Notes under the pieces: model-generated | Told to the model about the DNA's origin: nothing | Seen by the model: only the letters and a program-made list of their open reading frames with translations | Database searches by the model: none | Translations under genes and position numbers: made by a program | In this document: piece after piece, positions 1 to 64,000 of the stretch | Layout: every line of letters begins with the position of its first letter | How positions within the stretch are numbered: the first letter of the stretch is position 1 | Assembly: GCF_018143015.1 (NCBI RefSeq) | Contig: NC_054748.1 | Coordinates: forward strand, 14,250,967 to 14,314,966 | DNA: 64,000 nt | Direction: 5' to 3' | Source: Lytechinus variegatus | Lineage: Eukaryota > Echinodermata > Echinoidea > Temnopleuroida > Toxopneustidae

Positions 1-1146
1 GCCTTACAATGTAATTGATACCAATGTTAAGAGTGAAAGCACTTTTGTCAATAATTTTATAAAGACATAGGGAAACCAGAGGTTCAAAAGATATCAACAG
101 TGTGTATGGGTATTCAATAAAGGGGACATTTCTGAATATATTTTAATTTTCAAATATGCAATACCCCCAATACAATGAAATCATTTTAGAATACAATACT
201 TTATTTTAAGATAATTTTTTCTGAAAGTTGCTTCGAACATGCAACCAATTTAAAATAAAAAACAAAAACAAAATGGGGTTGTATGTGATAGGGCATACAT
301 TTGTTTACAAACATGTGGAGGTAAAAGTTTACCATTCAATGAAAATATTCAATTTTTCAATTGAATCATGTGATATTGATTATAAGAGAAAGTACTAGCC
401 CCAGATTTACATGGGATACTGTGTACTAAGCCATTACAAGAATTTTGCATAATTGATAGAAATACAGAATACCGTATAGGTGGCACAAATATTCGAGAAG
501 TCTTTATCTGGTGGTCACATGTGTCTATTGTAAACAAAAGCTTACAAGAAAGAGTTTTTGGTCTTCTACCCCCCCCCCCTGGTGATGGGGAGGTATGTCT
601 TGAAATATGACACCGAGAGAGCAAAGGCCCATTATCTTTATAAATATGTCTGATATAGTGATTAGATTTGATTTATGCTTATTTCAGATGTAAGTCATGG
701 CATGTCACAGAAAATTCCAGATTTCTTTGTAGAGAAGTTGTAATAAACATATTGCAGCTTTATTATTTTACCTTAAAAAAAGTTCAATACAAGTTGGTTA
801 ATTAATTTTAAGAACTTAATTTCTTTTCTATCTGATGTTTTATTGTCAAGGGATGTTATTTCTTAAAATAAACACCAAATAATGTACATGGTTTCTTTGT
901 CAAATATATGACTTATTTATGCATTTTAATTTTCTATGCATGTTCACATAGTCAAATGTTGCCCCTCCCGTCTACATTTGGAAGGTAGTAATACACTAAT
1001 TTAGCTAAAATTATTTGGGAAATATCTTGACACAATTAGATTTTTTTTCAAAGGCAGTTTAACTATACTTATTACACCTGTATCATTTTATGTCACAATG
1101 GTTATGATTTTTTGCATGGTAATTTACAATGTAAACTATATTTTAG
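1..1146. other. AT-rich intergenic DNA, no gene seen
   Basis: No reading frame with recognisable protein character, no RNA gene and no clear repeat boundary is visible. A short poly-C run lies near 571-580. The following LINE fragment begins abruptly at about 1147, so its 5' truncation point marks the right edge. Confidence 0.5.
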
Positions 1147-2125
1147 GCCTCAGGTATATCGGCTTTGTTATTTGTTTTGGTTGTTGAAGTAATGGCGTCA
1201 CAGATCAGGTCAAACAAGAAAATCAGCGGTATTAAGATTCCATTCCACAAAGAACCATTTTCAAAAGAATTAAAGATCTCACAGTTAGCAGACGACACCG
1301 CTCTTTTTGTTAATTCCGTCCAGGCAGGAAATGTTGCAATTCAAGAGGTTATTAAGTTCGGGGAATATTCTGGCTTAAAACTTAATTTAGATAAAACCAA
1401 AGTTATGCCACTTAATATAAATTACAATGAAACAAATGGTATATGCAACTTGGAATGGTCTGATGAACCAATTAAATATCTTGGTGTTGTATTATGCAAG
1501 AACACAAATGACTTCAATGTTCTTAATTGGTCTGTAAAGATAGATAAAATTAAACGTATTATAAATCTTTGGAAGATGAGAAATCTGACATACTATGTGA
1601 GAATAGTTATTATAAAAATGTTACTTGTATCACAGTTAATATACTTAAGCACATGCTATATCATGCCCAAAAATTATATCAAAGAACTTAATAAAATAAT
1701 TCATTCATTTTTATGGAATTCTAAAAGAGAAAAAGTGTAAAGAGCTTACATTATTAATTCACCCCAATATGGTGGTTTGGGTATGATTGAAAATCACTCA
1801 CACTTTCTTGGTTACCAAAAATTGTAAGAGGTGATGAACCACCATGGATATATATTTGTGAGTTTTGGTTACATAAATTAGGCGGGATACCTTTATCCAT
1901 TCAATGTAACTGTTCTCCTATAGACATGATCAAATTATGCAAAAAATATTCATTACCTACATTTTATACAGACTTACTTCATGGGCTGAACTTCACTATC
2001 TTAATACATTCGAAGTAACTCAATTTGAAAATGAAATCATATGGAATAATTCAAATATAAAACAGGAAAACAAGTTACTGTATTTCAGAAAATGGTACGA
2101 TAAGGGTATAGTTAACTCTTTAAGC
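1147..2125 (+). pseudogene. Tx1/L1-like LINE reverse transcriptase fragment
   Basis: This is a 5'-truncated piece of a non-LTR retrotransposon ORF2. Translation from about 1150 opens with SGISALLFVLVVEVMA, the motif normally following the GxPQG block, then the catalytic motif as QLADDTALFV, then the LNLDKTKVM thumb entry and a long connection region (KYLGVVL, YYVRIVIIKMLLVSQLIY, IIHSFLWNSKREK). The last two are typical of the L1/Tx1 group. After about 1740 the frame is disturbed, but LINE-like sequence (YGGLGMIENHSH, then FRKWYDKGIVNSL) continues to about 2125. The endonuclease, the early RT blocks and the C-terminal zinc motif are absent. Other fragments probably of the same family lie at 12093-12710 (plus) and 38311-38980 (minus). 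It is a dead copy; the exact clade is inferred from motif style only. Confidence 0.85.
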
Positions 2126-2664
2126 GCCATTGGCAGCTATTTGTGACCATAGGCCATTCGTGCCGGTGGCAGCTATTTGTGCCCAAGTAACTTTTTTTTG
2201 TTTAACCAATTTTACAGCCAGAAAATCAACACCATATTCTGTGTTTTTTATGTTGTTATACTGGCAAGGAATTCACAATTCATTTTATCATATAAAAAAT
2301 AGTGGCTTACATAGACATTTTTTGAGTAAAATTGTATTTTTGCATCATTATTTTGAAGAGTTGATTTTGGATATTGCCGCGATCTGAATCAAGATTTCCC
2401 CTATAGAAACGTGTGATATAACGGTTGTGTGTAGCAATACACGTACTTCTATGGGCAGAGCAAAGGCGAGTGTGCGAAGGCATTCAGCTCGGAATTGACC
2501 AATGACAGAGCGGTACGATGTTCCTCACCAGCACTACTCGCCCATTCGCTATTGTTACATGAATATTCATGAGCTATCGATCGGGTCTTTTGCAGGCCGG
2601 TATGGTAGTATTCTTGTGATGAGGCTTTTTTGTGCCTGCAAATGTGCACGGTTTGGGGGAGATG

Positions 2665-2697
<33 letters not shown>

Positions 2698-3690
2698 TTT
2701 ATACTTTGTTTTTTGCATTCTCACAAAATTGTTCGTAGTGGTTTTCTTTTTGAAACCCAGATACCCCCCGCCAAATGAGTTTTTGATATCCTTTCTTCAA
2801 ATTGTATTTGCTCACTCATGCGTGAATGAAAAATAATGTAAGTAATGTCAGATGAAAGAGAAGATTCTAAGCTTTAAATTGGTAGGTCATTTGTCTATTT
2901 TATTTATGATTAAGTAATGATAAATGATCGCTAAATCTCGGTTTCGTTTATTTTGGGACGCACTGTAATTGACGATATCATTTTTCAAACATGTCAAACG
3001 TGTTGTATCATGACCATGATGTAAAACTGCTGTGCCTATCATGTTTTTTTTCCTTTTAAAAACATAATTCAAATAAATAAACAAATGAACACATCGCAAT
3101 GTAATAGTGAAACATCTTGACACACAAGTCCGAAAGTCTCGCTCTTTAAGGAAACTTTCCTGAATTAATTTCAGGTTAGCAAGGCCGGAACCTATGGAGC
3201 AGTTTAACCTTTGACCGTAACCTGCCGTTTATGTTTCGGTTAACGTTTGCATTTTCGTAAAACGAGAGAAACTCCGGCGGTGTTCAATGGGCCCCTTGTC
3301 GTTTTTAGATTCGATTTCGAAAAGAACCTGTGCCCGGCGGAAATTATTTTCCCACAGTTCCGGACCCAATATGACTATTCATGACTGTCTTCGACATATC
3401 AAGTCAATTCAAAATTTATTTCAATCAATCATAATAATAGAGGTATATACAAATTAGGTAAAAACTTGGGATTGGGAGCCCCTAGAAGTTTTCATTAAAA
3501 AAAAACTTATGGGCGGGGCACCACCATGGTACGATTAAATACAAATTAATATAATACATACATAAAGAATGAACAACAAATAACATAAGAGCACGCATGG
3601 GTGTGGACTTTTACATAATCATGATAATTGTGGTCGTTTACGGTGCAGACCATGAATGAATCAGCATCCTCAATTTGAAAGGTGCCGGGT
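2126..3690. other. Intergenic DNA with simple repeats
   Basis: No gene is supported. A short imperfect duplication around the words GGCAGCTATTTGTG lies at about 2131-2182. A T-run followed by a G-run occupies about 2667-2693. The rest is unannotated AT-rich DNA; a few open frames of 60-90 codons have no recognisable protein character. Confidence 0.5.
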
Positions 3691-3692
3691 AA

Positions 3693-4045
3693 AAATGGCA
3701 GAGGTAATAATGGCAAAGGTGAAAATGTCAGAGGTAAAAATGGCAAAGGTAAAAATGGCAGAGGTAAAAATGGCAGAGGTAATAATGGCAGAGGTAAAAA
3801 TGGCGGCAGAGGTAATAATGGCAAAGGTAAAAATGACAGAGGTAAAAATGGCAGAGGTAATAATGGCAGAGGTAAAAATGGCAGAGGTAATAATGGCAGT
3901 GGTAAAAATGACGGAGGTAATTAAAGATCATGACATGCAAGATCAGCAAGGAAAATATAAAGCCTTTCTATGGCAGAGGTAATAATGGCAGAGGTAAAAA
4001 TGGCAGAGGTAATAATGGCAGTGGTAAAAATGACGGAGGTAATTA
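3693..4045 (+). repeat. 15-bp minisatellite plus a larger local duplication
   Basis: About 16 tandem units with consensus GGTAAAAATGGCAGA run from about 3693 to 3919, with AAA/ATA and GGC/GTC/GAC variants and one unit lengthened by three bases. The block containing the last units and the words AATTAAAGATCA is then repeated about 100 bp later (to about 4045), so a second-order duplication followed the tandem growth. Because the unit is a multiple of three, several frames stay open and would encode pentapeptide repeats (VKMAE or GRGKN type). This is a by-product of the repeat, not evidence for a gene. Confidence 0.9.
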
Positions 4046-4465
4046 AAGATCAGCACGGAAAATATATAGCCTTTCTATTAATATCAGTCATAATTATTGA
4101 CCTTGAATGGACAAAATGAGTATTATGAACTGATGAGATATTATTTGGATTTCTTTCATCATTTTAGGTCTATACTTTTTCGTTGATATGATTAAACTCA
4201 AACATTTTCATGCCAACATGATTTCAATTAGTAAGTGGTGAAAGGATTTATCTTGCCCAGTTTATATGGTAGAACAACACTTCATCACATACATACCAAA
4301 TGAATTATAATGTAAACACCAATGTGCGCCACCATAATAGACTAAAATAGATGATGTCGGGACTTCTTTGAACATATGCATATAAATGGATTGACTGTTT
4401 AGTAGATAAAAGTGTGTGAGAAGGAGAGGGTGAGGTTATGCGTGCGCGCGCGTACGTAGCGCGTG

Positions 4466-4528
4466 CGCATATACTGCAAGGTTAAATTGAGGGGTGCGCA
4501 GATACTGCAAGGTTAAATTGAGGGGTAA
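4466..4528 (+). repeat. Short tandem duplication, ~31-bp unit
   Basis: Two adjacent near-identical units carry ATACTGCAAGGTTAAATTGA, preceded by a CpG-rich alternating purine-pyrimidine stretch (about 4441-4465). No gene is seen from 4080 to 4900. Confidence 0.8.
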
Positions 4529-4634
4529 ACATTGTGCAGACAGGCTCCTTCCTCGAAACTGGGAGGTTCACAGCGATTTTAACAATCCATCTCAGCCCTA
4601 GTTCAGACAAAAGTTCATTCGAGAACCCTCGATT

Positions 4635-4662
4635 CTTCTCGACTAGTATTCTAGTCGAGAAG
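4635..4662. repeat. 12-bp inverted repeat with 4-bp loop
   Basis: Arms CTTCTCGACTAG and CTAGTCGAGAAG are perfect complements around TATT. The function is unknown. It lies about 240 bp upstream of the Penelope-like coding remnant and may be part of its truncated left end. Confidence 0.7.
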
Positions 4663-4901
4663 AGAGCCGACTGAGAAGTACGTCAACAGGAGAGCTTGAC
4701 TCGGTCCATATTAAAAATCATGTATAGCTTGGGGAACAATTACCTCAGCCCAAGTGGTTGGCCCTTTTGGGGTTCCAAGTCGTATTCCTACTAGCAATTC
4801 ATGTGCACAAGGTAAGACGCGTTTGCGAATATTGCCCAAATAGCCCGTAATCTGAAATCAGGTTTATTTTAGACCACTGTCTAGCTCTTTGTTAAAATTA
4901 A

Positions 4902-6476
4902 CCTGCCCGCTTCTATCTCCTCCCCAAGATCCACAAACCTGGCAACCCTGGTCGACCCATCCTCTCAGGAAATGGTTCCCCAACAGAGAACATCTCCCTT
5001 TTTGTTGATTATCACATTAAACCCCTTGTCTCACGTGCACCCTCTTACATCCACGACACTCCAGAATTTCTCAGGAAACTCAATGACATCAAGGACCAGA
5101 TACCCGAGACTGTGATCATCGTCACTTTAGACGTTTCTTCACTGTATACCAATATTCCCCACGATGAAGGTATCCAAGCATCATGTGAAGCCTTGACTGC
5201 CAGTGGCCATTCAAGTCCCCCCATATCCGATATCAAATCTCTGATGTCTCATGTACTCACAAAAAACAACTTCACTTTCATGGATCAGCACTACCTACAG
5301 ATATTCGGCACAGCAATGGGCACCCGGATGGCTCCTTCATTCGCCTGTCTCTTCATGACCAAGCTGGAACAGCAGATGTTAGATTCCGCCCCCTGTCGCC
5401 CATGGATTTGGTGGCGTTACATAGACGACATTTTCTTCATCTGGACCAGGGAGGAAGATAGCCTCCACACATTCATTGACCACATCAATTCCTTCCACAG
5501 GACCATCAAATTCACTTCTGATTTCTCCCAACAGGAAACCCACTTCCTTGATGTCACAGTCCAGAAAAAGCCTAACGGTATCACCACTACCCTGTACACT
5601 AAACCCACAGATACCCACCAGTACCTCCACTCACCCAGCTGCCACCCCCGTCACTGCAAAACTGGCATCGCTTACAGTCAAGCCCTCAGACTTCGCCGTA
5701 TTTGCTCCGAGGACCCTGATTTTTCCTTCCATACCAGGAATTTGCAGAAACATCTCTGTGCCAGGGGCCACGGGGCCAGGGCAGTCCAACTGGCAATCAA
5801 CAAAGTTCGTTCTCTCCCTAGATCTGAAGTTCTCAAACCTAAAAGTGACAAGAAGACCACCGACAGAATACCGCTTGTGACCACCTTCCATCCCAATCTA
5901 CCCCCTCTCCGCAATATCCTGTGTGATAACCACCACATTTTACACACTTCTGATCGTCTCCAACAGGCCTTTCCCGATACTCCCCTTCTAGCATACCGAC
6001 GCCCACCGAATCTCAGGGACCTCATTGTTCGTGCTGAATTGCCCTCCCTCACTAACCATTGTTCTCCCATACAGCATAGCACCTTCAAATGCACCAGCAA
6101 CCGAGGGCGACACTCTCACCAGCAACTCTACCAGCCTTTCTCACCGAACCAAGGGCAACATCACATGCACTACCACTAATGTTGTATATCTCATCACTTG
6201 CAGAGTTTGTAGGGTACAATACGTAGGGGAAACCAAGACCACACTCAAGAAACGATTCTACGGGCACAGATCAACCGTCAACACAGCAAAGCTGGACACT
6301 CCAGTTGGCCGCCATTTTAACCTTCCAACCACTCCATCACTGACATGATGCTACAGGGCATCGAATCTTTAGGTACCCGTCCTGACTCAGTACGCACTAG
6401 CAGAGAGAAGTTCTGGATGAGACGACTTCGCACCATCCAACCTCATGGCCTGAACATCCAAGAGGGGAACGACTGA
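4902..6476 (+). pseudogene. Penelope-like reverse transcriptase with C-terminal GIY-YIG endonuclease
   Basis: The product would be a target-primed reverse transcriptase with a nicking GIY-YIG domain. Coding similarity starts just after an in-frame stop at about 4899 with RFYLLPKIHKPG, GRPILSGNGSPTE and FVDYHIKPL, all PLE hallmarks. It continues with VTLDVSSLYTNIP (motif A), GTAMGTRMAPSFACLF (motif B), WWRYIDDIFFIW (motif C, YIDD) and ETHFLDVTV. The GIY-YIG part reads NVVYLITCRVCRVQYVGET, with KKRFYGHRS downstream and a C-terminal stretch ending NIQEGND before a TGA at 6474-6476. The RT and endonuclease parts lie in different frames (shift at about 6100-6150), and there is another shift near 6310-6340. 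The N-terminus is missing, so this copy is inactive. Confidence 0.88.
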
Positions 6477-7465
6477 TCAATCCTTCTCACCCACTTTCCA
6501 TCTGTACACACATTTTTCCCCCTCAGCTCTTTTAGATTAGTTACATCATAGTTTTTGCCTCTACTTTCCTCCCATATCTCATATAAGCTCAACTCCAATT
6601 TTTCCTCTCTTTTTCAGGTGACATAATAATTATATATATATATATTCTTTCCCTTCATCTCTTAGATTTACCACTAATTTATTTTGCTTATTTTCATGTT
6701 TACTATGTTTTTTTTCTTAATACACCCCCTTACTCATACAGCATCAGTTTCCTTATTTGCTTTTACCCTTTTAGGCTATTGCTTCCCTTCCATATAATAT
6801 ACAGGTTGTGTTTTTTTTTTTCTACTGTATAGTCTTCTGTTTTTTCCCCTCACACCCAGCGGATTACAATATCAGTTACACCATTTCCTTTTTGGATATG
6901 TTTATATAATTTCATACTTACAGATTTATTTTTACACTTTCTTCTCTTAGTTTGTTTATTGCTCTTACATACATACTCATGTCCTTTGCACATTATCAGT
7001 TGTTCTCCATTCTTTCCTTTTTCCCCCACTCTTATGCACCAGTTTACCAGTTTATTATGCCTTTCTTTGTTACCTGTTTGACCCACCTCTCACTAATTCT
7101 CTTGTTATTCATCTCTTCCTCACACCCTCTATCACTGTTTTGTTCCAGATCCTGTTTGATGTTGCCTGCCTCATACCTTAATCTCTCTAGGCTTGAGGTC
7201 TTTCTTTGGCCTTACTTACAGTACACTAACTTCCCTTTGTGTCTGCATACTCCTTTTCTTTCATCTCCTTCATTAACCTGATTGGTCATCTCTTCTCACT
7301 AATGCCCCTTTTGTCTCCCTGTTTTCAGTGTTGCTGTTGAATGTCTGGTCTATATTATGGTTGTTCCACTTTATATGTTTATCATTTTGCCTCCGAAGAA
7401 GATTCTGCTAGGATCGAAAGCTCAGGCCCCTTTTGACTCTCTAAAATTATAGAGAGTCAAAAAAA
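4902..7465 (+). mobile_element. Penelope-like element (PLE), 5'-truncated
   Basis: The region holds an RT plus GIY-YIG coding remnant (4902-6476), followed by a long T- and C-rich 3' region with no further coding. It appears to close near a perfect 13-bp hairpin (7431-7443 with 7450-7462). Just before the hairpin lies the word GAAGAAGATTCTGCTAGGAT followed by CGAAAGC, resembling conserved terminal sequence of many PLEs, where hammerhead ribozyme relics have been described. Left and right boundaries are approximate and no target duplication was found. Confidence 0.75.
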
Positions 7466-8317
7466 TCAAAATCATGTTTATATTATAGGCCTATATTTGT
7501 CATGTTCAGTATTTTGTATCCTTATGCTTTCATAATGAATAAAAATACTGCAGTTATCATTCCCAGACAATTATGAACTATGTGGATGTCAAAATAAATG
7601 TGTACTGTAAGGGATTTGTGCTCCAATTGGCTGTCCATGGTTAAACCACAGCTTTAAACCAGGGTTTAATTTAAACCGGAGTTCAGAGTACAGGCCATTT
7701 ACACGTAAATCTAACTTCGACTGACGCAAACTCTTCAACTACTATCTAAATGCATTTGAACCCAATTTTTTTCAATGTCATTTTTAAACGAATTTCCTAA
7801 CTATGCATCTCGTCAACTGATAAACAAAGAAGAGTTTAAATATTATTCTAATCGGAGATTGAAATGTTCATAGATAGGCCTACTGAATATCAGATTTGAT
7901 CAGGATAGCATTGCATAGGTTCAGGCAAAAGTGAATAAATTTATGCAAATTTGACCAGAATTCAGTTCATTTATTTAAATCACCCCCTTCTTTTTTTCAC
8001 GATCTATTCCCTCGTCTTCGTTTATATTCGCACCATTGCTCACTGTCCGTTCGTCTTATTGGGTTGTATCAACCCTTCGCTCGCCTTCGGCTGCAATTTA
8101 CTCAAAGAGGTGAACCGAAAAATCGATATTCTTCGCATGCCATATTTATTCTTTGCTTACCGTTTGTTGATAAAATTTGACAATAGTGATTGATCGCATG
8201 ATTTGGCAGAAATTTTTATTTTAATTCGTCGATTTCACGTGCATTTCGTGCATTTTTTCCCATTCGTCACCCTTCGTCAGCGTACATTCGTTGAGGTGTG
8301 AGTGGGCTTTTAAGCCT
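7466..8317. other. Intergenic DNA, no gene seen
   Basis: AT-rich sequence with a cluster of nested TTTAAACC-type inverted words at about 7641-7680. No coding or RNA evidence. Confidence 0.45.
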
Positions 8318-9090
8318 ACAAGTGGAATGCCTCTGGCGGTCTCACCTGTATCACGCGATTTAATATAGCAGCAGCACTGACTTTGAAAACTACTATAACT
8401 CGCACAAGATGTTCAGTGATACTTGGTTGCTCTTATTTCCACTTTTTATGTACTAGACCAATACACTTACAGAGATGTGATGGTAATTCAACAAATTCCC
8501 CCACTATGGCCAAAGTTCATTGACCTTTGAACTTGGTCATGTGACCTAAAATGTGCACAGGATGTTCAGTGATACTTGATTGCACTTATGTCCAAGTTTT
8601 ATGAACTAGACCAACATACTTTTAAAGTTATGATGGTAATTCAACAGATACCCCCATTTCGTCCAAAGTTCATTGACCCTATTGACCTTTGACCTTGGTC
8701 AAGTGACGTGAAACTCATGCAGGATGTTCAGTGATACCTGATTAACCTTATGTCCAAGTTTCAGGAAATAGGTCCATATACTATGTTATGATGACATTTC
8801 AAAAACTTAACCTTAGGTTAAGATTTTGATGTTGATTGCCCCAACATGGTCTAAGTTCATTGACCCCAAATGACCTTTGACCTTGATCATGTGACATGAA
8901 ACTCAGGCAGGATGTTCAGTAATTCTTGATTAACCTTATGGCCAAGTTTCATGAACTAGGTCTATAAACTTTCTAAGTTATGCTGTCATTTCAAAAACTG
9001 AACCATAGGTTAAGATCTGGTGTTGACGCCGCCGCCGTCGCCGTCGGAAAAGCGGCGCCCATAGTCTCACTCTGCTAAGCAGGTGAGACA
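8318..9090 (+). mobile_element. Non-autonomous repeat element with short TIRs and DR1-like motifs
   Basis: It starts with ACAAGTGGAATGCCTCTGGC, shared with the element at 39795, and carries the terminal inverted repeat GTCTCACCTG (8339-8348) against CAGGTGAGAC (9080-9089). The interior is a tandem series of diverged ~170-bp units (GATGTTCAGTGATACTTGAT, then TATGTCCAAGTTT, then AAAGTTCATTGACC, then TGACCTTTGACCTTGGTCA). The right end is CpG-rich (GCCGCCGCCGTCGCCGTC). No open frame is present. Three units carry the TGACCTTTGACCT word or a one-base variant. The transposon class is uncertain because no target duplication was identified. Confidence 0.7.
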
Positions 9091-9569
9091 AAAACCGCGT
9101 AGAGGAAATTGTACACGTATGAGTGCAGGGCAAGTGAGAACAGGACGTGGTGTACTGGGAAGTGTAGAAAGTGATCAGTATCTTTTTTTTAAATTTATGT
9201 ATTTAGATCTCGTGGGATGGAACGCCTTATCAGGAAATGCTGTTTTTCGTAGGAGTCCATAGAATGAAAAGCTGCTCGCACGCAAAAATTATATTACATG
9301 TACGGCATTTCATTACTCTATATTTCAAAAAATCCATACAATATAGAAATCGAAGACAATTATTATAGGTTTTTACCTGAAAATGGTAGTATTATTATGT
9401 CGACGGTTATATACCTCGTATACCTAGCCTTTGGTGTGGAGATGTCCCCGCATCAGGTCAATATATTGCTATCACCCCCCTACTCGGAACGGATTTACGC
9501 CGGTCACGCGGTCGACGCCGATATCATAGTAGGGGGGGGGGGGGTGGGCGGGCGAAATTAGCCCCCATT
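9091..9569. other. Intergenic DNA, no gene seen
   Basis: Unassigned sequence ending in a poly-G tract at about 9531-9541. An 87-codon frame at 9298-9561 has no recognisable features. Confidence 0.4.
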
Positions 9570-10000
9570 TTTAATGCCTTAAAATTGCGCAGTCTTCCTA
9601 CCAGCCTTAACCCTTGTTTGAACTAAATCTACTATATATATATATATATAAGGCACAATTGTCTTTAAAATTGAAAATTCGAACAAGTGTATAAGTAGTT
9701 ACATGTATTTCAATTCCACCTGAAAAGATATTAGTTTCCAAATCCTAAATTCCCTCATTAAGGGCCCTTCTTGAAAATAGTAGTATTCATTAAGCGAGCG
9801 AAGATTATGGTTGGCCATTGAAAATCTTCCTAGCATCACCAGGGCACTGATATTAATCCAGTGCTTGAGTTTTGACAGATCACTTATCATTAGCAGGGGC
9901 GAATCTACCCTTCGCCAAGGAGGGGGGGGGGGGGGTGGGCCGGATTTGCAGCGACATCTGTGAACAATTTTTTTTACAAAGTATTATTACCTCCTATTAT
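9570..10000 (+). repeat. Segmental duplication block X (direct copy at 57600-58010)
   Basis: The block running from AAAATTGCGCAGTCTT to ATTATTACCTCCTATTA recurs in the same orientation at 57600-58010, including the poly-G tract after CGAATCTACCCTTCGCC. The copies are close in sequence. It abuts inverted arm A, whereas its partner abuts the 4-kb palindrome, so the junctions mark rearrangement points. Confidence 0.88.
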
Positions 10001-10039
10001 ATGGGCGGCCAAAAGTGCCAAAATTAACAATTTGAGAAA

Positions 10040-10600
10040 TATATATATACTGTTAAAAATAAACTAAAATGCAGAAATATATATAAAAAAATAAAGAAAT
10101 TTTAGAAATAAAGATAACAAAAATATAGAAATTCACAGATTCAAACATGGGTGCAGAAATAAGGATAAACACAAAAACAAGACAATCGCAAAAAATAATA
10201 AATGATAAAAAATACGTAGATAACCATGTAATTGAACACAATCACAGAAATAAAGGCTCATATATATAAATAGAGAAAGTTTGAGAAATGTAAAGACATC
10301 CACAGAACTAAATACAACTTCAGAAATATAGACAACCGCAGAAATAAAGACAGCTTGAGGAAGAAAGACACACAGAAATAAAGACATTTTCAGAAATATA
10401 GACAGCCAGAGAATTGTAGACAACCTCATAAATATAGACAACCTCAGAACTAAAGAAAACTTCAGAAACATAAATAACAACAGAAATAAAGGCAACCTCA
10501 GAAATAAAGACAACCGCAAAATTAAACTAAACAACTGAATTATAGTCCATCGCAAATAGCGCTAGCTCGTCGAAAATAAGAGAACGCAGAAATAAAGTAG
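10040..10600 (+). repeat. Degenerate minisatellite (AGAAATAAAGACA type)
   Basis: Loosely periodic words such as CAGAAATAAAGACAACC recur with roughly 18-30-bp spacing. Its inverted counterpart is 55620-56250. The long minus-strand open frame here, rich in Phe, Leu and Ser, is low-complexity translation of the repeat and is not taken as a gene. Confidence 0.75.
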
Positions 10601-10859
10601 AGCTCAGAATTAAAGTGTAGCTCGTCAACAAACTGGCAATGAGAGAGCGAGAGAGGGCGCAATTTCCTACGATAGCTGTGCTCTACGAAATTCAACTTTC
10701 TGAAATATATACATGATATAGCAAAACTAATTATCTGTTTATAGAATTAGTGTTCGGAATCCTGATTTCTGAGTGAACTTCAGTTGAACAGAAAATCTTT
10801 GAGGGACCATCGACATCAAATTATTGGCATTCCATACCAAAAAAAGTAAGTTCAGTTTA

Positions 10860-11045
10860 ATTTCGTGCTTTGATCTCAGTTGTAATTGTAACGTTAGTGT
10901 GTTTGCTGCTCGGGGTTCGGCGTCGCAGTCAGGCCAGGGCCTTACTGCGGCAGCCCGAACACGTGCACGTCGGGGTCCCCGGGGCAAGCCAGGGCCATGC
11001 CACTCACTTATGCAGGGCCTTGTTCGTAAACAACAATAAAAGTCA
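10860..11045. other. GC-rich block of unknown nature
   Basis: This short GC- and CpG-rich block stands out from AT-rich surroundings and is preserved in arm B at about 55250-55400. Frames are open on both strands in arm A, but no family is recognised and the frames are not conserved cleanly in the other arm. It may be an old exon, a promoter-like island or repeat DNA. Confidence 0.35.
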
Positions 11046-11369
11046 ATATCCATCATGCCCATATTTCCATTTCTGACTCTGAGATCTGATCATCTAACTG
11101 ACATGATTTCTCAGAAAACAATACAGTTTTTTTTAGAACTACATGTATTTTGGTTAATTGGAATGGTTCATGTCCGTCCCTATTTCACTTTTCACTCAGT
11201 TCTAAAACTTCTAATATCAGGGATACTTGTTCAGTAATGGCAAAATTGTATCAAATCTAAGCCTAATAGGCAGAGCGGCATATGGCTGTTGATGCCGCCG
11301 GTGCCAGCCGGCTGCGAAATTACCGATATACATGTACATGTAGGCCAACTAGGTCAAAGACATTAGTAA

Positions 11370-11425
11370 CCCAGGGAGCGAGCTCGGAGCTACTCCGGCC
11401 CGTGAAAGCCGGAGCTCCCTGGGTA
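11370..11425. repeat. Hairpin of the AACCCAGGGAGC type
   Basis: Arms CCCAGGGAGC and GCTCCCTGGG flank a CGG-rich loop. A matching hairpin lies in arm B at about 52736-52786. Confidence 0.6.
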
Positions 11426-11559
11426 AGGTCATAACTAGGTTCCGGCGTTTGGAATTAGTGCCAAACAAGCTTGAGTTGAAGTTTAAAATTAAAGTTGTGC
11501 CTAAGACTACTGATTTTGGGACACCGCTATTTCATCTTAATATGAATCAATATAATTCT

Positions 11560-11900
11560 CTGCCTTTAAAAAGAAATTAAATTAAATTTGAATAGACTAA
11601 ATCTATTCGGTATAATATTGATAGATTTTGACATGCCCATGGTCGTGGAATGATTTGTTATACCGATGTTTTTCACCTGACTGCTAAGAAAGCACAAATG
11701 CCTGTGAGAAAACAACCAGGGGACCAACGGCTTAAGGTCCTTTCCGAGGGACCTGGTAATGAGGATAAATGCCTTATCCGAGGGACCTGGTAATGAGGAT
11801 AAATGCCTTACCATAGGCACTAGCACACCACTTGGGAATCGAACCCGGGTCTCCAGAATCCGAAACCCCCGCTCTACCGAGTGAGCTTCTGACACATTTT
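11560..11900 (-). mobile_element. tRNA-derived SINE (arm A copy)
   Basis: Read on the minus strand, the head carries a polymerase III A box (GCTCACTCGGTAGAGC, about 11871-11886) and a B box (GGGTTCGATTCCC, about 11835-11848). These are followed by a SINE body (AAGGCATTTATCCTCATTAC, ACCTTAAGCCGTTGGTCCCC) and an AT-rich tail. The word GAGGATAAATGCCTTA occurs twice, a short internal duplication in this copy. The arm B copy at 52290-52640 preserves the order, so the SINE predates the inverted duplication. Confidence 0.82.
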
Positions 11901-12081
11901 AACGTTGTTCTTTACTATAAGTGAGGCCCTACGATAGGTCTAATTTAGATCTACATGTAGATTTCTAATAATCTAATAAAAAATTCTAGATCTGTCTGTT
12001 TTGACTTTTTTTTCTCTACGAAGATTTAAGTTAACTTTATTCTAGTCCCTTCCTGGACTATTGGGCTAAAATTATAATTAG

Positions 12082-12092
12082 ATCTAGCCTAG
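12082..12092 (+). repeat. Left target-site duplication of LINE fragment
   Basis: ATCTAGCCTAG here is repeated exactly at 12711-12721, directly after the poly-A tail. Confidence 0.9.
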
Positions 12093-12710
12093 ATAAAGAA
12101 TTGGTATTAGCTCGTTCATCTATTCTATTAAACACTATTGATGTAAAATACAGAGAATTTCAGTTCAAAGTATTGAACGATATTTTAAACTTGAATATAA
12201 GTTGTATAAAATGAAAGTCATTACTTCACCTTTATGTTCTTTCTGTAATGCAGAAATTGAAACGGTTGAACATTTATTTTGGAATTGCCCATTTACACAG
12301 TTATTTTGGAATCAGCTAGGAAAAGAACTCACTATGTTTGATTTTTCATTATTAACCGAAAAAAGTGTAATACTCGGTATTTTATCAATAAAATGTCTTC
12401 TTTTTAATCATTTTTTAGTTATTGCAAGGAAATCAATTTATCTAAGTAGATGTAAATCATGTAAACCAACAGTTTCTGATTGTGTTGATTTGTTAACTAG
12501 ATCGTATAAAATGGAAAAGAATATAGCAATTCGAAATAACAAAAGGAGTGTCCACGAACGCAGGTGGCGAGACATGGTACAGTGGTTATCCACTTATGTT
12601 ATGTAACTGTTATGTAATTTCTTATAATGTATCATTCGTATTTGTTCAACTGTATTGAATGAATGTACCTTGAAGTGACCAATAAAACATCATTTAAATA
12701 CAAAAAAAAA
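12093..12710 (+). mobile_element. 5'-truncated Tx1/L1-like LINE insertion with 11-bp target duplication
   Basis: A 618-bp insertion flanked by the exact 11-bp duplication ATCTAGCCTAG. It encodes the extreme C-terminus of ORF2: a basic stretch (VKYREFQFKVLNDILN) and then the zinc-knuckle-like CSFCNAEIETVEHLFWNCPF typical of L1/Tx1 proteins, to a stop at about 12604. A one-base frame offset near 12200 separates the two parts. The 3' UTR contains AATAAAACATC and ends in a run of A. Arm B at about 51190-51215 carries the uninterrupted target (AGATCTAGCCTAGTATAGCG on the minus strand), so the insertion happened after, or was never shared by, the duplication. Confidence 0.93.
12202..12606 (+). pseudogene. 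LINE ORF2 C-terminal fragment with CCHC-like motif
   Basis: About 130 codons of non-LTR ORF2 end. Visible features are SPLCSFCNAEIETVEHLFWN followed by CPFTQLFWNQLGKEL, the C-x2-C-x7-H-x4-C type motif, and then a basic tail (NKRSVHERRWRDMVQW). RT and endonuclease are absent because the insertion is 5'-truncated. It has no function by itself and is included in the insertion at 12093-12710. Confidence 0.88.
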
Positions 12711-13049
12711 ATCTAGCCTAGTATAGCGGAGTTAAATTATTTTTATTTGGGGGAGGGGGGGGGGAACGTTTTTTGTCAGGTTTCAAACTGCTCAATTATT
12801 GTATATCATGAGTATGCAATTTTAATGGGAAGGGTTGAGAAATTTATAGTGCCCCATTTTAAATTTTATAAGTATAGGCGGAGAGAGGGGCTGATCCAAT
12901 TGATTTATCTTTATTCATTGTCCTCACTTTACCTGATGTATGGTGAAAGGCAAAAGGGTCATTAAACTTGCGAGCAAGCTAACCTAGATTCACATGTTTA
13001 TAAATGAGTGCAAAAAAATAATTGTCTCGCACTGGTGAATGAGTGAGAG

Positions 13050-13240
13050 CGAAATTCACTCACACGTATTGGGAGATTAGTACAACCTGGCTCCATGAAC
13101 CGCGTTTGGCAGTGGATTTCTAACCAGTGGCGGGGTCGCGCGTGCTGGGATCTCACTTCTGGTGTCCACAACACATGACCTCTATCATGTCTATGGCTTG
13201 ATTTTTCTGTGCGCGGCGGCATGTAATAAAGCCTTGGGTG
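13050..13240. other. ~190-bp segment absent from arm B
   Basis: Compared with arm B (about 50925-50950), which runs straight from GAGTGAGAGC to AATTATCACACAAATAAT, arm A has extra sequence of relatively high GC that holds AATAAA near its right end. Short similar words (GTGAGAGC, GGTGAGCC) lie at the edges, but no clean target duplication or poly-A tail was seen. It could be an insertion in A or a deletion in B. Confidence 0.5.
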
Positions 13241-13335
13241 AGCCAAAGTATCACACAAATAATAATTATCCTACATCTGTCAAAGCTGGCTTGGTGTACT
13301 ATTATGAAGATTGACAAAAGGCCTTGCTATAGTAG

Positions 13336-14836
13336 CAGTGGCGTAACAAGCGGGGGGCAAGCTGCCCCCCTGGCGGATTTCACCGGGAAAATACAAGAAA
13401 AAGGGAGGGAGAAAGAAAGGGAAAGGGGGAAAGGGAAAAGGAAAAAAAACGAAAAAAATAATGGAAAAGGAAGGAAAGCGGGAAAATGTACGAAAGAATA
13501 ACATTTGAGAAAGAACAAATCTTTCCAAAATAGGCCTATGTAATGCAATAGCACGGTGGGAAATAAATTAAAAGAGGACAAAATGGCAAACAATAGCGGG
13601 AAACGAATGTAGAATGTAATTAGTCAAAAGCTAAATTGGAAAACAAAGAAACGGGACAAAAAAATAATAACACGACCGGGCTGCCGATGATTGAAATTAA
13701 AGTGCGGGAAGAAAGATGTACTGCATACAACACTGTGCAGATAAGCTACCAGGGCTTTGCCCTAGACTCCACACAGTAGGGGATCTTCATTTATAACCTT
13801 CAAATGGCTCTATAACGCCCCCGTTCACTCACATTCAATTACTGGCATACAGGCGCGGGGGGGGGAGGTTTTGGTTCCAATCCCAAGAGGAAATAAAAGA
13901 AATTATAGGAGACAACGTATAATGAAATGATTGGAAACAATATTGTGTTATTTTTTAAATGTAATGGAAAATCTAACACATAATTATAATTTATTTTAAA
14001 TAGGCAATTTTGTTTTCCAGCTCGCTTTACAAGCTGGCAATTTTTTTTACAAATTTTCCCACATTGATATGTTTTGCCCCCTCAAGATATTGGTTCATTA
14101 CGCAACTGGGTTGAATAAATGTGTTGAGTAAAAGCTATATTCTGTATATGCCCGTGATTTGATTATTAAAAGCGGCAATCTGCAAGGTTTAAATGGCTTT
14201 GACATCAAGAAGTTCAGGGGGCTTCGCCCAGACCCCAACCGCACAGCACTGAGTATGGAAGGGTTGGGCCATGGCCCCAAAATTCTACAAACAAGAACAA
14301 AAATAGGAGGAAAGAAAAGCAAAGGAAAAGTTTAGGATATGATTTTATTTACTAAATATAATGTAAAAAAATAGCTTAAAGTTAGATTCTCATGTAAAGG
14401 AGATTTTTTTCTCGCTCGCTTCGCACGCTCGGGACTTATATAAAGCAGCATTTTAGCACATGTGCTTTACTGCACTCGTCATTTATTTTTTTTGTTACTT
14501 TTTATGCTACTGCCCCCAAAGAATCCTGTTCACAGTGGCGTACAGACCACACATAAGGGAATCTAAAGAGAGAAGAGATATATTATTATCTGGTTATCAT
14601 GTCAAAATCTATCACAAAATTGGATTTTTGTCTTAAAAAGGTCGAAATTTTTGCTCGCTTGCCCAATTTGCTCGCTCGCAGCTTTTTTTTAAGTATAAAT
14701 TCTGCCCGATACGCAAAATCGGGCCTTCTCAAAATAGTCGCCTCCTTGCACCATTACGCCTGTCCATACCATGATATGACCGGGAAATTTTTGGCTCTTG
14801 CCCCCCCCCTGGCCAATGACCCCTGTTACGCCGCTG
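13336..14836. mobile_element. Non-autonomous hAT-like element, 8-bp target duplication
   Basis: A 1501-bp insertion with termini CAGTGGCGTAACAAGCGGGG and (right end) CCCCTGTTACGCCGCTG. It is flanked by TATAGTAG (13328-13335) and TATAATAG (14837-14844), an 8-bp duplication with one difference. Length of duplication and CAGTGGCG ends fit the hAT superfamily. No transposase frame is seen. The interior contains CGCTCGCTTCGCACGCTCG-type words and a second CAGTGGCGTA terminus at about 14534, suggesting nesting or internal duplication. Arm B lacks it: GGCCTTGCTATAGTAGTCCA continues directly at about 50825-50850 on the minus strand. Confidence 0.85.
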
Positions 14837-14860
14837 TATAATAGGCCATGTATGCTTGAA

Positions 14861-14922
14861 CCATTTACTGACTCTTACTGACTCTTATTGACAATGAAGA
14901 TGGTCAGTGGAAACAGAGCCAG
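14861..14922 (+). pseudogene. Exon-like remnant 1 of an unrecognised gene (arm A)
   Basis: Sequence ending GGAAACAGAGCCAG is followed directly by GTATGTAT, a good splice donor at 14923. One frame reads LIDNEDGQWKQSQ. In arm B the same stretch (50764-50816, minus) is followed by GTAAGC, an even better donor, which supports real exon ancestry. A short TGACTCTTA word is duplicated in the arm A copy. The left boundary is uncertain and the gene is not recognised. Confidence 0.45.
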
Positions 14923-14995
14923 GTATGTATATTTCGTCAGCATGGTTAGTGGAACATGATACAGAGAGAAGGAAGTTTTCGGACAAGACCAGCTT

Positions 14996-16911
14996 TTTGT
15001 CTCGCCCACCAGAGGTGAAGGCAAGACTTAGGGATCCAAATGTCGTCCGTCCGTCCATGGGCGGAAATCCCAGGGGGGACGTCACGTGTCCCCCCTACTC
15101 AAAATAGTAGGGGGGACACAATATGAAATGTCCCCCTAGATGTTAAGAAATACATAATCCTAAATCGAAATAAAACATGTATTTTTGGACGAGATGACCT
15201 TACTTTGGCAATGATAACCTTTTTTTTTGTTTTGCTTGTCAAATTTTCCCGCCCCTTGTCCCCATAGGCAGATCGAGGGGCCCGACCCCCCCCCCCTCTT
15301 GGCGGAGCAAAAAAAGAAAAAAGGGAAAGAAAGAAGGGGAAAAGGAGGGAAAAGAGAGGAGAAAAGAAGAGAAGGACGAAGAGTGCATCAAATAAGATGA
15401 AGGGGAAGACTTGGAAAATAAAAAGAATCTTTCCTGCCACGATATAAAATTTTCGCTGGCGCTTCGCGCTCGCATTGCCTGTTAGGTGATTTACATATCT
15501 TGTTCAATATAAGGTTTGAATATCAAGTTTGGAAATCAATATACAAAACATATTCACCTCGGAAATCAAAATTTCATTACTTTGTGTAATTTACCAATTT
15601 TTTTTTAAAGTGCTCTGTAAAAATGTCAGTTTTATGGTCTGAATGTTAACATTTGCTGCTTGCGCTGTGCGCTCGCAAATTTTGTTTTATCAGGTACCTA
15701 TTATTTTCGTGTATTCCATAAACTTTTCAAAATCCTTTTTGGGTCTGCTTGTCAAAACAAAAACATGAACAGATTGGCCCATTTTTAGGTCTAAGTCTCA
15801 ATTTTTTTTTCTGCTCATGCTCGCATCAATCGTTAAATTATATAGCTATCCTGTTCACGATTACAAAAACGGATTAAAATATTCCATTCTTTCTTTAGAA
15901 AGTTCAAAATTTTTCAGCTCGCGCTTCGCGCTAGCATTTTTTTATTGTTTCAACAGGTACAAGTTCAAAACGTATATAAAAATTTTCTGCTCGCGCTTTG
16001 CGCTCGCATTATTAATACTACTTTTCAGGATTTATAAAACATGAATTAAGTGTCTCGTTCAGTAAGTATTATAGGACTAAATCTCTAAATTTTCCGTTCG
16101 CATTAATTGTTAACTTTATATACCTATTCTGCTTGAATTACAAAAAGTGCTTAAAATTTCCATTCTTTTAAATGTCCCCCAAAGAATCAGCGCGATTTGA
16201 TTGTTAAATGCTACTTAACAGGTATCTTTTCCATCAGTTCATTTCTGCTCGCGCTTTGCGTTCGTTGTAATTATTAAGTTACATACACATCTTTTTCAGG
16301 ATAACAAACATTGCCCAGAATCAGTTCAAAATTTAGGAAAAAAATACATTAAATTTCCAAAAAAAATAGCTCGCGCTTCGCGCTCGCATCATATAAATGC
16401 GGATAATGATATTATATATCAATTCATAGGAATAAAGCTAAAATGTGACTAATTAGGACTACCCCTTCAAATAAACAAACCAAAATCATCTTCGAGCGTC
16501 CGATCGGGGAAAATATGGCTGAAACAAATTTCCGCTCCCCCCCATTGGCGGAGGCTGGATCCCCCCTGTGTCCCCCCTACCTTTTGGGAGAGATTTCCGC
16601 CCCTGCCCTGCGTCCGTCACAACCTTATGACACATAACTCCACAACCGTAAATCGCTTTTCAACCAAACCTGGATGGTAGATCGACTCGGGGGACCTGCA
16701 TGTTATGCTGTAGTCGGAGGTCACATGGTAAGGTCAAAGGTCATTTTCAGGTCAACATTAAAGTTCACGTGCAAGGCTCTTATGACAAGTATTCCATCCC
16801 AGTCATTTCACAATGAAGTTTCGATACAATTCTATTGCGTGCCCTCGCAAATCACAATATTTCTGGTTATTTTCATATTGATGAGACAAAAAATTGCTTT
16901 TGCCATGTCTT
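14996..16911. mobile_element. Composite insertion, outer element with nested hAT-like element
   Basis: Arm B passes directly from GACCAGCTC to TTCTAGTTGG (minus strand, about 50690-50710), so this whole stretch is extra in arm A. Outer sequence begins TTTTGTCTCGCCCACCAGAG and ends GATGAGACAAAAAATTG, giving a short inverted GTCTC terminus related to the 8318 and 39795 elements. Its two parts, 14996-15055 and 16619-16911, are split by the inner element. The outer part also carries one AGGTCAAAGGTCA direct repeat near 16733. The outer target duplication was not identified. Confidence 0.7.
15056..16610. mobile_element. Nested hAT-like non-autonomous element
   Basis: Flanked by the exact 8-bp duplication CGTCCGTC (15048-15055 and 16611-16618). 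Ends are CATGGGCGGAAATCCCAGGG and, inverted, GGGGCGGAAATCTCTCCC, with a few extra bases at the right tip. C-rich blocks stand next to both ends. The interior holds at least five copies of a CTCGCGCTTCGCGCTCGC-like word, at about 15453, 15660, 15918, 15988, 16246 and 16372. No transposase is encoded. Confidence 0.75.
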
Positions 16912-17043
16912 CTAGTTGGAAATATTTATAGGCTTAGGATATGACTAGCTGGAAATATTAAAAATATTGTTTTAAAAGAGGAATTTTGTTTATCACCTCT
17001 AAAATTCTTACCTGTAAAGTATTGTGTGTATTTTGAATTGCAG

Positions 17044-17158
17044 ATCAAATGGGATCAAGTTTTTAGCAGTCTCAGCCAGTCAGAAGTACAGCTACCATTT
17101 GCACATCACCAAGAGTAACAATCTGATGAAGAAGATATCTGAACTCAAAACTTTCAAG
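17044..17158 (+). pseudogene. Exon-like remnant 2 of an unrecognised gene (arm A)
   Basis: The segment is bounded by a pyrimidine-poor but valid acceptor (TTTTGAATTGCAG) and the donor GTATGC. It is 115 bp here and 119 bp in arm B (50486-50604, minus). In phase 0 after remnant 1 it reads IKWDQVFSSLSQSEVQLPFA and then a stop; the next frame is open throughout (FLAVSASQKYSYHLHITKSN). Small length differences between arms show that at least one copy is no longer coding. No family is recognised. Confidence 0.45.
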
Positions 17159-17678
17159 GTATGCTTGTTTTCGTACAAAAAAGGCCTCCTGATTCCTTTT
17201 TATTGGGGGGGGGGACTATAGCAAATTTTTCTGAATCATGTTATCCCAGATAGTAAAGCTCCATTGTGAGTTAATATTTATTTGGATTCAGATTCACCAG
17301 TATTTCCATTCTCATCAATGCATACTTATTGTCCATGTCTCTTATCTGCTGTCATACATAAAATCACTTTAAAACTCAGTTACTCTGTAGACAGAAATTG
17401 ATCTTAGGACAAAATATTGAGAGTAATCTTACGATATATATTTGAATGAGTTTACACACTTCCTCAAAAATGTTCTATGAATTATGATCTATAAAGAGTG
17501 ATCTATGATTTTTATCTGGCTGTATAGATTACTTCATGTGCATTATCTAAATAATATTGCACGAAAGAGTCGGGCCTAATAAAAAGTTTAAAACTTCTTA
17601 ATAAACTGCACTAGATGAGTAAGAATAATTCATATTTGTAGCTCATTCTGTTCTTTTCTCCTTTTGTTTACCATGCAG

Positions 17679-17750
17679 GTTTTGCAGGCTGTTTGAGTAG
17701 CACCAGGGCAGATTAAGAAGAAATATGGAGGTCAAGTTCATAACAAGTAG
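17679..17750 (+). pseudogene. Exon-like remnant 3, possible terminal exon (arm A)
   Basis: A pyrimidine-rich acceptor ending ACCATGCAG precedes this stretch. The arm B equivalent (49906-49980, minus) reads VSHFPSCLSITSAKKKYEGQ and then VDKK-stop. The arm A copy is disrupted relative to B but keeps AAGAAGAAATATGGAGGTCA and the final TAG. It was probably the last exon of the gene whose earlier exons lie at 14861 and 17044. Confidence 0.4.
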
Positions 17751-17840
17751 TTACTGCATCGCAGTTACACCTTTTAAAAAATCAATGAATTTGAATAAAT
17801 GTGTACATTAATGCATATATATTGAATGTTGCTTGAACTA

Positions 17841-18259
17841 CACATCTGTAGAAAAAAAAACATTGGAGTATAAATATTTAGGTTTCACACAACATTAAAA
17901 CATTTTTCCAAAGGGCACACCTACCCTTTATTAATGATCTAATCATCTAAATGTAGTATTGTGTTAGTGAAAGTACTTTTAATGATATTAGTAGTTTGAA
18001 AGGGATAGGTTGTATTCTGGTGATATAATAAATTCAGAATGGGTCTTTACTGAGGTCTGGGCTGTCTAACATACGTGCCTACAGACATATATAAGATAAT
18101 AAGAAATGATGGATTTAATGTGCATACTAAAAAAGCAAGGTGGCAGAATAAATGATTGAGAAATCCCTCTCACTCCTAGACCCTATTTCATTAAGACTTA
18201 ACCTCTACTCTAAATCTGCCATTCTGGTAATTACCATGAAAACATTAAAGCAACAGGTC
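17841..18259. other. Intergenic DNA, no gene seen
   Basis: AT-rich sequence between the end of arm A and the 3' end of the minus-strand LINE. Nothing recognisable. Confidence 0.4.
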
Positions 18260-21200
18260 AACATTCAATTTCAATTCAATTCTTTTTTTATTTCATTTCC
18301 ATTCAAAACATAATACAAAGTAATATAAAACAATACAAATCAAATACAATTTTACAGAAGGGCATTCTTACTTCGTAAAAAAAAACCCAGTATAATATAG
18401 AGCATAAATGGATATGGAAATGAGGGGGGTCCACTAAAAAGCAAAGCTTGTAAAATTGTGGATCCCCCTTGGAAAAGAAGAAATTATAGTCGACTTACTA
18501 TATGCGTACATGCATGTATTACAGGAAAGAAAAAGAGAAAAAGAAATCATATTGACGGAAACATAAAAACTGAACAAATGCAAACCTTTTCACACAAAGA
18601 GGTCTTCGTTGCAAAGGATATGTTGCGCAAGACAGGAAAAAAAACAGAGAGAGGTGATGACAAGACGTAGAAGACAAGACAAAACAAGAGACAGGACAGT
18701 ACAAGACAACTAGTTTTTAAAAAGGAGTAAAACTAAGAATGGGAAAGGGCTGACCATGAACCAGCTTGATCTGGTGAAATAACAAAGGATATGACTGGAC
18801 AATATAGATGAAAAAAGATAAAATAAAAGTGAAAAATGTAAGGATTATAATCAAGATAATGAAGTGTTAGTTCCGTTGAGAAGAATTATAGGAATTAAGC
18901 AGGATACGTTTGAGTTTACGTTTGAATGAATTCAAGGAGACACTGTCTTTAACATTATTAGCGAGTGAGTTCCAGAATTTAGGACCGTTGAATAGGAATG
19001 TATTTTTGGCCAGTAAAGTTCTGTAAAGTGGGATGTGAAGTTCGTCAGAGTGTCTCGTGGGGTAGTTATGATAAAATTGATTTTTAGGGAACATGGCATC
19101 AAAAATATGGGGAAGTGCATTATTATTATAACTATACATGAAGTGCCCTAACTGTAGTAAATACAGGTCTTTGACTTTCAACAGTTTACTTTCTAGAAAA
19201 AGTGGGTCCGTATGAGAACGGAAACATGTACTATGAATAATACGAAGTGCTTTCTTTTGCAAAAGCAACAATTTATCTAATAAATATTGATGGGTATCAC
19301 CCCAAATAAGAATCCCATAGTTCAAATAAGGCAAGATTAAGGATGAGTAGAGCATGATTAATGATGTGGAGGGAATGCAAAATTTTAGCCTATTAATAAC
19401 ACCAATATTTCGTGAAATTATTTTGGATATATTTTCAATATGATTTTTCCAAGAAAGTTTACTGTCAACTGTTATTCCAAGAAATTTGGTGTAAGGTACC
19501 ATTTCTAATGGGGTATTATCAAATATAATGTTCATCGGTAACTTGTCTATGGAATTACTAAATAACATGTATTTTGTTTTGTTAAGGTTCAAAGATAATC
19601 GATTGGCTCTTATCCACTCAGTAACATTAATAAGTTCAGAATTAATAACATCAACTAAAGTTTGTGGATTCTGATGAGAAAAAAATAAGGTCGAATCATC
19701 TGCAAACAAGATAAGGGATAATATTTTGGATGATCTACAGAAATCATTTATATAAATTGTGAAAAGAAGTGGGCCCAATAAGCTACCCTGGGGGACTCCA
19801 CAGTTAACATATTTCAAATTGGAGTTATGATCTTTAACAAACACGTATTGTTGTCTGTTAAGTAGGTAGCTCCTGAACCACTCCAAGGCCTTCCCTCGCA
19901 CACCATAGTGAGATATTTTTTTAAGTAGGATTTCATGATTAATGGTATCGAAGGCCTTGGAGTAGTCCAGGAAAATACCCACAAGGTGACTAGATTTGTC
20001 TAGAGCATTGACTACTTTGTTGACAAAATTCATCAGGGCATGAGTGGTGTTGTGCTTGTCGCGAAACCCAAATTGAACATCAGATAAAATATTATGCATT
20101 GACAAAAAATTTTCTGTTCTGACGTATACTATTCTTTCAAGGATCTTAGAAAATGTGGACAAAAGAGAAATAGGTCGGTAATTACCGACATCCAACTTAT
20201 CACCTTTTTTAAATAAAGGAATTACCTTGGCTATCTTCATTTGATTTGGTACTGTACCATTTTCTAAGGAAAGGTTGAATATATGCACCAGCGGGGAAAC
20301 AATAGAATTTATTACGGATTTTAAAATAAAATTATTAATTTCATCAAAGCCAGGGCTTTTTTTATTTTTCAAACCAGATACTATATCAATAACTTCTTGA
20401 TTATATGTTGGAGCAAAAAATATTGAATTTGGATTAGGCGGGCCGAGAAAGTCCGAAAAACTTTTCGTCGCGGGAGGAATATCTTTAGCTAGATTTACGC
20501 CAATGGAAGAGAAATGGTTATTAAAAATATTTGAAAGGTTGTCACCATCATCAACAATGACATTATTAAATCTAATTTTGGAAATACTTGATTTATTATT
20601 GGAGAGATTCATGGTCTGTTTTAGAACCTTCCATGTGTTTTGCATGTCGTGTTTATATAGAGCCAACTGCCTCGCAAAGTAATTTTTCTTTTCAATGCGT
20701 AATATTTTAGTAAGTGTATTCTTATAAGATGTGTATTTTATTTTTGATTGTTCTGTACCTTTCATTTTGAATTTATAAAATAAGTTATTTTTTCTATTAA
20801 TCGAACGTAAGATAGATGGCGATATCCATGGTGACTTAGAAATCGTTTTGTATGTATTACGCTTATCTTTTTTTAAGGGTATATGCAGGTCTAATTTCTC
20901 ATTTATTATATTCATAAAAAGGTTAAAGGACGCATTAACATCTACAGAATTGTATACAACTGACCAGTCGACATTATCCAAAGAAGCACCTAGACTGGCT
21001 GTATTTTCGTGCGTAGGTCTACGTCTTCGTTGTTGGGAGTGTATCGGTCTAATTGGTCGTCTTAATGAAAAATGAGTAAGAATCGGGAAATGGTCCGTCA
21101 TGTCAGAAAGTATTATAAAAGAATCGGGAGGAGGGAGAATGTTTCACAAAGTATTGTCAATAAGTGTAGCAGTTTCATTAACTACACGAGTTGGTTTAGA

Positions 21201-22300
21201 AATCAGAGGCAAGAAGGAGGCCGAAAAAAAAGTTTCAAGAAAATCTTGAGATATATTGTTGTGTTTCAATAAATCAATGTTAAAATCACCTATAAATATT
21301 ACATCCTTATTAACGAGAGCTGGATTATTTGTTGTTTGGGAAAGGTAAGTTAGAAAGTCATTTGTATTTGAGTTTGGAGGTCTATAAACTACACCAATAA
21401 TCATATTTTTACTACCAGGAATATTAATTTCAATAAATAGAGATTCTACAGTGGCGTTCATGGAGTTAAGATAATCACAAACCGTATACTCGTAGTCATG
21501 TGAAATATAGAACGCTACCCCACCCCCAGGTCTGTCTTCTCGGTTATTCATTACGAAATCATATCCGTTAAGAGAAAATTGATGGTTAGAATCACACGAT
21601 ATCCATGTCTCAGTAAGGCCAATTAAAGAAAAGGGGCATTTTTTAGAATTTGAAGTGTTATTCAAAAGTAACTGAAGTTCATCAAAATGTTTATTTAAAC
21701 TTCTTATATTAGCATGCATTATGCTGAATGTATCGTCGTTAAAATTTTTTGTAAGATTATTTACCTGATGTTGCGTAATATACTCAGAAGAAGGATTTTG
21801 CAATATGTTATGATCCTGTTCAAAATCGAGATCTAATTCTTCCGAAGCTAAATTTATATTATTAGTAACAAAATTATCATAAAATGAAGGATTCATTGGG
21901 TTGTTAAGTACAGTATCCTGAGGTCTCAATTCGCTGAAGAGGTCATCATTATCCAATGATGTAAATGGAAACTGAGGTGTATTGTCTATGCTAAGAAGTC
22001 AGTACATATCCGAAAGTGTTGTGTTATGTCCAATAAAGTGTCGGTCAAGGTCATATAAGAGGCAGTAAAGCAAAGTAACAAAGTGAGGGGAGAAGGCAAA
22101 GAACACAAAACACATATAGAACATGAAGAAGGACGAGGAGGCGCAACACAAAGGATTCTTACGCAAAAACGAGAACGTAGGGCAAAGACCACTAAGTGTG
22201 AACGATGCAAAGTCAGTGAGAACGGAACGTTTATCGAAACAGACATTGGCGGAGGAGATAAAGTGAGAAGCTCCAAAATAAAATAAAATGTAGTGAGATA
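18260..22300 (-). mobile_element. Near-complete CR1/Jockey-group LINE
   Basis: On the minus strand, an ORF2 region (21956 down to 18867) is followed by a ~600-bp 3' region. That region ends near 18262 with ATTGAA-type short repeats preceded by an A-rich stretch, a tail style common in CR1/L2-group elements. Upstream of the ORF, 21957-22300 is non-coding and may be 5' UTR. No target duplication was recognised, as is usual for this group. Copy condition is good: only one in-frame stop interrupts the ORF. Confidence 0.82.
18867..21956 (-). pseudogene. LINE ORF2: apurinic-like endonuclease plus reverse transcriptase, one internal stop
   Basis: About 1029 codons are collinear in one frame, broken only by a TGA at 21144-21146 between endonuclease and RT. 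Endonuclease motifs are MHANIRSLNKHFDEL, GLTETWI, RPGGGVAFYI, GVVYRPPNSN and IFIGDFNIDLL. RT motifs are VIPLFKKGDKLDVGNYRPIS, FLDYSKAFDTINHEIL (motif A), CGVPQGSLLGPLLFTIYIND (motif B) and LILFADDSTLFF (motif C, FADD). The C-terminal region, with LPYLNYGILIWG, QKKALRIIHS and FNGPKFWNSL, matches CR1/Jockey-group proteins. Start codon 21956 is the first Met of the open frame; a real start further upstream cannot be excluded. It was likely recently active, since one change stops it. Confidence 0.92.
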
Positions 22301-22379
22301 CACCTATAAAATAGTACATTCAAATATCAAAATATAATTTCAAATACGTATAGTGAGTAAAGAATAAAGGAATACGACA

Positions 22380-25300
22380 TACATGGCATGATAATTGAAC
22401 ATATTTGAGCACAAGTCTTCTAATAATCTTTGCATTCTAATAATTGAACAAGAGTACCAATCACCAAATACTCAGAAATTATTTCATAGTTGTGGCAAGA
22501 GCGAACAAAAACAAAGTCAATGAGTTGAAAGAAGGGGACATGCCCAACATGTTGAAATGTCAAATGGATAATAGAAAAGGAAGATTGTCATTTAATGTTA
22601 ATAAAAGTAATTATTAACAAGAGGCAGACATTTCCTTTTCAAGTATTGTGTAAACAAAATGTGGATTATTCAACTTGTAATCCATAGTAAAACTGACAAC
22701 AAAAAGTGGTGCAAGCATGCCTGGCATGATCAAGAGCAAGTAAACACAGATTATTTTTTTTTATATATAATTGGGTAATGCTAATGTTACAAAAATATAG
22801 AAGTCAAAATTGGCATTAATCGAGACTGAAGACATTGTAGTTCATGATTTGCATAACTCAGACGCTGTTTTATGATCTTGCAAGATACTGAAACATGTGA
22901 GGGATATAACATGCATGGCATGATAAATTAACGTAATCAAACAGGTCCTTTATGTATTCTGAGAAAAAATCAGCAATACCAAATTCAGAGTAATTATTTT
23001 AAAGATGTGGCAAGAGTGAACAAAAAGTTAGGAGTTCACCATGGACCCATCCACGCAGGATCATCCATTGCTCGGGGGGGGGGGGGGGGGGGGGGGGGGC
23101 GCTGAGACAATGCTAAGCAAAAACAGAAAAAATCCCCCGTGGATGGGACCATGGAGTTATAACAATTGAAGGAGAGGTCATGCCCTGCATGTTCAAACAA
23201 CAAATGGATAATATTAAAGGAATATTGCCATTGGTGAAACAGCCATTGGAAATTATCACAAAGTGCAGACATTACCATAATCAAGCATTTTTTAAAACAA
23301 GGTGTTGATTATTCAATTGGAAAACGATAGTATAATAGACGAATAATGAGGCAGCATGCTTGACATGGTCAAGAGCAAATAACAAAGATCTTTACTCATA
23401 AAATTGGGTAATGTTAATGTTACAAGAATAAAAGAGTAAGTCAAGCATGGCATTAATCGAATCTGAAGACATTTGTAGTAAATGATTTATCTTTGGCGAT
23501 CTTATATGATCTTGCAAGATACTAAACATGTGAGGAATGGCATGCGAGGCATGATAAGTGAACATAATTGTTTAAGCACCTTTTTGTATTCTGATAAACA
23601 ATCAGGAATACCAAACACCAAATTCTCAGTAATTATTTTATAGATGTGCATGGCAAGAGCTAACAAAAGGTAAGGACTTAACGAATTGAAAGAAGGGGTC
23701 ATGTCCGACATGTTCAAATACCAAATAGATAATATAAAAGGAAGATTGCCATTTGGTGAAGCAGCCATTGGAAGTTATCACAAAGGGCAGACAATTACCA
23801 TAATCAAGCATTTTTTTTAAACAAAGTGTTGATTATTCAATTGGAAATCGATAGTAACATAGACGAATAATGAGGCAGCATGCTTGACATGGTCAAAGCT
23901 AATAGCACAGATCTTTACTCATAAAATTGGGTAATGTTAATGTTACAAGAATAAAAGAGTAAGTCAAGCATGGCATTAATCGAAACTGAAGACATTTATA
24001 GTAAATGATTTGTTTATCTTTGGCGATCTTATATGATCTTGCAAGATACTAAACATGGGAGGAATGGCATGCGAGGCATGATAAGTGAACATAATTGTTT
24101 AAGCACCTTTTTGTATTCTGATAAACAATCAGGAATACCAAACACCAAATTCTCAGTAATTATTTTATAGATGTGCATGGCAAGAGCTAACAAAAGGTAA
24201 GGACTTAACGAATTGAAAGAAGGGGTCATGTCCGACATGTTCAAATACCAAATAGATAATATAAAAGGAAGATTGCCATTTGGTGAAGCAGCCATTGGAA
24301 GTTATCACAAAGGGCAGACAATTACCATAATCAAGTATTTTTTTTAAACAAAGTGTTGATTATTCAATTGGAAATCGATAGTAACATAGACGAATAATGA
24401 GGCAGCATGCTTGACATGGTCAAAGCTAAGAGCACAGATCTTTACTCATAAAATTGGGTAATGTTAATGTTACAAGAATAAAAGAGTAAGTCAAGCATGG
24501 CATTAATCGAAACTGAAGACATTTATAGTAAATGATTTGCGTATCTTTGGCGCTCTTTTATGATGTTGTAAGATACTGAAACATGTGAGGAATGGCATGC
24601 GTGGCATGATAAGTGAACATAATTGTTTAAGCACCTTTTTGTATTCTGATAAACAATCAGGAATACCAAACACCAAATTCTCAGTAATTATTTTATAGAT
24701 GTGCATGGCAAGAGCTAACAAAAAGTTAGGACTTAACGAATTGAAAGAAGGGGTCATGTCAACATGTTCAAACACCAAATGGATAATATAAAAGGAAGAT
24801 TGCCATTTGGTGAAGCCAGCCATTGGAAGTTATTACAAAGGGCAGACATTATATAATCAAGCATTTTTTTTTAAACAAAGTGTTAATTATTCAATTGGAA
24901 ATCGATAGTAAAATAGAAGAATAATGAGGCAGCATGCTTGACATGGTCAAGAGCTAATGACACAGATCTTCTCTCAAACAATTGGGTATTGTTAAAGTTA
25001 CAATAAAGAAGTCAAGTATGACATTAATCGAAACTGAAGACATTTGTAATTAATGATTTGCATATCTTTGGCGCTCTTATATGATCTTGCAAGATACTAA
25101 AATATGTGAGGGATATGGCATGCGAGGCATGATAAGTGAATATAATTATTAAGCACAAGTCCTTTTTGTATTCTGACAATCAGGAATACCAAACACCAAA
25201 TTCTCAGTAATTATTTTATAGGTGCGGCGAGAGCGAACAAAAGGTTGGCAGTGAACGAATTGAAAGAAGGATCATGCCCAAATGTTTAAACACAAATAGA

Positions 25301-25600
25301 TAATTGAAAAAATGCCATTCTGGTAAAACCAGTCATTAGAAGCCAATATCAAAAAAAGGGTGGACATTACGATAGAATAAAACAAGATGTCGATTATTCA
25401 ACTGAGATCTATAGTAGAACAGACAAATAGTGATGCGAGCATGGCCACGGGCTCACAACTAAACACAGATATTTACTTATTCTCTAATTAGGTAATGTAG
25501 TTATTGCAAGGGCGAACAAGGAATGTTAAATAATGATGCAAGCATGCTTGGCATGATAAAGAGCTACTGAACACAGGACTTAAACTAATTTTTAAAATTG
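22380..25600. repeat. Satellite array, ~527-bp monomer, about six copies
   Basis: The landmark CAAATTCTCAGTAATTATTT or a variant recurs at about 22467, 22980, 23620, 24149, 24676 and 25197. The central monomers are 527 bp apart and nearly identical, while outer ones are diverged, as expected from unequal exchange. The 23039 interval is longer by about 120 bp because of a small foldback insertion. Monomers contain CATG-rich words such as AGCATGCTTGACATGGTCA. Repeated 88-106-codon minus-strand frames arise from the monomer and have no protein character. Confidence 0.92.
23039..23154. mobile_element. Small foldback MITE inside a satellite monomer
   Basis: Ends CCATGGACCCATCCACG and CGTGGATGGGACCATGG are near-perfect inverted repeats around a 22-base G run and A-rich loop. 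Neighbouring monomers lack it. Target duplication is unclear (GGAGTT or AGTT at the edges). Confidence 0.75.
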
Positions 25601-25904
25601 GGTAAAAATTGGTATTGCATATGAAGGTGAGGGAAAAAAAAAAAGAATTAAGAATTAACGAAACAAAAACAGTGATTTCAAATTACTAAAGGCGCTGTCA
25701 CACCCTGGCGTCCCAGACAGCGCATGTCCGACGCATGAGGAACCTGGCGAACACGCCGGCGCACGTCGAACACGCCACGGGCAAGTTTCGCACACGTTGA
25801 GAGCACGCCAAAACACGCCGGCACACGCCGTCACGCGGCGAGGTCGCCGAAAAACCCCGTGCAAGCACAAAATCCCTCGACGCACGCCAACGCATGGCTC
25901 ACAC

Positions 25905-25913
25905 GTCCCGCAT
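25905..25913 (+). repeat. Left 9-bp target duplication of MULE-like element
   Basis: GTCCCGCAT here matches GTACCGCAT at 27287-27295 with one difference. Confidence 0.75.
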
Positions 25914-27286
25914 GCGCGTTTCCGTTTTACACCCTGGCGAAGGCATTTTCCGGAAAAGTAGCCAAAAAGCGACTAGTGAAGAGTCTACGTCTACGTTGTA
26001 ATATCAGCAGGGCGCGCGATCCAAAGTCCGCACCGAAGTTATCCGCAGAACATACCGTACTTGCAGATGCAGCTGAGCTTATATACTTTCCAGGTTCAAT
26101 ACGAATGTTTGCCTTGATCATTTGCCTTGCCGATTTGCTGATGTCTGTCTTTCTCTCTATCTGTCTATATATCTATCTTTCAAATTCTATCTCTATCTAT
26201 CATATGTAACTGCAGTATCTATCTAATAATCTTCTCTGTCTCTCTCATTCTTTATCTAACATCTATCTATCTCAAATTCTCTATCTCTCTCTATCTATCC
26301 ATCCATCTGTCTGTCTTTCTCAATTTCTCTCTCTCTACCTACCTATGTAACTACAGTATGTATCTGTTAATATGTCGCTCTTCTCTCTCATTCTTGATCT
26401 ATCTGACATCTATCTATCTCTCAAATTCTATCTCTATCTATCTATCTATGTACTGCAGTATCTATCTATCTAATAATCTTCTCTGTCTCTCTCATTCTTT
26501 ATCTAACATCTATCTATCTCAAATTCTCTATCTCTCTATCCATCTATCTATCCATCTGTCTGTCTTTCTCTATTTCTCTCTATCTATTTATCTATTTTTT
26601 TACTATAGTATCTATCTATCTGTTAATAATCTCTGTCTCTCTCATTCTTTAATTATCTATTTAATATCTCTCTCTATCTATCTATCTATCTATCCATCTG
26701 TCTGTCTTTCTCTTATTCTCTCTATCTATTTATCTATCTATTTTTTTCACTTATCTATCTGTTAATTTGTTAATATTCTTTGTCTCTCTCCCTCTTTATC
26801 TATCTAACATCTATCTATCTCTCCTCTATCTATCCATCTGTCTGTCTTTCTCTATTTCTCTCTATCTATCTATATATCTATCTGTCTATCTGTTAATTTG
26901 TCTATCTTCTCTGTCTCTCTCATTCTTTATCTATCTAACATCTATCTGTCTCTCAATTTCTCTATCTTTCTCCTTCTCTAGCATCTGTCTGTCTTTTTTT
27001 CTCTCTTTATCTTTGTCCGTCCATATTTCTATCTACATCTCTCTCTCTCTTTCTATCTATCTATCCTCTCTCTCTTTCTCTCTCTCCCCCTCTCCCTCTA
27101 TATATCGACCTCTCTGTTTCTCCCCCCTCTCTCTTTATCTATCCATCCATCTCTCCCTCTCTCCCTCTCCATCCACCTCTCTCTCTCTATTTCTATCGAC
27201 CAGCGACGTGTGTAGACTCTTCACTAGTCGCTTTTTGGCTACTTTTCCGGAAAATGCCTTCGCCAGGGTGTAAAACGGAAAGGCGC
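25914..27286 (+). mobile_element. MULE-like TIR element filled with a tetranucleotide microsatellite
   Basis: TIRs of about 70 bp begin GCGCGTTTCCGTTTTACACC and end in its complement, continuing through CTGGCGAAGGCATTTTCC and AAAAAGCGACTAGTGAAGAG. A 9-bp target duplication flanks it. After the left TIR there is about 150 bp of unique sequence (ending TTTGCTGATGTCTGTC), then about 1.05 kb of CTAT/CTGT/CTCT repeats. The same element lies inverted at 53308-54940 with its own exact 9-bp duplication. Nine-base duplications and long TIRs suggest the Mutator superfamily; no transposase is present. Confidence 0.88.
26135..27195 (+). repeat. CTAT-type microsatellite, ~1 kb
   Basis: Interrupted (CTAT)n with CTGT, CTCT and ATCC variants, organised in a higher-order period of roughly 100-150 bp (blocks like TCTTCTCTGTCTCTCTCATT recur). 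Open frames of 135-168 codons rich in Leu, Ser, Ile and Tyr are simply translated microsatellite. Confidence 0.95.
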
Positions 27287-27576
27287 GTACCGCATACGCG
27301 GGTCATAAGTTGTAGGCAAGCCACGCGATCGCCGATACACGCCGACACGCGCCACCCGCAAGTCACTCACAAGCCGATGCACGTCGAGACAACGTCCAGC
27401 GCACCCCAAAACCTAATTCCAACCCATAACGCGCCTTGAACGCATGTGCAACCCAACTCCAACGCACATTGACGCATGAAGACGTGCTCGGACGACCACA
27501 AAACAATGCTGAACGTGTCTACAACTTACAGGTACCGCGCGCGGCAGCGTATCGCTGACGAACACGTGTCATAGCC

Positions 27577-27586
27577 TATAAAAAGG
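27577..27586 (+). promoter_or_regulatory. TATA box of a decayed transposon gene
   Basis: TATAAAAAGG lies about 70 bp upstream of an ATG in good Kozak context (CACCGCCATGC, ATG at 27646). The arrangement looks like a core promoter of the parental element's gene, preserved after internal deletion. Confidence 0.5.
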
Positions 27587-27645
27587 CTGCCCTCGACTAT
27601 TCAAATCATAACCGCACGATACATCACCGTATCAACACCACCGCC

Positions 27646-27696
27646 ATGCCGAAGAAAACTCCTGTGAACCCCACCTTTGTATACCAATTCCTATAA
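27646..27696 (+). pseudogene. Orphan start of a transposon gene, 16 codons
   Basis: Reads MPKKTPVNPTFVYQFL and then TAA. The basic N-terminus, strong start context and TATA box upstream suggest the first residues of a transposon-encoded protein whose body has been lost from this non-autonomous copy. It is too short for family assignment, and it may be chance. Confidence 0.35.
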
Positions 27697-28459
27697 ACGT
27701 TGTCAATACGCCATTATACGGTAGCTGTAAGTTACAAACACGCTCAGCAAGCCTTGCTGCCATCCGGAGCACGCCCCCACACGTCAACACACGCTGGAGC
27801 CAAGCTACACACACGTTCAAAGCACGTTACTCATAGGTTAGAAGTAAGTTCCAGGGCACGCTGGACACCATCTCGACGCACATCGACCCATGAGCAACTC
27901 ACGAGCAACGCGCGCCAACGTGTACCAACGATCGCGCAACTTGCCCACAACCCATGGCCCGCGTACATGGCGTATGCGGGACGCACGAGCCATACGCTGG
28001 CACACGTCGAAAAACCCCGTGCCCGCACAAAATCCTTCGACGACCCCGCCGCACGACGACGCACACCAGCGTGCCCCAGCGCACTCTCAACGCATGCAAA
28101 ACCCACCCGCAACGCACTCGACGCACGCCAGCGCACTCGCCAAACCCCTCACACGTCGGGCACACGCTGTCCAAAACGCCAAGGTGTGACAGCGCCTTAC
28201 GTTAGGCTATCGTAGGGCATAAGTTGTGTACGCCAGCAATACGCTAAGCATTCGTTGGAATACGTTACTTATAAGTTAACGAAGCGTTCGATATAAGTTA
28301 CTAATACGTTATGTGTACGTCCAACTCGTTATGAATACGCTAAGTATACGCCCAGAGTTGAAAAAAACAACAAAGTTCAGCGTATGCCGACGTTTTAGAG
28401 AAATTTTGATACGTCGGGCATACGCTGTCTAAAACGCCAAGGTGTGACAGCGCCTTAAA

Positions 28460-29614
28460 AGGGCATGCATGATAGAATCAACTTTCAAGAGAAGGTGAAA
28501 AATATATGCAATGATACCAAGCTAGGTTTCGGCCACACGAAGAGGAACTTATGTAAATAACTAGAGTAGATCACTAGATATTACAGATAGATGAATAATA
28601 GATGCATGAAGATATTCATCCGTTTGAGGCAATGATATTTGAACGTTCAATAATATGATGCTAAATACTAAAATAAAAGAATGTAAGCATGGTGTGAACA
28701 AATTCATTATGTTAATTAGGACAAAATAATAAGGTAGCAATATCAAATTTGTGATACCAGGCAGGATATGATTAGCATAGCGAGAAATGGTCAATAAAAG
28801 GGTGTTGAAATAAGATAAGAATTAAAAAGAAAATAAAATAATAAAAACTTAATCAAGCATTGTAATGAGTAATAACAGTTACAAATAACGTTACCATTTA
28901 GATAATGATATTGGTGGAAAAAATAAATAAAATGAAATAAAAAGGGCATACATGACATGACAGAGGAACATACATGAATTTGTCAATGTTGCTTACCTCT
29001 AAATGTACATGTACCAGTCCCATAACTTACTATGGCTATTAGAGCTATGCACAAAATCTAATCTAAATGTAAAAGGGAAAATGAAATAAGTGTTCATGGA
29101 GATAATTAACAAAATATAAAAAAAAAAAAAAAAAAAAAAACAATAAAAATGGCACTAATTACCTACTGAAAAGGGTCAAACAATTTAGGATCCAGTAATA
29201 ATGAGAAAATGCTGTTGCATTCACTAGCTACTCAGAATAATGCATGCTTGTATGAAAGTGTACAAAAGCCAGCACATTATTACCTATCCATTTGAGGAAT
29301 TATTGTAAATTTGTATATAAAAAAGATAATGCAAAACTAATAAAGAGAATAATGTATGCATGGTATAAGGTGCTTCATAATGTCCGTTTAGACAAAAGAT
29401 TAAGGTACCAATATATAATTTGTGATGCCGAACAGGATATAATTAGCGATGCAAATAATGGTGAAGAAAAGGGTGTTGTAATGAAAATAAAGATTAAAAC
29501 AAAATAAATAGCCATGCATTGTAATAGTAATAATAATAATAATAATTAATAAGCAGTTGCTGTACCATTAAACAACATTACCATTTGGATGATATTGGTG
29601 GAAGAAAAAAAAAT

Positions 29615-29646
<32 letters not shown>

Positions 29647-30081
29647 CTGATGAAATAAAGGAAGTATGCATGACATGGCCAGAGGAACATACTAGTACAT
29701 TAAATCATCAATATTACTTACATGTAGCTGTAAAGTATCAGTCTACATAACCTACTATGGCTTTCTGGACTAAGCACAAAATCTTATCTAAAAATAAGAG
29801 GGGAAATGCAATTATATATTCATTAAAGCAGACATAAAATTCCAATGAATTGCAAAACGAAAAAACATTAATTATTGGAAAGGGTCAAACAATCTAGAAT
29901 CCAGTAAGAATAAAGAAAAGCAGTTGTATTGACTAGCGAAACATGTACTGAAATCATAGCAGTAGAGGTTTTACAATTTACCAGTCAACATAACCTGCTA
30001 TAGCTTTCAGAGCAATGCCTAATGGGGAAATAATGTGTTTATTTCAGAAAATAAAATTCCAGCAATTATGCATGAAAAATG

Positions 30082-30113
<32 letters not shown>

Positions 30114-32292
30114 CAATCATTACTGGAAAGAGCCAAACAATCTAGGATCCTGTAATAATGAGAGGAAATGCAGTTGTATTGACTGTTTTATACATGTAGG
30201 TAAACATGTATAGTAATCATGACAACATAAAATTTTAGAATTTGTTTCAATTTCGGCTGACATGATTACTCAAGTTTTAAATCATAATGAGGGGGTCATT
30301 ATTCTCATCTTAATGGATGAAAAATGGGACAAGTTTAATTTCATTATTGGAATAGCTCCATCATAAAACCTGTCCAATTGGTTATCAAGTCAAAATCAAT
30401 AGCGATAGCAAAGTTTTCTCTCATTTTGATGAAGAAAAACTAAAAAAATAATTGTATTTCATATGATTAGCATAGCAAATAATGGTGAATAAAAGGGTGT
30501 TGTAATAAATTAAAAATAAGGATTAAAACAAATTAAATAGCCATGCATTGTAATAACAGTTACTGTACCATTAAACAACATCACCATTTGGATGATATTG
30601 AAGAGAAAATAGATAAATAAATATGATGAAATAAAGGAAGCATGCATGACATGACCAGAGGAACATACATTAAATAGTCAATATTACTTACATGTAACTG
30701 TAAACTACCAGTCTACATAACCTACTATGGCTTTCTGGACTAAGCACAAAATCTTTATCTAAATATAAAAGGGGAAATGCAATAATGTATTCATTAAAGA
30801 CATAAAATTCCAATAATTTGTAAAATGAAATGACATTAATTATTGGAGAGGGTCAAACGAAACTAGAATTCAGTAAAAATAAAGAAATGCAGTTGTATTG
30901 ACAAGCTAAACATGTACTATAATCATAGCAATAGAGGTTATTGTTTCAATATATCAGTCAACATAACCTACTATGACTTTCAGTGCTATGCCCAATAAGT
31001 ATAGTCAAATTGTAAAAGGGAAATAATGTATTCATTTCAGAAAACATAAAATTCCAATTGTTATGCATGAAAAAAAAAAAAAAATGACATTAATTATTAC
31101 TGGAAAGGGTCAAACAGTATAGGATCCAGTAATAATGAGAGAAAATGCAGTTGTATTGACTGTATTACATAGTCGTAGTAATCATGACAATATAAATTGT
31201 TTGAATTTGTTTCAATTTTGGCTTACATGATTACATCAAGTTTCAATTCATAATGAAGAGGTCATTATACTCATCTTAATGGATGAAAAAAAAGGACAAG
31301 TAATTTCATTATTAGAATAGGTCCATCATAAAACCTGTCCAATCAGTGTACCAGTCAAAATCGTATCCATGATCGGCTGAATAGTGATAGCATAGTTTTC
31401 TCTCATTTTGATGAAGAAAAAATAGAACAATAATTGTATGTCATTTTGCTTCGATTTGCTTCATTTCATTCTGGTTTGATTCACTTCAATAATTTGTGAT
31501 GCCAACAAGGAAATGATTAGCATAGCAAATAGTGGTGAAAAAAGGTGTCGTAAATAAAAAATAAGGATTAAGACAAGATAGTCATGCATTGTAATGATAA
31601 ACGACAGTTACTGTACCATTAAATAACATTACCATTTGGATGATATTGGTGAAAAAAATAAAATTGAAATAAAGGAAGCATGCATGACATGACTAGAGGA
31701 ACATACATTCAATAGTCAATATTACTTACATGTAGCTGTAAAGTACCAGTCTACGTAACCTACTATGGCTTTCTGGACTAAGCACAAAATCTAATCTAAA
31801 TATAAAGGGGAAATGCAATAATGTATTCATTGATGACATAAAATTACCAACAATTTGTAAAATGAAATGACATTAATTATTGGAAAGGGTCAAACAATCT
31901 AGAATCCAGTAAAAAAAAGAAATGCAGTTATTGATTAGCTAAACATGTACTATAATCATAGCAATAGAGGTTATTGTTTCAATTTACCAGTCAACAAAAC
32001 CTATGATGATTCAGGGCTATGCCCAAAAGTCTAGTCAAATTGTAAAATGGAAATAATGTAGGCCTATTCTTTTAAGAAAACATAAAATTCAAATTATTAT
32101 GCATGAAAAATGAAAATGACATCAATTATTACTTGAAAGGGTTGTGCAATCTAGGATCCAACAATCTAGGATCCAGTAATAATGAGAGAAAATGCAGTTG
32201 TATTAACTGTATTACATAGACATACATGTAGTAATCATGACAATATAAATCGTTTAAATTTGTTTTAATTTTGGCTTACATAATTACTCAAG
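28460..32292. repeat. Satellite-like array, ~0.7-1.05-kb units
   Basis: The landmark GATGATATTGG recurs at about 28905, 29588, 30590 and 31640, and GACATGACCAGAGGAACATA or variants at about 28960, 29670, 30650 and 31690, all in the same order. Units differ by internal insertions and poly-A stretches (29120, 30080, 31070). The final unit runs into the LINE ORF1 repeat at 32293 without a break in homology (TTTCAATTCATAATGAAG), so this DNA appears to be the natural downstream neighbour of that ORF1 on the minus strand. Confidence 0.82.
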
Positions 32293-33626
32293 TTTCAATT
32301 CATAATGAAGGGGGTCATTTTAATGGATGAAAATGGGATAATTAATTATTTAGCAATTATCCAAATGGGGATAGAACATGATGGGGTATATAATACCTGT
32401 ATCGAAGATGGATCAGGCCTACTCCATTCGTCCTTGCAAAGTTATGGGGATTGAATGTGACTCGGTCTCCAATGATATTCATAATTACCATAGTCATGAT
32501 GTTGCATGTGATAAGTAAATCTACTCAGTCCAAGTTGACCACTGTGAAGAAGGTGCATTAGGGTTTTTAGTCTGTAGCAGTACTTTGGTTCCTTGAATCC
32601 TTATCCTGGTTTTCAATTGCTTGGTTCTGCGAATGTTATATGTAACTGATGCTAGATGACCACGCTCGCGTTTCATAGATGGGGGGTAGGTCAGTACGGA
32701 CGGTTACACGGTCGCCATCCCTACGGTTGCCGTCAGTAGCCCGGGGTTGCCTTGGCTGCTCGAAGGCGCGAAGAATTCGGTCCCGGTCGTATATCTATGC
32801 AAAACGGACTATGATGGGATCAGAAGCTTCAGGGGCCGGGATTCCGCTGGCTCCGTTGTGGGTCCTCTTCGTAGGTAGACGATGAGCATTGGTAATTTGA
32901 ATTTGGTCTGCCTCTTCAACGGGAATTTCCAGTAACTTGCCCAATGCAAAAGATGTGGTCTTGTAAATATCCTCATTGGTTTGTTTGGGGATGCCGTAGA
33001 ACAACAATTTTTTTTTGTTTTTTTGTGTGGTGTATTTCTAGGTTCAGTAGCTTGTCGTCGAAATCAGCTCTAACTTTGGCAATAAAACGTTCTATACCAG
33101 GTAGTAATATCCGCTTCTACGGTAGATATTCTCGCTGAAGTATCCGCTGAAGAAATTTCAAAGTCATGTACAGCGGAATTCACCATCCTGATGTCTGATT
33201 TAACAGCATTAAGATCCGAAATTACGTGATCCAATTTGATATCAAAATCACGCTGGAAATCCGTGAACATTTTCCGCATTTCAAGTAGCAAGTAGTCATC
33301 TTTATGGTCCTTAGGCGTGTAGGGGTCTGAAGCGGGAGAAGAAGTAGGAGGGTCAGCTTGATGGGCTGCCATGGCTCCGGGGGGTACGGCTGTAGGCAGG
33401 TTGGCCACGAGTTGGGGGGCTTGTTGGAAACAGTTACGGGAACTGGCGAAGGTGTTTTGGCACGTTGATTACCATGGCTAGAGTCCTTTTGGGTGGAAGG
33501 TTTTAACTCAAATTATAGTCACGACTATTCGAAGAATTCTGCATTTTGCAAACAAAATGTAGTATTATGTAGAATATATGTTCAAACTTGCAGTCAGAAT
33601 TAGAAGTCAAAAGGCATCTCTCCAAG
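32293..33626 (-). repeat. Tandem duplication unit 1 carrying a broken LINE ORF1
   Basis: A 1334-bp unit repeated directly at 33627-34948; both begin TTTCAATTCAT(A/C)ATGAAG and end GGCATCTCTCCAAG. The ORF1 in this copy is disrupted. Minus-strand parts at 33408-33070 and 33007-32795 lie in different frames, with a T-rich insertion near 33009-33022, and the reading frame start (MQNSSNSRD) is shifted out of register by extra bases near 33510. Confidence 0.88.
32795..33408 (-). pseudogene. Broken duplicate of the LINE ORF1
   Basis: Reverse-strand copy of the 337-aa ORF1 in unit 1. The part from 33408 retains MANLPTAVPPGAMAAHQADP through the coiled coil (DLNAVKSDIRMV). The part from 33007 retains MLFYGIPKQTNEDIYKTTSF through PDPIIVRFA. 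Insertions and frame changes separate them. Paralogy with 33854-34867 is unambiguous. Confidence 0.85.
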
Positions 33627-34948
33627 TTTCAATTCATCATGAAGGGGTCATTTTAATGGATGAAAATGGGATATTTAACTATTTAGCAATTATCCAAATG
33701 GGGATAGAACATGATGGGGGTATATAATACCTGTATAGAAGATGGATCAGGCCTACTCCATTCGTCCTTGCAAAGTTATGGGGATTGAATTTGACTCGGT
33801 CTCCAATGATATTCAAAATTCCATAGTCATGATGTTGCATGTGATAAGTAAATCTACTCAGTCCAAGTTGACCACTGTGAAGAAGGTGCATTAGGGTTTT
33901 TAGTCTGCAGCAGTACTTTGGTTCCTTGAATCCTTATCCTGGTTTTCAATTGCTTGGTTTTGCGAATGTTATATGCAACTGATGCTAGATGACCACGCTC
34001 GCGTTTCATAGATGGGGGTAGGTCAGTTCGGACGGTTACGCGGTCGCCATCCCTACGGTTGCCGTCAGTAGCCCGGGGTTGCCTTGGCTGCTCGAAGGCG
34101 CGAAGAATTCGGTCCCGGTCGTACATCTTTGCAAAACGGACTATGATGGGATCAGGAGCTTCGGGGGCCGGGGTTCCGCTGGCTCCGTTGTGGGTCCTCT
34201 TCGTAGGTAGACGATGAGCATTGATGATTTGAATTTGGTCTGCCTCCTCAACGGGAATTTCCAGTAACTTGCCCAATGCAAAAGATGTGGTCTTGTAAAT
34301 ATCCTCATTGATTTGTTTGGGGATGCCGTAGAACAACAAATTTTGTTTTCGGTGGTGTATTTCTAGGTTCAGTAGCTTGTCGTCGAAATCAGCTCTAACT
34401 TTGGCGATAAAACGTTCTATCCCAGGTAGTTTATCCGCTTCTACGGTAGATATTCTCGCTGAAGTATCCGCTGAAGAAATTTCAAGGTCATGTACAGCGG
34501 ATTTCACCATCCTGATGTCTGATTTAACAGCATTAAGATCCGAAATTACGTGATCCAATTTGATATCAATATCACGCTGGAAATCCGTGAACATTTTCCG
34601 CATTTCAAGTAGCAAGTAGTCATTTTTAGGGTCCTTAGGCGTGTAGGGGTCTGAAGCGGGAGTAGAAGTAGGAGGGTCAGCTTGATGGGCTGCCATGGCT
34701 CCGGGGGGTACGGCTGTAGGCTGGTTGGTCACGAGTTGGGGAGGCTTGTTGGAAACAGTTACGGGAACTGGCGAAGGTGTTTTGGCACGTTGATTACCAC
34801 GGCTAGAGTCCTTTTGGGTGGAAGGTTTTCTCAAATTATAGTCACGACTATTCGAAGAATTCTGCATTTTGCAAACAAAATGTAGTATTATGTAGAATAT
34901 ATGTTCAAATTGCAGTCAGAATTAGAAGTCAAAAGGCATCTCTCCAAG
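33627..34948 (-). repeat. Tandem duplication unit 2 carrying an intact LINE ORF1
   Basis: Second 1322-bp unit, about 95% similar to unit 1 by eye. The junction between units is exact (CTCTCCAAG then TTTCAATTCATC), consistent with a tandem duplication or template jump rather than two independent insertions. Confidence 0.88.
33854..34867 (-). CDS. LINE ORF1 protein (coiled coil, RRM-like, CTD), 337 aa
   Basis: This looks like a full-length ORF1p, the RNA-binding chaperone of a non-LTR retrotransposon RNP. The N-terminus (about residues 1-75) is basic and Pro/Ser-rich (YNLRKPSTQKDSSRGNQRAK). Residues 85-165 are a heptad-rich segment (MRKMFTDFQRDIDIKLDHVI onward) fitting a trimerising coiled coil. 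Residues 170-260 match the L1-type RRM region (RKQNLLFYGIPKQINEDIYK, then INAHRLPTKR and PDPIIVRFAKMYDRDRILRA). The rest is CTD-like (DLPPSMKRERGHLASVAYNI). Start chosen at the Met before QNSSNSRDYN, which opens the frame. A small overlapping minus frame (33891-33679) follows in another register. The matching ORF2 is not adjacent. Confidence 0.82.
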   Translation of the reverse strand: MQNSSNSRDYNLRKPSTQKDSSRGNQRAKTPSPVPVTVSNKPPQLVTNQPTAVPPGAMAAHQADPPTSTPASDPYTPKDPKNDYLLLEMRKMFTDFQRDIDIKLDHVISDLNAVKSDIRMVKSAVHDLEISSADTSARISTVEADKLPGIERFIAKVRADFDDKLLNLEIHHRKQNLLFYGIPKQINEDIYKTTSFALGKLLEIPVEEADQIQIINAHRLPTKRTHNGASGTPAPEAPDPIIVRFAKMYDRDRILRAFEQPRQPRATDGNRRDGDRVTVRTDLPPSMKRERGHLASVAYNIRKTKQLKTRIRIQGTKVLLQTKNPNAPSSQWSTWTE

Positions 34949-36280
34949 TCGAAAATTTAGGCGTATATTCCATGTGATAAAAAACGTAGCGGAGCGGAGC
35001 TCACTTTAGACACGTCCGTTCATGGCGAAATCTCAGTCAGGCTTGACTTGAGGTTCCCATGCTACAATTGGGGCATATTTAACATAATTCAAATCTTTAT
35101 GAAGCAAGTGCTGGACATTAAGATGTTGAATTTATTTTGGGGGACAGTGAAAAGTTGCACTGTTTTGTTTTCAATCTCTTTTTGTTCTTGTAACAGTGTA
35201 TTGTCCATGCCCTGAATCATGAACTGAATTATCTCCGCAAATAAATAAAATAAATTGTTGGAAATAGAACACAGCTCTAGCAGCACTTCACAACAATAAA
35301 CAATAAGCAATTTTGTTACTGATTTACTATTGTGCAGATTTGGGAAGTCACTCTTTAGAGAAATGTGGCAATTTGCTCCCCTATTTGGTGAAGTGCCCCC
35401 GGTTAGATTAGCATGCTATTTCTTGTTAGCAAATGCTGAAAAAATGACTTGATATTTTAGTACCCGACTTTGAATGAGAGGTATAACGTTAATCTTTTTT
35501 AATGACATTCTTGATGTCCCCTTATATTAACTATATAATTAAGGCTCATCAATACTTATGAAAGTGAATAAATGTACTCTTTTTTCCTTTTTTATTTTTT
35601 CCCTCTAGATTTTACAAAAAAAAATACATCCCCTCCCTTGTAATAGCTCTTCAATTTCTGTTGCATTCATTATATGCATTTTGCTGATGTAATGTGATGC
35701 TTTGGCGAGAAAAAAGGATAGGAATATATTTATCACATATTCAAAATTGATTTCTTAATAAACATTTTAATTTGAAATTTACTTTCTAATCATGATATTT
35801 GTGATTTTTTTCATCCACCAATTCATGTTGCGTGAAAGCTATGTGATGATGATGTTATTGCTACCAAACTCTGTTATGATGAAATGGCACTATTTAGATG
35901 ATGGTATTGATGATAATGAAGAATACTTCTATATGACTGTACAATATGATGGTGCTACTCGGATTGATTGATTTTGTTTGTCAGGTATCTATGGGTATAA
36001 TACTAGTACAAAATGTAAGATTATAACATTAAGTATCAAACTACCATGCATGCATGGCAAGATAGCCCATAACATGGCATAATGTGACATTTCAGATCAG
36101 GCGTAGCCAAATTAAATATTCTTCCTAAAGAGATAAATGAGTTTGATTGAAGAGTGGGATAGAAATAATGAGAATAATGGTATACTTGCATGATTATGTG
36201 GTATTAGTCCAGGATAGAAGAGGCATAACCTGTTTTTTTTTTTATATACAATATTTTTTTATGGTTTCTTGTCAATTCAA
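34949..36280. other. Intergenic DNA, no gene seen
   Basis: A short GC-richer stretch at about 34985-35050 may be the 5' end of the minus-strand ORF1 element. The remainder is AT-rich with no coding or RNA evidence. Confidence 0.45.
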
Positions 36281-36289
36281 GGGTGCTGA

Positions 36290-37775
36290 TTACGAATCTG
36301 AATGATGCAACTCGTGTAACCTTGAGCATTTTCCGCAAATTGGCAAAACCCAATATGGCTGCCAAAATATTCAAATTACCCATGAAAATCATAAAATTGT
36401 CTGCACATTGGCTAAGGAAATGCATGGAATTGTGTGGCAGGAGTGAAATACTCTCTGAAAAAATAATTTTTGACAAAATATTTATTTTCCTGATATTCAA
36501 AATGGCCGCCATAGGCCCTTGTATACTCTGTTATGTATAATATGAATAGAGGAAACTAATTTTCACAAAAATGAGCACTAAACTGCAAAAAATTGCGATG
36601 TATGAACGAAGTAATTTATGCAAAATCATCATTACTAATGAGATATATCATTTATTATGTAATGTATGGGAACATTGCTGTATTTTGATATCTAAAATAG
36701 CCGCCACAGGCCCATACCGTATTGCGTACAATGGCAATGGGGGCCCAAAATTCACAAGAGTGATCACTAAAATGCATATTAAGATTAAGCGAGTGGAATA
36801 CTGACTAAAAACATAATTGTTTACGAAATATATTATTAATATGCCATGTATGTGTTGAATGTTGTATTTTGATATTCGAAATGGCTGCCAAAGGCCCTAA
36901 AAGTATTATACACAATGAGAAAGAGAGATCAAAGAAATCACAAGAAGTGAGCCCTAAAATGCATATGTGATGAATTAATGGGATACTGTCTAAAAACGTA
37001 TTTTCTAACAAAATATATCATTCAGGTTTCAAGTTTGTGTTAAATACTGTATTTGACTTTCAAAATTGCTGCCATATACATTAAAGGACAAGTCCACCCC
37101 AACAAAAGGTTGATTTGAATAAAAAGAGAAAAATCCTACAAGCAAATTTCATCAAAATCGGATGTAAAATAAGAAAGTTATGACATTTCAAAGTTTCGCT
37201 TAATTTCACAAAACAGTTATATGCACATCCTGGCTGGTATGCAAATGAGGAGACTGATGGCGTCATCCACTCACTATTTCTTTTGTATTTTATTATATGA
37301 AATATTCAAATTTTCTCCTCATTGTCAAGAGATACAATGATTAATTCCTCCCTGAACATGTGGAATTGGCATTGTTTAATACTATATGGTTCAGTCAAGT
37401 TGGTCCTTATTGTCAAATCTATAAAAAAATGAAATATATATAATTCAAACAATAAAAAACAAAAGAAATAGCGAGTGATGGACATCATCGACTAGTTGTG
37501 CATATCACTGTTTTGGGAAAAATAAGCGAAACTTGAAAATGTCATAACTTTCTTATTTTACATCCAATTTTGATGAAATTTTCAGCACTATGCTAGTTTG
37601 ATTTTTATCTATTTATTCAAGTCAGCATTTTCCTGGGGTGGACTTGACCTTTAACAGTATTGTGTACAATGCAAAGGGGGAAACCAATATTCACAGGAGT
37701 GAGCACCATAAATGCACGTAATAGTGATCTATGAGTAAAATGTTGTCAGAAAGCATAATTTCTATTAACCCTAAT
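36290..37775 (+). repeat. Tandem ~150-195-bp repeat with AAATGGCCGCCA core
   Basis: Units centred on AAATGG(C/T)(C/T)GCC words at about 36355, 36500, 36697, 36878 and 37060 share the order TATTGTGTACAATGG, TTCACAAGAGTGAGCAC, AAAATGCATA and AAACATAATTTTTGACAAAATATAT. The array is interrupted by a TTAA MITE at 37085-37650 and resumes at CAGTATTGTGTACAATGC. No coding potential. Confidence 0.8.
37085..37650. mobile_element. TTAA-target foldback MITE (copy 1)
   Basis: Ends AGGACAAGTCCACCCCAACA and (inverted) GGGGTGGACTTGACCT between TTAA at 37081-37084 and 37651-37654. Arms of about 200-250 bp are inverted copies of each other. TTAA duplication fits piggyBac or Kolobok-type transposases. No coding sequence. 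The related copy is at 49224-49822. Confidence 0.88.
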
Positions 37776-38310
37776 CTCCCGGGGTATTTTAATTCTTGTC
37801 ATTCCGGGGGGGGGGGGTCCATTATGGACCCCCCCCCTAAAGATCTCAGCCGCGGATTGCGTGATCACAACGAAAATTTGCATGATGGTAGAGAATGACG
37901 TAATCTTCGCTGTTGCATTGGTAAATTTCAGTGAATTCATATATTCTTATTTTATATGAATCATGCTAATTTATTATTCATGAAATCATACTTTTTGCTC
38001 TGATTCACTAAATAAAGCTCCTAGAAAGATATTTTTTGTTGAAAATATTCTTTATAGCATTCGTTACAATTGTGAATGAAAAAAAATTTGGTACCAAGAC
38101 CGATTTATATGTATTTTATTTTTTTTATTTCTTATGTATTTCTTTTTTTTTCTTTTTTTTATTGTTTTTTTCTATGGGAATCGTTCCAGACTTAATTCTG
38201 ATCATAAACAAGGCAAAATTAATTAGGTTTGATCAGTAAAAAGATTTATTTCTTTATTATATCTTCTAAGAATATTTCAAATATTTCTATAAAATTTTAT
38301 TTTCTTTTTT
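37776..38310. other. AT-rich DNA with poly-G/poly-C tract, no gene seen
   Basis: A G-run and C-run face each other at about 37805-37840 around TCCATTATGGA, giving a hairpin. The rest is T-rich. Confidence 0.5.
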
Positions 38311-38980
38311 TTAAACAAATATATATGTATAAGAAGCTAAATTGATTGATACATTAAAGAAAGATATAATGTTGGGTCCATTACCACCATGTCTACCAAT
38401 CACAATGTCTTTATAACCTATATCGTTATTTTTAATATTCAGATTAATGGTAGCACAAAATTTACTGAATTTTAAACCAAAAGAGTCTAGAATAATGGCA
38501 ATCATAAAATAGGTGATAATAATTGTTAATAGTTTTATATTCTAAAACAAAGTGGGGATTCTGCCAATTTAAATCGAAACAAATATTCATTTGACATCAA
38601 AAGTTTATACAAAAATTTAAAGTTGAATTCAGCTAAACGAAATCCTACAATGGAAGTAACTTTTTCTTTCCAGATATTGTTCCAAATCAAATTTTCTTTG
38701 AAATAAAGTGACCAATATTGTTCAACATTTGGGGTTGTAAACTTTTTATCCACAAGAAAATTGTATAATCTTTTAGAAAGTGCAATTGATAAATGTTTAC
38801 TTTGTTTCATATGTAAAACATGATCATGGTCCTTCAATTGAAAGTAGCTAACAATTGAATAATTTGAGAAATGTTTATCTTTAACCATTCCCCCCCATTT
38901 TTCTGGTATACAACTCCAAATTAATTTCGATTCACTTAAATAATTCCCTTTTTTCTCTATAATTTTGCATGAACACACAC
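38311..38980 (-). pseudogene. Tx1/L1-like LINE ORF2 C-terminal fragment
   Basis: Minus-strand frames at 38978-38535 and 38505-38311 together cover a Tx1-like C-terminal region: SESKLIWSCIPEKWGG, NNIWKEKVTSIVGFRLAEFN, FKFLYKLLMSNEYLFRFKLA, and after a frame change IVIGRHGGNGPNIISFFNVS. RT catalytic motifs lie upstream and are missing. Similar in style to 1147-2125 and 12093-12710, probably the same broad clade. Confidence 0.75.
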
Positions 38981-39794
38981 TATATCCAATAGTCCATCGT
39001 TGTTAATATCTCCAATGACAAGAATGTCTGAGCATACCCAATGCTTCAAAAATAAACACTTATTCTTATACAGAATGTTTTTATTACCCCATAACAACTG
39101 CTGTGTAATATCTTCACCTGTATTCTCAAAAGATGGTTAGTTATTACACATTTTCCAAGCAGTTATACATTTGACGATAAAATAATGGAAGTTGTTTCAT
39201 TTCAGGCATTTGGCTGAACTTCGCTAGGTCACGGTATTGTAACTTCCGTGACTGGTTGCCCCGAGGCCAAGGTTCTTTGAGGCAATTGATACACAGTAAG
39301 AGGATACGTGAAATCAAATGCAGGTTTCAATATTTTGGAAAATAAATTAGTCCCCTCCCCCCGTTACCCAACATAAACAATAATGTCTTACAATTGCTTC
39401 TTCCAAAACAAACTGAACTTTCACTAACTGCCCCCCCTTCTCTCTCTCAGAAACTTGACACACAAATATATGCATACAAGCAAACAATTCTCCTGTCACT
39501 TTAAATACTTCCTGTCCCACTCTAATCCTTATTTCTCTTGAAGAATATTTCAACTGACTCATGATGTCACAGTAGCATATCACATTTCAGTACACTGTGC
39601 AACATCTTATGCCAATTGTGCTTAACAAATTTCGGCTGCAATATATCATCACAAATTGGTAAATGATAAATGAAAATTACAAGATCAGATAATTTCATTC
39701 AAAATTAAAATGTTTATTAAGGAATCCATTTTCTAAAACATTGACAATAACATAATAATAATCAGGATCTACCAAACATTAATTTACATTTAAA
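38981..39794. other. Intergenic DNA, no gene seen
   Basis: AT-rich. A short hairpin near 39227-39253 (GGTCACGG with CCGTGAC) is the only structure noticed. A 78-codon minus frame at 39347-39583 has no recognisable family. Confidence 0.4.
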
Positions 39795-41230
39795 ACAAGT
39801 GGAATGCCTCTGCCGGTCTCACCTGCATCATGAGATTCAATATTGCACGGTGCTGACTTTGACAACTACTATAAAATAATTATTCACAAAAACACCATTC
39901 ATATAATGATACAATACTATGTTCATTGATATTTGACCTTGATCATGTGACCTAAAACTTGTCAGTGATACTTGATTACCCCTATATCCACATTTTAAAC
40001 ACTAAACCTTAGGTTAAGATTTTGATGTTGATTCCCCCACCATGGTCTAAGTTCATTGACCCTAAATGACCTTTGACCTTGGTCATGTGACCTAAAACTC
40101 GCATGAGATACCTGATAACTCTTATGTCCAAGATTACAGATTACAGAGTTTAATGGTAATTAAAAAATACCCCCGACATGGCCAAAGTCCATTGACCTTT
40201 GACCTTGGTCATGTGACCTGAAATTCGCAAAGGATGTTCAGTAATACTTGATTACTCCTATGTCCAAGTTTTATTAACTAGACCAATAAACCGTCAAAGT
40301 TATGATAGGAATTCAACAAATACCCCTAACTTGGCCAAAGTTCATTGACCCTAAATGACCTTTGACCTTTCATCATGTGACCTGAAACTTACACAAGATG
40401 TTCAGTGATACTTGGTTACTTTTATGTCTAGGTTTTATGAACAAGACCAATAAATTTACATAGATGTGATGGTAATTCAACAAATACCCCCAACATGGTC
40501 AAAGTTTATTGACCTTAAATGACCTTAGACCGTGGTCATGAGACCTGAAATTCGCAAAGGATGTTCAGTAATACTTGATTACTCCTATGTCCAAGTTTTA
40601 TGAACTAGACCAATAAACCGTCAAAGTTATGACAGGAATTCAACAAATACCCCCAACTTTGCCAAAGTTCATTGACCCTAAATGACCTTTGACCTTTAAT
40701 CATGTGACCTGAAACTTACACAGGATGTACAGTGATACTTGATTACTATTATGTCCAAGTTTCATGAATCAGATCCATAAACATTCAAAGTTATGATGGT
40801 AATTCAACAGATGCCCCAAATTCGGCCCAAAGTTCATTGACCCTAAATGACCTTTGACCTTGGTCATGTGACGTGAAACTCAAGAAAAATGTTTAGTAAT
40901 ACCTGAATAATCTTATGTCTAAGTTTCATGAACTAGTTTATATATTTTTTAAGTATGACATTTCAAAAACTTAAACTTAGGTAAGATTTTGACGTTCATT
41001 CCCCCAACATGGTCTAAGTGCATTGACCATAAATGACCTTTGACCTTGGTCATGTGACCTGAAACTTACACAGGATGTTTAAAAATACTTGATTAACCTT
41101 ATGGCCAAGTTTCATGAACTTGGTCCATATACTTTCTAAGTTATGTTGTCATTTCAAAAAAAGATTTGGTGTTGATGCCGCCGCCGTTGGAAGAGCGGCG
41201 CCTACAGTCTCACTCTGCATCGCAGGTTAG
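39795..41230 (+). mobile_element. Non-autonomous repeat element with DR1-rich tandem array (copy 2)
   Basis: Same family as 8318-9090: starts ACAAGTGGAATGCCTCTG, has GGTCTCACCTGCATC at the left and AGTCTCACTCTGCATC plus GCAGGTTAGA at the right, and ends in a CpG-rich segment (GCCGCCGCCGTTGGAAGAGC). The interior holds about seven ~165-180-bp units. Perfect TGACCTTTGACCT occurs in most units (near 40067, 40196, 40359, 40681, 40849, 41034), and one unit has a one-base variant near 40520. Not coding. Confidence 0.8.
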
Positions 41231-41951
41231 AAAAAAAATTGAAGGCAATGCATATCTAAAAAGGCTGTTACTGGTTGGGGGTAGTATGGGGGGGATAAAT
41301 GTATAAAAATAGGATTTAGTACATTTCTTCTACACTTAAATCATATTGCACAATGTGTATTGGAATTTCATTCAAAAGATGTCGATGAGCCTAATAGTTA
41401 AAATGAGGGATGCATCCAAGATTTAATAAAAGAGCATAAAAATCTTTGATATTGTGTTGATTTTTCCACAAAATTTTGTCACTAAAAAAAAAAGAAAGGC
41501 AAATTCCTTTCAAATTTGCTGGCAAGAAATAGTCTACTCATAAAGTGGGGGGGGGGGGGGGGGGCTAATGCCGGAATCTCCCTAAAGAGTGCCTTTCCAA
41601 ATCAATACATTAGTGAATCATTAACAAAATTTGATATTGTCTACTGTCACTGTGGTTAGAATTCAATCAATTTTTAAACTATAGTCTATATATTTTTGCA
41701 TTTACATTTTAAAATATTTCAAAGAGTAAGATAACAAATAAATGGAACTTAATATCCCTACATAATTACTCAAGCATCATGAAGATTTGCAATCACGGTA
41801 ACTTTGCCCCAGCCTGTTGCAGCTACTATAAAAAACCTTGATTTCTTGCTCAGCCCTGTTAACATGGTAATTGTCATAATGACAAGATTACAATAGTAAT
41901 AACTTGTTTATGAAATGAGGTCCAGGAGCGATACATTTTTTAATCCTCTGA
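41231..41951. other. Intergenic DNA, no gene seen
   Basis: Includes a poly-G tract at about 41547-41565. No coding, RNA or repeat boundary recognised before the LTR element. Confidence 0.4.
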
Positions 41952-41955
41952 TCAC

Positions 41956-42868
41956 TGTTATATATAAGAATAATTTTAGAAGAATTGTAAAAGCAATTAC
42001 ATTCATCTATTAGTTATTTCCCTTTAAGGTTAGCCAAGAATTGTAAAGAACATTCAAGAATGTCTTTTTATTATGCAGGCCTTGCCTATTTAAAAGGCCA
42101 AGGAGTTGTATTGTTATTTCTGAATAGAGATTAGGAACAATAGGCTTAGCTATGCTATTGACACTCTTGATTTCAATGAGGTCATTCAAGAGTCTTCTGG
42201 ATTTTTGACTGCTCCATTATAGGAGAATGTTCTTTTGAAAGAAGGTGTTAGAACCTTCTATGGTGGTGACATTTTTTTAGAAGCTTCTAGATTAGTTGAA
42301 ACTTAGTATATATAGCTGCAGTTTCTTTAATCACATCATCATATCATCATATCATATTAGATCACACCATCACATCATATGAGAGCAGGAGATCACATCA
42401 CATCATATGAGATCACTTCACCAGATCAGATCAGAGCAGTTTATGCATCAATGAACTGTTTGCAGTTATTTTAAGAGAGAAATTATCAGTTCTCATCGAG
42501 ATCATCAACATCATCAACCTGTTCAATGAACACGCTTCAACCCATGGATTGCTGAAATTGACTGTTAATCATCATCAACATCGTCTTCACGGACATTTCA
42601 ACTCGTTGCAGTGACTCTTATTATTCATCGGACTTCAACATCAGTTTCATCATCGCCATCATTGTGAATTTTCGCCAGTCAACTGGGATTTTATCATTTG
42701 GATTATTACTTGGATATAGTATCATCACTTCGGGATTTTACATCGGACACTTCAAGAGATTTATGTAAGATCATTATTTGTTTTATTTATGTACAATTAT
42801 TTCCTGTAAATAAAAAAAGAGGAAATTAAAAATCAAATTTACTTGTTATTTGTTGCAGTATCGTAACA
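41956..42868 (+). repeat. Left LTR
   Basis: 913 bp, near-identical to 47995-48906. A TATA-like TATATATAGC lies at about 42308, and AATAAAAAAAG lies near the right edge as possible polyadenylation signal. A cluster of ATCATCA/ATCACATCA words occupies the middle. Confidence 0.95.
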
Positions 42869-43094
42869 AATAATTTTGGGGGCTTGTCCGGGAAACGAAA
42901 ACCAAATTTGTACAAGCCAAGGCAATTTTGAAACAAAACCAAATTTGTATAAGCCAATTTGAAATTAAAAACAGTTTTTCAGGAAACGAAAGCCAATTTG
43001 AGACGAAAGTCAATTTAAAACAAAAGCCAATTTGAATCGGAAACATTTTGGAAATTTTTGGAAAGTTCTAGAATTTACTGTACTGTGTTATTAC

Positions 43095-44480
43095 GTGCTT
43101 GTATTTGTGTATATTCACTATGGCTACATTTGATGTTGAAGAATTTCTTGCAAAGACAGAATTGTCATATGATCATTTGAAGTCACTGAAGAAGGATGAT
43201 TTGATAACAATTTGTGATCATTTGGGTGTATCTCTAGCCCCAGGATTAAAGAAGGCAGAGATAATTGACTTGTTAGCTAGTCACATGAAGCTTACAGAGG
43301 AGTCTGAAACTTCTGTTACTGTTTCAGATGATGCTCAGATTCAACTGGCAAAGTTTGAGATGGAAATGAAAATGAAAGAAAACCTTGAAAAGGAGGAAAT
43401 GAAAATGAGAGAAAACATTGAAATGGAGAAAATGAGATTGGAGTACCAGTTAAAATTGAAAGAAATGGAGTTAGCTCATGCAAATACTAACTCTACTAAA
43501 GATAAATCTCCCCAAGGCTTTGATGTGGCGAAAAATATTCGCCTTGTGCCAAAATTTGATGAAGAGGGAGTTGATACATATTTTGTGTCATTTGAAAAAG
43601 TGGCCAAGAGACTGAACTGGCCCGAGGAATACTGGACTCTTCTCCTCAAGTGTTTTTGTTGGAAAGGCTGCAAAAGTCTATTCTTCGCTCTCTGAAACGC
43701 AATCATGTGACTATGCTACAGTAAAAGAAACAATTCTCAATGCATATGAGTTAGTACCAGAAGCGTACAGACATAAATTTAGGAACATGCAAAGACAATC
43801 AGGCCAGACGTATGTTGAATTTGCTAGGGAACAAGAAATGATGTTCGATAAGTGGTACAGATCACTGAAAGTTGACAAAGATTTTGTTCACCTTAGGGAA
43901 GTTGTCCTCCTAGAAGAATTCAAAAAGAGTCTTCCTTTTGGCATTAAATCTCACTTAGATGACCATAGAGTTACTGAAGTCAGTAAAGCAGCCATAGTAG
44001 CTGATGAATTTGAGGTCACACATAGAGGTAGTGGAGATAGGCCTCCTTTCAAGAATTATTGGAAAAAGAAAGGAAAACGGTCATTTAAATCCCACAGTAA
44101 ACCTAGTGAGGGAAAATATGCAAGCAAGGACAAAGACGCTAACAAGAATCAGGCTAGTGGGGGCACAGAATCAACCAAAAGGTCTGAGAGTCGTAGTTCC
44201 AAAATTTTTACTCATTGTCATAAATCGGGACATTTGAAAGAATCATGTTGGAAATTGGTTGGAATGCCAACCAAAACTAAGAAAGACATGGGTTTTGTCA
44301 AGCAAACAAGTGTTCCCTCGATGGAGTTTGTTCCATCAGAGCCCAATCGAGATGTTGAGAGTGTTTCTCTAGAATTTGCTGATAAAGTCAAGCAGGTTGA
44401 TGAAACTTTTAGAAGTTTTTTGCATGATGGTGAAGTATCCCCTGTTCGACTGGTGCTGCTGGTAGGTCAGTGGTGATCCT
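43095..44480 (+). pseudogene. gag region of the LTR element (fossil)
   Basis: Recognisable parts are a SAP-like N-terminal helix pair (KSLKKDDLITICDHLGVSLA), a Glu/Lys-rich coiled coil (MEMKMKENLEKEEMKMRENI), a capsid-like middle (GQTYVEFAREQEMMFDKWYR, then LREVVLLEEFKKSLP) and a basic region with a zinc-knuckle-like HCHKSGHLKESC. This order is common in metazoan gypsy gags. The region is not fully open. Confidence 0.8.
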
Positions 44481-45100
44481 TAGGGATACAGGGGCTGCAC
44501 AGTCCCTGATGGTGCCAGGGGATTCGGCTCTTCCTCCGGAGAGTTCAGAGAATGCCAACGTCTTAGTTCAAGGTATTGGCCCAAATTTCATGTCGGTTCC
44601 TTTGCATAAGGTCGACTTAAAGTGTGACTAGTTAGTGGTCCTGTGACTGTTGGTGTCGTTCCAGAATTACCCATGAAAGGTGTTGATTTCTTGTTAGGTA
44701 ACGACTTGGCTGGAGATAAAGTTGTTGCATCTCCAGTGGTTTCGGAAAAGCCCGTTGAGGTAGCTGAAACTGAATTGTTGCAGGAAGATTTTCCAGGGAT
44801 TTTCCCGGATTGTGTTGTTACTAGGTCTCAGACTCGTAGAGCTGAAAAGGATGATGCGGAATCTGCTGATGTAGAGGAGAGTACTGATGTCTGGTTAGCT
44901 GAAACCTTTTTCAAGGATTTGAATGGGGATAGTGTTGAAGGCTCTGTTGCTAACAATGATAGTTTGTTTAGTAAATCCTCCCTTGTACAGGCACAACAGG
45001 CAGACCCAGAATTAAAAAGCTTGTCACAAAAAGCATGTTCTGAGGCTGAGCTGATAAGGTTCCTGAGTGCTTTTGCTTTTATGTCAAAGATGACATTTTG
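44480..45100 (+). pseudogene. protease and spacer region of the LTR element (fossil)
   Basis: Retains an aspartic-protease-like start (LRDTGAAQSLM, around 44480-44515) and a downstream MKGVDFLLGNDLAGDK typical of gypsy protease ends. An acidic spacer follows before the integrase. Boundaries are approximate. Confidence 0.65.
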
Positions 45101-46180
45101 ATGAGGAAATGGAGACCTCCCCGGAGACCAGCTGATGAAGATTGGTGTATAATTCACCAGGTTGTAGTTCCTCCTTGTTACCGCACAGATATTCTGAAAA
45201 TGGCTCATGAGTTACCTATGGCAGGTCATGTCGGTATTCGGAAGACAGAAGATAGAATTATGAGGCATTTCTATTGGCCTAAGATGCACAAAGATGTTGT
45301 GCATTTCTGTAAGACATGTCACACATGTCAGATTATTGGTAAGGCACAGCCTTCTATCAAGCCTGCTCCATTGATACCCATTCCTGCATTTGATGAACCT
45401 TTTACTAGGGTTCTTGTTGATTGTGTCGGACCCTTACCCCGAACGAGGTCGGGTCACAGATTTCTCCTGACGATTATGGACTTGTCTACACGGTTTCCAG
45501 AGGCGATACCTTTGAGGGGTATCACTGCGAAGACAGTGGTGCAGGCGTTAGTGCAGTTTTTTACTAGGTACGGTCTGCCGAAGGAAATTCAATCTGATCA
45601 AGGGTCGAATTTCATGTCAGGAATATTTCAGCAAGTTATGAAGGAGTTGGGAATAAAGCAGATTAAGTCCTCTGCTTATCACCCACAGTCCCAAGGAGCG
45701 TTAGAACGCTATCATCAGACCCTGAAGACCATGATTAGGGCTTATTGTGAAGACTATCCCGATGACTGGGATAAAGGGATCTCATTCCTACTGTTTGCAA
45801 CTAGGGATTCCCCAAATGAGTCCACAGGTTTCAGTCCATTTGAATTGGTCTATGGTCATGAGGTTAGGGGTCCCCTAAAGCTTATCAAAGAGAGGTTTAT
45901 GGTTCAGGATGATGATGTAAACCTTCTAGACTATGTGTCAAAGTTTAGAGAAAGGCTCTCAAAAGCTTGTGATGTGGCTAAGGAACACTTGAAAGAGTCG
46001 CAGGGAAAAATGAAAGCTCACGCTGACAAAAATGCAAAAGAGCGAAGTTTCAAGCCTGGAGACAAAGTGTTAGTGTTATTGCCTTTGCAAGGTGAGCCCT
46101 TGAAAGCTAGGTTTAGTGGTCCCTACATAGTCAAAAAGAAATTGAATGATGTCAACTATGTGATCAGTACCCCCTGATCG
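45100..46180 (+). pseudogene. integrase region of the LTR element (fossil)
   Basis: HHCC zinc domain (HELPMAGHVGIRKTEDRIMR, then HFCKTCHTCQ), then the DDE core with VDCVGPLPRTRSGHRFLLTI, IQSDQGSNFMSGIFQ and SAYHPQSQGALERYHQTLK. A gypsy-type C-terminal segment follows (FKPGDKVLVLLPLQGEPLKA, then FSGPYIVKKKLNDVNYVIST). It lies upstream of RT. Confidence 0.93.
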
Positions 46181-46209
46181 AAGAAAGTCTCAAAGAGTTT
46201 GTCATGTAA

Positions 46210-47785
46210 ACATGTTAAAAGAATACTTTGAGCGAGAGGCTAGTCAGCCAATAGGTACAACACAGGTCAAAGAAGAAGAAAAACATGTAGATGTACATGA
46301 AGAAGAATGCTATGGAAAGACAGATAATGAATTGTCTTATACAGATGTGTCTAAGAACGAACCATGTGGTGTAAAGTTGTCTAACTCAGAGATGTTAGGA
46401 AACATGGATGAGGCATTAAAACACCTGCCTGAAGATCAAAGAAATGATATATCTGGCCTGTTAAGAGAATATGAGAATGTATGTAAAGACAAACCAGGTC
46501 GTACACCTTTAACTGTACATGATGTAGACGTAGGTGATGTAAGACCTATCAAACAGAATCCTTATAGGCTCAATCCAAGCAAGTTGGAAATGGTGAATAA
46601 GGAAATACAGTTTATGTTAGATAATGACATAATCGAACCGAGTCAGAGTAGTTGGAGTTCTCCCATTGTAATGGTTCCAAAGCCAGACGGCTCTCAGAGA
46701 TTTTGCATTGATTACCGAAAGGTAAATGCAGTAACTAAGACTGACTCGTATCCAATTCCTAGGTTAGAAGATTGTATTGATAGGGTTGGAAATTCTGCCT
46801 ATATCACAAAGATAGACTTGCTTAAAGGATATTGGCAAGTGCCACTGACTGACCGAGCCAAAGAGATATCAGCCTTTGTCACACCTGAAGGCTTGTTTCA
46901 ATGCAAAGTCATGCCTTTTGGAATGAAAAATGCACCTGCAACCTTCCAAAGGTTGACAAATCAAGTGATTGCCGGACTTGACAATTGTGTCGTATACATA
47001 GACGACATCCTAGTATACAGTGATACTTGGAATGATCATTTGAGAGCACTGTTTGACAGGGCTGGACAAAGCCAATCTAGTAGTGAATCTGATGAAAAGT
47101 GAATTTGCCAAGGCAAAGGTCACATATCTTGGTCATGTGGTTGGTCAAGGGCAAGTGCTACCAAGAGAAGCCAAGATACAAGCTATCTTAGACTTCCCAA
47201 TTCCCACAACTAAGAAAGAATTGCTCAGATTCTTAGGTATGAGTGGCTTCTACAGGAAATTTGTTCCAAATTACAGTACTGTGGTTAGTCCTCTGACAAA
47301 CCTGCTGAAGGCAAAAGTGAAGTATGTTTGGTCTGACGAATGTCAAAGATCATTTGAGAAATTAAAGGCCATTTTGGTGAATGAGCCTATTTTGGCAGCT
47401 CCAAACTTCACAAAGCCATTCAAAGTAGCAATTGATGCATGTGATGTTGGAGTAGGAGCAGTATTGCTCCAAGAAGATGAAGAAGGCATCGAAAAACCAG
47501 TGTGCTACTTCTCTAAGAAACTCAATCGGTTTCAAAAGAAGTATTCAACTATTGAAAAAGAGGCCCTGAGTCTCGTACTAGCCCTTCAGCAGTTTGAGGT
47601 GTATCTAACCAATGGAGAGATTACAGTCTATACAGATCACAATCCTCTTGTGTTTTTGGAGATATTCAAAACAAAGAACCAAAGACTGTACAGATGGAGC
47701 CTAATGCTCCAACCATTCCCTTTGAAAATTGTACACATAAAGGGAAAGAATAATGTAATTGCTGATGCTCTATCAAGAGTATAAA
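46210..47785 (+). pseudogene. reverse transcriptase and RNase H region of the LTR element (fossil)
   Basis: Gypsy-type RT motifs are WSSPIVMVPKPDGSQRFCID, KIDLLKGYWQVPLTDRAKEI, MPFGMKNAPATFQRL and CVVYIDDILVYSD. They are followed by the thumb (YLGHVVGQGQV, LRFLGMSGFYRKFVPNYS) and RNase H (KVAIDACDVGVGAVLLQ, STIEKEALSLVLALQQFEVY, VYTDHNPLVFL). It ends with KIVHIKGKNNVIADALSRV, where in ordinary gypsy elements the integrase would follow. Confidence 0.93.
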
Positions 47786-47994
47786 AAGTGAAATTATTCA
47801 TGATTTTGACCAAGTGTGTCATTTGAAGAAAACATCTTTGATGTTCATTTATTTTAACATGTTTGTTAAGTACTATATCTTTGTACACGATAACTGTAAA
47901 TGATTTATCAAGATAACTTTGAACAGTTAAAAGAAAAAGTAATCCTAAAGAAACCTTTACTACGGTAAAGCTTTCTTTTCCCCGGTGGGGGAGG

Positions 47995-48906
47995 TGTTAT
48001 ATATAAGAATAATTTTAGAAGAATTGTAAAAGCAATTACATTCATCTATTAGTTATTTCCCTTTAAGGTTAGCCAAGAATTGTAAAGAACATTCAAGAAT
48101 GTCTTTTTATTATGCAGGCCTTGCCTATTTAAAAGGCCAAGGAGTTGTATTGTTATTTCTAAATAGAGATTAGGAACAATAGGCTTAGCTATGCTATTGA
48201 CACTCTTGATTTCAATGAGGTCATTCAAGAGTCTTCTGGATTTTTGACTGCTCCATTATAGGAGAATGTTCTTTTGAAAGAAGGTGTTAGAACCTTCTAT
48301 GGTGGTGACATTTTTTAGAAGCTTCTAGATTAGTTGAAACTTAGTATATATAGCTGCAGTTTCTTTAATCACATCATCATATCATCATATCATATTAGAT
48401 CACACCATCACATCATATGAGAGCAGGAGATCACATCACATCATATGAGATCACTTCACCAGATCAGATCAGAGCAGTTTATGCATCAATGAACTGTTTG
48501 CAGTTATTTTAAGAGAGAAATTATCAGTTCTCATCGAGATCATCAACATCATCAACCTGTTCAATGAACACGCTTCAACCCATGGATTGCTGAAATTGAC
48601 TGTTAATCATCATCAACATCGTCTTCACGGACATTTCAACTCGTTGCAGTGACTCTTATTATTCATCGGACTTCAACATCAGTTTCATCATCGCCATCAT
48701 TGTGAATTTTCGCCAGTCAACTGGGATTTTATCATTTGGATTATTACTTGGATATAGTATCATCACTTCGGGATTTTACATCGGACACTTCAAGAGATTT
48801 ATGTAAGATCATTATTTGTTTTATTTATGTACAATTATTTCCTGTAAATAAAAAAAGAGGAAATTAAAAATCAAATTTACTTGTTATTTGTTGCAGTATC
48901 GTAACA
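47995..48906 (+). repeat. Right LTR
   Basis: 912 bp, differing from the left LTR at about two positions. It starts directly after the purine-rich GGTGGGGGAGG and ends TCGTAACA before TCACC. Confidence 0.95.
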
Positions 48907-48910
48907 TCAC

Positions 48911-49219
48911 CTTTATTATCATTTAGCTATGCATTATTTTTATTTCCAAATACAATATTTTTTTTCATATAGAACCCTAAGTATGTCACTGAAAGAAGAC
49001 CTTTAGGCCTTTAAACTGGAAAAATAATACTTAATTCCACGAAAACTACTAAGAACTAGTAGAAAAGTAGAAAATATTAATAAAAGGTGAAACATTTGCC
49101 CATTGCAAAAATATTTCTTTTATGTTGTGTGAAATTTGTACCTAAACTAGTATACTTTAATGTTATTGCCCGGTGATGAACCTGAACTTGTACTGCATTC
49201 TTTTCTACAGATGTGTAGT
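48911..49219. other. Intergenic DNA, no gene seen
   Basis: AT-rich flank between the right LTR and the TTAA MITE. Nothing recognisable. Confidence 0.4.
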
Positions 49220-49223
49220 TTAA

Positions 49224-49822
49224 AGGACAAGTCCACCCCAACAAAAACTTGATTTGAATAAAAAGAGAAAAAATTCAACAAGCACAACACTGAAATTTTC
49301 ATCAAAATCGGATGTAAAATAAGAAAGTTATGGCATTTTAAATTTTCGCTTATTTTCAAAAAATAGTTATATGAACGAGCCAGTTACATCCAAATGAGAG
49401 AGTTGATGACATCACTCACTATTTCTTTTGTCTTTTATTATATGAAATATGAAATATTTTTATTTTTTTGTCATTGTCATGTAAAATGAAGTTTCATTCC
49501 TCCCTAAACACGTGGAATTCCATTATTGTAACATTTTGTGCTTCAGGCAAGGAGGTCCTAATTGTCAAATTCGTAAAAATTGAAATATTATATAATTCAA
49601 ACAATAAAAAACAAAAGAAATAGTGAGTAAGTGACATCATCGACTCTCTCATTTGGATGTAACTGGCTCGTTCATATAACTATTTTGTTGAAAATAAGCG
49701 AAACTTTGAAATGTCATAACTCTCTTATTTTACATTCGATTTTGATGAAATTTTCAGCATTGTGCTTGTCTGATTTTTTTCTATTGATTCAAATCAACAT
49801 TTTTCTAAGGTGGACTTGACCT
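49224..49822. mobile_element. TTAA-target foldback MITE (copy 2)
   Basis: TTAA at 49220-49223 and 49823-49826, ends AGGACAAGTCCACCCC and (inverted) GGTGGACTTGACCT. The halves are long inverted repeats (for example ATGAACGAGCCAGTTACATC near 49371 and its complement near 49660). It immediately adjoins the left edge of arm B. Related to 37085-37650. Confidence 0.9.
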
Positions 49823-49905
49823 TTAAGTAACATTAAATGCTTAATTACTAGTAATATATTTATTCAAAATGATTCATTGTTTAATGTCTTATTGCAGTGA
49901 AGTAA

Positions 49906-49980
49906 CTACTTTTTATCAACTTGGCCTTCATATTTCTTCTTGGCACTTGTGATACTTAAACAGCTTGGGAAGTGGGAAAC
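49906..49980 (-). pseudogene. Exon-like remnant 3 (arm B), possible terminal exon
   Basis: On the minus strand TTTTTTACCATGCAG is followed by an open stretch reading VSHFPSCLSITSAKKKYEGQ, VDKK and TAG. This copy is cleaner than arm A (17679-17750). The gene is not recognised. Phase relative to remnant 2 is compatible with splicing only in one of its frames. Confidence 0.4.
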
Positions 49981-50485
49981 CTGCATGGTAAAAAAAGAGA
50001 AAAAACAAAATGAGCTGCTGATATAAATTATTCTTACTCATCTAGTCTAGTTTATCAAGAAGATTTAAACTTTTTATTAGGCCCTACTCTTCCATGCAAT
50101 ATTATTTACATAAAGCACATGATATACAGCCAGATAAAAATCACAGATCACTCTTTATAGATCATAATTCATAAAGCTTTTTTGATTAAGTGTGTAAACT
50201 CATTCCAATATATATCATAAGATTACTCTCAATATTTTGTCCTTTTTTATTCTGTCTACAGAGTAACTGAGTTTTAAAGTAATTTTATGTATGACTAAAG
50301 AGACATAGACCATAAGTATGCATTGATGAGAATGGAAATACTGGTAAATCTGGTAAATCCAAATAAATATTAACTCACAATGGAGCTTTACTATCTGGGA
50401 TAGCATGATTCAGAAAAATTTGCTAGAGTCCCCCCCCCCAAATAAAAAGGAATCAGGAGGCCTTTTCGTACGAAAACAAGCATAC

Positions 50486-50604
50486 CTTGAAAGTTTTGAG
50501 TTCAGATATCCTGTTCTTCATCAGATTGTAACTCTTGGTGATGTGAGAATGGTAGTTGTACTTCTGACTGGGCTGGGACTGCTAGGAACTTGATCCCATT
50601 TGAT
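50486..50604 (-). pseudogene. Exon-like remnant 2 (arm B)
   Basis: Minus-strand segment between acceptor TTTTGAATTGCAG and donor GTATGC. In phase 0 from remnant 1 it begins IKWDQVPSSPS; in the next frame SEVQLPFSHHQELQSDEEQD is followed by a stop. One- to four-base differences from arm A (17044-17158) change the frame, so at least one arm is dead. Confidence 0.42.
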
Positions 50605-50763
50605 CTGCAATTCAAAATACACACAATACTTTTACAGTTACAATGTAAGTCATTTCCAGCTAGTCATATCCTAAGCCTATGAATATTTCCAACTAGAAAA
50701 AGAGCTGGTCTTGACCAAAACTTCCTTCTCTCTGTATCTGTTCCACTGACGAAATATGCTTAC

Positions 50764-50816
50764 CTGGCTCTGTTTCCACTGACCATCTTCATTGTCAACA
50801 AGAGTCAGTAAATGCT
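50764..50816 (-). pseudogene. Exon-like remnant 1 (arm B)
   Basis: Minus strand reads LLTLVDNEDGQWKQSQ and is followed by GTAAGC, a consensus-like donor (50763-50758). Its left splice boundary is not clear. Counterpart of 14861-14922. Confidence 0.45.
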
Positions 50817-51294
50817 TCAAGCACAGATGGACTACTATAGCAAGGCCTTTTGTCAATCTTCATAATAGTACATCAGGCCAGCTTTGATAGATGTAGGATA
50901 ATTATTATTTGTGTGATAATTTGGCTCTCACTCATTCACCAGTGCGAGACAATTAATTTTTTTTGCACTCATCTATAAACATGTGAATCTGTACGTCTAA
51001 GTGAGTTCCTCTTTAAGGTTAGCTTGCTCGCAAGTTTCTCCACCTATACTTATAAAATTTGAAATGGGGCACTATAAATTTTCTCAACCCTTCCCATTAA
51101 AATTACACACTCATGATATACTATAATTGAGCAGTTTGAAACCCGACAAAAAATGTTGGCCCCCCCCCAAATAAAAATAATTTAACTCCGCTATACTAGG
51201 CTAGATCTAATTATAATTTTAGTCCAATGGTACAGACAGAGACTAGAATAAAGTTATATTAAATCTTCATAGAGAAAAAGAGTAAAACCAGATC

Positions 51295-51976
51295 TAGGGT
51301 GTCTGAAGCCACACTGAAAAGTGTCAGCATGAAACAGGCTGATTTAGGGGAAAATATGGCACATGTTTTTCAGGAAGTTCAGGCTACTAGAAAAATGTGA
51401 TCTGAATTGATTATGAACTTGTGTTTGGCATGTATGGAAAGAGTAAATTCAGGGGCTTCTTTTGACAGTAAGGACAAGTTTATATAATCATATTAAATGA
51501 GGATTTAGAAATAAATTGCAAACCCTTATTTCTGTGTGTGTTGAGATTGCCATTTCCCCATGCGTTTTCTATGGGAAAATGAAATTTCTGTTTTGCACAA
51601 TTTTTTTCACTTTGTCGCAATTTTTCATTGTGATCTCGTTTCCAAATCTTTATAAAAATCATACCATCAGACAGAGCATAAAAAATCCTATTTGACTCTT
51701 TATGGACAAGTTTTTGGCATTAATAATAAATTTACAACAGCTCTCGGAGGCTAAAAATTTGGATTTGTGTGTGTCCATTTCTTAACTACACAGTCTATGG
51801 CAGAGAAATGCTGAAAATTGACCTAATATCATTCTTCTTTTTTGCAGCCAATAATTTGATTTTTTTCAAAAATATTACATTTCTGTCAGTCTGAAGGTCA
51901 TTTCTCTTCGAATTCACAAAGAAAATGTGATATTTTCTTGAAAAAAGAAAAATAATTCTTTTCTCCAGACACCCTA
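51295..51976. mobile_element. 682-bp TIR element present only in arm B
   Basis: Ends TAGGGTGTCTG and CAGACACCCTA are perfect 11-bp inverted repeats. CCAGATC (51288-51294) recurs at 51977-51983 as a 7-bp (possibly longer) target duplication. Arm A at about 11985-12000 shows the uninterrupted CTAGATCTGTCTG-type site. No coding sequence is seen; superfamily not assigned. Confidence 0.72.
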
Positions 51977-52049
51977 CCAGATCTAGAAATTCCTTTTTAG
52001 AAATCTAGATCTAAATTAGACCTATCGTAGGGCCTCACTTTTAGTAAAA

Positions 52050-52110
52050 AAGAATCAGAGATGCCAAGTTCAAAGACCGGCTAATAGCTGGTCTTTGAAC
52101 TTGGCATCTC
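52050..52110. repeat. Local inverted repeat around GATGCCAAGTTCAAAGACC
   Basis: GATGCCAAGTTCAAAGACC and its complement GGTCTTTGAACTTGGCATC face each other with a short spacer (about 52061-52108), giving a near-perfect hairpin that lies next to the SINE in arm B but not in arm A. Confidence 0.75.
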
Positions 52111-52289
52111 TGCTATGCGTGAGGTTTTCTGTGAATCTGAGTGAGATCACAGACATTGTGTACAATGTATATGGGGATAGGCTGTGATAGTTGCGTGAGA
52201 CAGAGATTTGAGGAGATGAACAAGAGTCCAAAATGCTTAAGTATCACACATAATGCGTGAGACTTGGGTAGCTCTGAAGAATAACGTTA

Positions 52290-52640
52290 AAATCTGTCTC
52301 AAGCTCAGTCGGTAGAGCGGGGGTTTCGGATTCCGGAGACCCAGGTTCGATTCCCACCCAAAGTGGAGCGCTAGTGCCCTATGGTAAGGCATTTATCTTC
52401 ATTACCAGGTCCCTAGGAAAGAACCTTAAGCCCCGTTGGTCCCCTGGTTGTTTGCTCACAGGCATTCGTGCTTCTTGGCAGTCAGGTAAAAAATCTCGGT
52501 ATAACAAATCATTCCATGACCGTCACCATGGGCAAGGCAAAATCTATCAATATCGTTCCGAATAGATTTAGTTCATTTAAATTTAATTTCTTTTTAAAGG
52601 CAGAGAATTATATTGATTCATATAAAGATGAAATAGGGGT
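52290..52640 (+). mobile_element. tRNA-derived SINE (arm B copy)
   Basis: A box GCTCAGTCGGTAGAGC (about 52305-52320) and B box GGTTCGATTCCC (about 52346-52357) are correctly spaced for a polymerase III promoter. Body words are TGGTAAGGCATTTATCTTCA, ACCAGGTCCCTAGGAAAGAA and GGTCCCCTGGTTGTTTGCTC, then a tRNA-unrelated AT-rich tail. Shared with arm A (11560-11900, minus). Confidence 0.85.
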
Positions 52641-52849
52641 GTCCAAAAATCAGTAGGCACTGGCACAACTTTAATTAAACTTCAACTTAAGCTTAATTGT
52701 TTGACACTAATTCCCAACACCAGTACCTAATGACCTAACCCAGGGAGCTCCGGCCCACTTCATGGGCTGGAGCCCCCTGGGTTACTATAATGACCTAGCT
52801 GGCCTATATATGTATCGGTAATTTCGCATCCGGCTGGCACCGGCGGTAT

Positions 52850-53289
52850 TAGACAGCTGGCAGCCGTCTGTTTCGAGTTTTTTTAACATATTTTTTTTAT
52901 TTTCTCCTCGTACACAGACGGCTCGCTATCGTGCTCCCACCATTAGGGGACTCGCAATGCAAAATCCCCCCGTTGGGGCTCTCCAATTTTGTCTTTAATG
53001 AATAAAAATTTTGAAAATTAACGCGACCAAAATGCAAATTAATATTCCCTCTTGACATTAATTGCCAAAAAACAGAGAAAAATCAAGTTAAAAGGAACAA
53101 AAACAGTGACTTACCTCGGCTGTCGCGCAAATTCACTTCCCCGTTTTATCCGATCTTAAGTACATAAACATATGGCCATTGAGTCCCCTGTACAGATCGC
53201 GCTAGAACTTCGGTCTCTGTATTTGGTGAGAGAAGACAACGGAGTTCAGCTGAACAACCAACATAACAGAGACCGAAGCTCTTGGTCTA
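52850..53289. mobile_element. 440-bp insertion with exact 9-bp target duplication
   Basis: CGGCGGTAT at 52841-52849 and again at 53290-53298 flanks sequence starting TAGACAGCTGGCAGCC and ending CTTGGTCTA, so the outermost inverted match is only TAGAC. Internal hairpins exist (CTTCGGTCTCTGT near 53209 with ACAGAGACCGAAG near 53266). Arm A has the empty site ATGCCGCCGGTGCCAGCC at about 11288. Class unknown; no open frame of note. Confidence 0.78.
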
Positions 53290-53298
53290 CGGCGGTAT

Positions 53299-53307
53299 CA
53301 ACGGCCA
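53299..53307 (+). repeat. Left 9-bp target duplication of MULE-like element (copy 2)
   Basis: CAACGGCCA, repeated exactly at 54941-54949. It starts on the base following the target duplication of the 440-bp insertion. Confidence 0.92.
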
Positions 53308-54940
53308 GCGCGTTTCCGTTTTACACCCTGGCGAAGGCATTTTCCGGAAAAGTAGCCAAAAAGCGACTAGTGAAGAGTCTACACACGTCGCTGGTTGCAC
53401 GCAGCGTGCGACACAGGCGAGTCCACCACCGCATGCAATTTGCACAGTTACTGATCTCGGCACTTCATATACAGAGAGAGCGACAGTCAGGAGTGAAATC
53501 CGAACATGCTTTTGCAGTCGCGTTGTTTATGATAGTTTTTTTTTCTTCTAAAAATATGACAGACAAAATCAAAATAAACAGATACTTATAATGGAAAGAC
53601 AAATTGAAGTTTGATGGATTGATACACTTAGAATCTGCCGAAAGATAGATATAGAAGACTGATAAATAGATAGAGACAAGATAGACAGATAGATAGATAG
53701 AAATAGAGAGAGAGAGAGGTGGATAGATAGAGAGAGAGGGAGGGAGAGATGGATGGATAGATAGATAAATAGAGAGAGGGGGAGAGACAGAGAGGTCGAT
53801 ATATAGAGGGAGAGGGGAGAGAGAGAAAGAGAGAGAGAATGATAGATAGATAGATAGATAGAGAGAGAGGGAGAGAGATGTTGTAGATAGAAATATGGAC
53901 GGACAAAGAGAAAGAGAGAAAAAAGACAGACAGATGCTCGAGAAGGAGAGAGATAGAGAATTTGAGAGACAGATAGATAGATGTTAGATAGATAGAAAGA
54001 TAAAGAATGAGAGAGACAGAGAAGATAGAGAAATTAACAGATAGATAGATACATAGATAGATAGATATATAGATAGAGAGAAATAGAGAAAGACAGACGA
54101 TGGATAGATAGATGAGAGATAGATAGATGTTAGATAGATAAAGAGGGAGAGAGACAAAGAATATTAACAAATTAACAGATAGATAAGTTAAAAAAATAGA
54201 CAGATAAATAGATAGAGAGAATAAGAGAAAGACAGACAGATGGATGGATAGAAAGATAGATAGAGAGAGATATTAAATAGATAATTAAAGAATGAGAGAG
54301 ACAGAGAAGATTATTAACAAATTAACAGATAGATAGATACTCTAGTTTAAAAATAGATAAATAGATAGAGAGAAATAGAGAAAGACAGACAGATGGATAG
54401 AGAGATAGATAGATAGAGAATTTGAGAGATAGATGTCAGATAGATCAAGAATGAGAGAGAAGAGCGACAAATTAACAGATAGATACTGTAGTTACATAGG
54501 TAGGTAGAGAGAGAGAAATAGAGTATAGACAGACAGATGGATGGATAGATAGAGAGAGATAGAGAATTTAAGATGGATAGATGTTAGATAAAGAATGAGA
54601 GAGACAGAGAAGATTATTAGATAGATAGATAGATACTGCAGTTACATAGATAGATAGAATTTGAGAGATAGATATATAGACAGATAGAGAGAAAGACAGA
54701 CATCAGCAAATCGGCAAGGCAAATGATCAAGGCAAACATTCGTATTGAACCTGGACATGCTGGAAAGTATAAGCTCAGCTGCATAAATTCAAGTACGGTA
54801 TGTTCTGCGGATAACTTCGGTGCGGACTTTGGATCGCGCGCCCAGCTGATAATGTAAACAAACGTAGACTCTTCACTAGTCGCTTTTTGGCTACATTTTT
54901 CTGGAAAATGCCTTCGCCAGGGTGTAAAACGGAAACGCGC
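53308..54940 (-). mobile_element. MULE-like microsatellite-bearing TIR element (copy 2)
   Basis: 1633 bp bounded by GCGCGTTTCC/GGAAACGCGC and flanked by an exact 9-bp duplication. TIR and subterminal sequence match 25914-27286, but in opposite orientation. This copy keeps about 250 bp next to its left TIR (including GCGACAGTCAGGAGTGAAAT) that copy 1 has lost. The interior is about 1.07 kb of GATA/GACA repeats. Arm A retains the unfilled site TGGCTGTTGATGCC at about 11282-11296. Confidence 0.93.
53640..54710 (-). repeat. GATA-type microsatellite, ~1.07 kb
   Basis: Interrupted (GATA)n with GACA, GAGA and GGAT variants and higher-order blocks. It is the reverse-orientation counterpart of 26135-27195 and part of the surrounding mobile element. 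Confidence 0.95.
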
Positions 54941-55211
54941 CAACGGCCATATGCTGCTACGCTCTGCCTATTTGGCTTAGATTTGATACACTTTTGCCGT
55001 TACTGAACAAGTACCCCTGATATTAGAACTAAAAAGTGAAATAAGGACGGACATGAACCATTCCAATTAACCAACATAGTTCTACGAAAAACTGTATTGT
55101 TTTCTGAGAAATCATGTCAGTTAGATGATCAGATCTCACAGTCAGAAATGGAAATATGAACATGATGGATATTGACTTTTATTGTGGTTTACGAACAAGG
55201 CCCTGCATACT

Positions 55212-55235
55212 CATGGACCTACATGTAGGTCCATG
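55212..55235. repeat. 24-bp perfect palindrome
   Basis: Centre ACATGT with arms CATGGACCT and AGGTCCATG. It lies in a ~40-bp stretch that arm A lacks at the equivalent place (near 11005-11015). Confidence 0.85.
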
Positions 55236-55619
55236 GCATACTAAACCTTGCAATACGTGAGTGGCATGACCCTGGCTTGCCCCGGGGACCCCGACGTGTT
55301 CGGGCTGCCGCAGTATTGGCCCTGGCCTGACTGAGACGCCGAACCCCAAGCAGCAAACACACTAACGTTACAATTACAACTGAGATCAAAGCACGAAATT
55401 AAACTGAACTTACTTTTTTGGTATGGAATGCCAATAATTTGATGTCGATGGTCCCTCAAAGATTTTCTGTTCAAGTGAAGTTCACTCAGAAATCACGATT
55501 CCGAACACTAATTCTATAAACAGATAATTAGTCTTGCTATATATTTCAGAAAGTTGAATTTCGCAGAGCACAGCTATCGTAGGAAATTGCGCCCTCTCTC
55601 GCTCTCTCATTGCCAGTTT

Positions 55620-56250
55620 GTTGACGAGCTACACTTTAATTCTAAGCTCTACTTTATTTCTGCGTTCTCTTATTTTCGACGAGCTAGCGCTATTTGCGAT
55701 GGACTATAATTCAGTCGTTTTGTTTAATTTTGCGGTTGTCTGTATTTGTGAGGTTGCCTTTATTTCTGTTGTTTATGTTTCTGAAGTTTTCTTTAGTTTT
55801 GAGGTTGTCTATATTTCTGTTGTTTATGTTTCTGAAGTTTTCTTAAGTTCTGTATTTATGAGGTTGTCTACAATTCTCTGGCTGTCTATATTTCTGAAAA
55901 TGTTTTTATTCTGTGGGTCTTTTTCCCTCAAGCTGTCTTTATTTCTGCGGTTGTCTATATTTCTGAAGTTCTATTTAGTTCTGTGGATGTCTTTACATTT
56001 CTCAAACTTTCTCTATTTCTATATATGAGCCTTTATTTCTGTGATTGTGTTCAATATACATGTTATCTACGTATTTTTTATCATTTATTATTTTTTGCGA
56101 TTGTCTTGTTTTTGTGTTTGTCCTTATTTCTGCACTGATGTTTGATTCTGTGAATTTCTATATTTTTGTTATCTTTATTTCTAAAATTTCTTTATTTTTA
56201 TATATATTTCTGCATTTTAGTTTATTTTTAACAGTATATATATATTTCTC
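55620..56250 (-). repeat. Degenerate minisatellite (arm B counterpart of 10040-10600)
   Basis: Words such as TTTATTTCTGCGGTTGTCTA recur. The plus-strand frames rich in Phe, Val and Ser are low-complexity translation. Confidence 0.72.
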
Positions 56251-56402
56251 AAATTGTTAATTTTGGCACTTTTGGCCGCCCATACTATTAAAGCCTCTTT
56301 ATATCCTATCTATTGTCAACGATGAACGGCATTTGAATATTAATTATTCAGAAGGAAGAGGATCGAGGGTATTTGAATTGCAGTTCATCATGACTTAGCC
56401 GT

Positions 56403-56474
56403 GAACCAGAATAGCCTAGTGGTTGAGTCGCAGCCAGGCAAGAAGTAGATGACAGGTTCGAATCCAACTGGTTC
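56403..56474 (+). pseudogene. tRNA-like sequence with polymerase III boxes
   Basis: A 72-nt stretch whose ends GAACCAG and CTGGTTC form a perfect 7-bp acceptor stem. Inside are an A box (TAGCCTAGTGGTTGAG) and a B box (AGGTTCGAATCC). D and T stems are imperfect and no convincing anticodon arm is seen, so a SINE head or tRNA pseudogene is more likely than a working tRNA. The paralogue near 62204 is split by a MITE. Confidence 0.6.
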
Positions 56475-56542
56475 CAATTTTTTCTGACTTATGATTTTCA
56501 TTTAAGATCGAGCATGCGATATCTTAAACCCATATGAGTAAT

Positions 56543-56662
56543 CAGTGGCGGACCGTGACCCCGAGGAGACAAAGCATTGGGGGGGGGGGGGCGCACGGCA
56601 TTGTTCACAAACAATGCAGTGCCCCCAATGCTTTGTCTCCTCCGGGTCACGGTCCGCTACTG
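56543..56662. mobile_element. hAT-like foldback MITE, 120 bp, 8-bp target duplication
   Basis: Arms of about 44 bp begin CAGTGGCGGACCGTGACCCC and end in the complement. Flanks TGAGTAAT (56535-56542) and TGAGTGAT (56663-56670) form an 8-bp duplication with one difference. Block V' at about 62563-62575 shows the empty site (ATGAGTAATGCC). Confidence 0.92.
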
Positions 56663-57291
56663 TGAGTGATGCCGAAAATTTGTTCACAAACATAATTTTT
56701 TTACAAAGCATTTAAAAAAATAGATTTGTAAATCAAACACAATGATAAAAATTCGATTTCCGTGCTGAAATATGTTTTGTATATCGACTTCAAAATTTGA
56801 TATGTTAAGCTCGATATTGAGCAAGATATGTAAATCACAAAGCGACATGAACTTTTTTTCCAAGTCTTCCCCTCATGTTATTTCATTCACCCGTCTTCCT
56901 CCTCTTATGTTTCACCTTCTTCTTTTCTCCTCTTTTTTCCCTTCTTTATTCTATCTTTGAGTTTCGCCCTTGTTTTTTTGGCTCCGCGAATAAGGGGGGG
57001 GGGGGGGGGGGGCTCGGGCCTCCTGGATCCGCCTATGCGTTAGCTTAGTAGAGCCATGCAAAATCCAAGAAACTGAAATGAGCATGGCCATCTTGTTAAT
57101 AAAGGTTCCCGCTTAAACATATTTAGCTTTGAAGTATAAAAAAGTGAGCCATCTATCAGATCTAAGAATTTACTTTTTCTTTTAGGATGTATATCAGTGA
57201 TTTCGTTAATTAGGCCTGTCGCCTAATGCTTTTTCAATTTGGTGATTAGATCAAAATCAAACCAAAATCCTTTCTCATTTTCTGTGTGTAG

Positions 57292-57516
57292 CTCAGGAGT
57301 CCTCAATCTCCATCTCAGTCAGCTCCGGTGAGGGTCTTTTGCGGTGTGTTCATCGAGGAGAACCATTCATGCACGGCGAAACGTGGGACGTAGACGAATG
57401 CACTGCCTGTTCCTGTGATAACGGTACGATTACCTGTGTGACTGAGGGTTGCCAGCCAGCATTCTGCATTTCACCAGTAAAACCTGAAGGAGAATGTTGC
57501 TTACTCTGCCCATACA
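57292..57516 (+). CDS. VWC (chordin-type cysteine-rich) domain exon of a secreted or membrane host protein
   Basis: The exon is bounded by acceptor TTTCTGTGTGTAG and donor GTACGT. It is 225 bp and phase 1-1, the symmetric phase typical of shuffled extracellular modules. It reads QESSISISVSSGEG, then a full VWC domain: RCVHRGEPFMHGETWDVDEC, TACSCDNGTITCVTEGCQPA, FCISPVKPEGECCLLCPY. All ten cysteines are present, with CxxCxC (CTACSC) and CCxxC (CCLLC) signatures. VWC domains often bind TGF-beta/BMP ligands or occur in matrix proteins (chordin, kielin, procollagens). The rest of the gene is outside or unrecognisable. Intron phase and intact cysteines indicate a functional exon, though duplication context leaves a pseudogene possible. 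Confidence 0.85.
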
Positions 57517-57599
57517 GTACGTGTTGTGTTAATATCATACATAATTAAAAGATATTACATTTAATGTAATCTCCAAATCACTCACATCACCAGGGGCGG

Positions 57600-58010
57600 A
57601 TCTTAAAATTGCGCAGTCTTACTACTAGGCTTAACCCTTGATTGAACCAAATCTACTAGTATACATATAAGGCACAATTGCCTTTAAAATTGAAAATTCG
57701 AACAAGTGTATAGTAGTTACATGTATTTCAATTCCACCTGAAAAGATATTAGTTTCCAAATCCTAAATTCCCTCACTAAGGGCCCTTCTTGAAAATAGTA
57801 GTATTCATTAAGCGAGCGAAGATTGTGGTTGGCCATTGAAAATATTCCTAGCATCACCAGGGCACTGATATTTATCCAGTGATTGAGTTTTGACAAATCA
57901 CTTATCATTAGCAGGAGCGAATCTACCCTTCGCCAATGGGGGGGGGGGGGCGGATTTGCAGCCACATCTGTGAACATTTTTTTTTTTTTACAAAGTATTA
58001 TTACCTCCTA
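57600..58010 (+). repeat. Segmental duplication block X' (copy of 9570-10000)
   Basis: Same orientation as block X. After TTATTACCTCCTATT it continues GAAGCCTCTTTAT, a word also found at 56290, and then the palindromic element begins. Confidence 0.88.
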
Positions 58011-58462
58011 TTGAAGCCTCTTTATTAACTAGTCTGGTCTGTTAGCGTCAAACATGCCCTACTTGTGGACACGGTGGACAAAAACATGATTTTTTCTCCA
58101 GACCTTTGTTTATGTATAAGAATTAAGAATGGGGTATGCTCCAAAAAATCTGGCTGCAGGAACAGTGAAAAAAATGGGTGAAAATGTCAGAATTTATGAG
58201 TTCAGATTTATCTGATATATAGACTAGCGCTAGTGCAAAACTCAATAGCAGTGCATTATTTTACGTTGGATTAGTTCTTGAATTCAGACCCTTTTTGAAC
58301 AGATCTTCTGTTTGTCCTCGCATCTCAATGCACCAAATATTTAAAGCAGATGCTAAACAAGCCGAAGGGTGACGGTGGAGGGGGTTGAATGTTGGTGTGT
58401 ATGTACATATTTTGGTCTTGGGGTAAAGATGTGCAAGACACATTTTTTTTGTATTGGAAATT

Positions 58463-58478
58463 GTGTTGCCATGGTAAC
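58463..58478 (+). promoter_or_regulatory. X-box-like palindrome GTTGCCATGGTAAC (repeated)
   Basis: GTTGCCATGGTAAC matches the RFX-factor X-box consensus. Variants occur in each ~160-bp unit of the palindrome arms (near 58625, 58790, 58945; right arm near 61190, 61342, 61500, 61662). Function is not shown; it is a motif match inside a repeat. Confidence 0.45.
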
Positions 58479-59076
58479 AGTGTATCATTGCAAAAATAAG
58501 GTAAACATTTTGCAGTTGGAACTACTTCCTCTGTTTTCATCCGATTCTCATGAAATTTGGCACACACATTGATCTTGAGGAGAAGATGTCCAAGACTTAT
58601 ATTTGTGTGTCTTTCAGAAATCTTATTGCCATGGTAACAAAATATTATCTGGTGAAAATTGGGGAAAAACCTTACAATTCAAACTGTTTCATCAGTTTAA
58701 AATCAATTTTCATGAAATTTGGCACACACATTGGTATTGAAGTAAAGATGTACAAGGCACTTTTTGTGTGTGTTTCCAAAATTGTGTTGACATGGAACAA
58801 CATATATTATATGGCAAAATTGCAATTAGAACTACTTCATCAGTTTTTTGTTGTTGCTGTTTTGAACCAATTCTCATGAAATAATTATGGCTCACACATT
58901 GGCCTTGAGGTAAAGATGTGCAAGAACCTTTTGTCAGAGAGTGCATTGCCTTGGTAACCACATTTAGCCAGAAATATGGGGAAAACTCATTGTGGATCAG
59001 TCTACTTCTCAGTTTTCAGCCTGTGCTCATAATAGTTGACACAAATATTCATTTTGGGTAAAGATTCATATTCAGT

Positions 59077-59679
59077 ATTAAAAGGGAATCAAGCCTTGGT
59101 CATAATGTTGTGTGCATGGACAAGGAGAAAAATAAGAATGGTGAAAGTTTTAAAGAAATCGGACAAGCAAAATAAAGTTATGGCTGCTTTAAAATTAAGA
59201 TCCCTAAGGCTACTAGTATGTCTAATTCAAATTGGCAACTGGGTAAATAAATTATGACAAGGGGTGGGGCCGCAAGGACAACTTTCCCATAAGACTAGCA
59301 CTTAGTTATCAGGATTTTAGGTTTTCTCCTAAATCCCTATTCCATGGGGCCGTAATATAAACCCGGTAGTATGTTTTATGTCCTCATGAACGAAAGACAT
59401 AATTTGAAGTAAAACTTTTGGAAAAAAGAAATTTTAGCTGATTAATTATTCCAGTACATGGAAGAGTGGTCCTTGCCTTCTTACATCACTATGACATCAC
59501 ATATGCGGTCGATTTGAAGTCTTCATGGGTATAGTGATTACCAATGTTTATAACTTTAATATGTTCACAACTTTGTTATGGTTTGTCCGATATTGTTCAA
59601 ACTTTGCCCAATAAACTTATCTGATTTTTTCATTTTCCTCAAAAAACAAGTGTTTATTTGGGTTTGATTCCCCTTTATA
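59077..59679. mobile_element. MITE inside the left palindrome arm
   Basis: Ends TTAAAAGGGAATCAAGCC and GGGTTTGATTCCCCTTTATAA are inverted. The right arm (about 61060-61075) lacks it, running from AAGATTCATATTAA directly toward GGTATTAATCACC. The target is probably TA-rich (TTA or TTAA). No coding sequence. Confidence 0.72.
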
Positions 59680-62103
59680 AAGTCATATAATAGCGCAGGG
59701 TATTAATCACCTTCAATAATATCTATAGGCTTTTTTGGGGGGCGGAGAAGGTCCTTAAAATCTGACAACATAAAAATATAGAAGGTTAAAGGCCATGACC
59801 ATGAGGAACTTAAACACTCTTAAAAAAACACCCCTTACATTTTTATTGGGGGGGGGGGGCTTTAGAAAATTGCCACATAAAGAGTAAAAGGAAATCATAA
59901 CGACTAGGAACTTAACCCCCCCCCCAAAAAAAAGGGGGGGGAATCCTTTACACTTCAGCATATTGATTTAAAGCCTCAAACATTCTGCTTTGAAAAAAAA
60001 AATGTTTCCGGTGTCCAATTAATCAATGTATTATTTGAAGCATGAAGCAGGGGCTGTCACAGAAATATACTGAAAAAAAATAAATGAAAGCAAATATAAG
60101 GCTAAAATCTATTGTGCACATAGGTATATTTTTGATATGGTACTGAGTCATGGATTTGCAAGTGAATTTCTAAAAGAAGTGCAGAGATTTTTTAAAACAT
60201 TTATATTTCTATAATTAGTTGCATGATTAAAGGTACATTTTAAAATATGTCAGAAAAAGTATTCTTAGAGAGAGACAGGAAACAGAAGGAGATGGCATGG
60301 TGAAGATCAAAATCAAGAGTGATGTGAAAGTTAAAAAGAAAGAGTCGGAACGAAATATGAATATGAATAAAAGACTGAGTAGGAGAATATCAATAAACAA
60401 TGGTTAATTGGGTACTGTAAACAATTTTTTATCAAATCAGAATGCATTAAACTTCAAATGAACGGTGAGAAGTGCAAAGGACTCTTGTTAACTTTCAAGG
60501 GGGGGGGGCATTTTCTGCTAAAAAGTATATCATCCCCCTATTTTTTCGGGGGGGTAAGTTCCTAGTCATAATCCTTTAACTGTAATTTTTATGAGGTCAT
60601 TTTCTAAAGACTCCCCCCCCAAAAAAAAAAGAGTAATGTCTAGCTTTAAAAATGCATTGACCCCTGATGAACAAAGGTGTAGACTGGTTTGAGCATGGGG
60701 AAGTAGAACTAAAAGTGGTATGGGGAGGGGTGCACATCTTGGGGAAAAGGAAATAAGGTTTGGAAAATCAGCTGTTGAAAGAAGAAGGGGTACACATTTT
60801 GTTTTGCTTGCCAGTGTTGGAACTCCTCTGCTTCAGCGGAAGGTTTCATATTCACCCAGTGTACCTCCAGCCTGTATGCCCTTAAGGGGAAGCGTTTTTT
60901 AAGAGTGTTTATCATTTTTATGTTTCTCATGGCCACTGCCTTTAACCTTCTTTGATGTCAGATTTAAAGGACTAATCCTGCCCCTTCCCCCCAAACCCAG
61001 AAATATTAATGAAGGTGATTAATACCCCCACATTTTAATGCAAATAAGACATTTAGAATTTAATATGAATCTTTATCCTAAGATGAATATTTCTTCCAAT
61101 TTTTATGAGCACTGACTAAAAACAGGGGAAGAAGTTTGATCCACAATACGTTTTCCTACATTTCTGGCTATCATATGTGGCTACCCTGGTAATGCACTCT
61201 CTCACAAATGCAAAAAAGAAGGTTCTTGCACATCTTTACCCCAAGGCCAATGTGTAAGCCAAATTTCACGAGAATAGGTTCAAAACTGATGAAGTAGTTC
61301 AATTGCAAGTTTTTTACCTAAATTTTGCCATATGATATTTTGTTACCATGACAACACAGTTTCTGAAACACACACAAAAAGTGCCTAGTCCATCTTTATT
61401 TCAATACCAATGTGTGTGCCAAATTTCATGAGAATTGATTAAAAACTGATGAAGCAGTTTGAATTGGAGGTTTTTTCCGCAATTTTCACCATAAAATATG
61501 TTGTTACCATGGCAACAAGATTTCTGAAAAACACACAAAAGTGTGTCTTAGACATCTTCACCTCAAGACCTATGTGTGTGCCAAATTTCATGAGAATCGG
61601 TTAAAAACGGAGGAAGTGGTTCTAACTGCAAGATTTTTACCTTATTTTTGCAATAATACACTGTTACCATGGCAACACAATTTCCAACACATGAAAAAAT
61701 GTGTCTTGCACACCTGTACCCCAAGACCAAAATATGTACATACACACCAACATTCAACCCCCTCCACCGTCACCCTTCGGCTTGTTTAGCATGTGCTTTA
61801 AATATTTGGTGCATTGAGATGCGAGGACAAACAGAAGATCTGTTCAAAAAGGGTCTGAATTCAAGAACTAATCCGATGTAAAACAATGCACTGCTATTGA
61901 GTTTTGCACAAGCGCTAGTCTATACATCAGACAAATCTGAACTCATAAATTCTGACATTTTCACCCATTTTTTCACTGTTCCTGCAGCCTGATTTTTTGG
62001 AGCATACTCCATTCTTAATTCTTATACATAAACAAAGGTCTGGAGAAAAAAATCACGCTTTTGTCCACCGTGTCCACATAATTTCGCTAACTGACCAGAC
62101 TAT

Positions 62104-63182
62104 ACTATCTATTGTCAACGGCGGACGGCATTTGAATATTAATTATTCAGAAGGAAGAGGATCGAGGGTATTTGAATTCCAGTTCATCGTGACTTAGCCG
62201 TGAACCAGAATAGCCTGGTTCTTGAGTCGCAGCCAGGCTAGTCCAGATTGGACCTTGTTGTTTGAAAATGCCCTTTCCCCAAAGCTAACATAGAGGGCAC
62301 AAGTCTGCCAATCTCTAATCAGCGCCAATCCACTCATCTTCGCTCCCCACCAAGGTCCAGTACAAAACTTTGTTACTGCAAAGTTTTGTACTGGACCTTG
62401 GTGGAGAGCGAAGATGAGTGATTGGGAGACATGTGCCCTCCATGCTAGCTTTGGGAGAGGGCACTTCCAACCAACAAGGTCCAATCTGGACTACAGCCAG
62501 GCAAGCACTGTAGATGACAGGTTCGAATTTTCATTAAAGATCGAGCATGCGATCTCAAACCCATATGAGTAATGCCGAAAATTTGTTCACAAACAGGAAT
62601 TTTAACAGAGCATTAAAAAATAGATTTGTAAATCAAACACAATGATGAAAATTTGATTTCCGTGCTGAAATATGTTTTGTATATCGACTTCAAAATTTGA
62701 TATTTTAAGCTCGATATTGAGCAAGATATGTAAATCACAAAGCGACATGATTTTTTTCTTCCAAGTCTTCCCCTCATTTTATTCACTCGTCTTCCTCCTC
62801 TTATTTTTCACCTTCTTCTTTTCTCCTCTCCTTTTCCCTTCTTTATTCTATCTTTGAGTTTCGTCCTTGTTTTTTAAGGCTCAAAGGGGGGGGGGGGGAC
62901 TCCTGGCCAGGTCCGCCTATGCGTTAGCATAGTAGAGCAATGCAAAATCCAAGAAACTGAAATGAGCATGGCCGTCTTGTTAATAAAGGTTCCCGCTTAA
63001 ACATATTTAGCTTTGAAGTAAAAAGTGAGCCATCTATCAGATCTAAGAATTTACTTTTTCTTTTAGAATGTATATCAATTATTAGGCCTATCGCCTTATG
63101 CTTTTTAAATTTGGTGATTAGATCAAAGTGAAACTAAAATCCTTACTCATTTTCTGTGTGTAGCTCAGGAGCCCTCATTTCC
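62104..63182 (+). repeat. Segmental duplication block V' (copy of 56303-57300)
   Basis: Matches block V, including the intron-like stretch TTAGGCCTATCGCCTTATGC and the acceptor TCTGTGTGTAG. Homology stops about 17 bases into the VWC exon (CTCAGGAGCCCTCAT), so the exon itself is truncated here. Confidence 0.9.
62239..62493. mobile_element. 255-bp foldback MITE with exact 9-bp target duplication
   Basis: Nearly the whole element is an inverted repeat: ends TAGTCCAGATTGGACCTTGT and complement, centre CAAAACTTTG(TTACTG)CAAAGTTTTG. CAGCCAGGC occurs at 62230-62238 and 62494-62502. Block V (about 56431-56439) has the single uninterrupted CAGCCAGGC. Nine-base duplication suggests a Mutator-like transposase. 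Confidence 0.95.
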
Positions 63183-63453
63183 GACCTTTCGTTTGAGGAC
63201 GCGTACGCTTATTTAGAACGGTAGTTCATTTTGGGAGAGACTTTTGGGCCCGTCGTCATGGTCGTAAAACTCCGCCCTGTAATGCAAATTGTGTGACATG
63301 AGATTTTTTTTCGTTTCGCATCTGGAACGGAAACATTCAATTTGCGTTTCGTGTGCAAAATTCTGGTTGCTACTATGGTAACAGCGATATATCTGATTTA
63401 GGACGACTTTCCAAATCCAAATTTGGTTCCTCCCAGAGCTCGAGATGCCGCCC
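63183..63453. other. Intergenic DNA, no gene seen
   Basis: Moderately GC-rich sequence after the block V' breakpoint. No coding evidence. Confidence 0.35.
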
Positions 63454-63737
63454 GGGGGACCCACTTCCATTGAATGGTGGATACCAGGCGCGACCACACG
63501 TACAAATGGAAAGAGTGGGTATACGTATAGGCCTATGTAGCGTTATGAGGGTGTGAGAAACAATGATTAAAATACTGAAAAGGGATATATTATTTCCACT
63601 ACTTGTAGGGTGTCACAACCCAAATACTTGTTGAGAGATGCATTTTCATAATCTGGAAAAGACCTTCCCTTGTTTAGGGTGCTTTTCGAAACCCATAGTC
63701 GCGCCTGGTATCCACTCATCAATGGAAGTGTACCCCC
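63454..63737. mobile_element. TIR MITE with GGATACCAGGCGCGAC ends
   Basis: About 42-bp imperfect inverted repeats, starting GGGGGACCCACTTCCATT at the left and, reversed, GGGGGTACACTTCCATTGAT at the right, both running into GTGGATACCAGGCGCGAC. Target duplication not identified. No coding sequence. Confidence 0.75.
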
Positions 63738-64000
63738 GGCAAACCCCCCATTTCTGCGGAAAAGTAAAACATACTGCCCATTACATCGTGTGCTAGAGGC
63801 ATATCGTTCATGTAGAAGGTGCTGGCAAAAGAAAAAAACTCCGCAAATTCAGACGGTTTATGGCCTGTTGCATGCTGTGTACATGTCAACGCATGGGAAA
63901 TGATTCGACTTGAGAGGTGATCTGACTCATGGAATCAATTGCCAGTGATCCACAAATAATGCACATTAAATGCAATATCGATTCGATGGACTGTAATGAT
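63738..64000. other. Intergenic DNA to window end, no gene seen
   Basis: A 77-codon plus frame spans the MITE edge and is not convincing as a gene. Confidence 0.35.

Follow-up and report, generated by a model that had tools for sequence, protein, structure and literature searches.

Evidence that a GATA-rich array is dispersed as cargo of a non-autonomous transposon in Lytechinus variegatus

Results

The window analyzed here, a 64-kb stretch of the Lytechinus variegatus genome, holds two copies of an element; these have their ends in common, are flanked by 9-bp duplications at GC-rich palindromic targets, and carry a collinear irregular array at unrelated sites. We consider it very likely that these copies represent two independent insertions of a subfamily, about 1.6 kb long, of non-autonomous DNA transposons with terminal inverted repeats (TIRs), and that the GATA-rich array was carried along with them.

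Reading of the sequence identified TIRs of about 75 bp, a GATA-rich array, and 9-bp duplications in both copy 1 (25914-27286) and copy 2 (53308-54940), which carry the A-end subterminal sequence on opposite strands, confirming an earlier note on this DNA that described two TIR-bounded copies in opposite orientation. In copy 1, the left target duplication (GTCCCGCAT, 25905-25913) is followed on the forward strand by the left, A-end TIR (25914-25988), A-end subterminal non-repeat sequence (25989-26139, inner boundary taken from the consensus), and the array, shown as its pyrimidine-rich strand (26140-27198). A shortened B-end subterminal sequence and the right TIR follow on the reverse strand (27199-27286, with the TIR at 27212-27286), and then the right target duplication (GTACCGCAT, 27287-27295), which has one difference from GTCCCGCAT. 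Copy 2 begins after its left target duplication (CAACGGCCA, 53299-53307) with the left, B-end TIR on the forward strand (53308-53382), and continues on the reverse strand with B-end subterminal non-repeat sequence (53383-53640, inner boundary taken from the consensus), the array, shown as its purine-rich strand (53641-54704), A-end subterminal non-repeat sequence (54705-54865, bounds approximate), and the right, A-end TIR (54866-54940). Its right target duplication (54941-54949) matches the left exactly, so that the earlier description of one exact and one singly mismatched 9-bp duplication is upheld. Both arrays were placed from the sequence, TRF, and the consensus, with approximate bounds; TRF reported them as period-4 ATCT/AGAT arrays, matching at 63-64%. 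Aligned to each other, the two copies are 96.9% identical across 1,250 aligned bases, and the 27 gaps in this alignment sum to 506 bp of indels. Duplicated stretches are also present within the 64-kb window.

The earlier note proposed searching the genome for the TIR and tabulating copies with and without the array. Exact matches to the 20-base end numbered 634 and 624 (1,258 in the 870-Mb genome), and a 30-base end with up to 3 mismatches gave 724 and 729; the reversed control returned 0 and 0 in both searches, excluding chance as the source of the shared ends. Array-bearing copies account for 85 of 100 exact-end sites among the matches listed, so a majority of copies without the array, named in the note as a possible objection, was not encountered in the sample. 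Among 40 bounded copies, which were chosen by exact ends and are therefore skewed toward young copies, 38 contain the array, in an identical orientation relative to the ends in 38 of 38. The consensus, of about 1.6 kb, consists of a 75-bp TIR, an A-subterminal region of about 150 bp, an array of about 1 kb, a B-subterminal region of about 290 bp, and a second 75-bp TIR, with 0.3-0.7% substitutions to consensus in the TIRs of 35 copies. In 37 copies, the longest open stretches span 98-350 codons; these were of low complexity in the seven copies viewed in full (W2 and six others), and a Pfam search with three of the seven (L020, L036, and L044b) returned 0 families at E 0.001. On this sample, the copies contain no transposase gene and are classed as non-autonomous. 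Extra length in L026, L040, and L041 was considered as a coding interior and rejected, as it resembles later insertions of unrelated sequence.

Lack of a consistent 9-bp target duplication, the other possible objection named in the note, was likewise not encountered in the sample: the duplication is exact in 20 of the 40 bounded copies and has at most one mismatch in 24; the 9-mers differ at two to four positions in 10 copies and at five or more in 6. Exact duplications at other lengths occurred in 0-1 of 40 copies at 5-8 and 10-14 bp, and in 3 at 4 bp. The target consensus is palindromic, GKCCSGGMC, with C at position 4 and G at position 6 in 21 of 23 target sites compared to 4.4% of control 9-mers, and its level of palindromy was matched by 1 of 5,000 shuffles. 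So sharp a 9-bp palindromic target makes insertion sites simple to call. At one place, two sites 34 kb apart (L093 and L094) have the same 9-bp flanks, GCGCCGGCC, with an array copy, L088, in between.

The array itself is an irregular GATA-rich repeat with a higher-order period of 145-149 bp, and the longest perfect TATC run in 38 array copies is 28 bp, with no run of 8 units or more. Thus, while each copy is indeed filled with about 1 kb of GATA-rich array, the uniform tetranucleotide microsatellite described initially does not hold, and the array falls outside a definition of clean short-unit microsatellites. A single irregular consensus fits 35 array copies with an identity of 0.965-0.993 over aligned bases, although this consensus was derived from the same copies and direct pairwise identities are lower (median 0.971, minimum 0.896). 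Substitutions to consensus amount to 3.8% in the array compared to 0.3-2.2% outside it. Simple vertical inheritance would predict a correlation between pairwise array and non-array divergence, and this was not seen (r = -0.10, 567 of 595 pairs), which could reflect conversion among copies, uncertainty in aligning the arrays, or too little signal in the short flanking parts. Two copies located 6.6 Mb apart, L027 and L034, have one array haplotype in common (99.8%), and their flanks are as dissimilar as those of other unrelated pairs.

Array words were also located with respect to the ends. On C1:0-47.95 Mb, 69 of 74 have an exact end no more than 2.5 kb away, a zone that makes up 0.77% of the sequence, and the remaining 5 sit in interrupted family copies, leaving none of the 74 sampled words apart from the family. 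Taken together, the presence of the array in 38 of 40 copies, its single consensus, the L027/L034 haplotype, and the proximity of array words to the ends argue that the array is cargo, in agreement with the earlier claim that it spreads with a non-autonomous TIR transposon. A broader role for this family in seeding GATA arrays genome-wide was not borne out: the cargo is degenerate, and of 38 perfect-GATA loci sampled on C1:0-21.64 Mb, just 6 have an exact end within 2.5 kb while 32 do not, indicating that the family contributes few of the GATA tracts. At three independent GATA loci (L084-L086), the match to the array is only 67-77%, and no TIR was found in the stretch examined there.

Several other explanations for the array were weighed. 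It is doubtful that the array is a working part of the element, providing extra protein-binding sites or filler under selection for transposition, rather than a passenger. Its presence in nearly all of the bounded, mostly young copies is in keeping with such a role, as are the simple-sequence tracts in two other interiors found on such ends, but array-less relatives with related ends have spread as well, to at least 40 scored places, and the array is very variable in length, with two sampled array copies measuring less than 1 kb in total. Among these other interiors, that of an older subfamily has CTT/CAT- and AGT-type tracts, and in one copy a 22-bp minisatellite sits immediately internal to a shortened TIR. 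Separate origin or expansion of the array wherever an array-less element had inserted is highly improbable; copies do vary in length from 896 to 2,124 bp (35 copies) while the ends are constant, but the common irregular sequence contradicts this explanation, as do the shortness of the perfect TATC runs, the haplotype held in common by the unlinked L027 and L034, and the single orientation, and we therefore rejected it. Segmental duplication as the source of the two window copies has a negligible probability and was likewise rejected, for although duplicated stretches exist in the window and a segmental duplicate pair with shared flanks (L009/L010) occurs outside it, copies 1 and 2 differ in both flanks and target duplications, and hundreds of further ends occur genome-wide.

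The cargo model is compatible with membership of the element in the Mutator (MULE) superfamily, including its Rehavkus-like group, in which the transposase carries a PHD finger; this concerns classification only and so supplements rather than replaces that model; we regard this assignment as evenly balanced. According to the published MULE/Rehavkus table (PMC6446971), MULE target duplications measure 8-11 bp, and Rehavkus combines 9-bp duplications with a minisatellite close to the 3' TIR; the 9-bp duplication falls within this range and, along with the long TIRs, agrees with that table. The genome contains 31 rows for MULE (PF10551) and 35 for Mutator (PF20700). However, among 30 of the 31 PF10551 loci, the TIR was absent within about 1.5 kb of each, and in the minority of hits whose surroundings were read, no transposase with PF10551, PF20700, or PF21787 domains could be tied to the ends. 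The Mutator-like designation of the earlier note is tentative and rests on duplication length.

A related end at C1:5248400, with a TIR identity of 89%, led to a 148-codon open stretch that recurs in 22 rows at about 16 loci, 21 of the 22 lying within 6 kb of one of 15 related ends. These ends were hand-picked from 43 rows by keeping long matches and dropping short pieces; C7:25192454 and C4:1499473, long matches with no nearby exon row, were left out, and C8 and C4:4562824, which are split matches, were retained since the exon lies there. An element with a related end and this recurrent coding exon is a candidate partner; C19:10684748, C11:19361208, and C6:28742587 are examples of related ends with the exon. 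The 148-codon stretch had a weak half match to zf-AD (E 0.055, 14.1 bits compared to a cut-off of 28), and the sole match to a longer query was DUF1978 (E 0.1). No catalytic domain was found beyond the stretch on C1, where the sequence matched other repeats; a DEAD/RecQ-like fragment there (E 0.012) was rejected, being below the cut-off, on the other strand, and with no tie to the element.

Domain rows were compared with the 15 related ends for PF10551 (31 of 31), PF20700 (35 of 35), and PF21787 (32 of 42). In favor of Mutator, one PF20700 row (C8:24374659) lies 19 kb from a related end, downstream and on the same strand, and one PF10551 row (C13:4493584) lies 23 kb from a related end on the strand opposite to the exon. 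Each has a chance expectation of 0.03, an optimistic figure because repeats cluster, but each coincidence involves 1 of 15 ends and is far from it. For the P-type domain PF21787, 0 of 32 compared rows were near these ends, nor were the remaining 10 when inspected by eye. The P element superfamily has 8-bp target duplications, which does not fit the 0 of 40 exact duplications at this length. Nor does the element fit the foldback type, in which long TIRs are composed of tandem repeats, as the 75-bp TIR contains no repeats and the array is single and internal.

Discussion

Based on these data, a transposase supplied in trans would bind the TIRs, and the whole unit would be reinserted at GKCCSGGMC-like sites with a stagger of 9 bp, the array being copied passively along with the element. 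The array may afterwards gain and lose blocks, by slippage or unequal exchange, and in a good part of cases these changes may correspond to approximately one or two 145-149-bp higher-order units. Prior to the present burst, the array probably took the place of the interior in an older subfamily that had the same ends but no array. More speculatively, and with a low likelihood in our estimation, the ends of this transposon lineage might repeatedly acquire simple-repeat interiors, so that the element both generates and carries tandem repeats; if true, each lineage would fix one array, which would then spread, with generation perhaps occurring via faulty repair after excision.

The family provides a clean, high-copy example in which a transposon has dispersed a long GATA-rich array as its cargo, and such arrays appear locally generated in repeat annotation. 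Because GATA tracts serve as markers, an unrecognized shared origin has consequences for microsatellite genotyping and for interpreting GATA clusters in animal genomes.

While this is clearly a new case of an array as transposon cargo, the phenomenon is already known from other animals; no published description of this family was found in the open-licence literature. The TU foldback elements of sea urchin are class II elements with repeats, like this family, and their host group is probably the same. Mobile-microsatellite MITEs are also established, and in the family described here the tandem repeat likewise lies inside the element and is spread with it. One such MITE, published in 2011 and cited in PMC9659126, is similarly a non-autonomous TIR element spreading a tetranucleotide-type internal repeat; by that description, it differs in repeat and host from the present family, with its degenerate array of about 1 kb and 145-149-bp higher-order period. 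The Pearl/CvA MITEs of bivalves, as described in the same source (PMC9659126), are also non-autonomous class II elements with tandem repeats. Tetris, a foldback element of Drosophila virilis, is non-autonomous as well, with 8-10-bp duplications and internal tandem repeats, and the account in PMC4079207 likewise reports no transposase and places Tetris in Mutator partly by duplication length. Its repeats (TIR-220) are located in the long TIRs and occur elsewhere as satellite arrays (PMC4079207), whereas in the present family one array sits between TIRs of 75 bp and, in the sample, was confined to family copies. Finally, 9-bp duplications, long TIRs, and an internal tandem repeat are held in common with Rehavkus and minisatellite-bearing MULEs as tabulated in PMC6446971; the Rehavkus minisatellite lies just before the 3' TIR, and the array here is internal, with about 290 bp separating it from the B-end TIR of the consensus. 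No Rehavkus-type transposase was tied to the present family.

The GATA-rich element and its array

The window corresponds to C9:14250967-14314966 in an assembly that comprises 869,567,369 bases in 33 contigs. Reading of the sequence placed copy 1 at 25914-27286 and copy 2, in the opposite orientation, at 53308-54940. Much as the earlier note described, both have terminal inverted repeats (TIRs) of ~75 bp at the two termini (the A-end and B-end), subterminal non-repeat sequence, and ~1 kb of GATA-rich repeat, with the B-end subterminal region mostly missing from copy 1. The flanking 9-mers are GTCCCGCAT / GTACCGCAT beside copy 1 and CAACGGCCA / CAACGGCCA beside copy 2. Genome-wide, a 20-base TIR terminus matched the forward strand exactly 634 times and the reverse strand 624 times, and a 30-base end, allowing up to 3 mismatches, matched 724 and 729 times (reversed controls, 0 + 0 each).

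Forty bounded copies were analyzed: the two in the window, 35 exact-end pairs on contig C1, and three (L044b, L045b, and L046b) with one partner end inexact or placed differently. The array was present in 38/40, in uniform orientation relative to the A-end (38/38); the other two (L013 and L044b) held a different interior of ~1.8 kb between related ends. Excluding these two and three copies with later insertions (L026, L040, and L041), 35 copies aligned over their full length to a single consensus, made from the same copies, at 0.965-0.993 identity over aligned bases, and direct pairwise identity had a median of 0.971 and a minimum of 0.896. Relative to the consensus, substitution levels were lowest in the TIRs (0.3-0.7%), intermediate in the subterminal regions (1.1-2.2%), and highest in the array (3.8%), which has a higher-order period of 145-149 bp; many of its larger indels correspond to approximately one or two such units, while others do not. 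Two copies at C1:25.63 Mb (L027) and 32.24 Mb (L034) share 99.8% identity and differ by 18 bp of indels, and their flanks resemble each other no more than those of other unrelated pairs, in contrast to the local duplicate L009/L010, which has flanks in common.

On C1:0-47.95 Mb, 69 of 74 occurrences of a 24-base array word were no more than 2.5 kb from an exact end (0.77% of the stretch lies this close to one), and the other five were in L087 and L088, both interrupted family copies. Together with the presence of the array in 38/40 copies and the single consensus fitting 35, this upholds the earlier proposal that the array spreads as cargo of the transposon. Array and non-array distances showed no correlation (r = -0.10; 567 of 595 pairs passing the length filter), which counts against simple inheritance.

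Family composition and interrupted copies

The array word occurred 987 times in the genome (control, 0), and since the 38 array copies held 59 such words, we estimate roughly 640 array-bearing copies. When 100 end sites listed on C1:0-47.95 Mb were sorted by hand, 85 were array-bearing, 14 array-less, and one (C1:23697596, L097) in neither class; because exact-end selection favors young copies, 85/100 does not represent copies of every age. Eight of the 85 calls were made from an array word within 2.1 kb inward alone, and three (C1:16001153, 16035504, and 26029722) from an array copy deeper inside. A rare base after the TIR located three more array copies, on C3, C5, and C10. An array-less interior had 84 candidate matches, and the 40 that were scored, a lower bound, are 85-100% identical to it, so an array-less subfamily is present in the genome, and its larger divergence suggests that it is older than the array-bearing one.

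A B-end (L093) and an A-end (L094) separated by 34 kb have an identical 9-bp flank, GCGCCGGCC, with array copy L088 between them, and we infer a single element broken up by later insertions. A similar case, L098 with L087, spans 9.6 kb, its 9-mers differing by two mismatches. Two further ends were noted: at one family end (L100/L104, C1:44869294 onward), a TIR of only 56 bp runs straight into an AT-rich minisatellite with ~13 units of 22 bp, and a related end (L090, C1:4216530-4217530) has an interior full of repeated GAGTCA/TGACTC motifs.

Target duplications and insertion sites

The duplications, which the earlier note had wanted tabulated, were exact at 9 bp in 20/40 copies and had at most one mismatch in 24/40, whereas exact matches at other lengths numbered 0 or 1 at 5-8 and 10-14 bp and 3 at 4 bp. 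Ten of the 40 had two to four mismatches, and the six with five or more may be recombinants or mispaired ends. Among 23 target sites (L009 was dropped from the 24 because it duplicates L010), positions 4 and 6 were C and G, respectively, in 21, compared to 4.4% of same-flank 9-mers, and CCNGG in 10, compared to 0.27%. The per-position consensus is GKCCSGGMC, and the palindromy of the sites was matched by 1 of 5,000 shuffles. GC content was 50% in the 50 bp nearest the site, falling to 43% between 50 and 100 bp away and 37% between 100 and 200 bp away. At C1:1827261-1830916, array-less L013 and array-bearing L046 lie 23 bp apart with the target sequence GGCCCGGCC common to both, an insertion beside a pre-existing copy.

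GATA tracts and other repeats

Perfect TATC tracts of at least 20 bp formed 38 loci on C1:0-21.64 Mb, and only 6 had an exact end no more than 2.5 kb away. Three of the 32 loci away from ends (L084-L086) matched the array at 67-77%, and no TIR was seen in the 1.4-3 kb fetched for each. Given these counts, and perfect runs of no more than 28 bp in the 38 array copies, the family moves its own array but appears to contribute little to the clean GATA tracts, and the suggested seeding of GATA arrays across the genome is not supported as a general process.

In array copies (e.g., L020 and L036), the pyrimidine-rich strand of the array yields long, low-complexity, YLSI-like open frames of up to 350 codons, which gene predictors could annotate as genes. 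The window also contains direct repeats at 41956-42572 and 47995-48610 (two 300-bp stretches per side, 100% identical, 6,038-6,039 bp apart), which may represent either the two ends of one young element or a tandem duplication, and inverted repeats at 10079-10711 and 55538-56207 (94-97% complementary, ~45 kb between), each overlapped or adjoined by tandem repeats of an 18-bp type.

Transposase and candidate partner

The 9-bp duplication, which fits Mutator according to a table in PMC6446971, suggests the Mutator-like assignment made previously, but the element TIR was not found within ~1.5 kb of 30 MULE loci. The best candidate lead to an autonomous partner is a type of end exemplified by C1:5248400, with a TIR 89% identical and inner sequence of its own, of which at least 385 of 410 bases recur in 13 places, with smaller fragments elsewhere (43 rows). 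Located 2.5 kb inward from this end, an open stretch of 148 codons that weakly resembles half of a zf-AD zinc finger gave 22 rows at about 16 loci. For 21 of the 22 rows, one of 15 hand-picked related ends lay no more than 6 kb away; protein identity was 83-100% in 20 rows and 74% and 31% in the other two. No catalytic domain was found for this candidate. Distances of up to 25 kb from one of these 15 ends were seen for 1/31 PF10551 (MULE) and 1/35 PF20700 (Mutator) rows, and for none of the 32 PF21787 (P-type) rows compared among 42 listed. The two coincidences exceed chance (0.03 expected each), but they are single cases 19 and 23 kb off, one on the strand opposite to the 148-codon exon.

Near this exon, on the opposite strand, lies a DEAD/RecQ-type helicase-like fragment (L106, C1:5243688-5243897, + strand; E 0.012, below the cut-off). 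Tandem ~1-kb units at C1:4541489-4559054 match parts of L106 and are present in other contigs, forming a dispersed satellite-like repeat.

Comparison with known repeat-carrying elements

In Lepidoptera, MITEs give rise to (GTCY)n repeats (Coates et al. 2011, as reported in the review PMC9659126), Drosophila Tetris has tandem repeats inside a class II element (PMC4079207), and class II elements with internal tandem repeats are described in Xenopus and bivalves (PMC9659126). Given these cases, we class the array-bearing family with known class II elements holding tandem repeats; no earlier paper on it was found in the literature searched. Less common are a long array whose irregular structure is fixed, the near absence of this array outside family copies among the loci sampled, and a sharply palindromic target.
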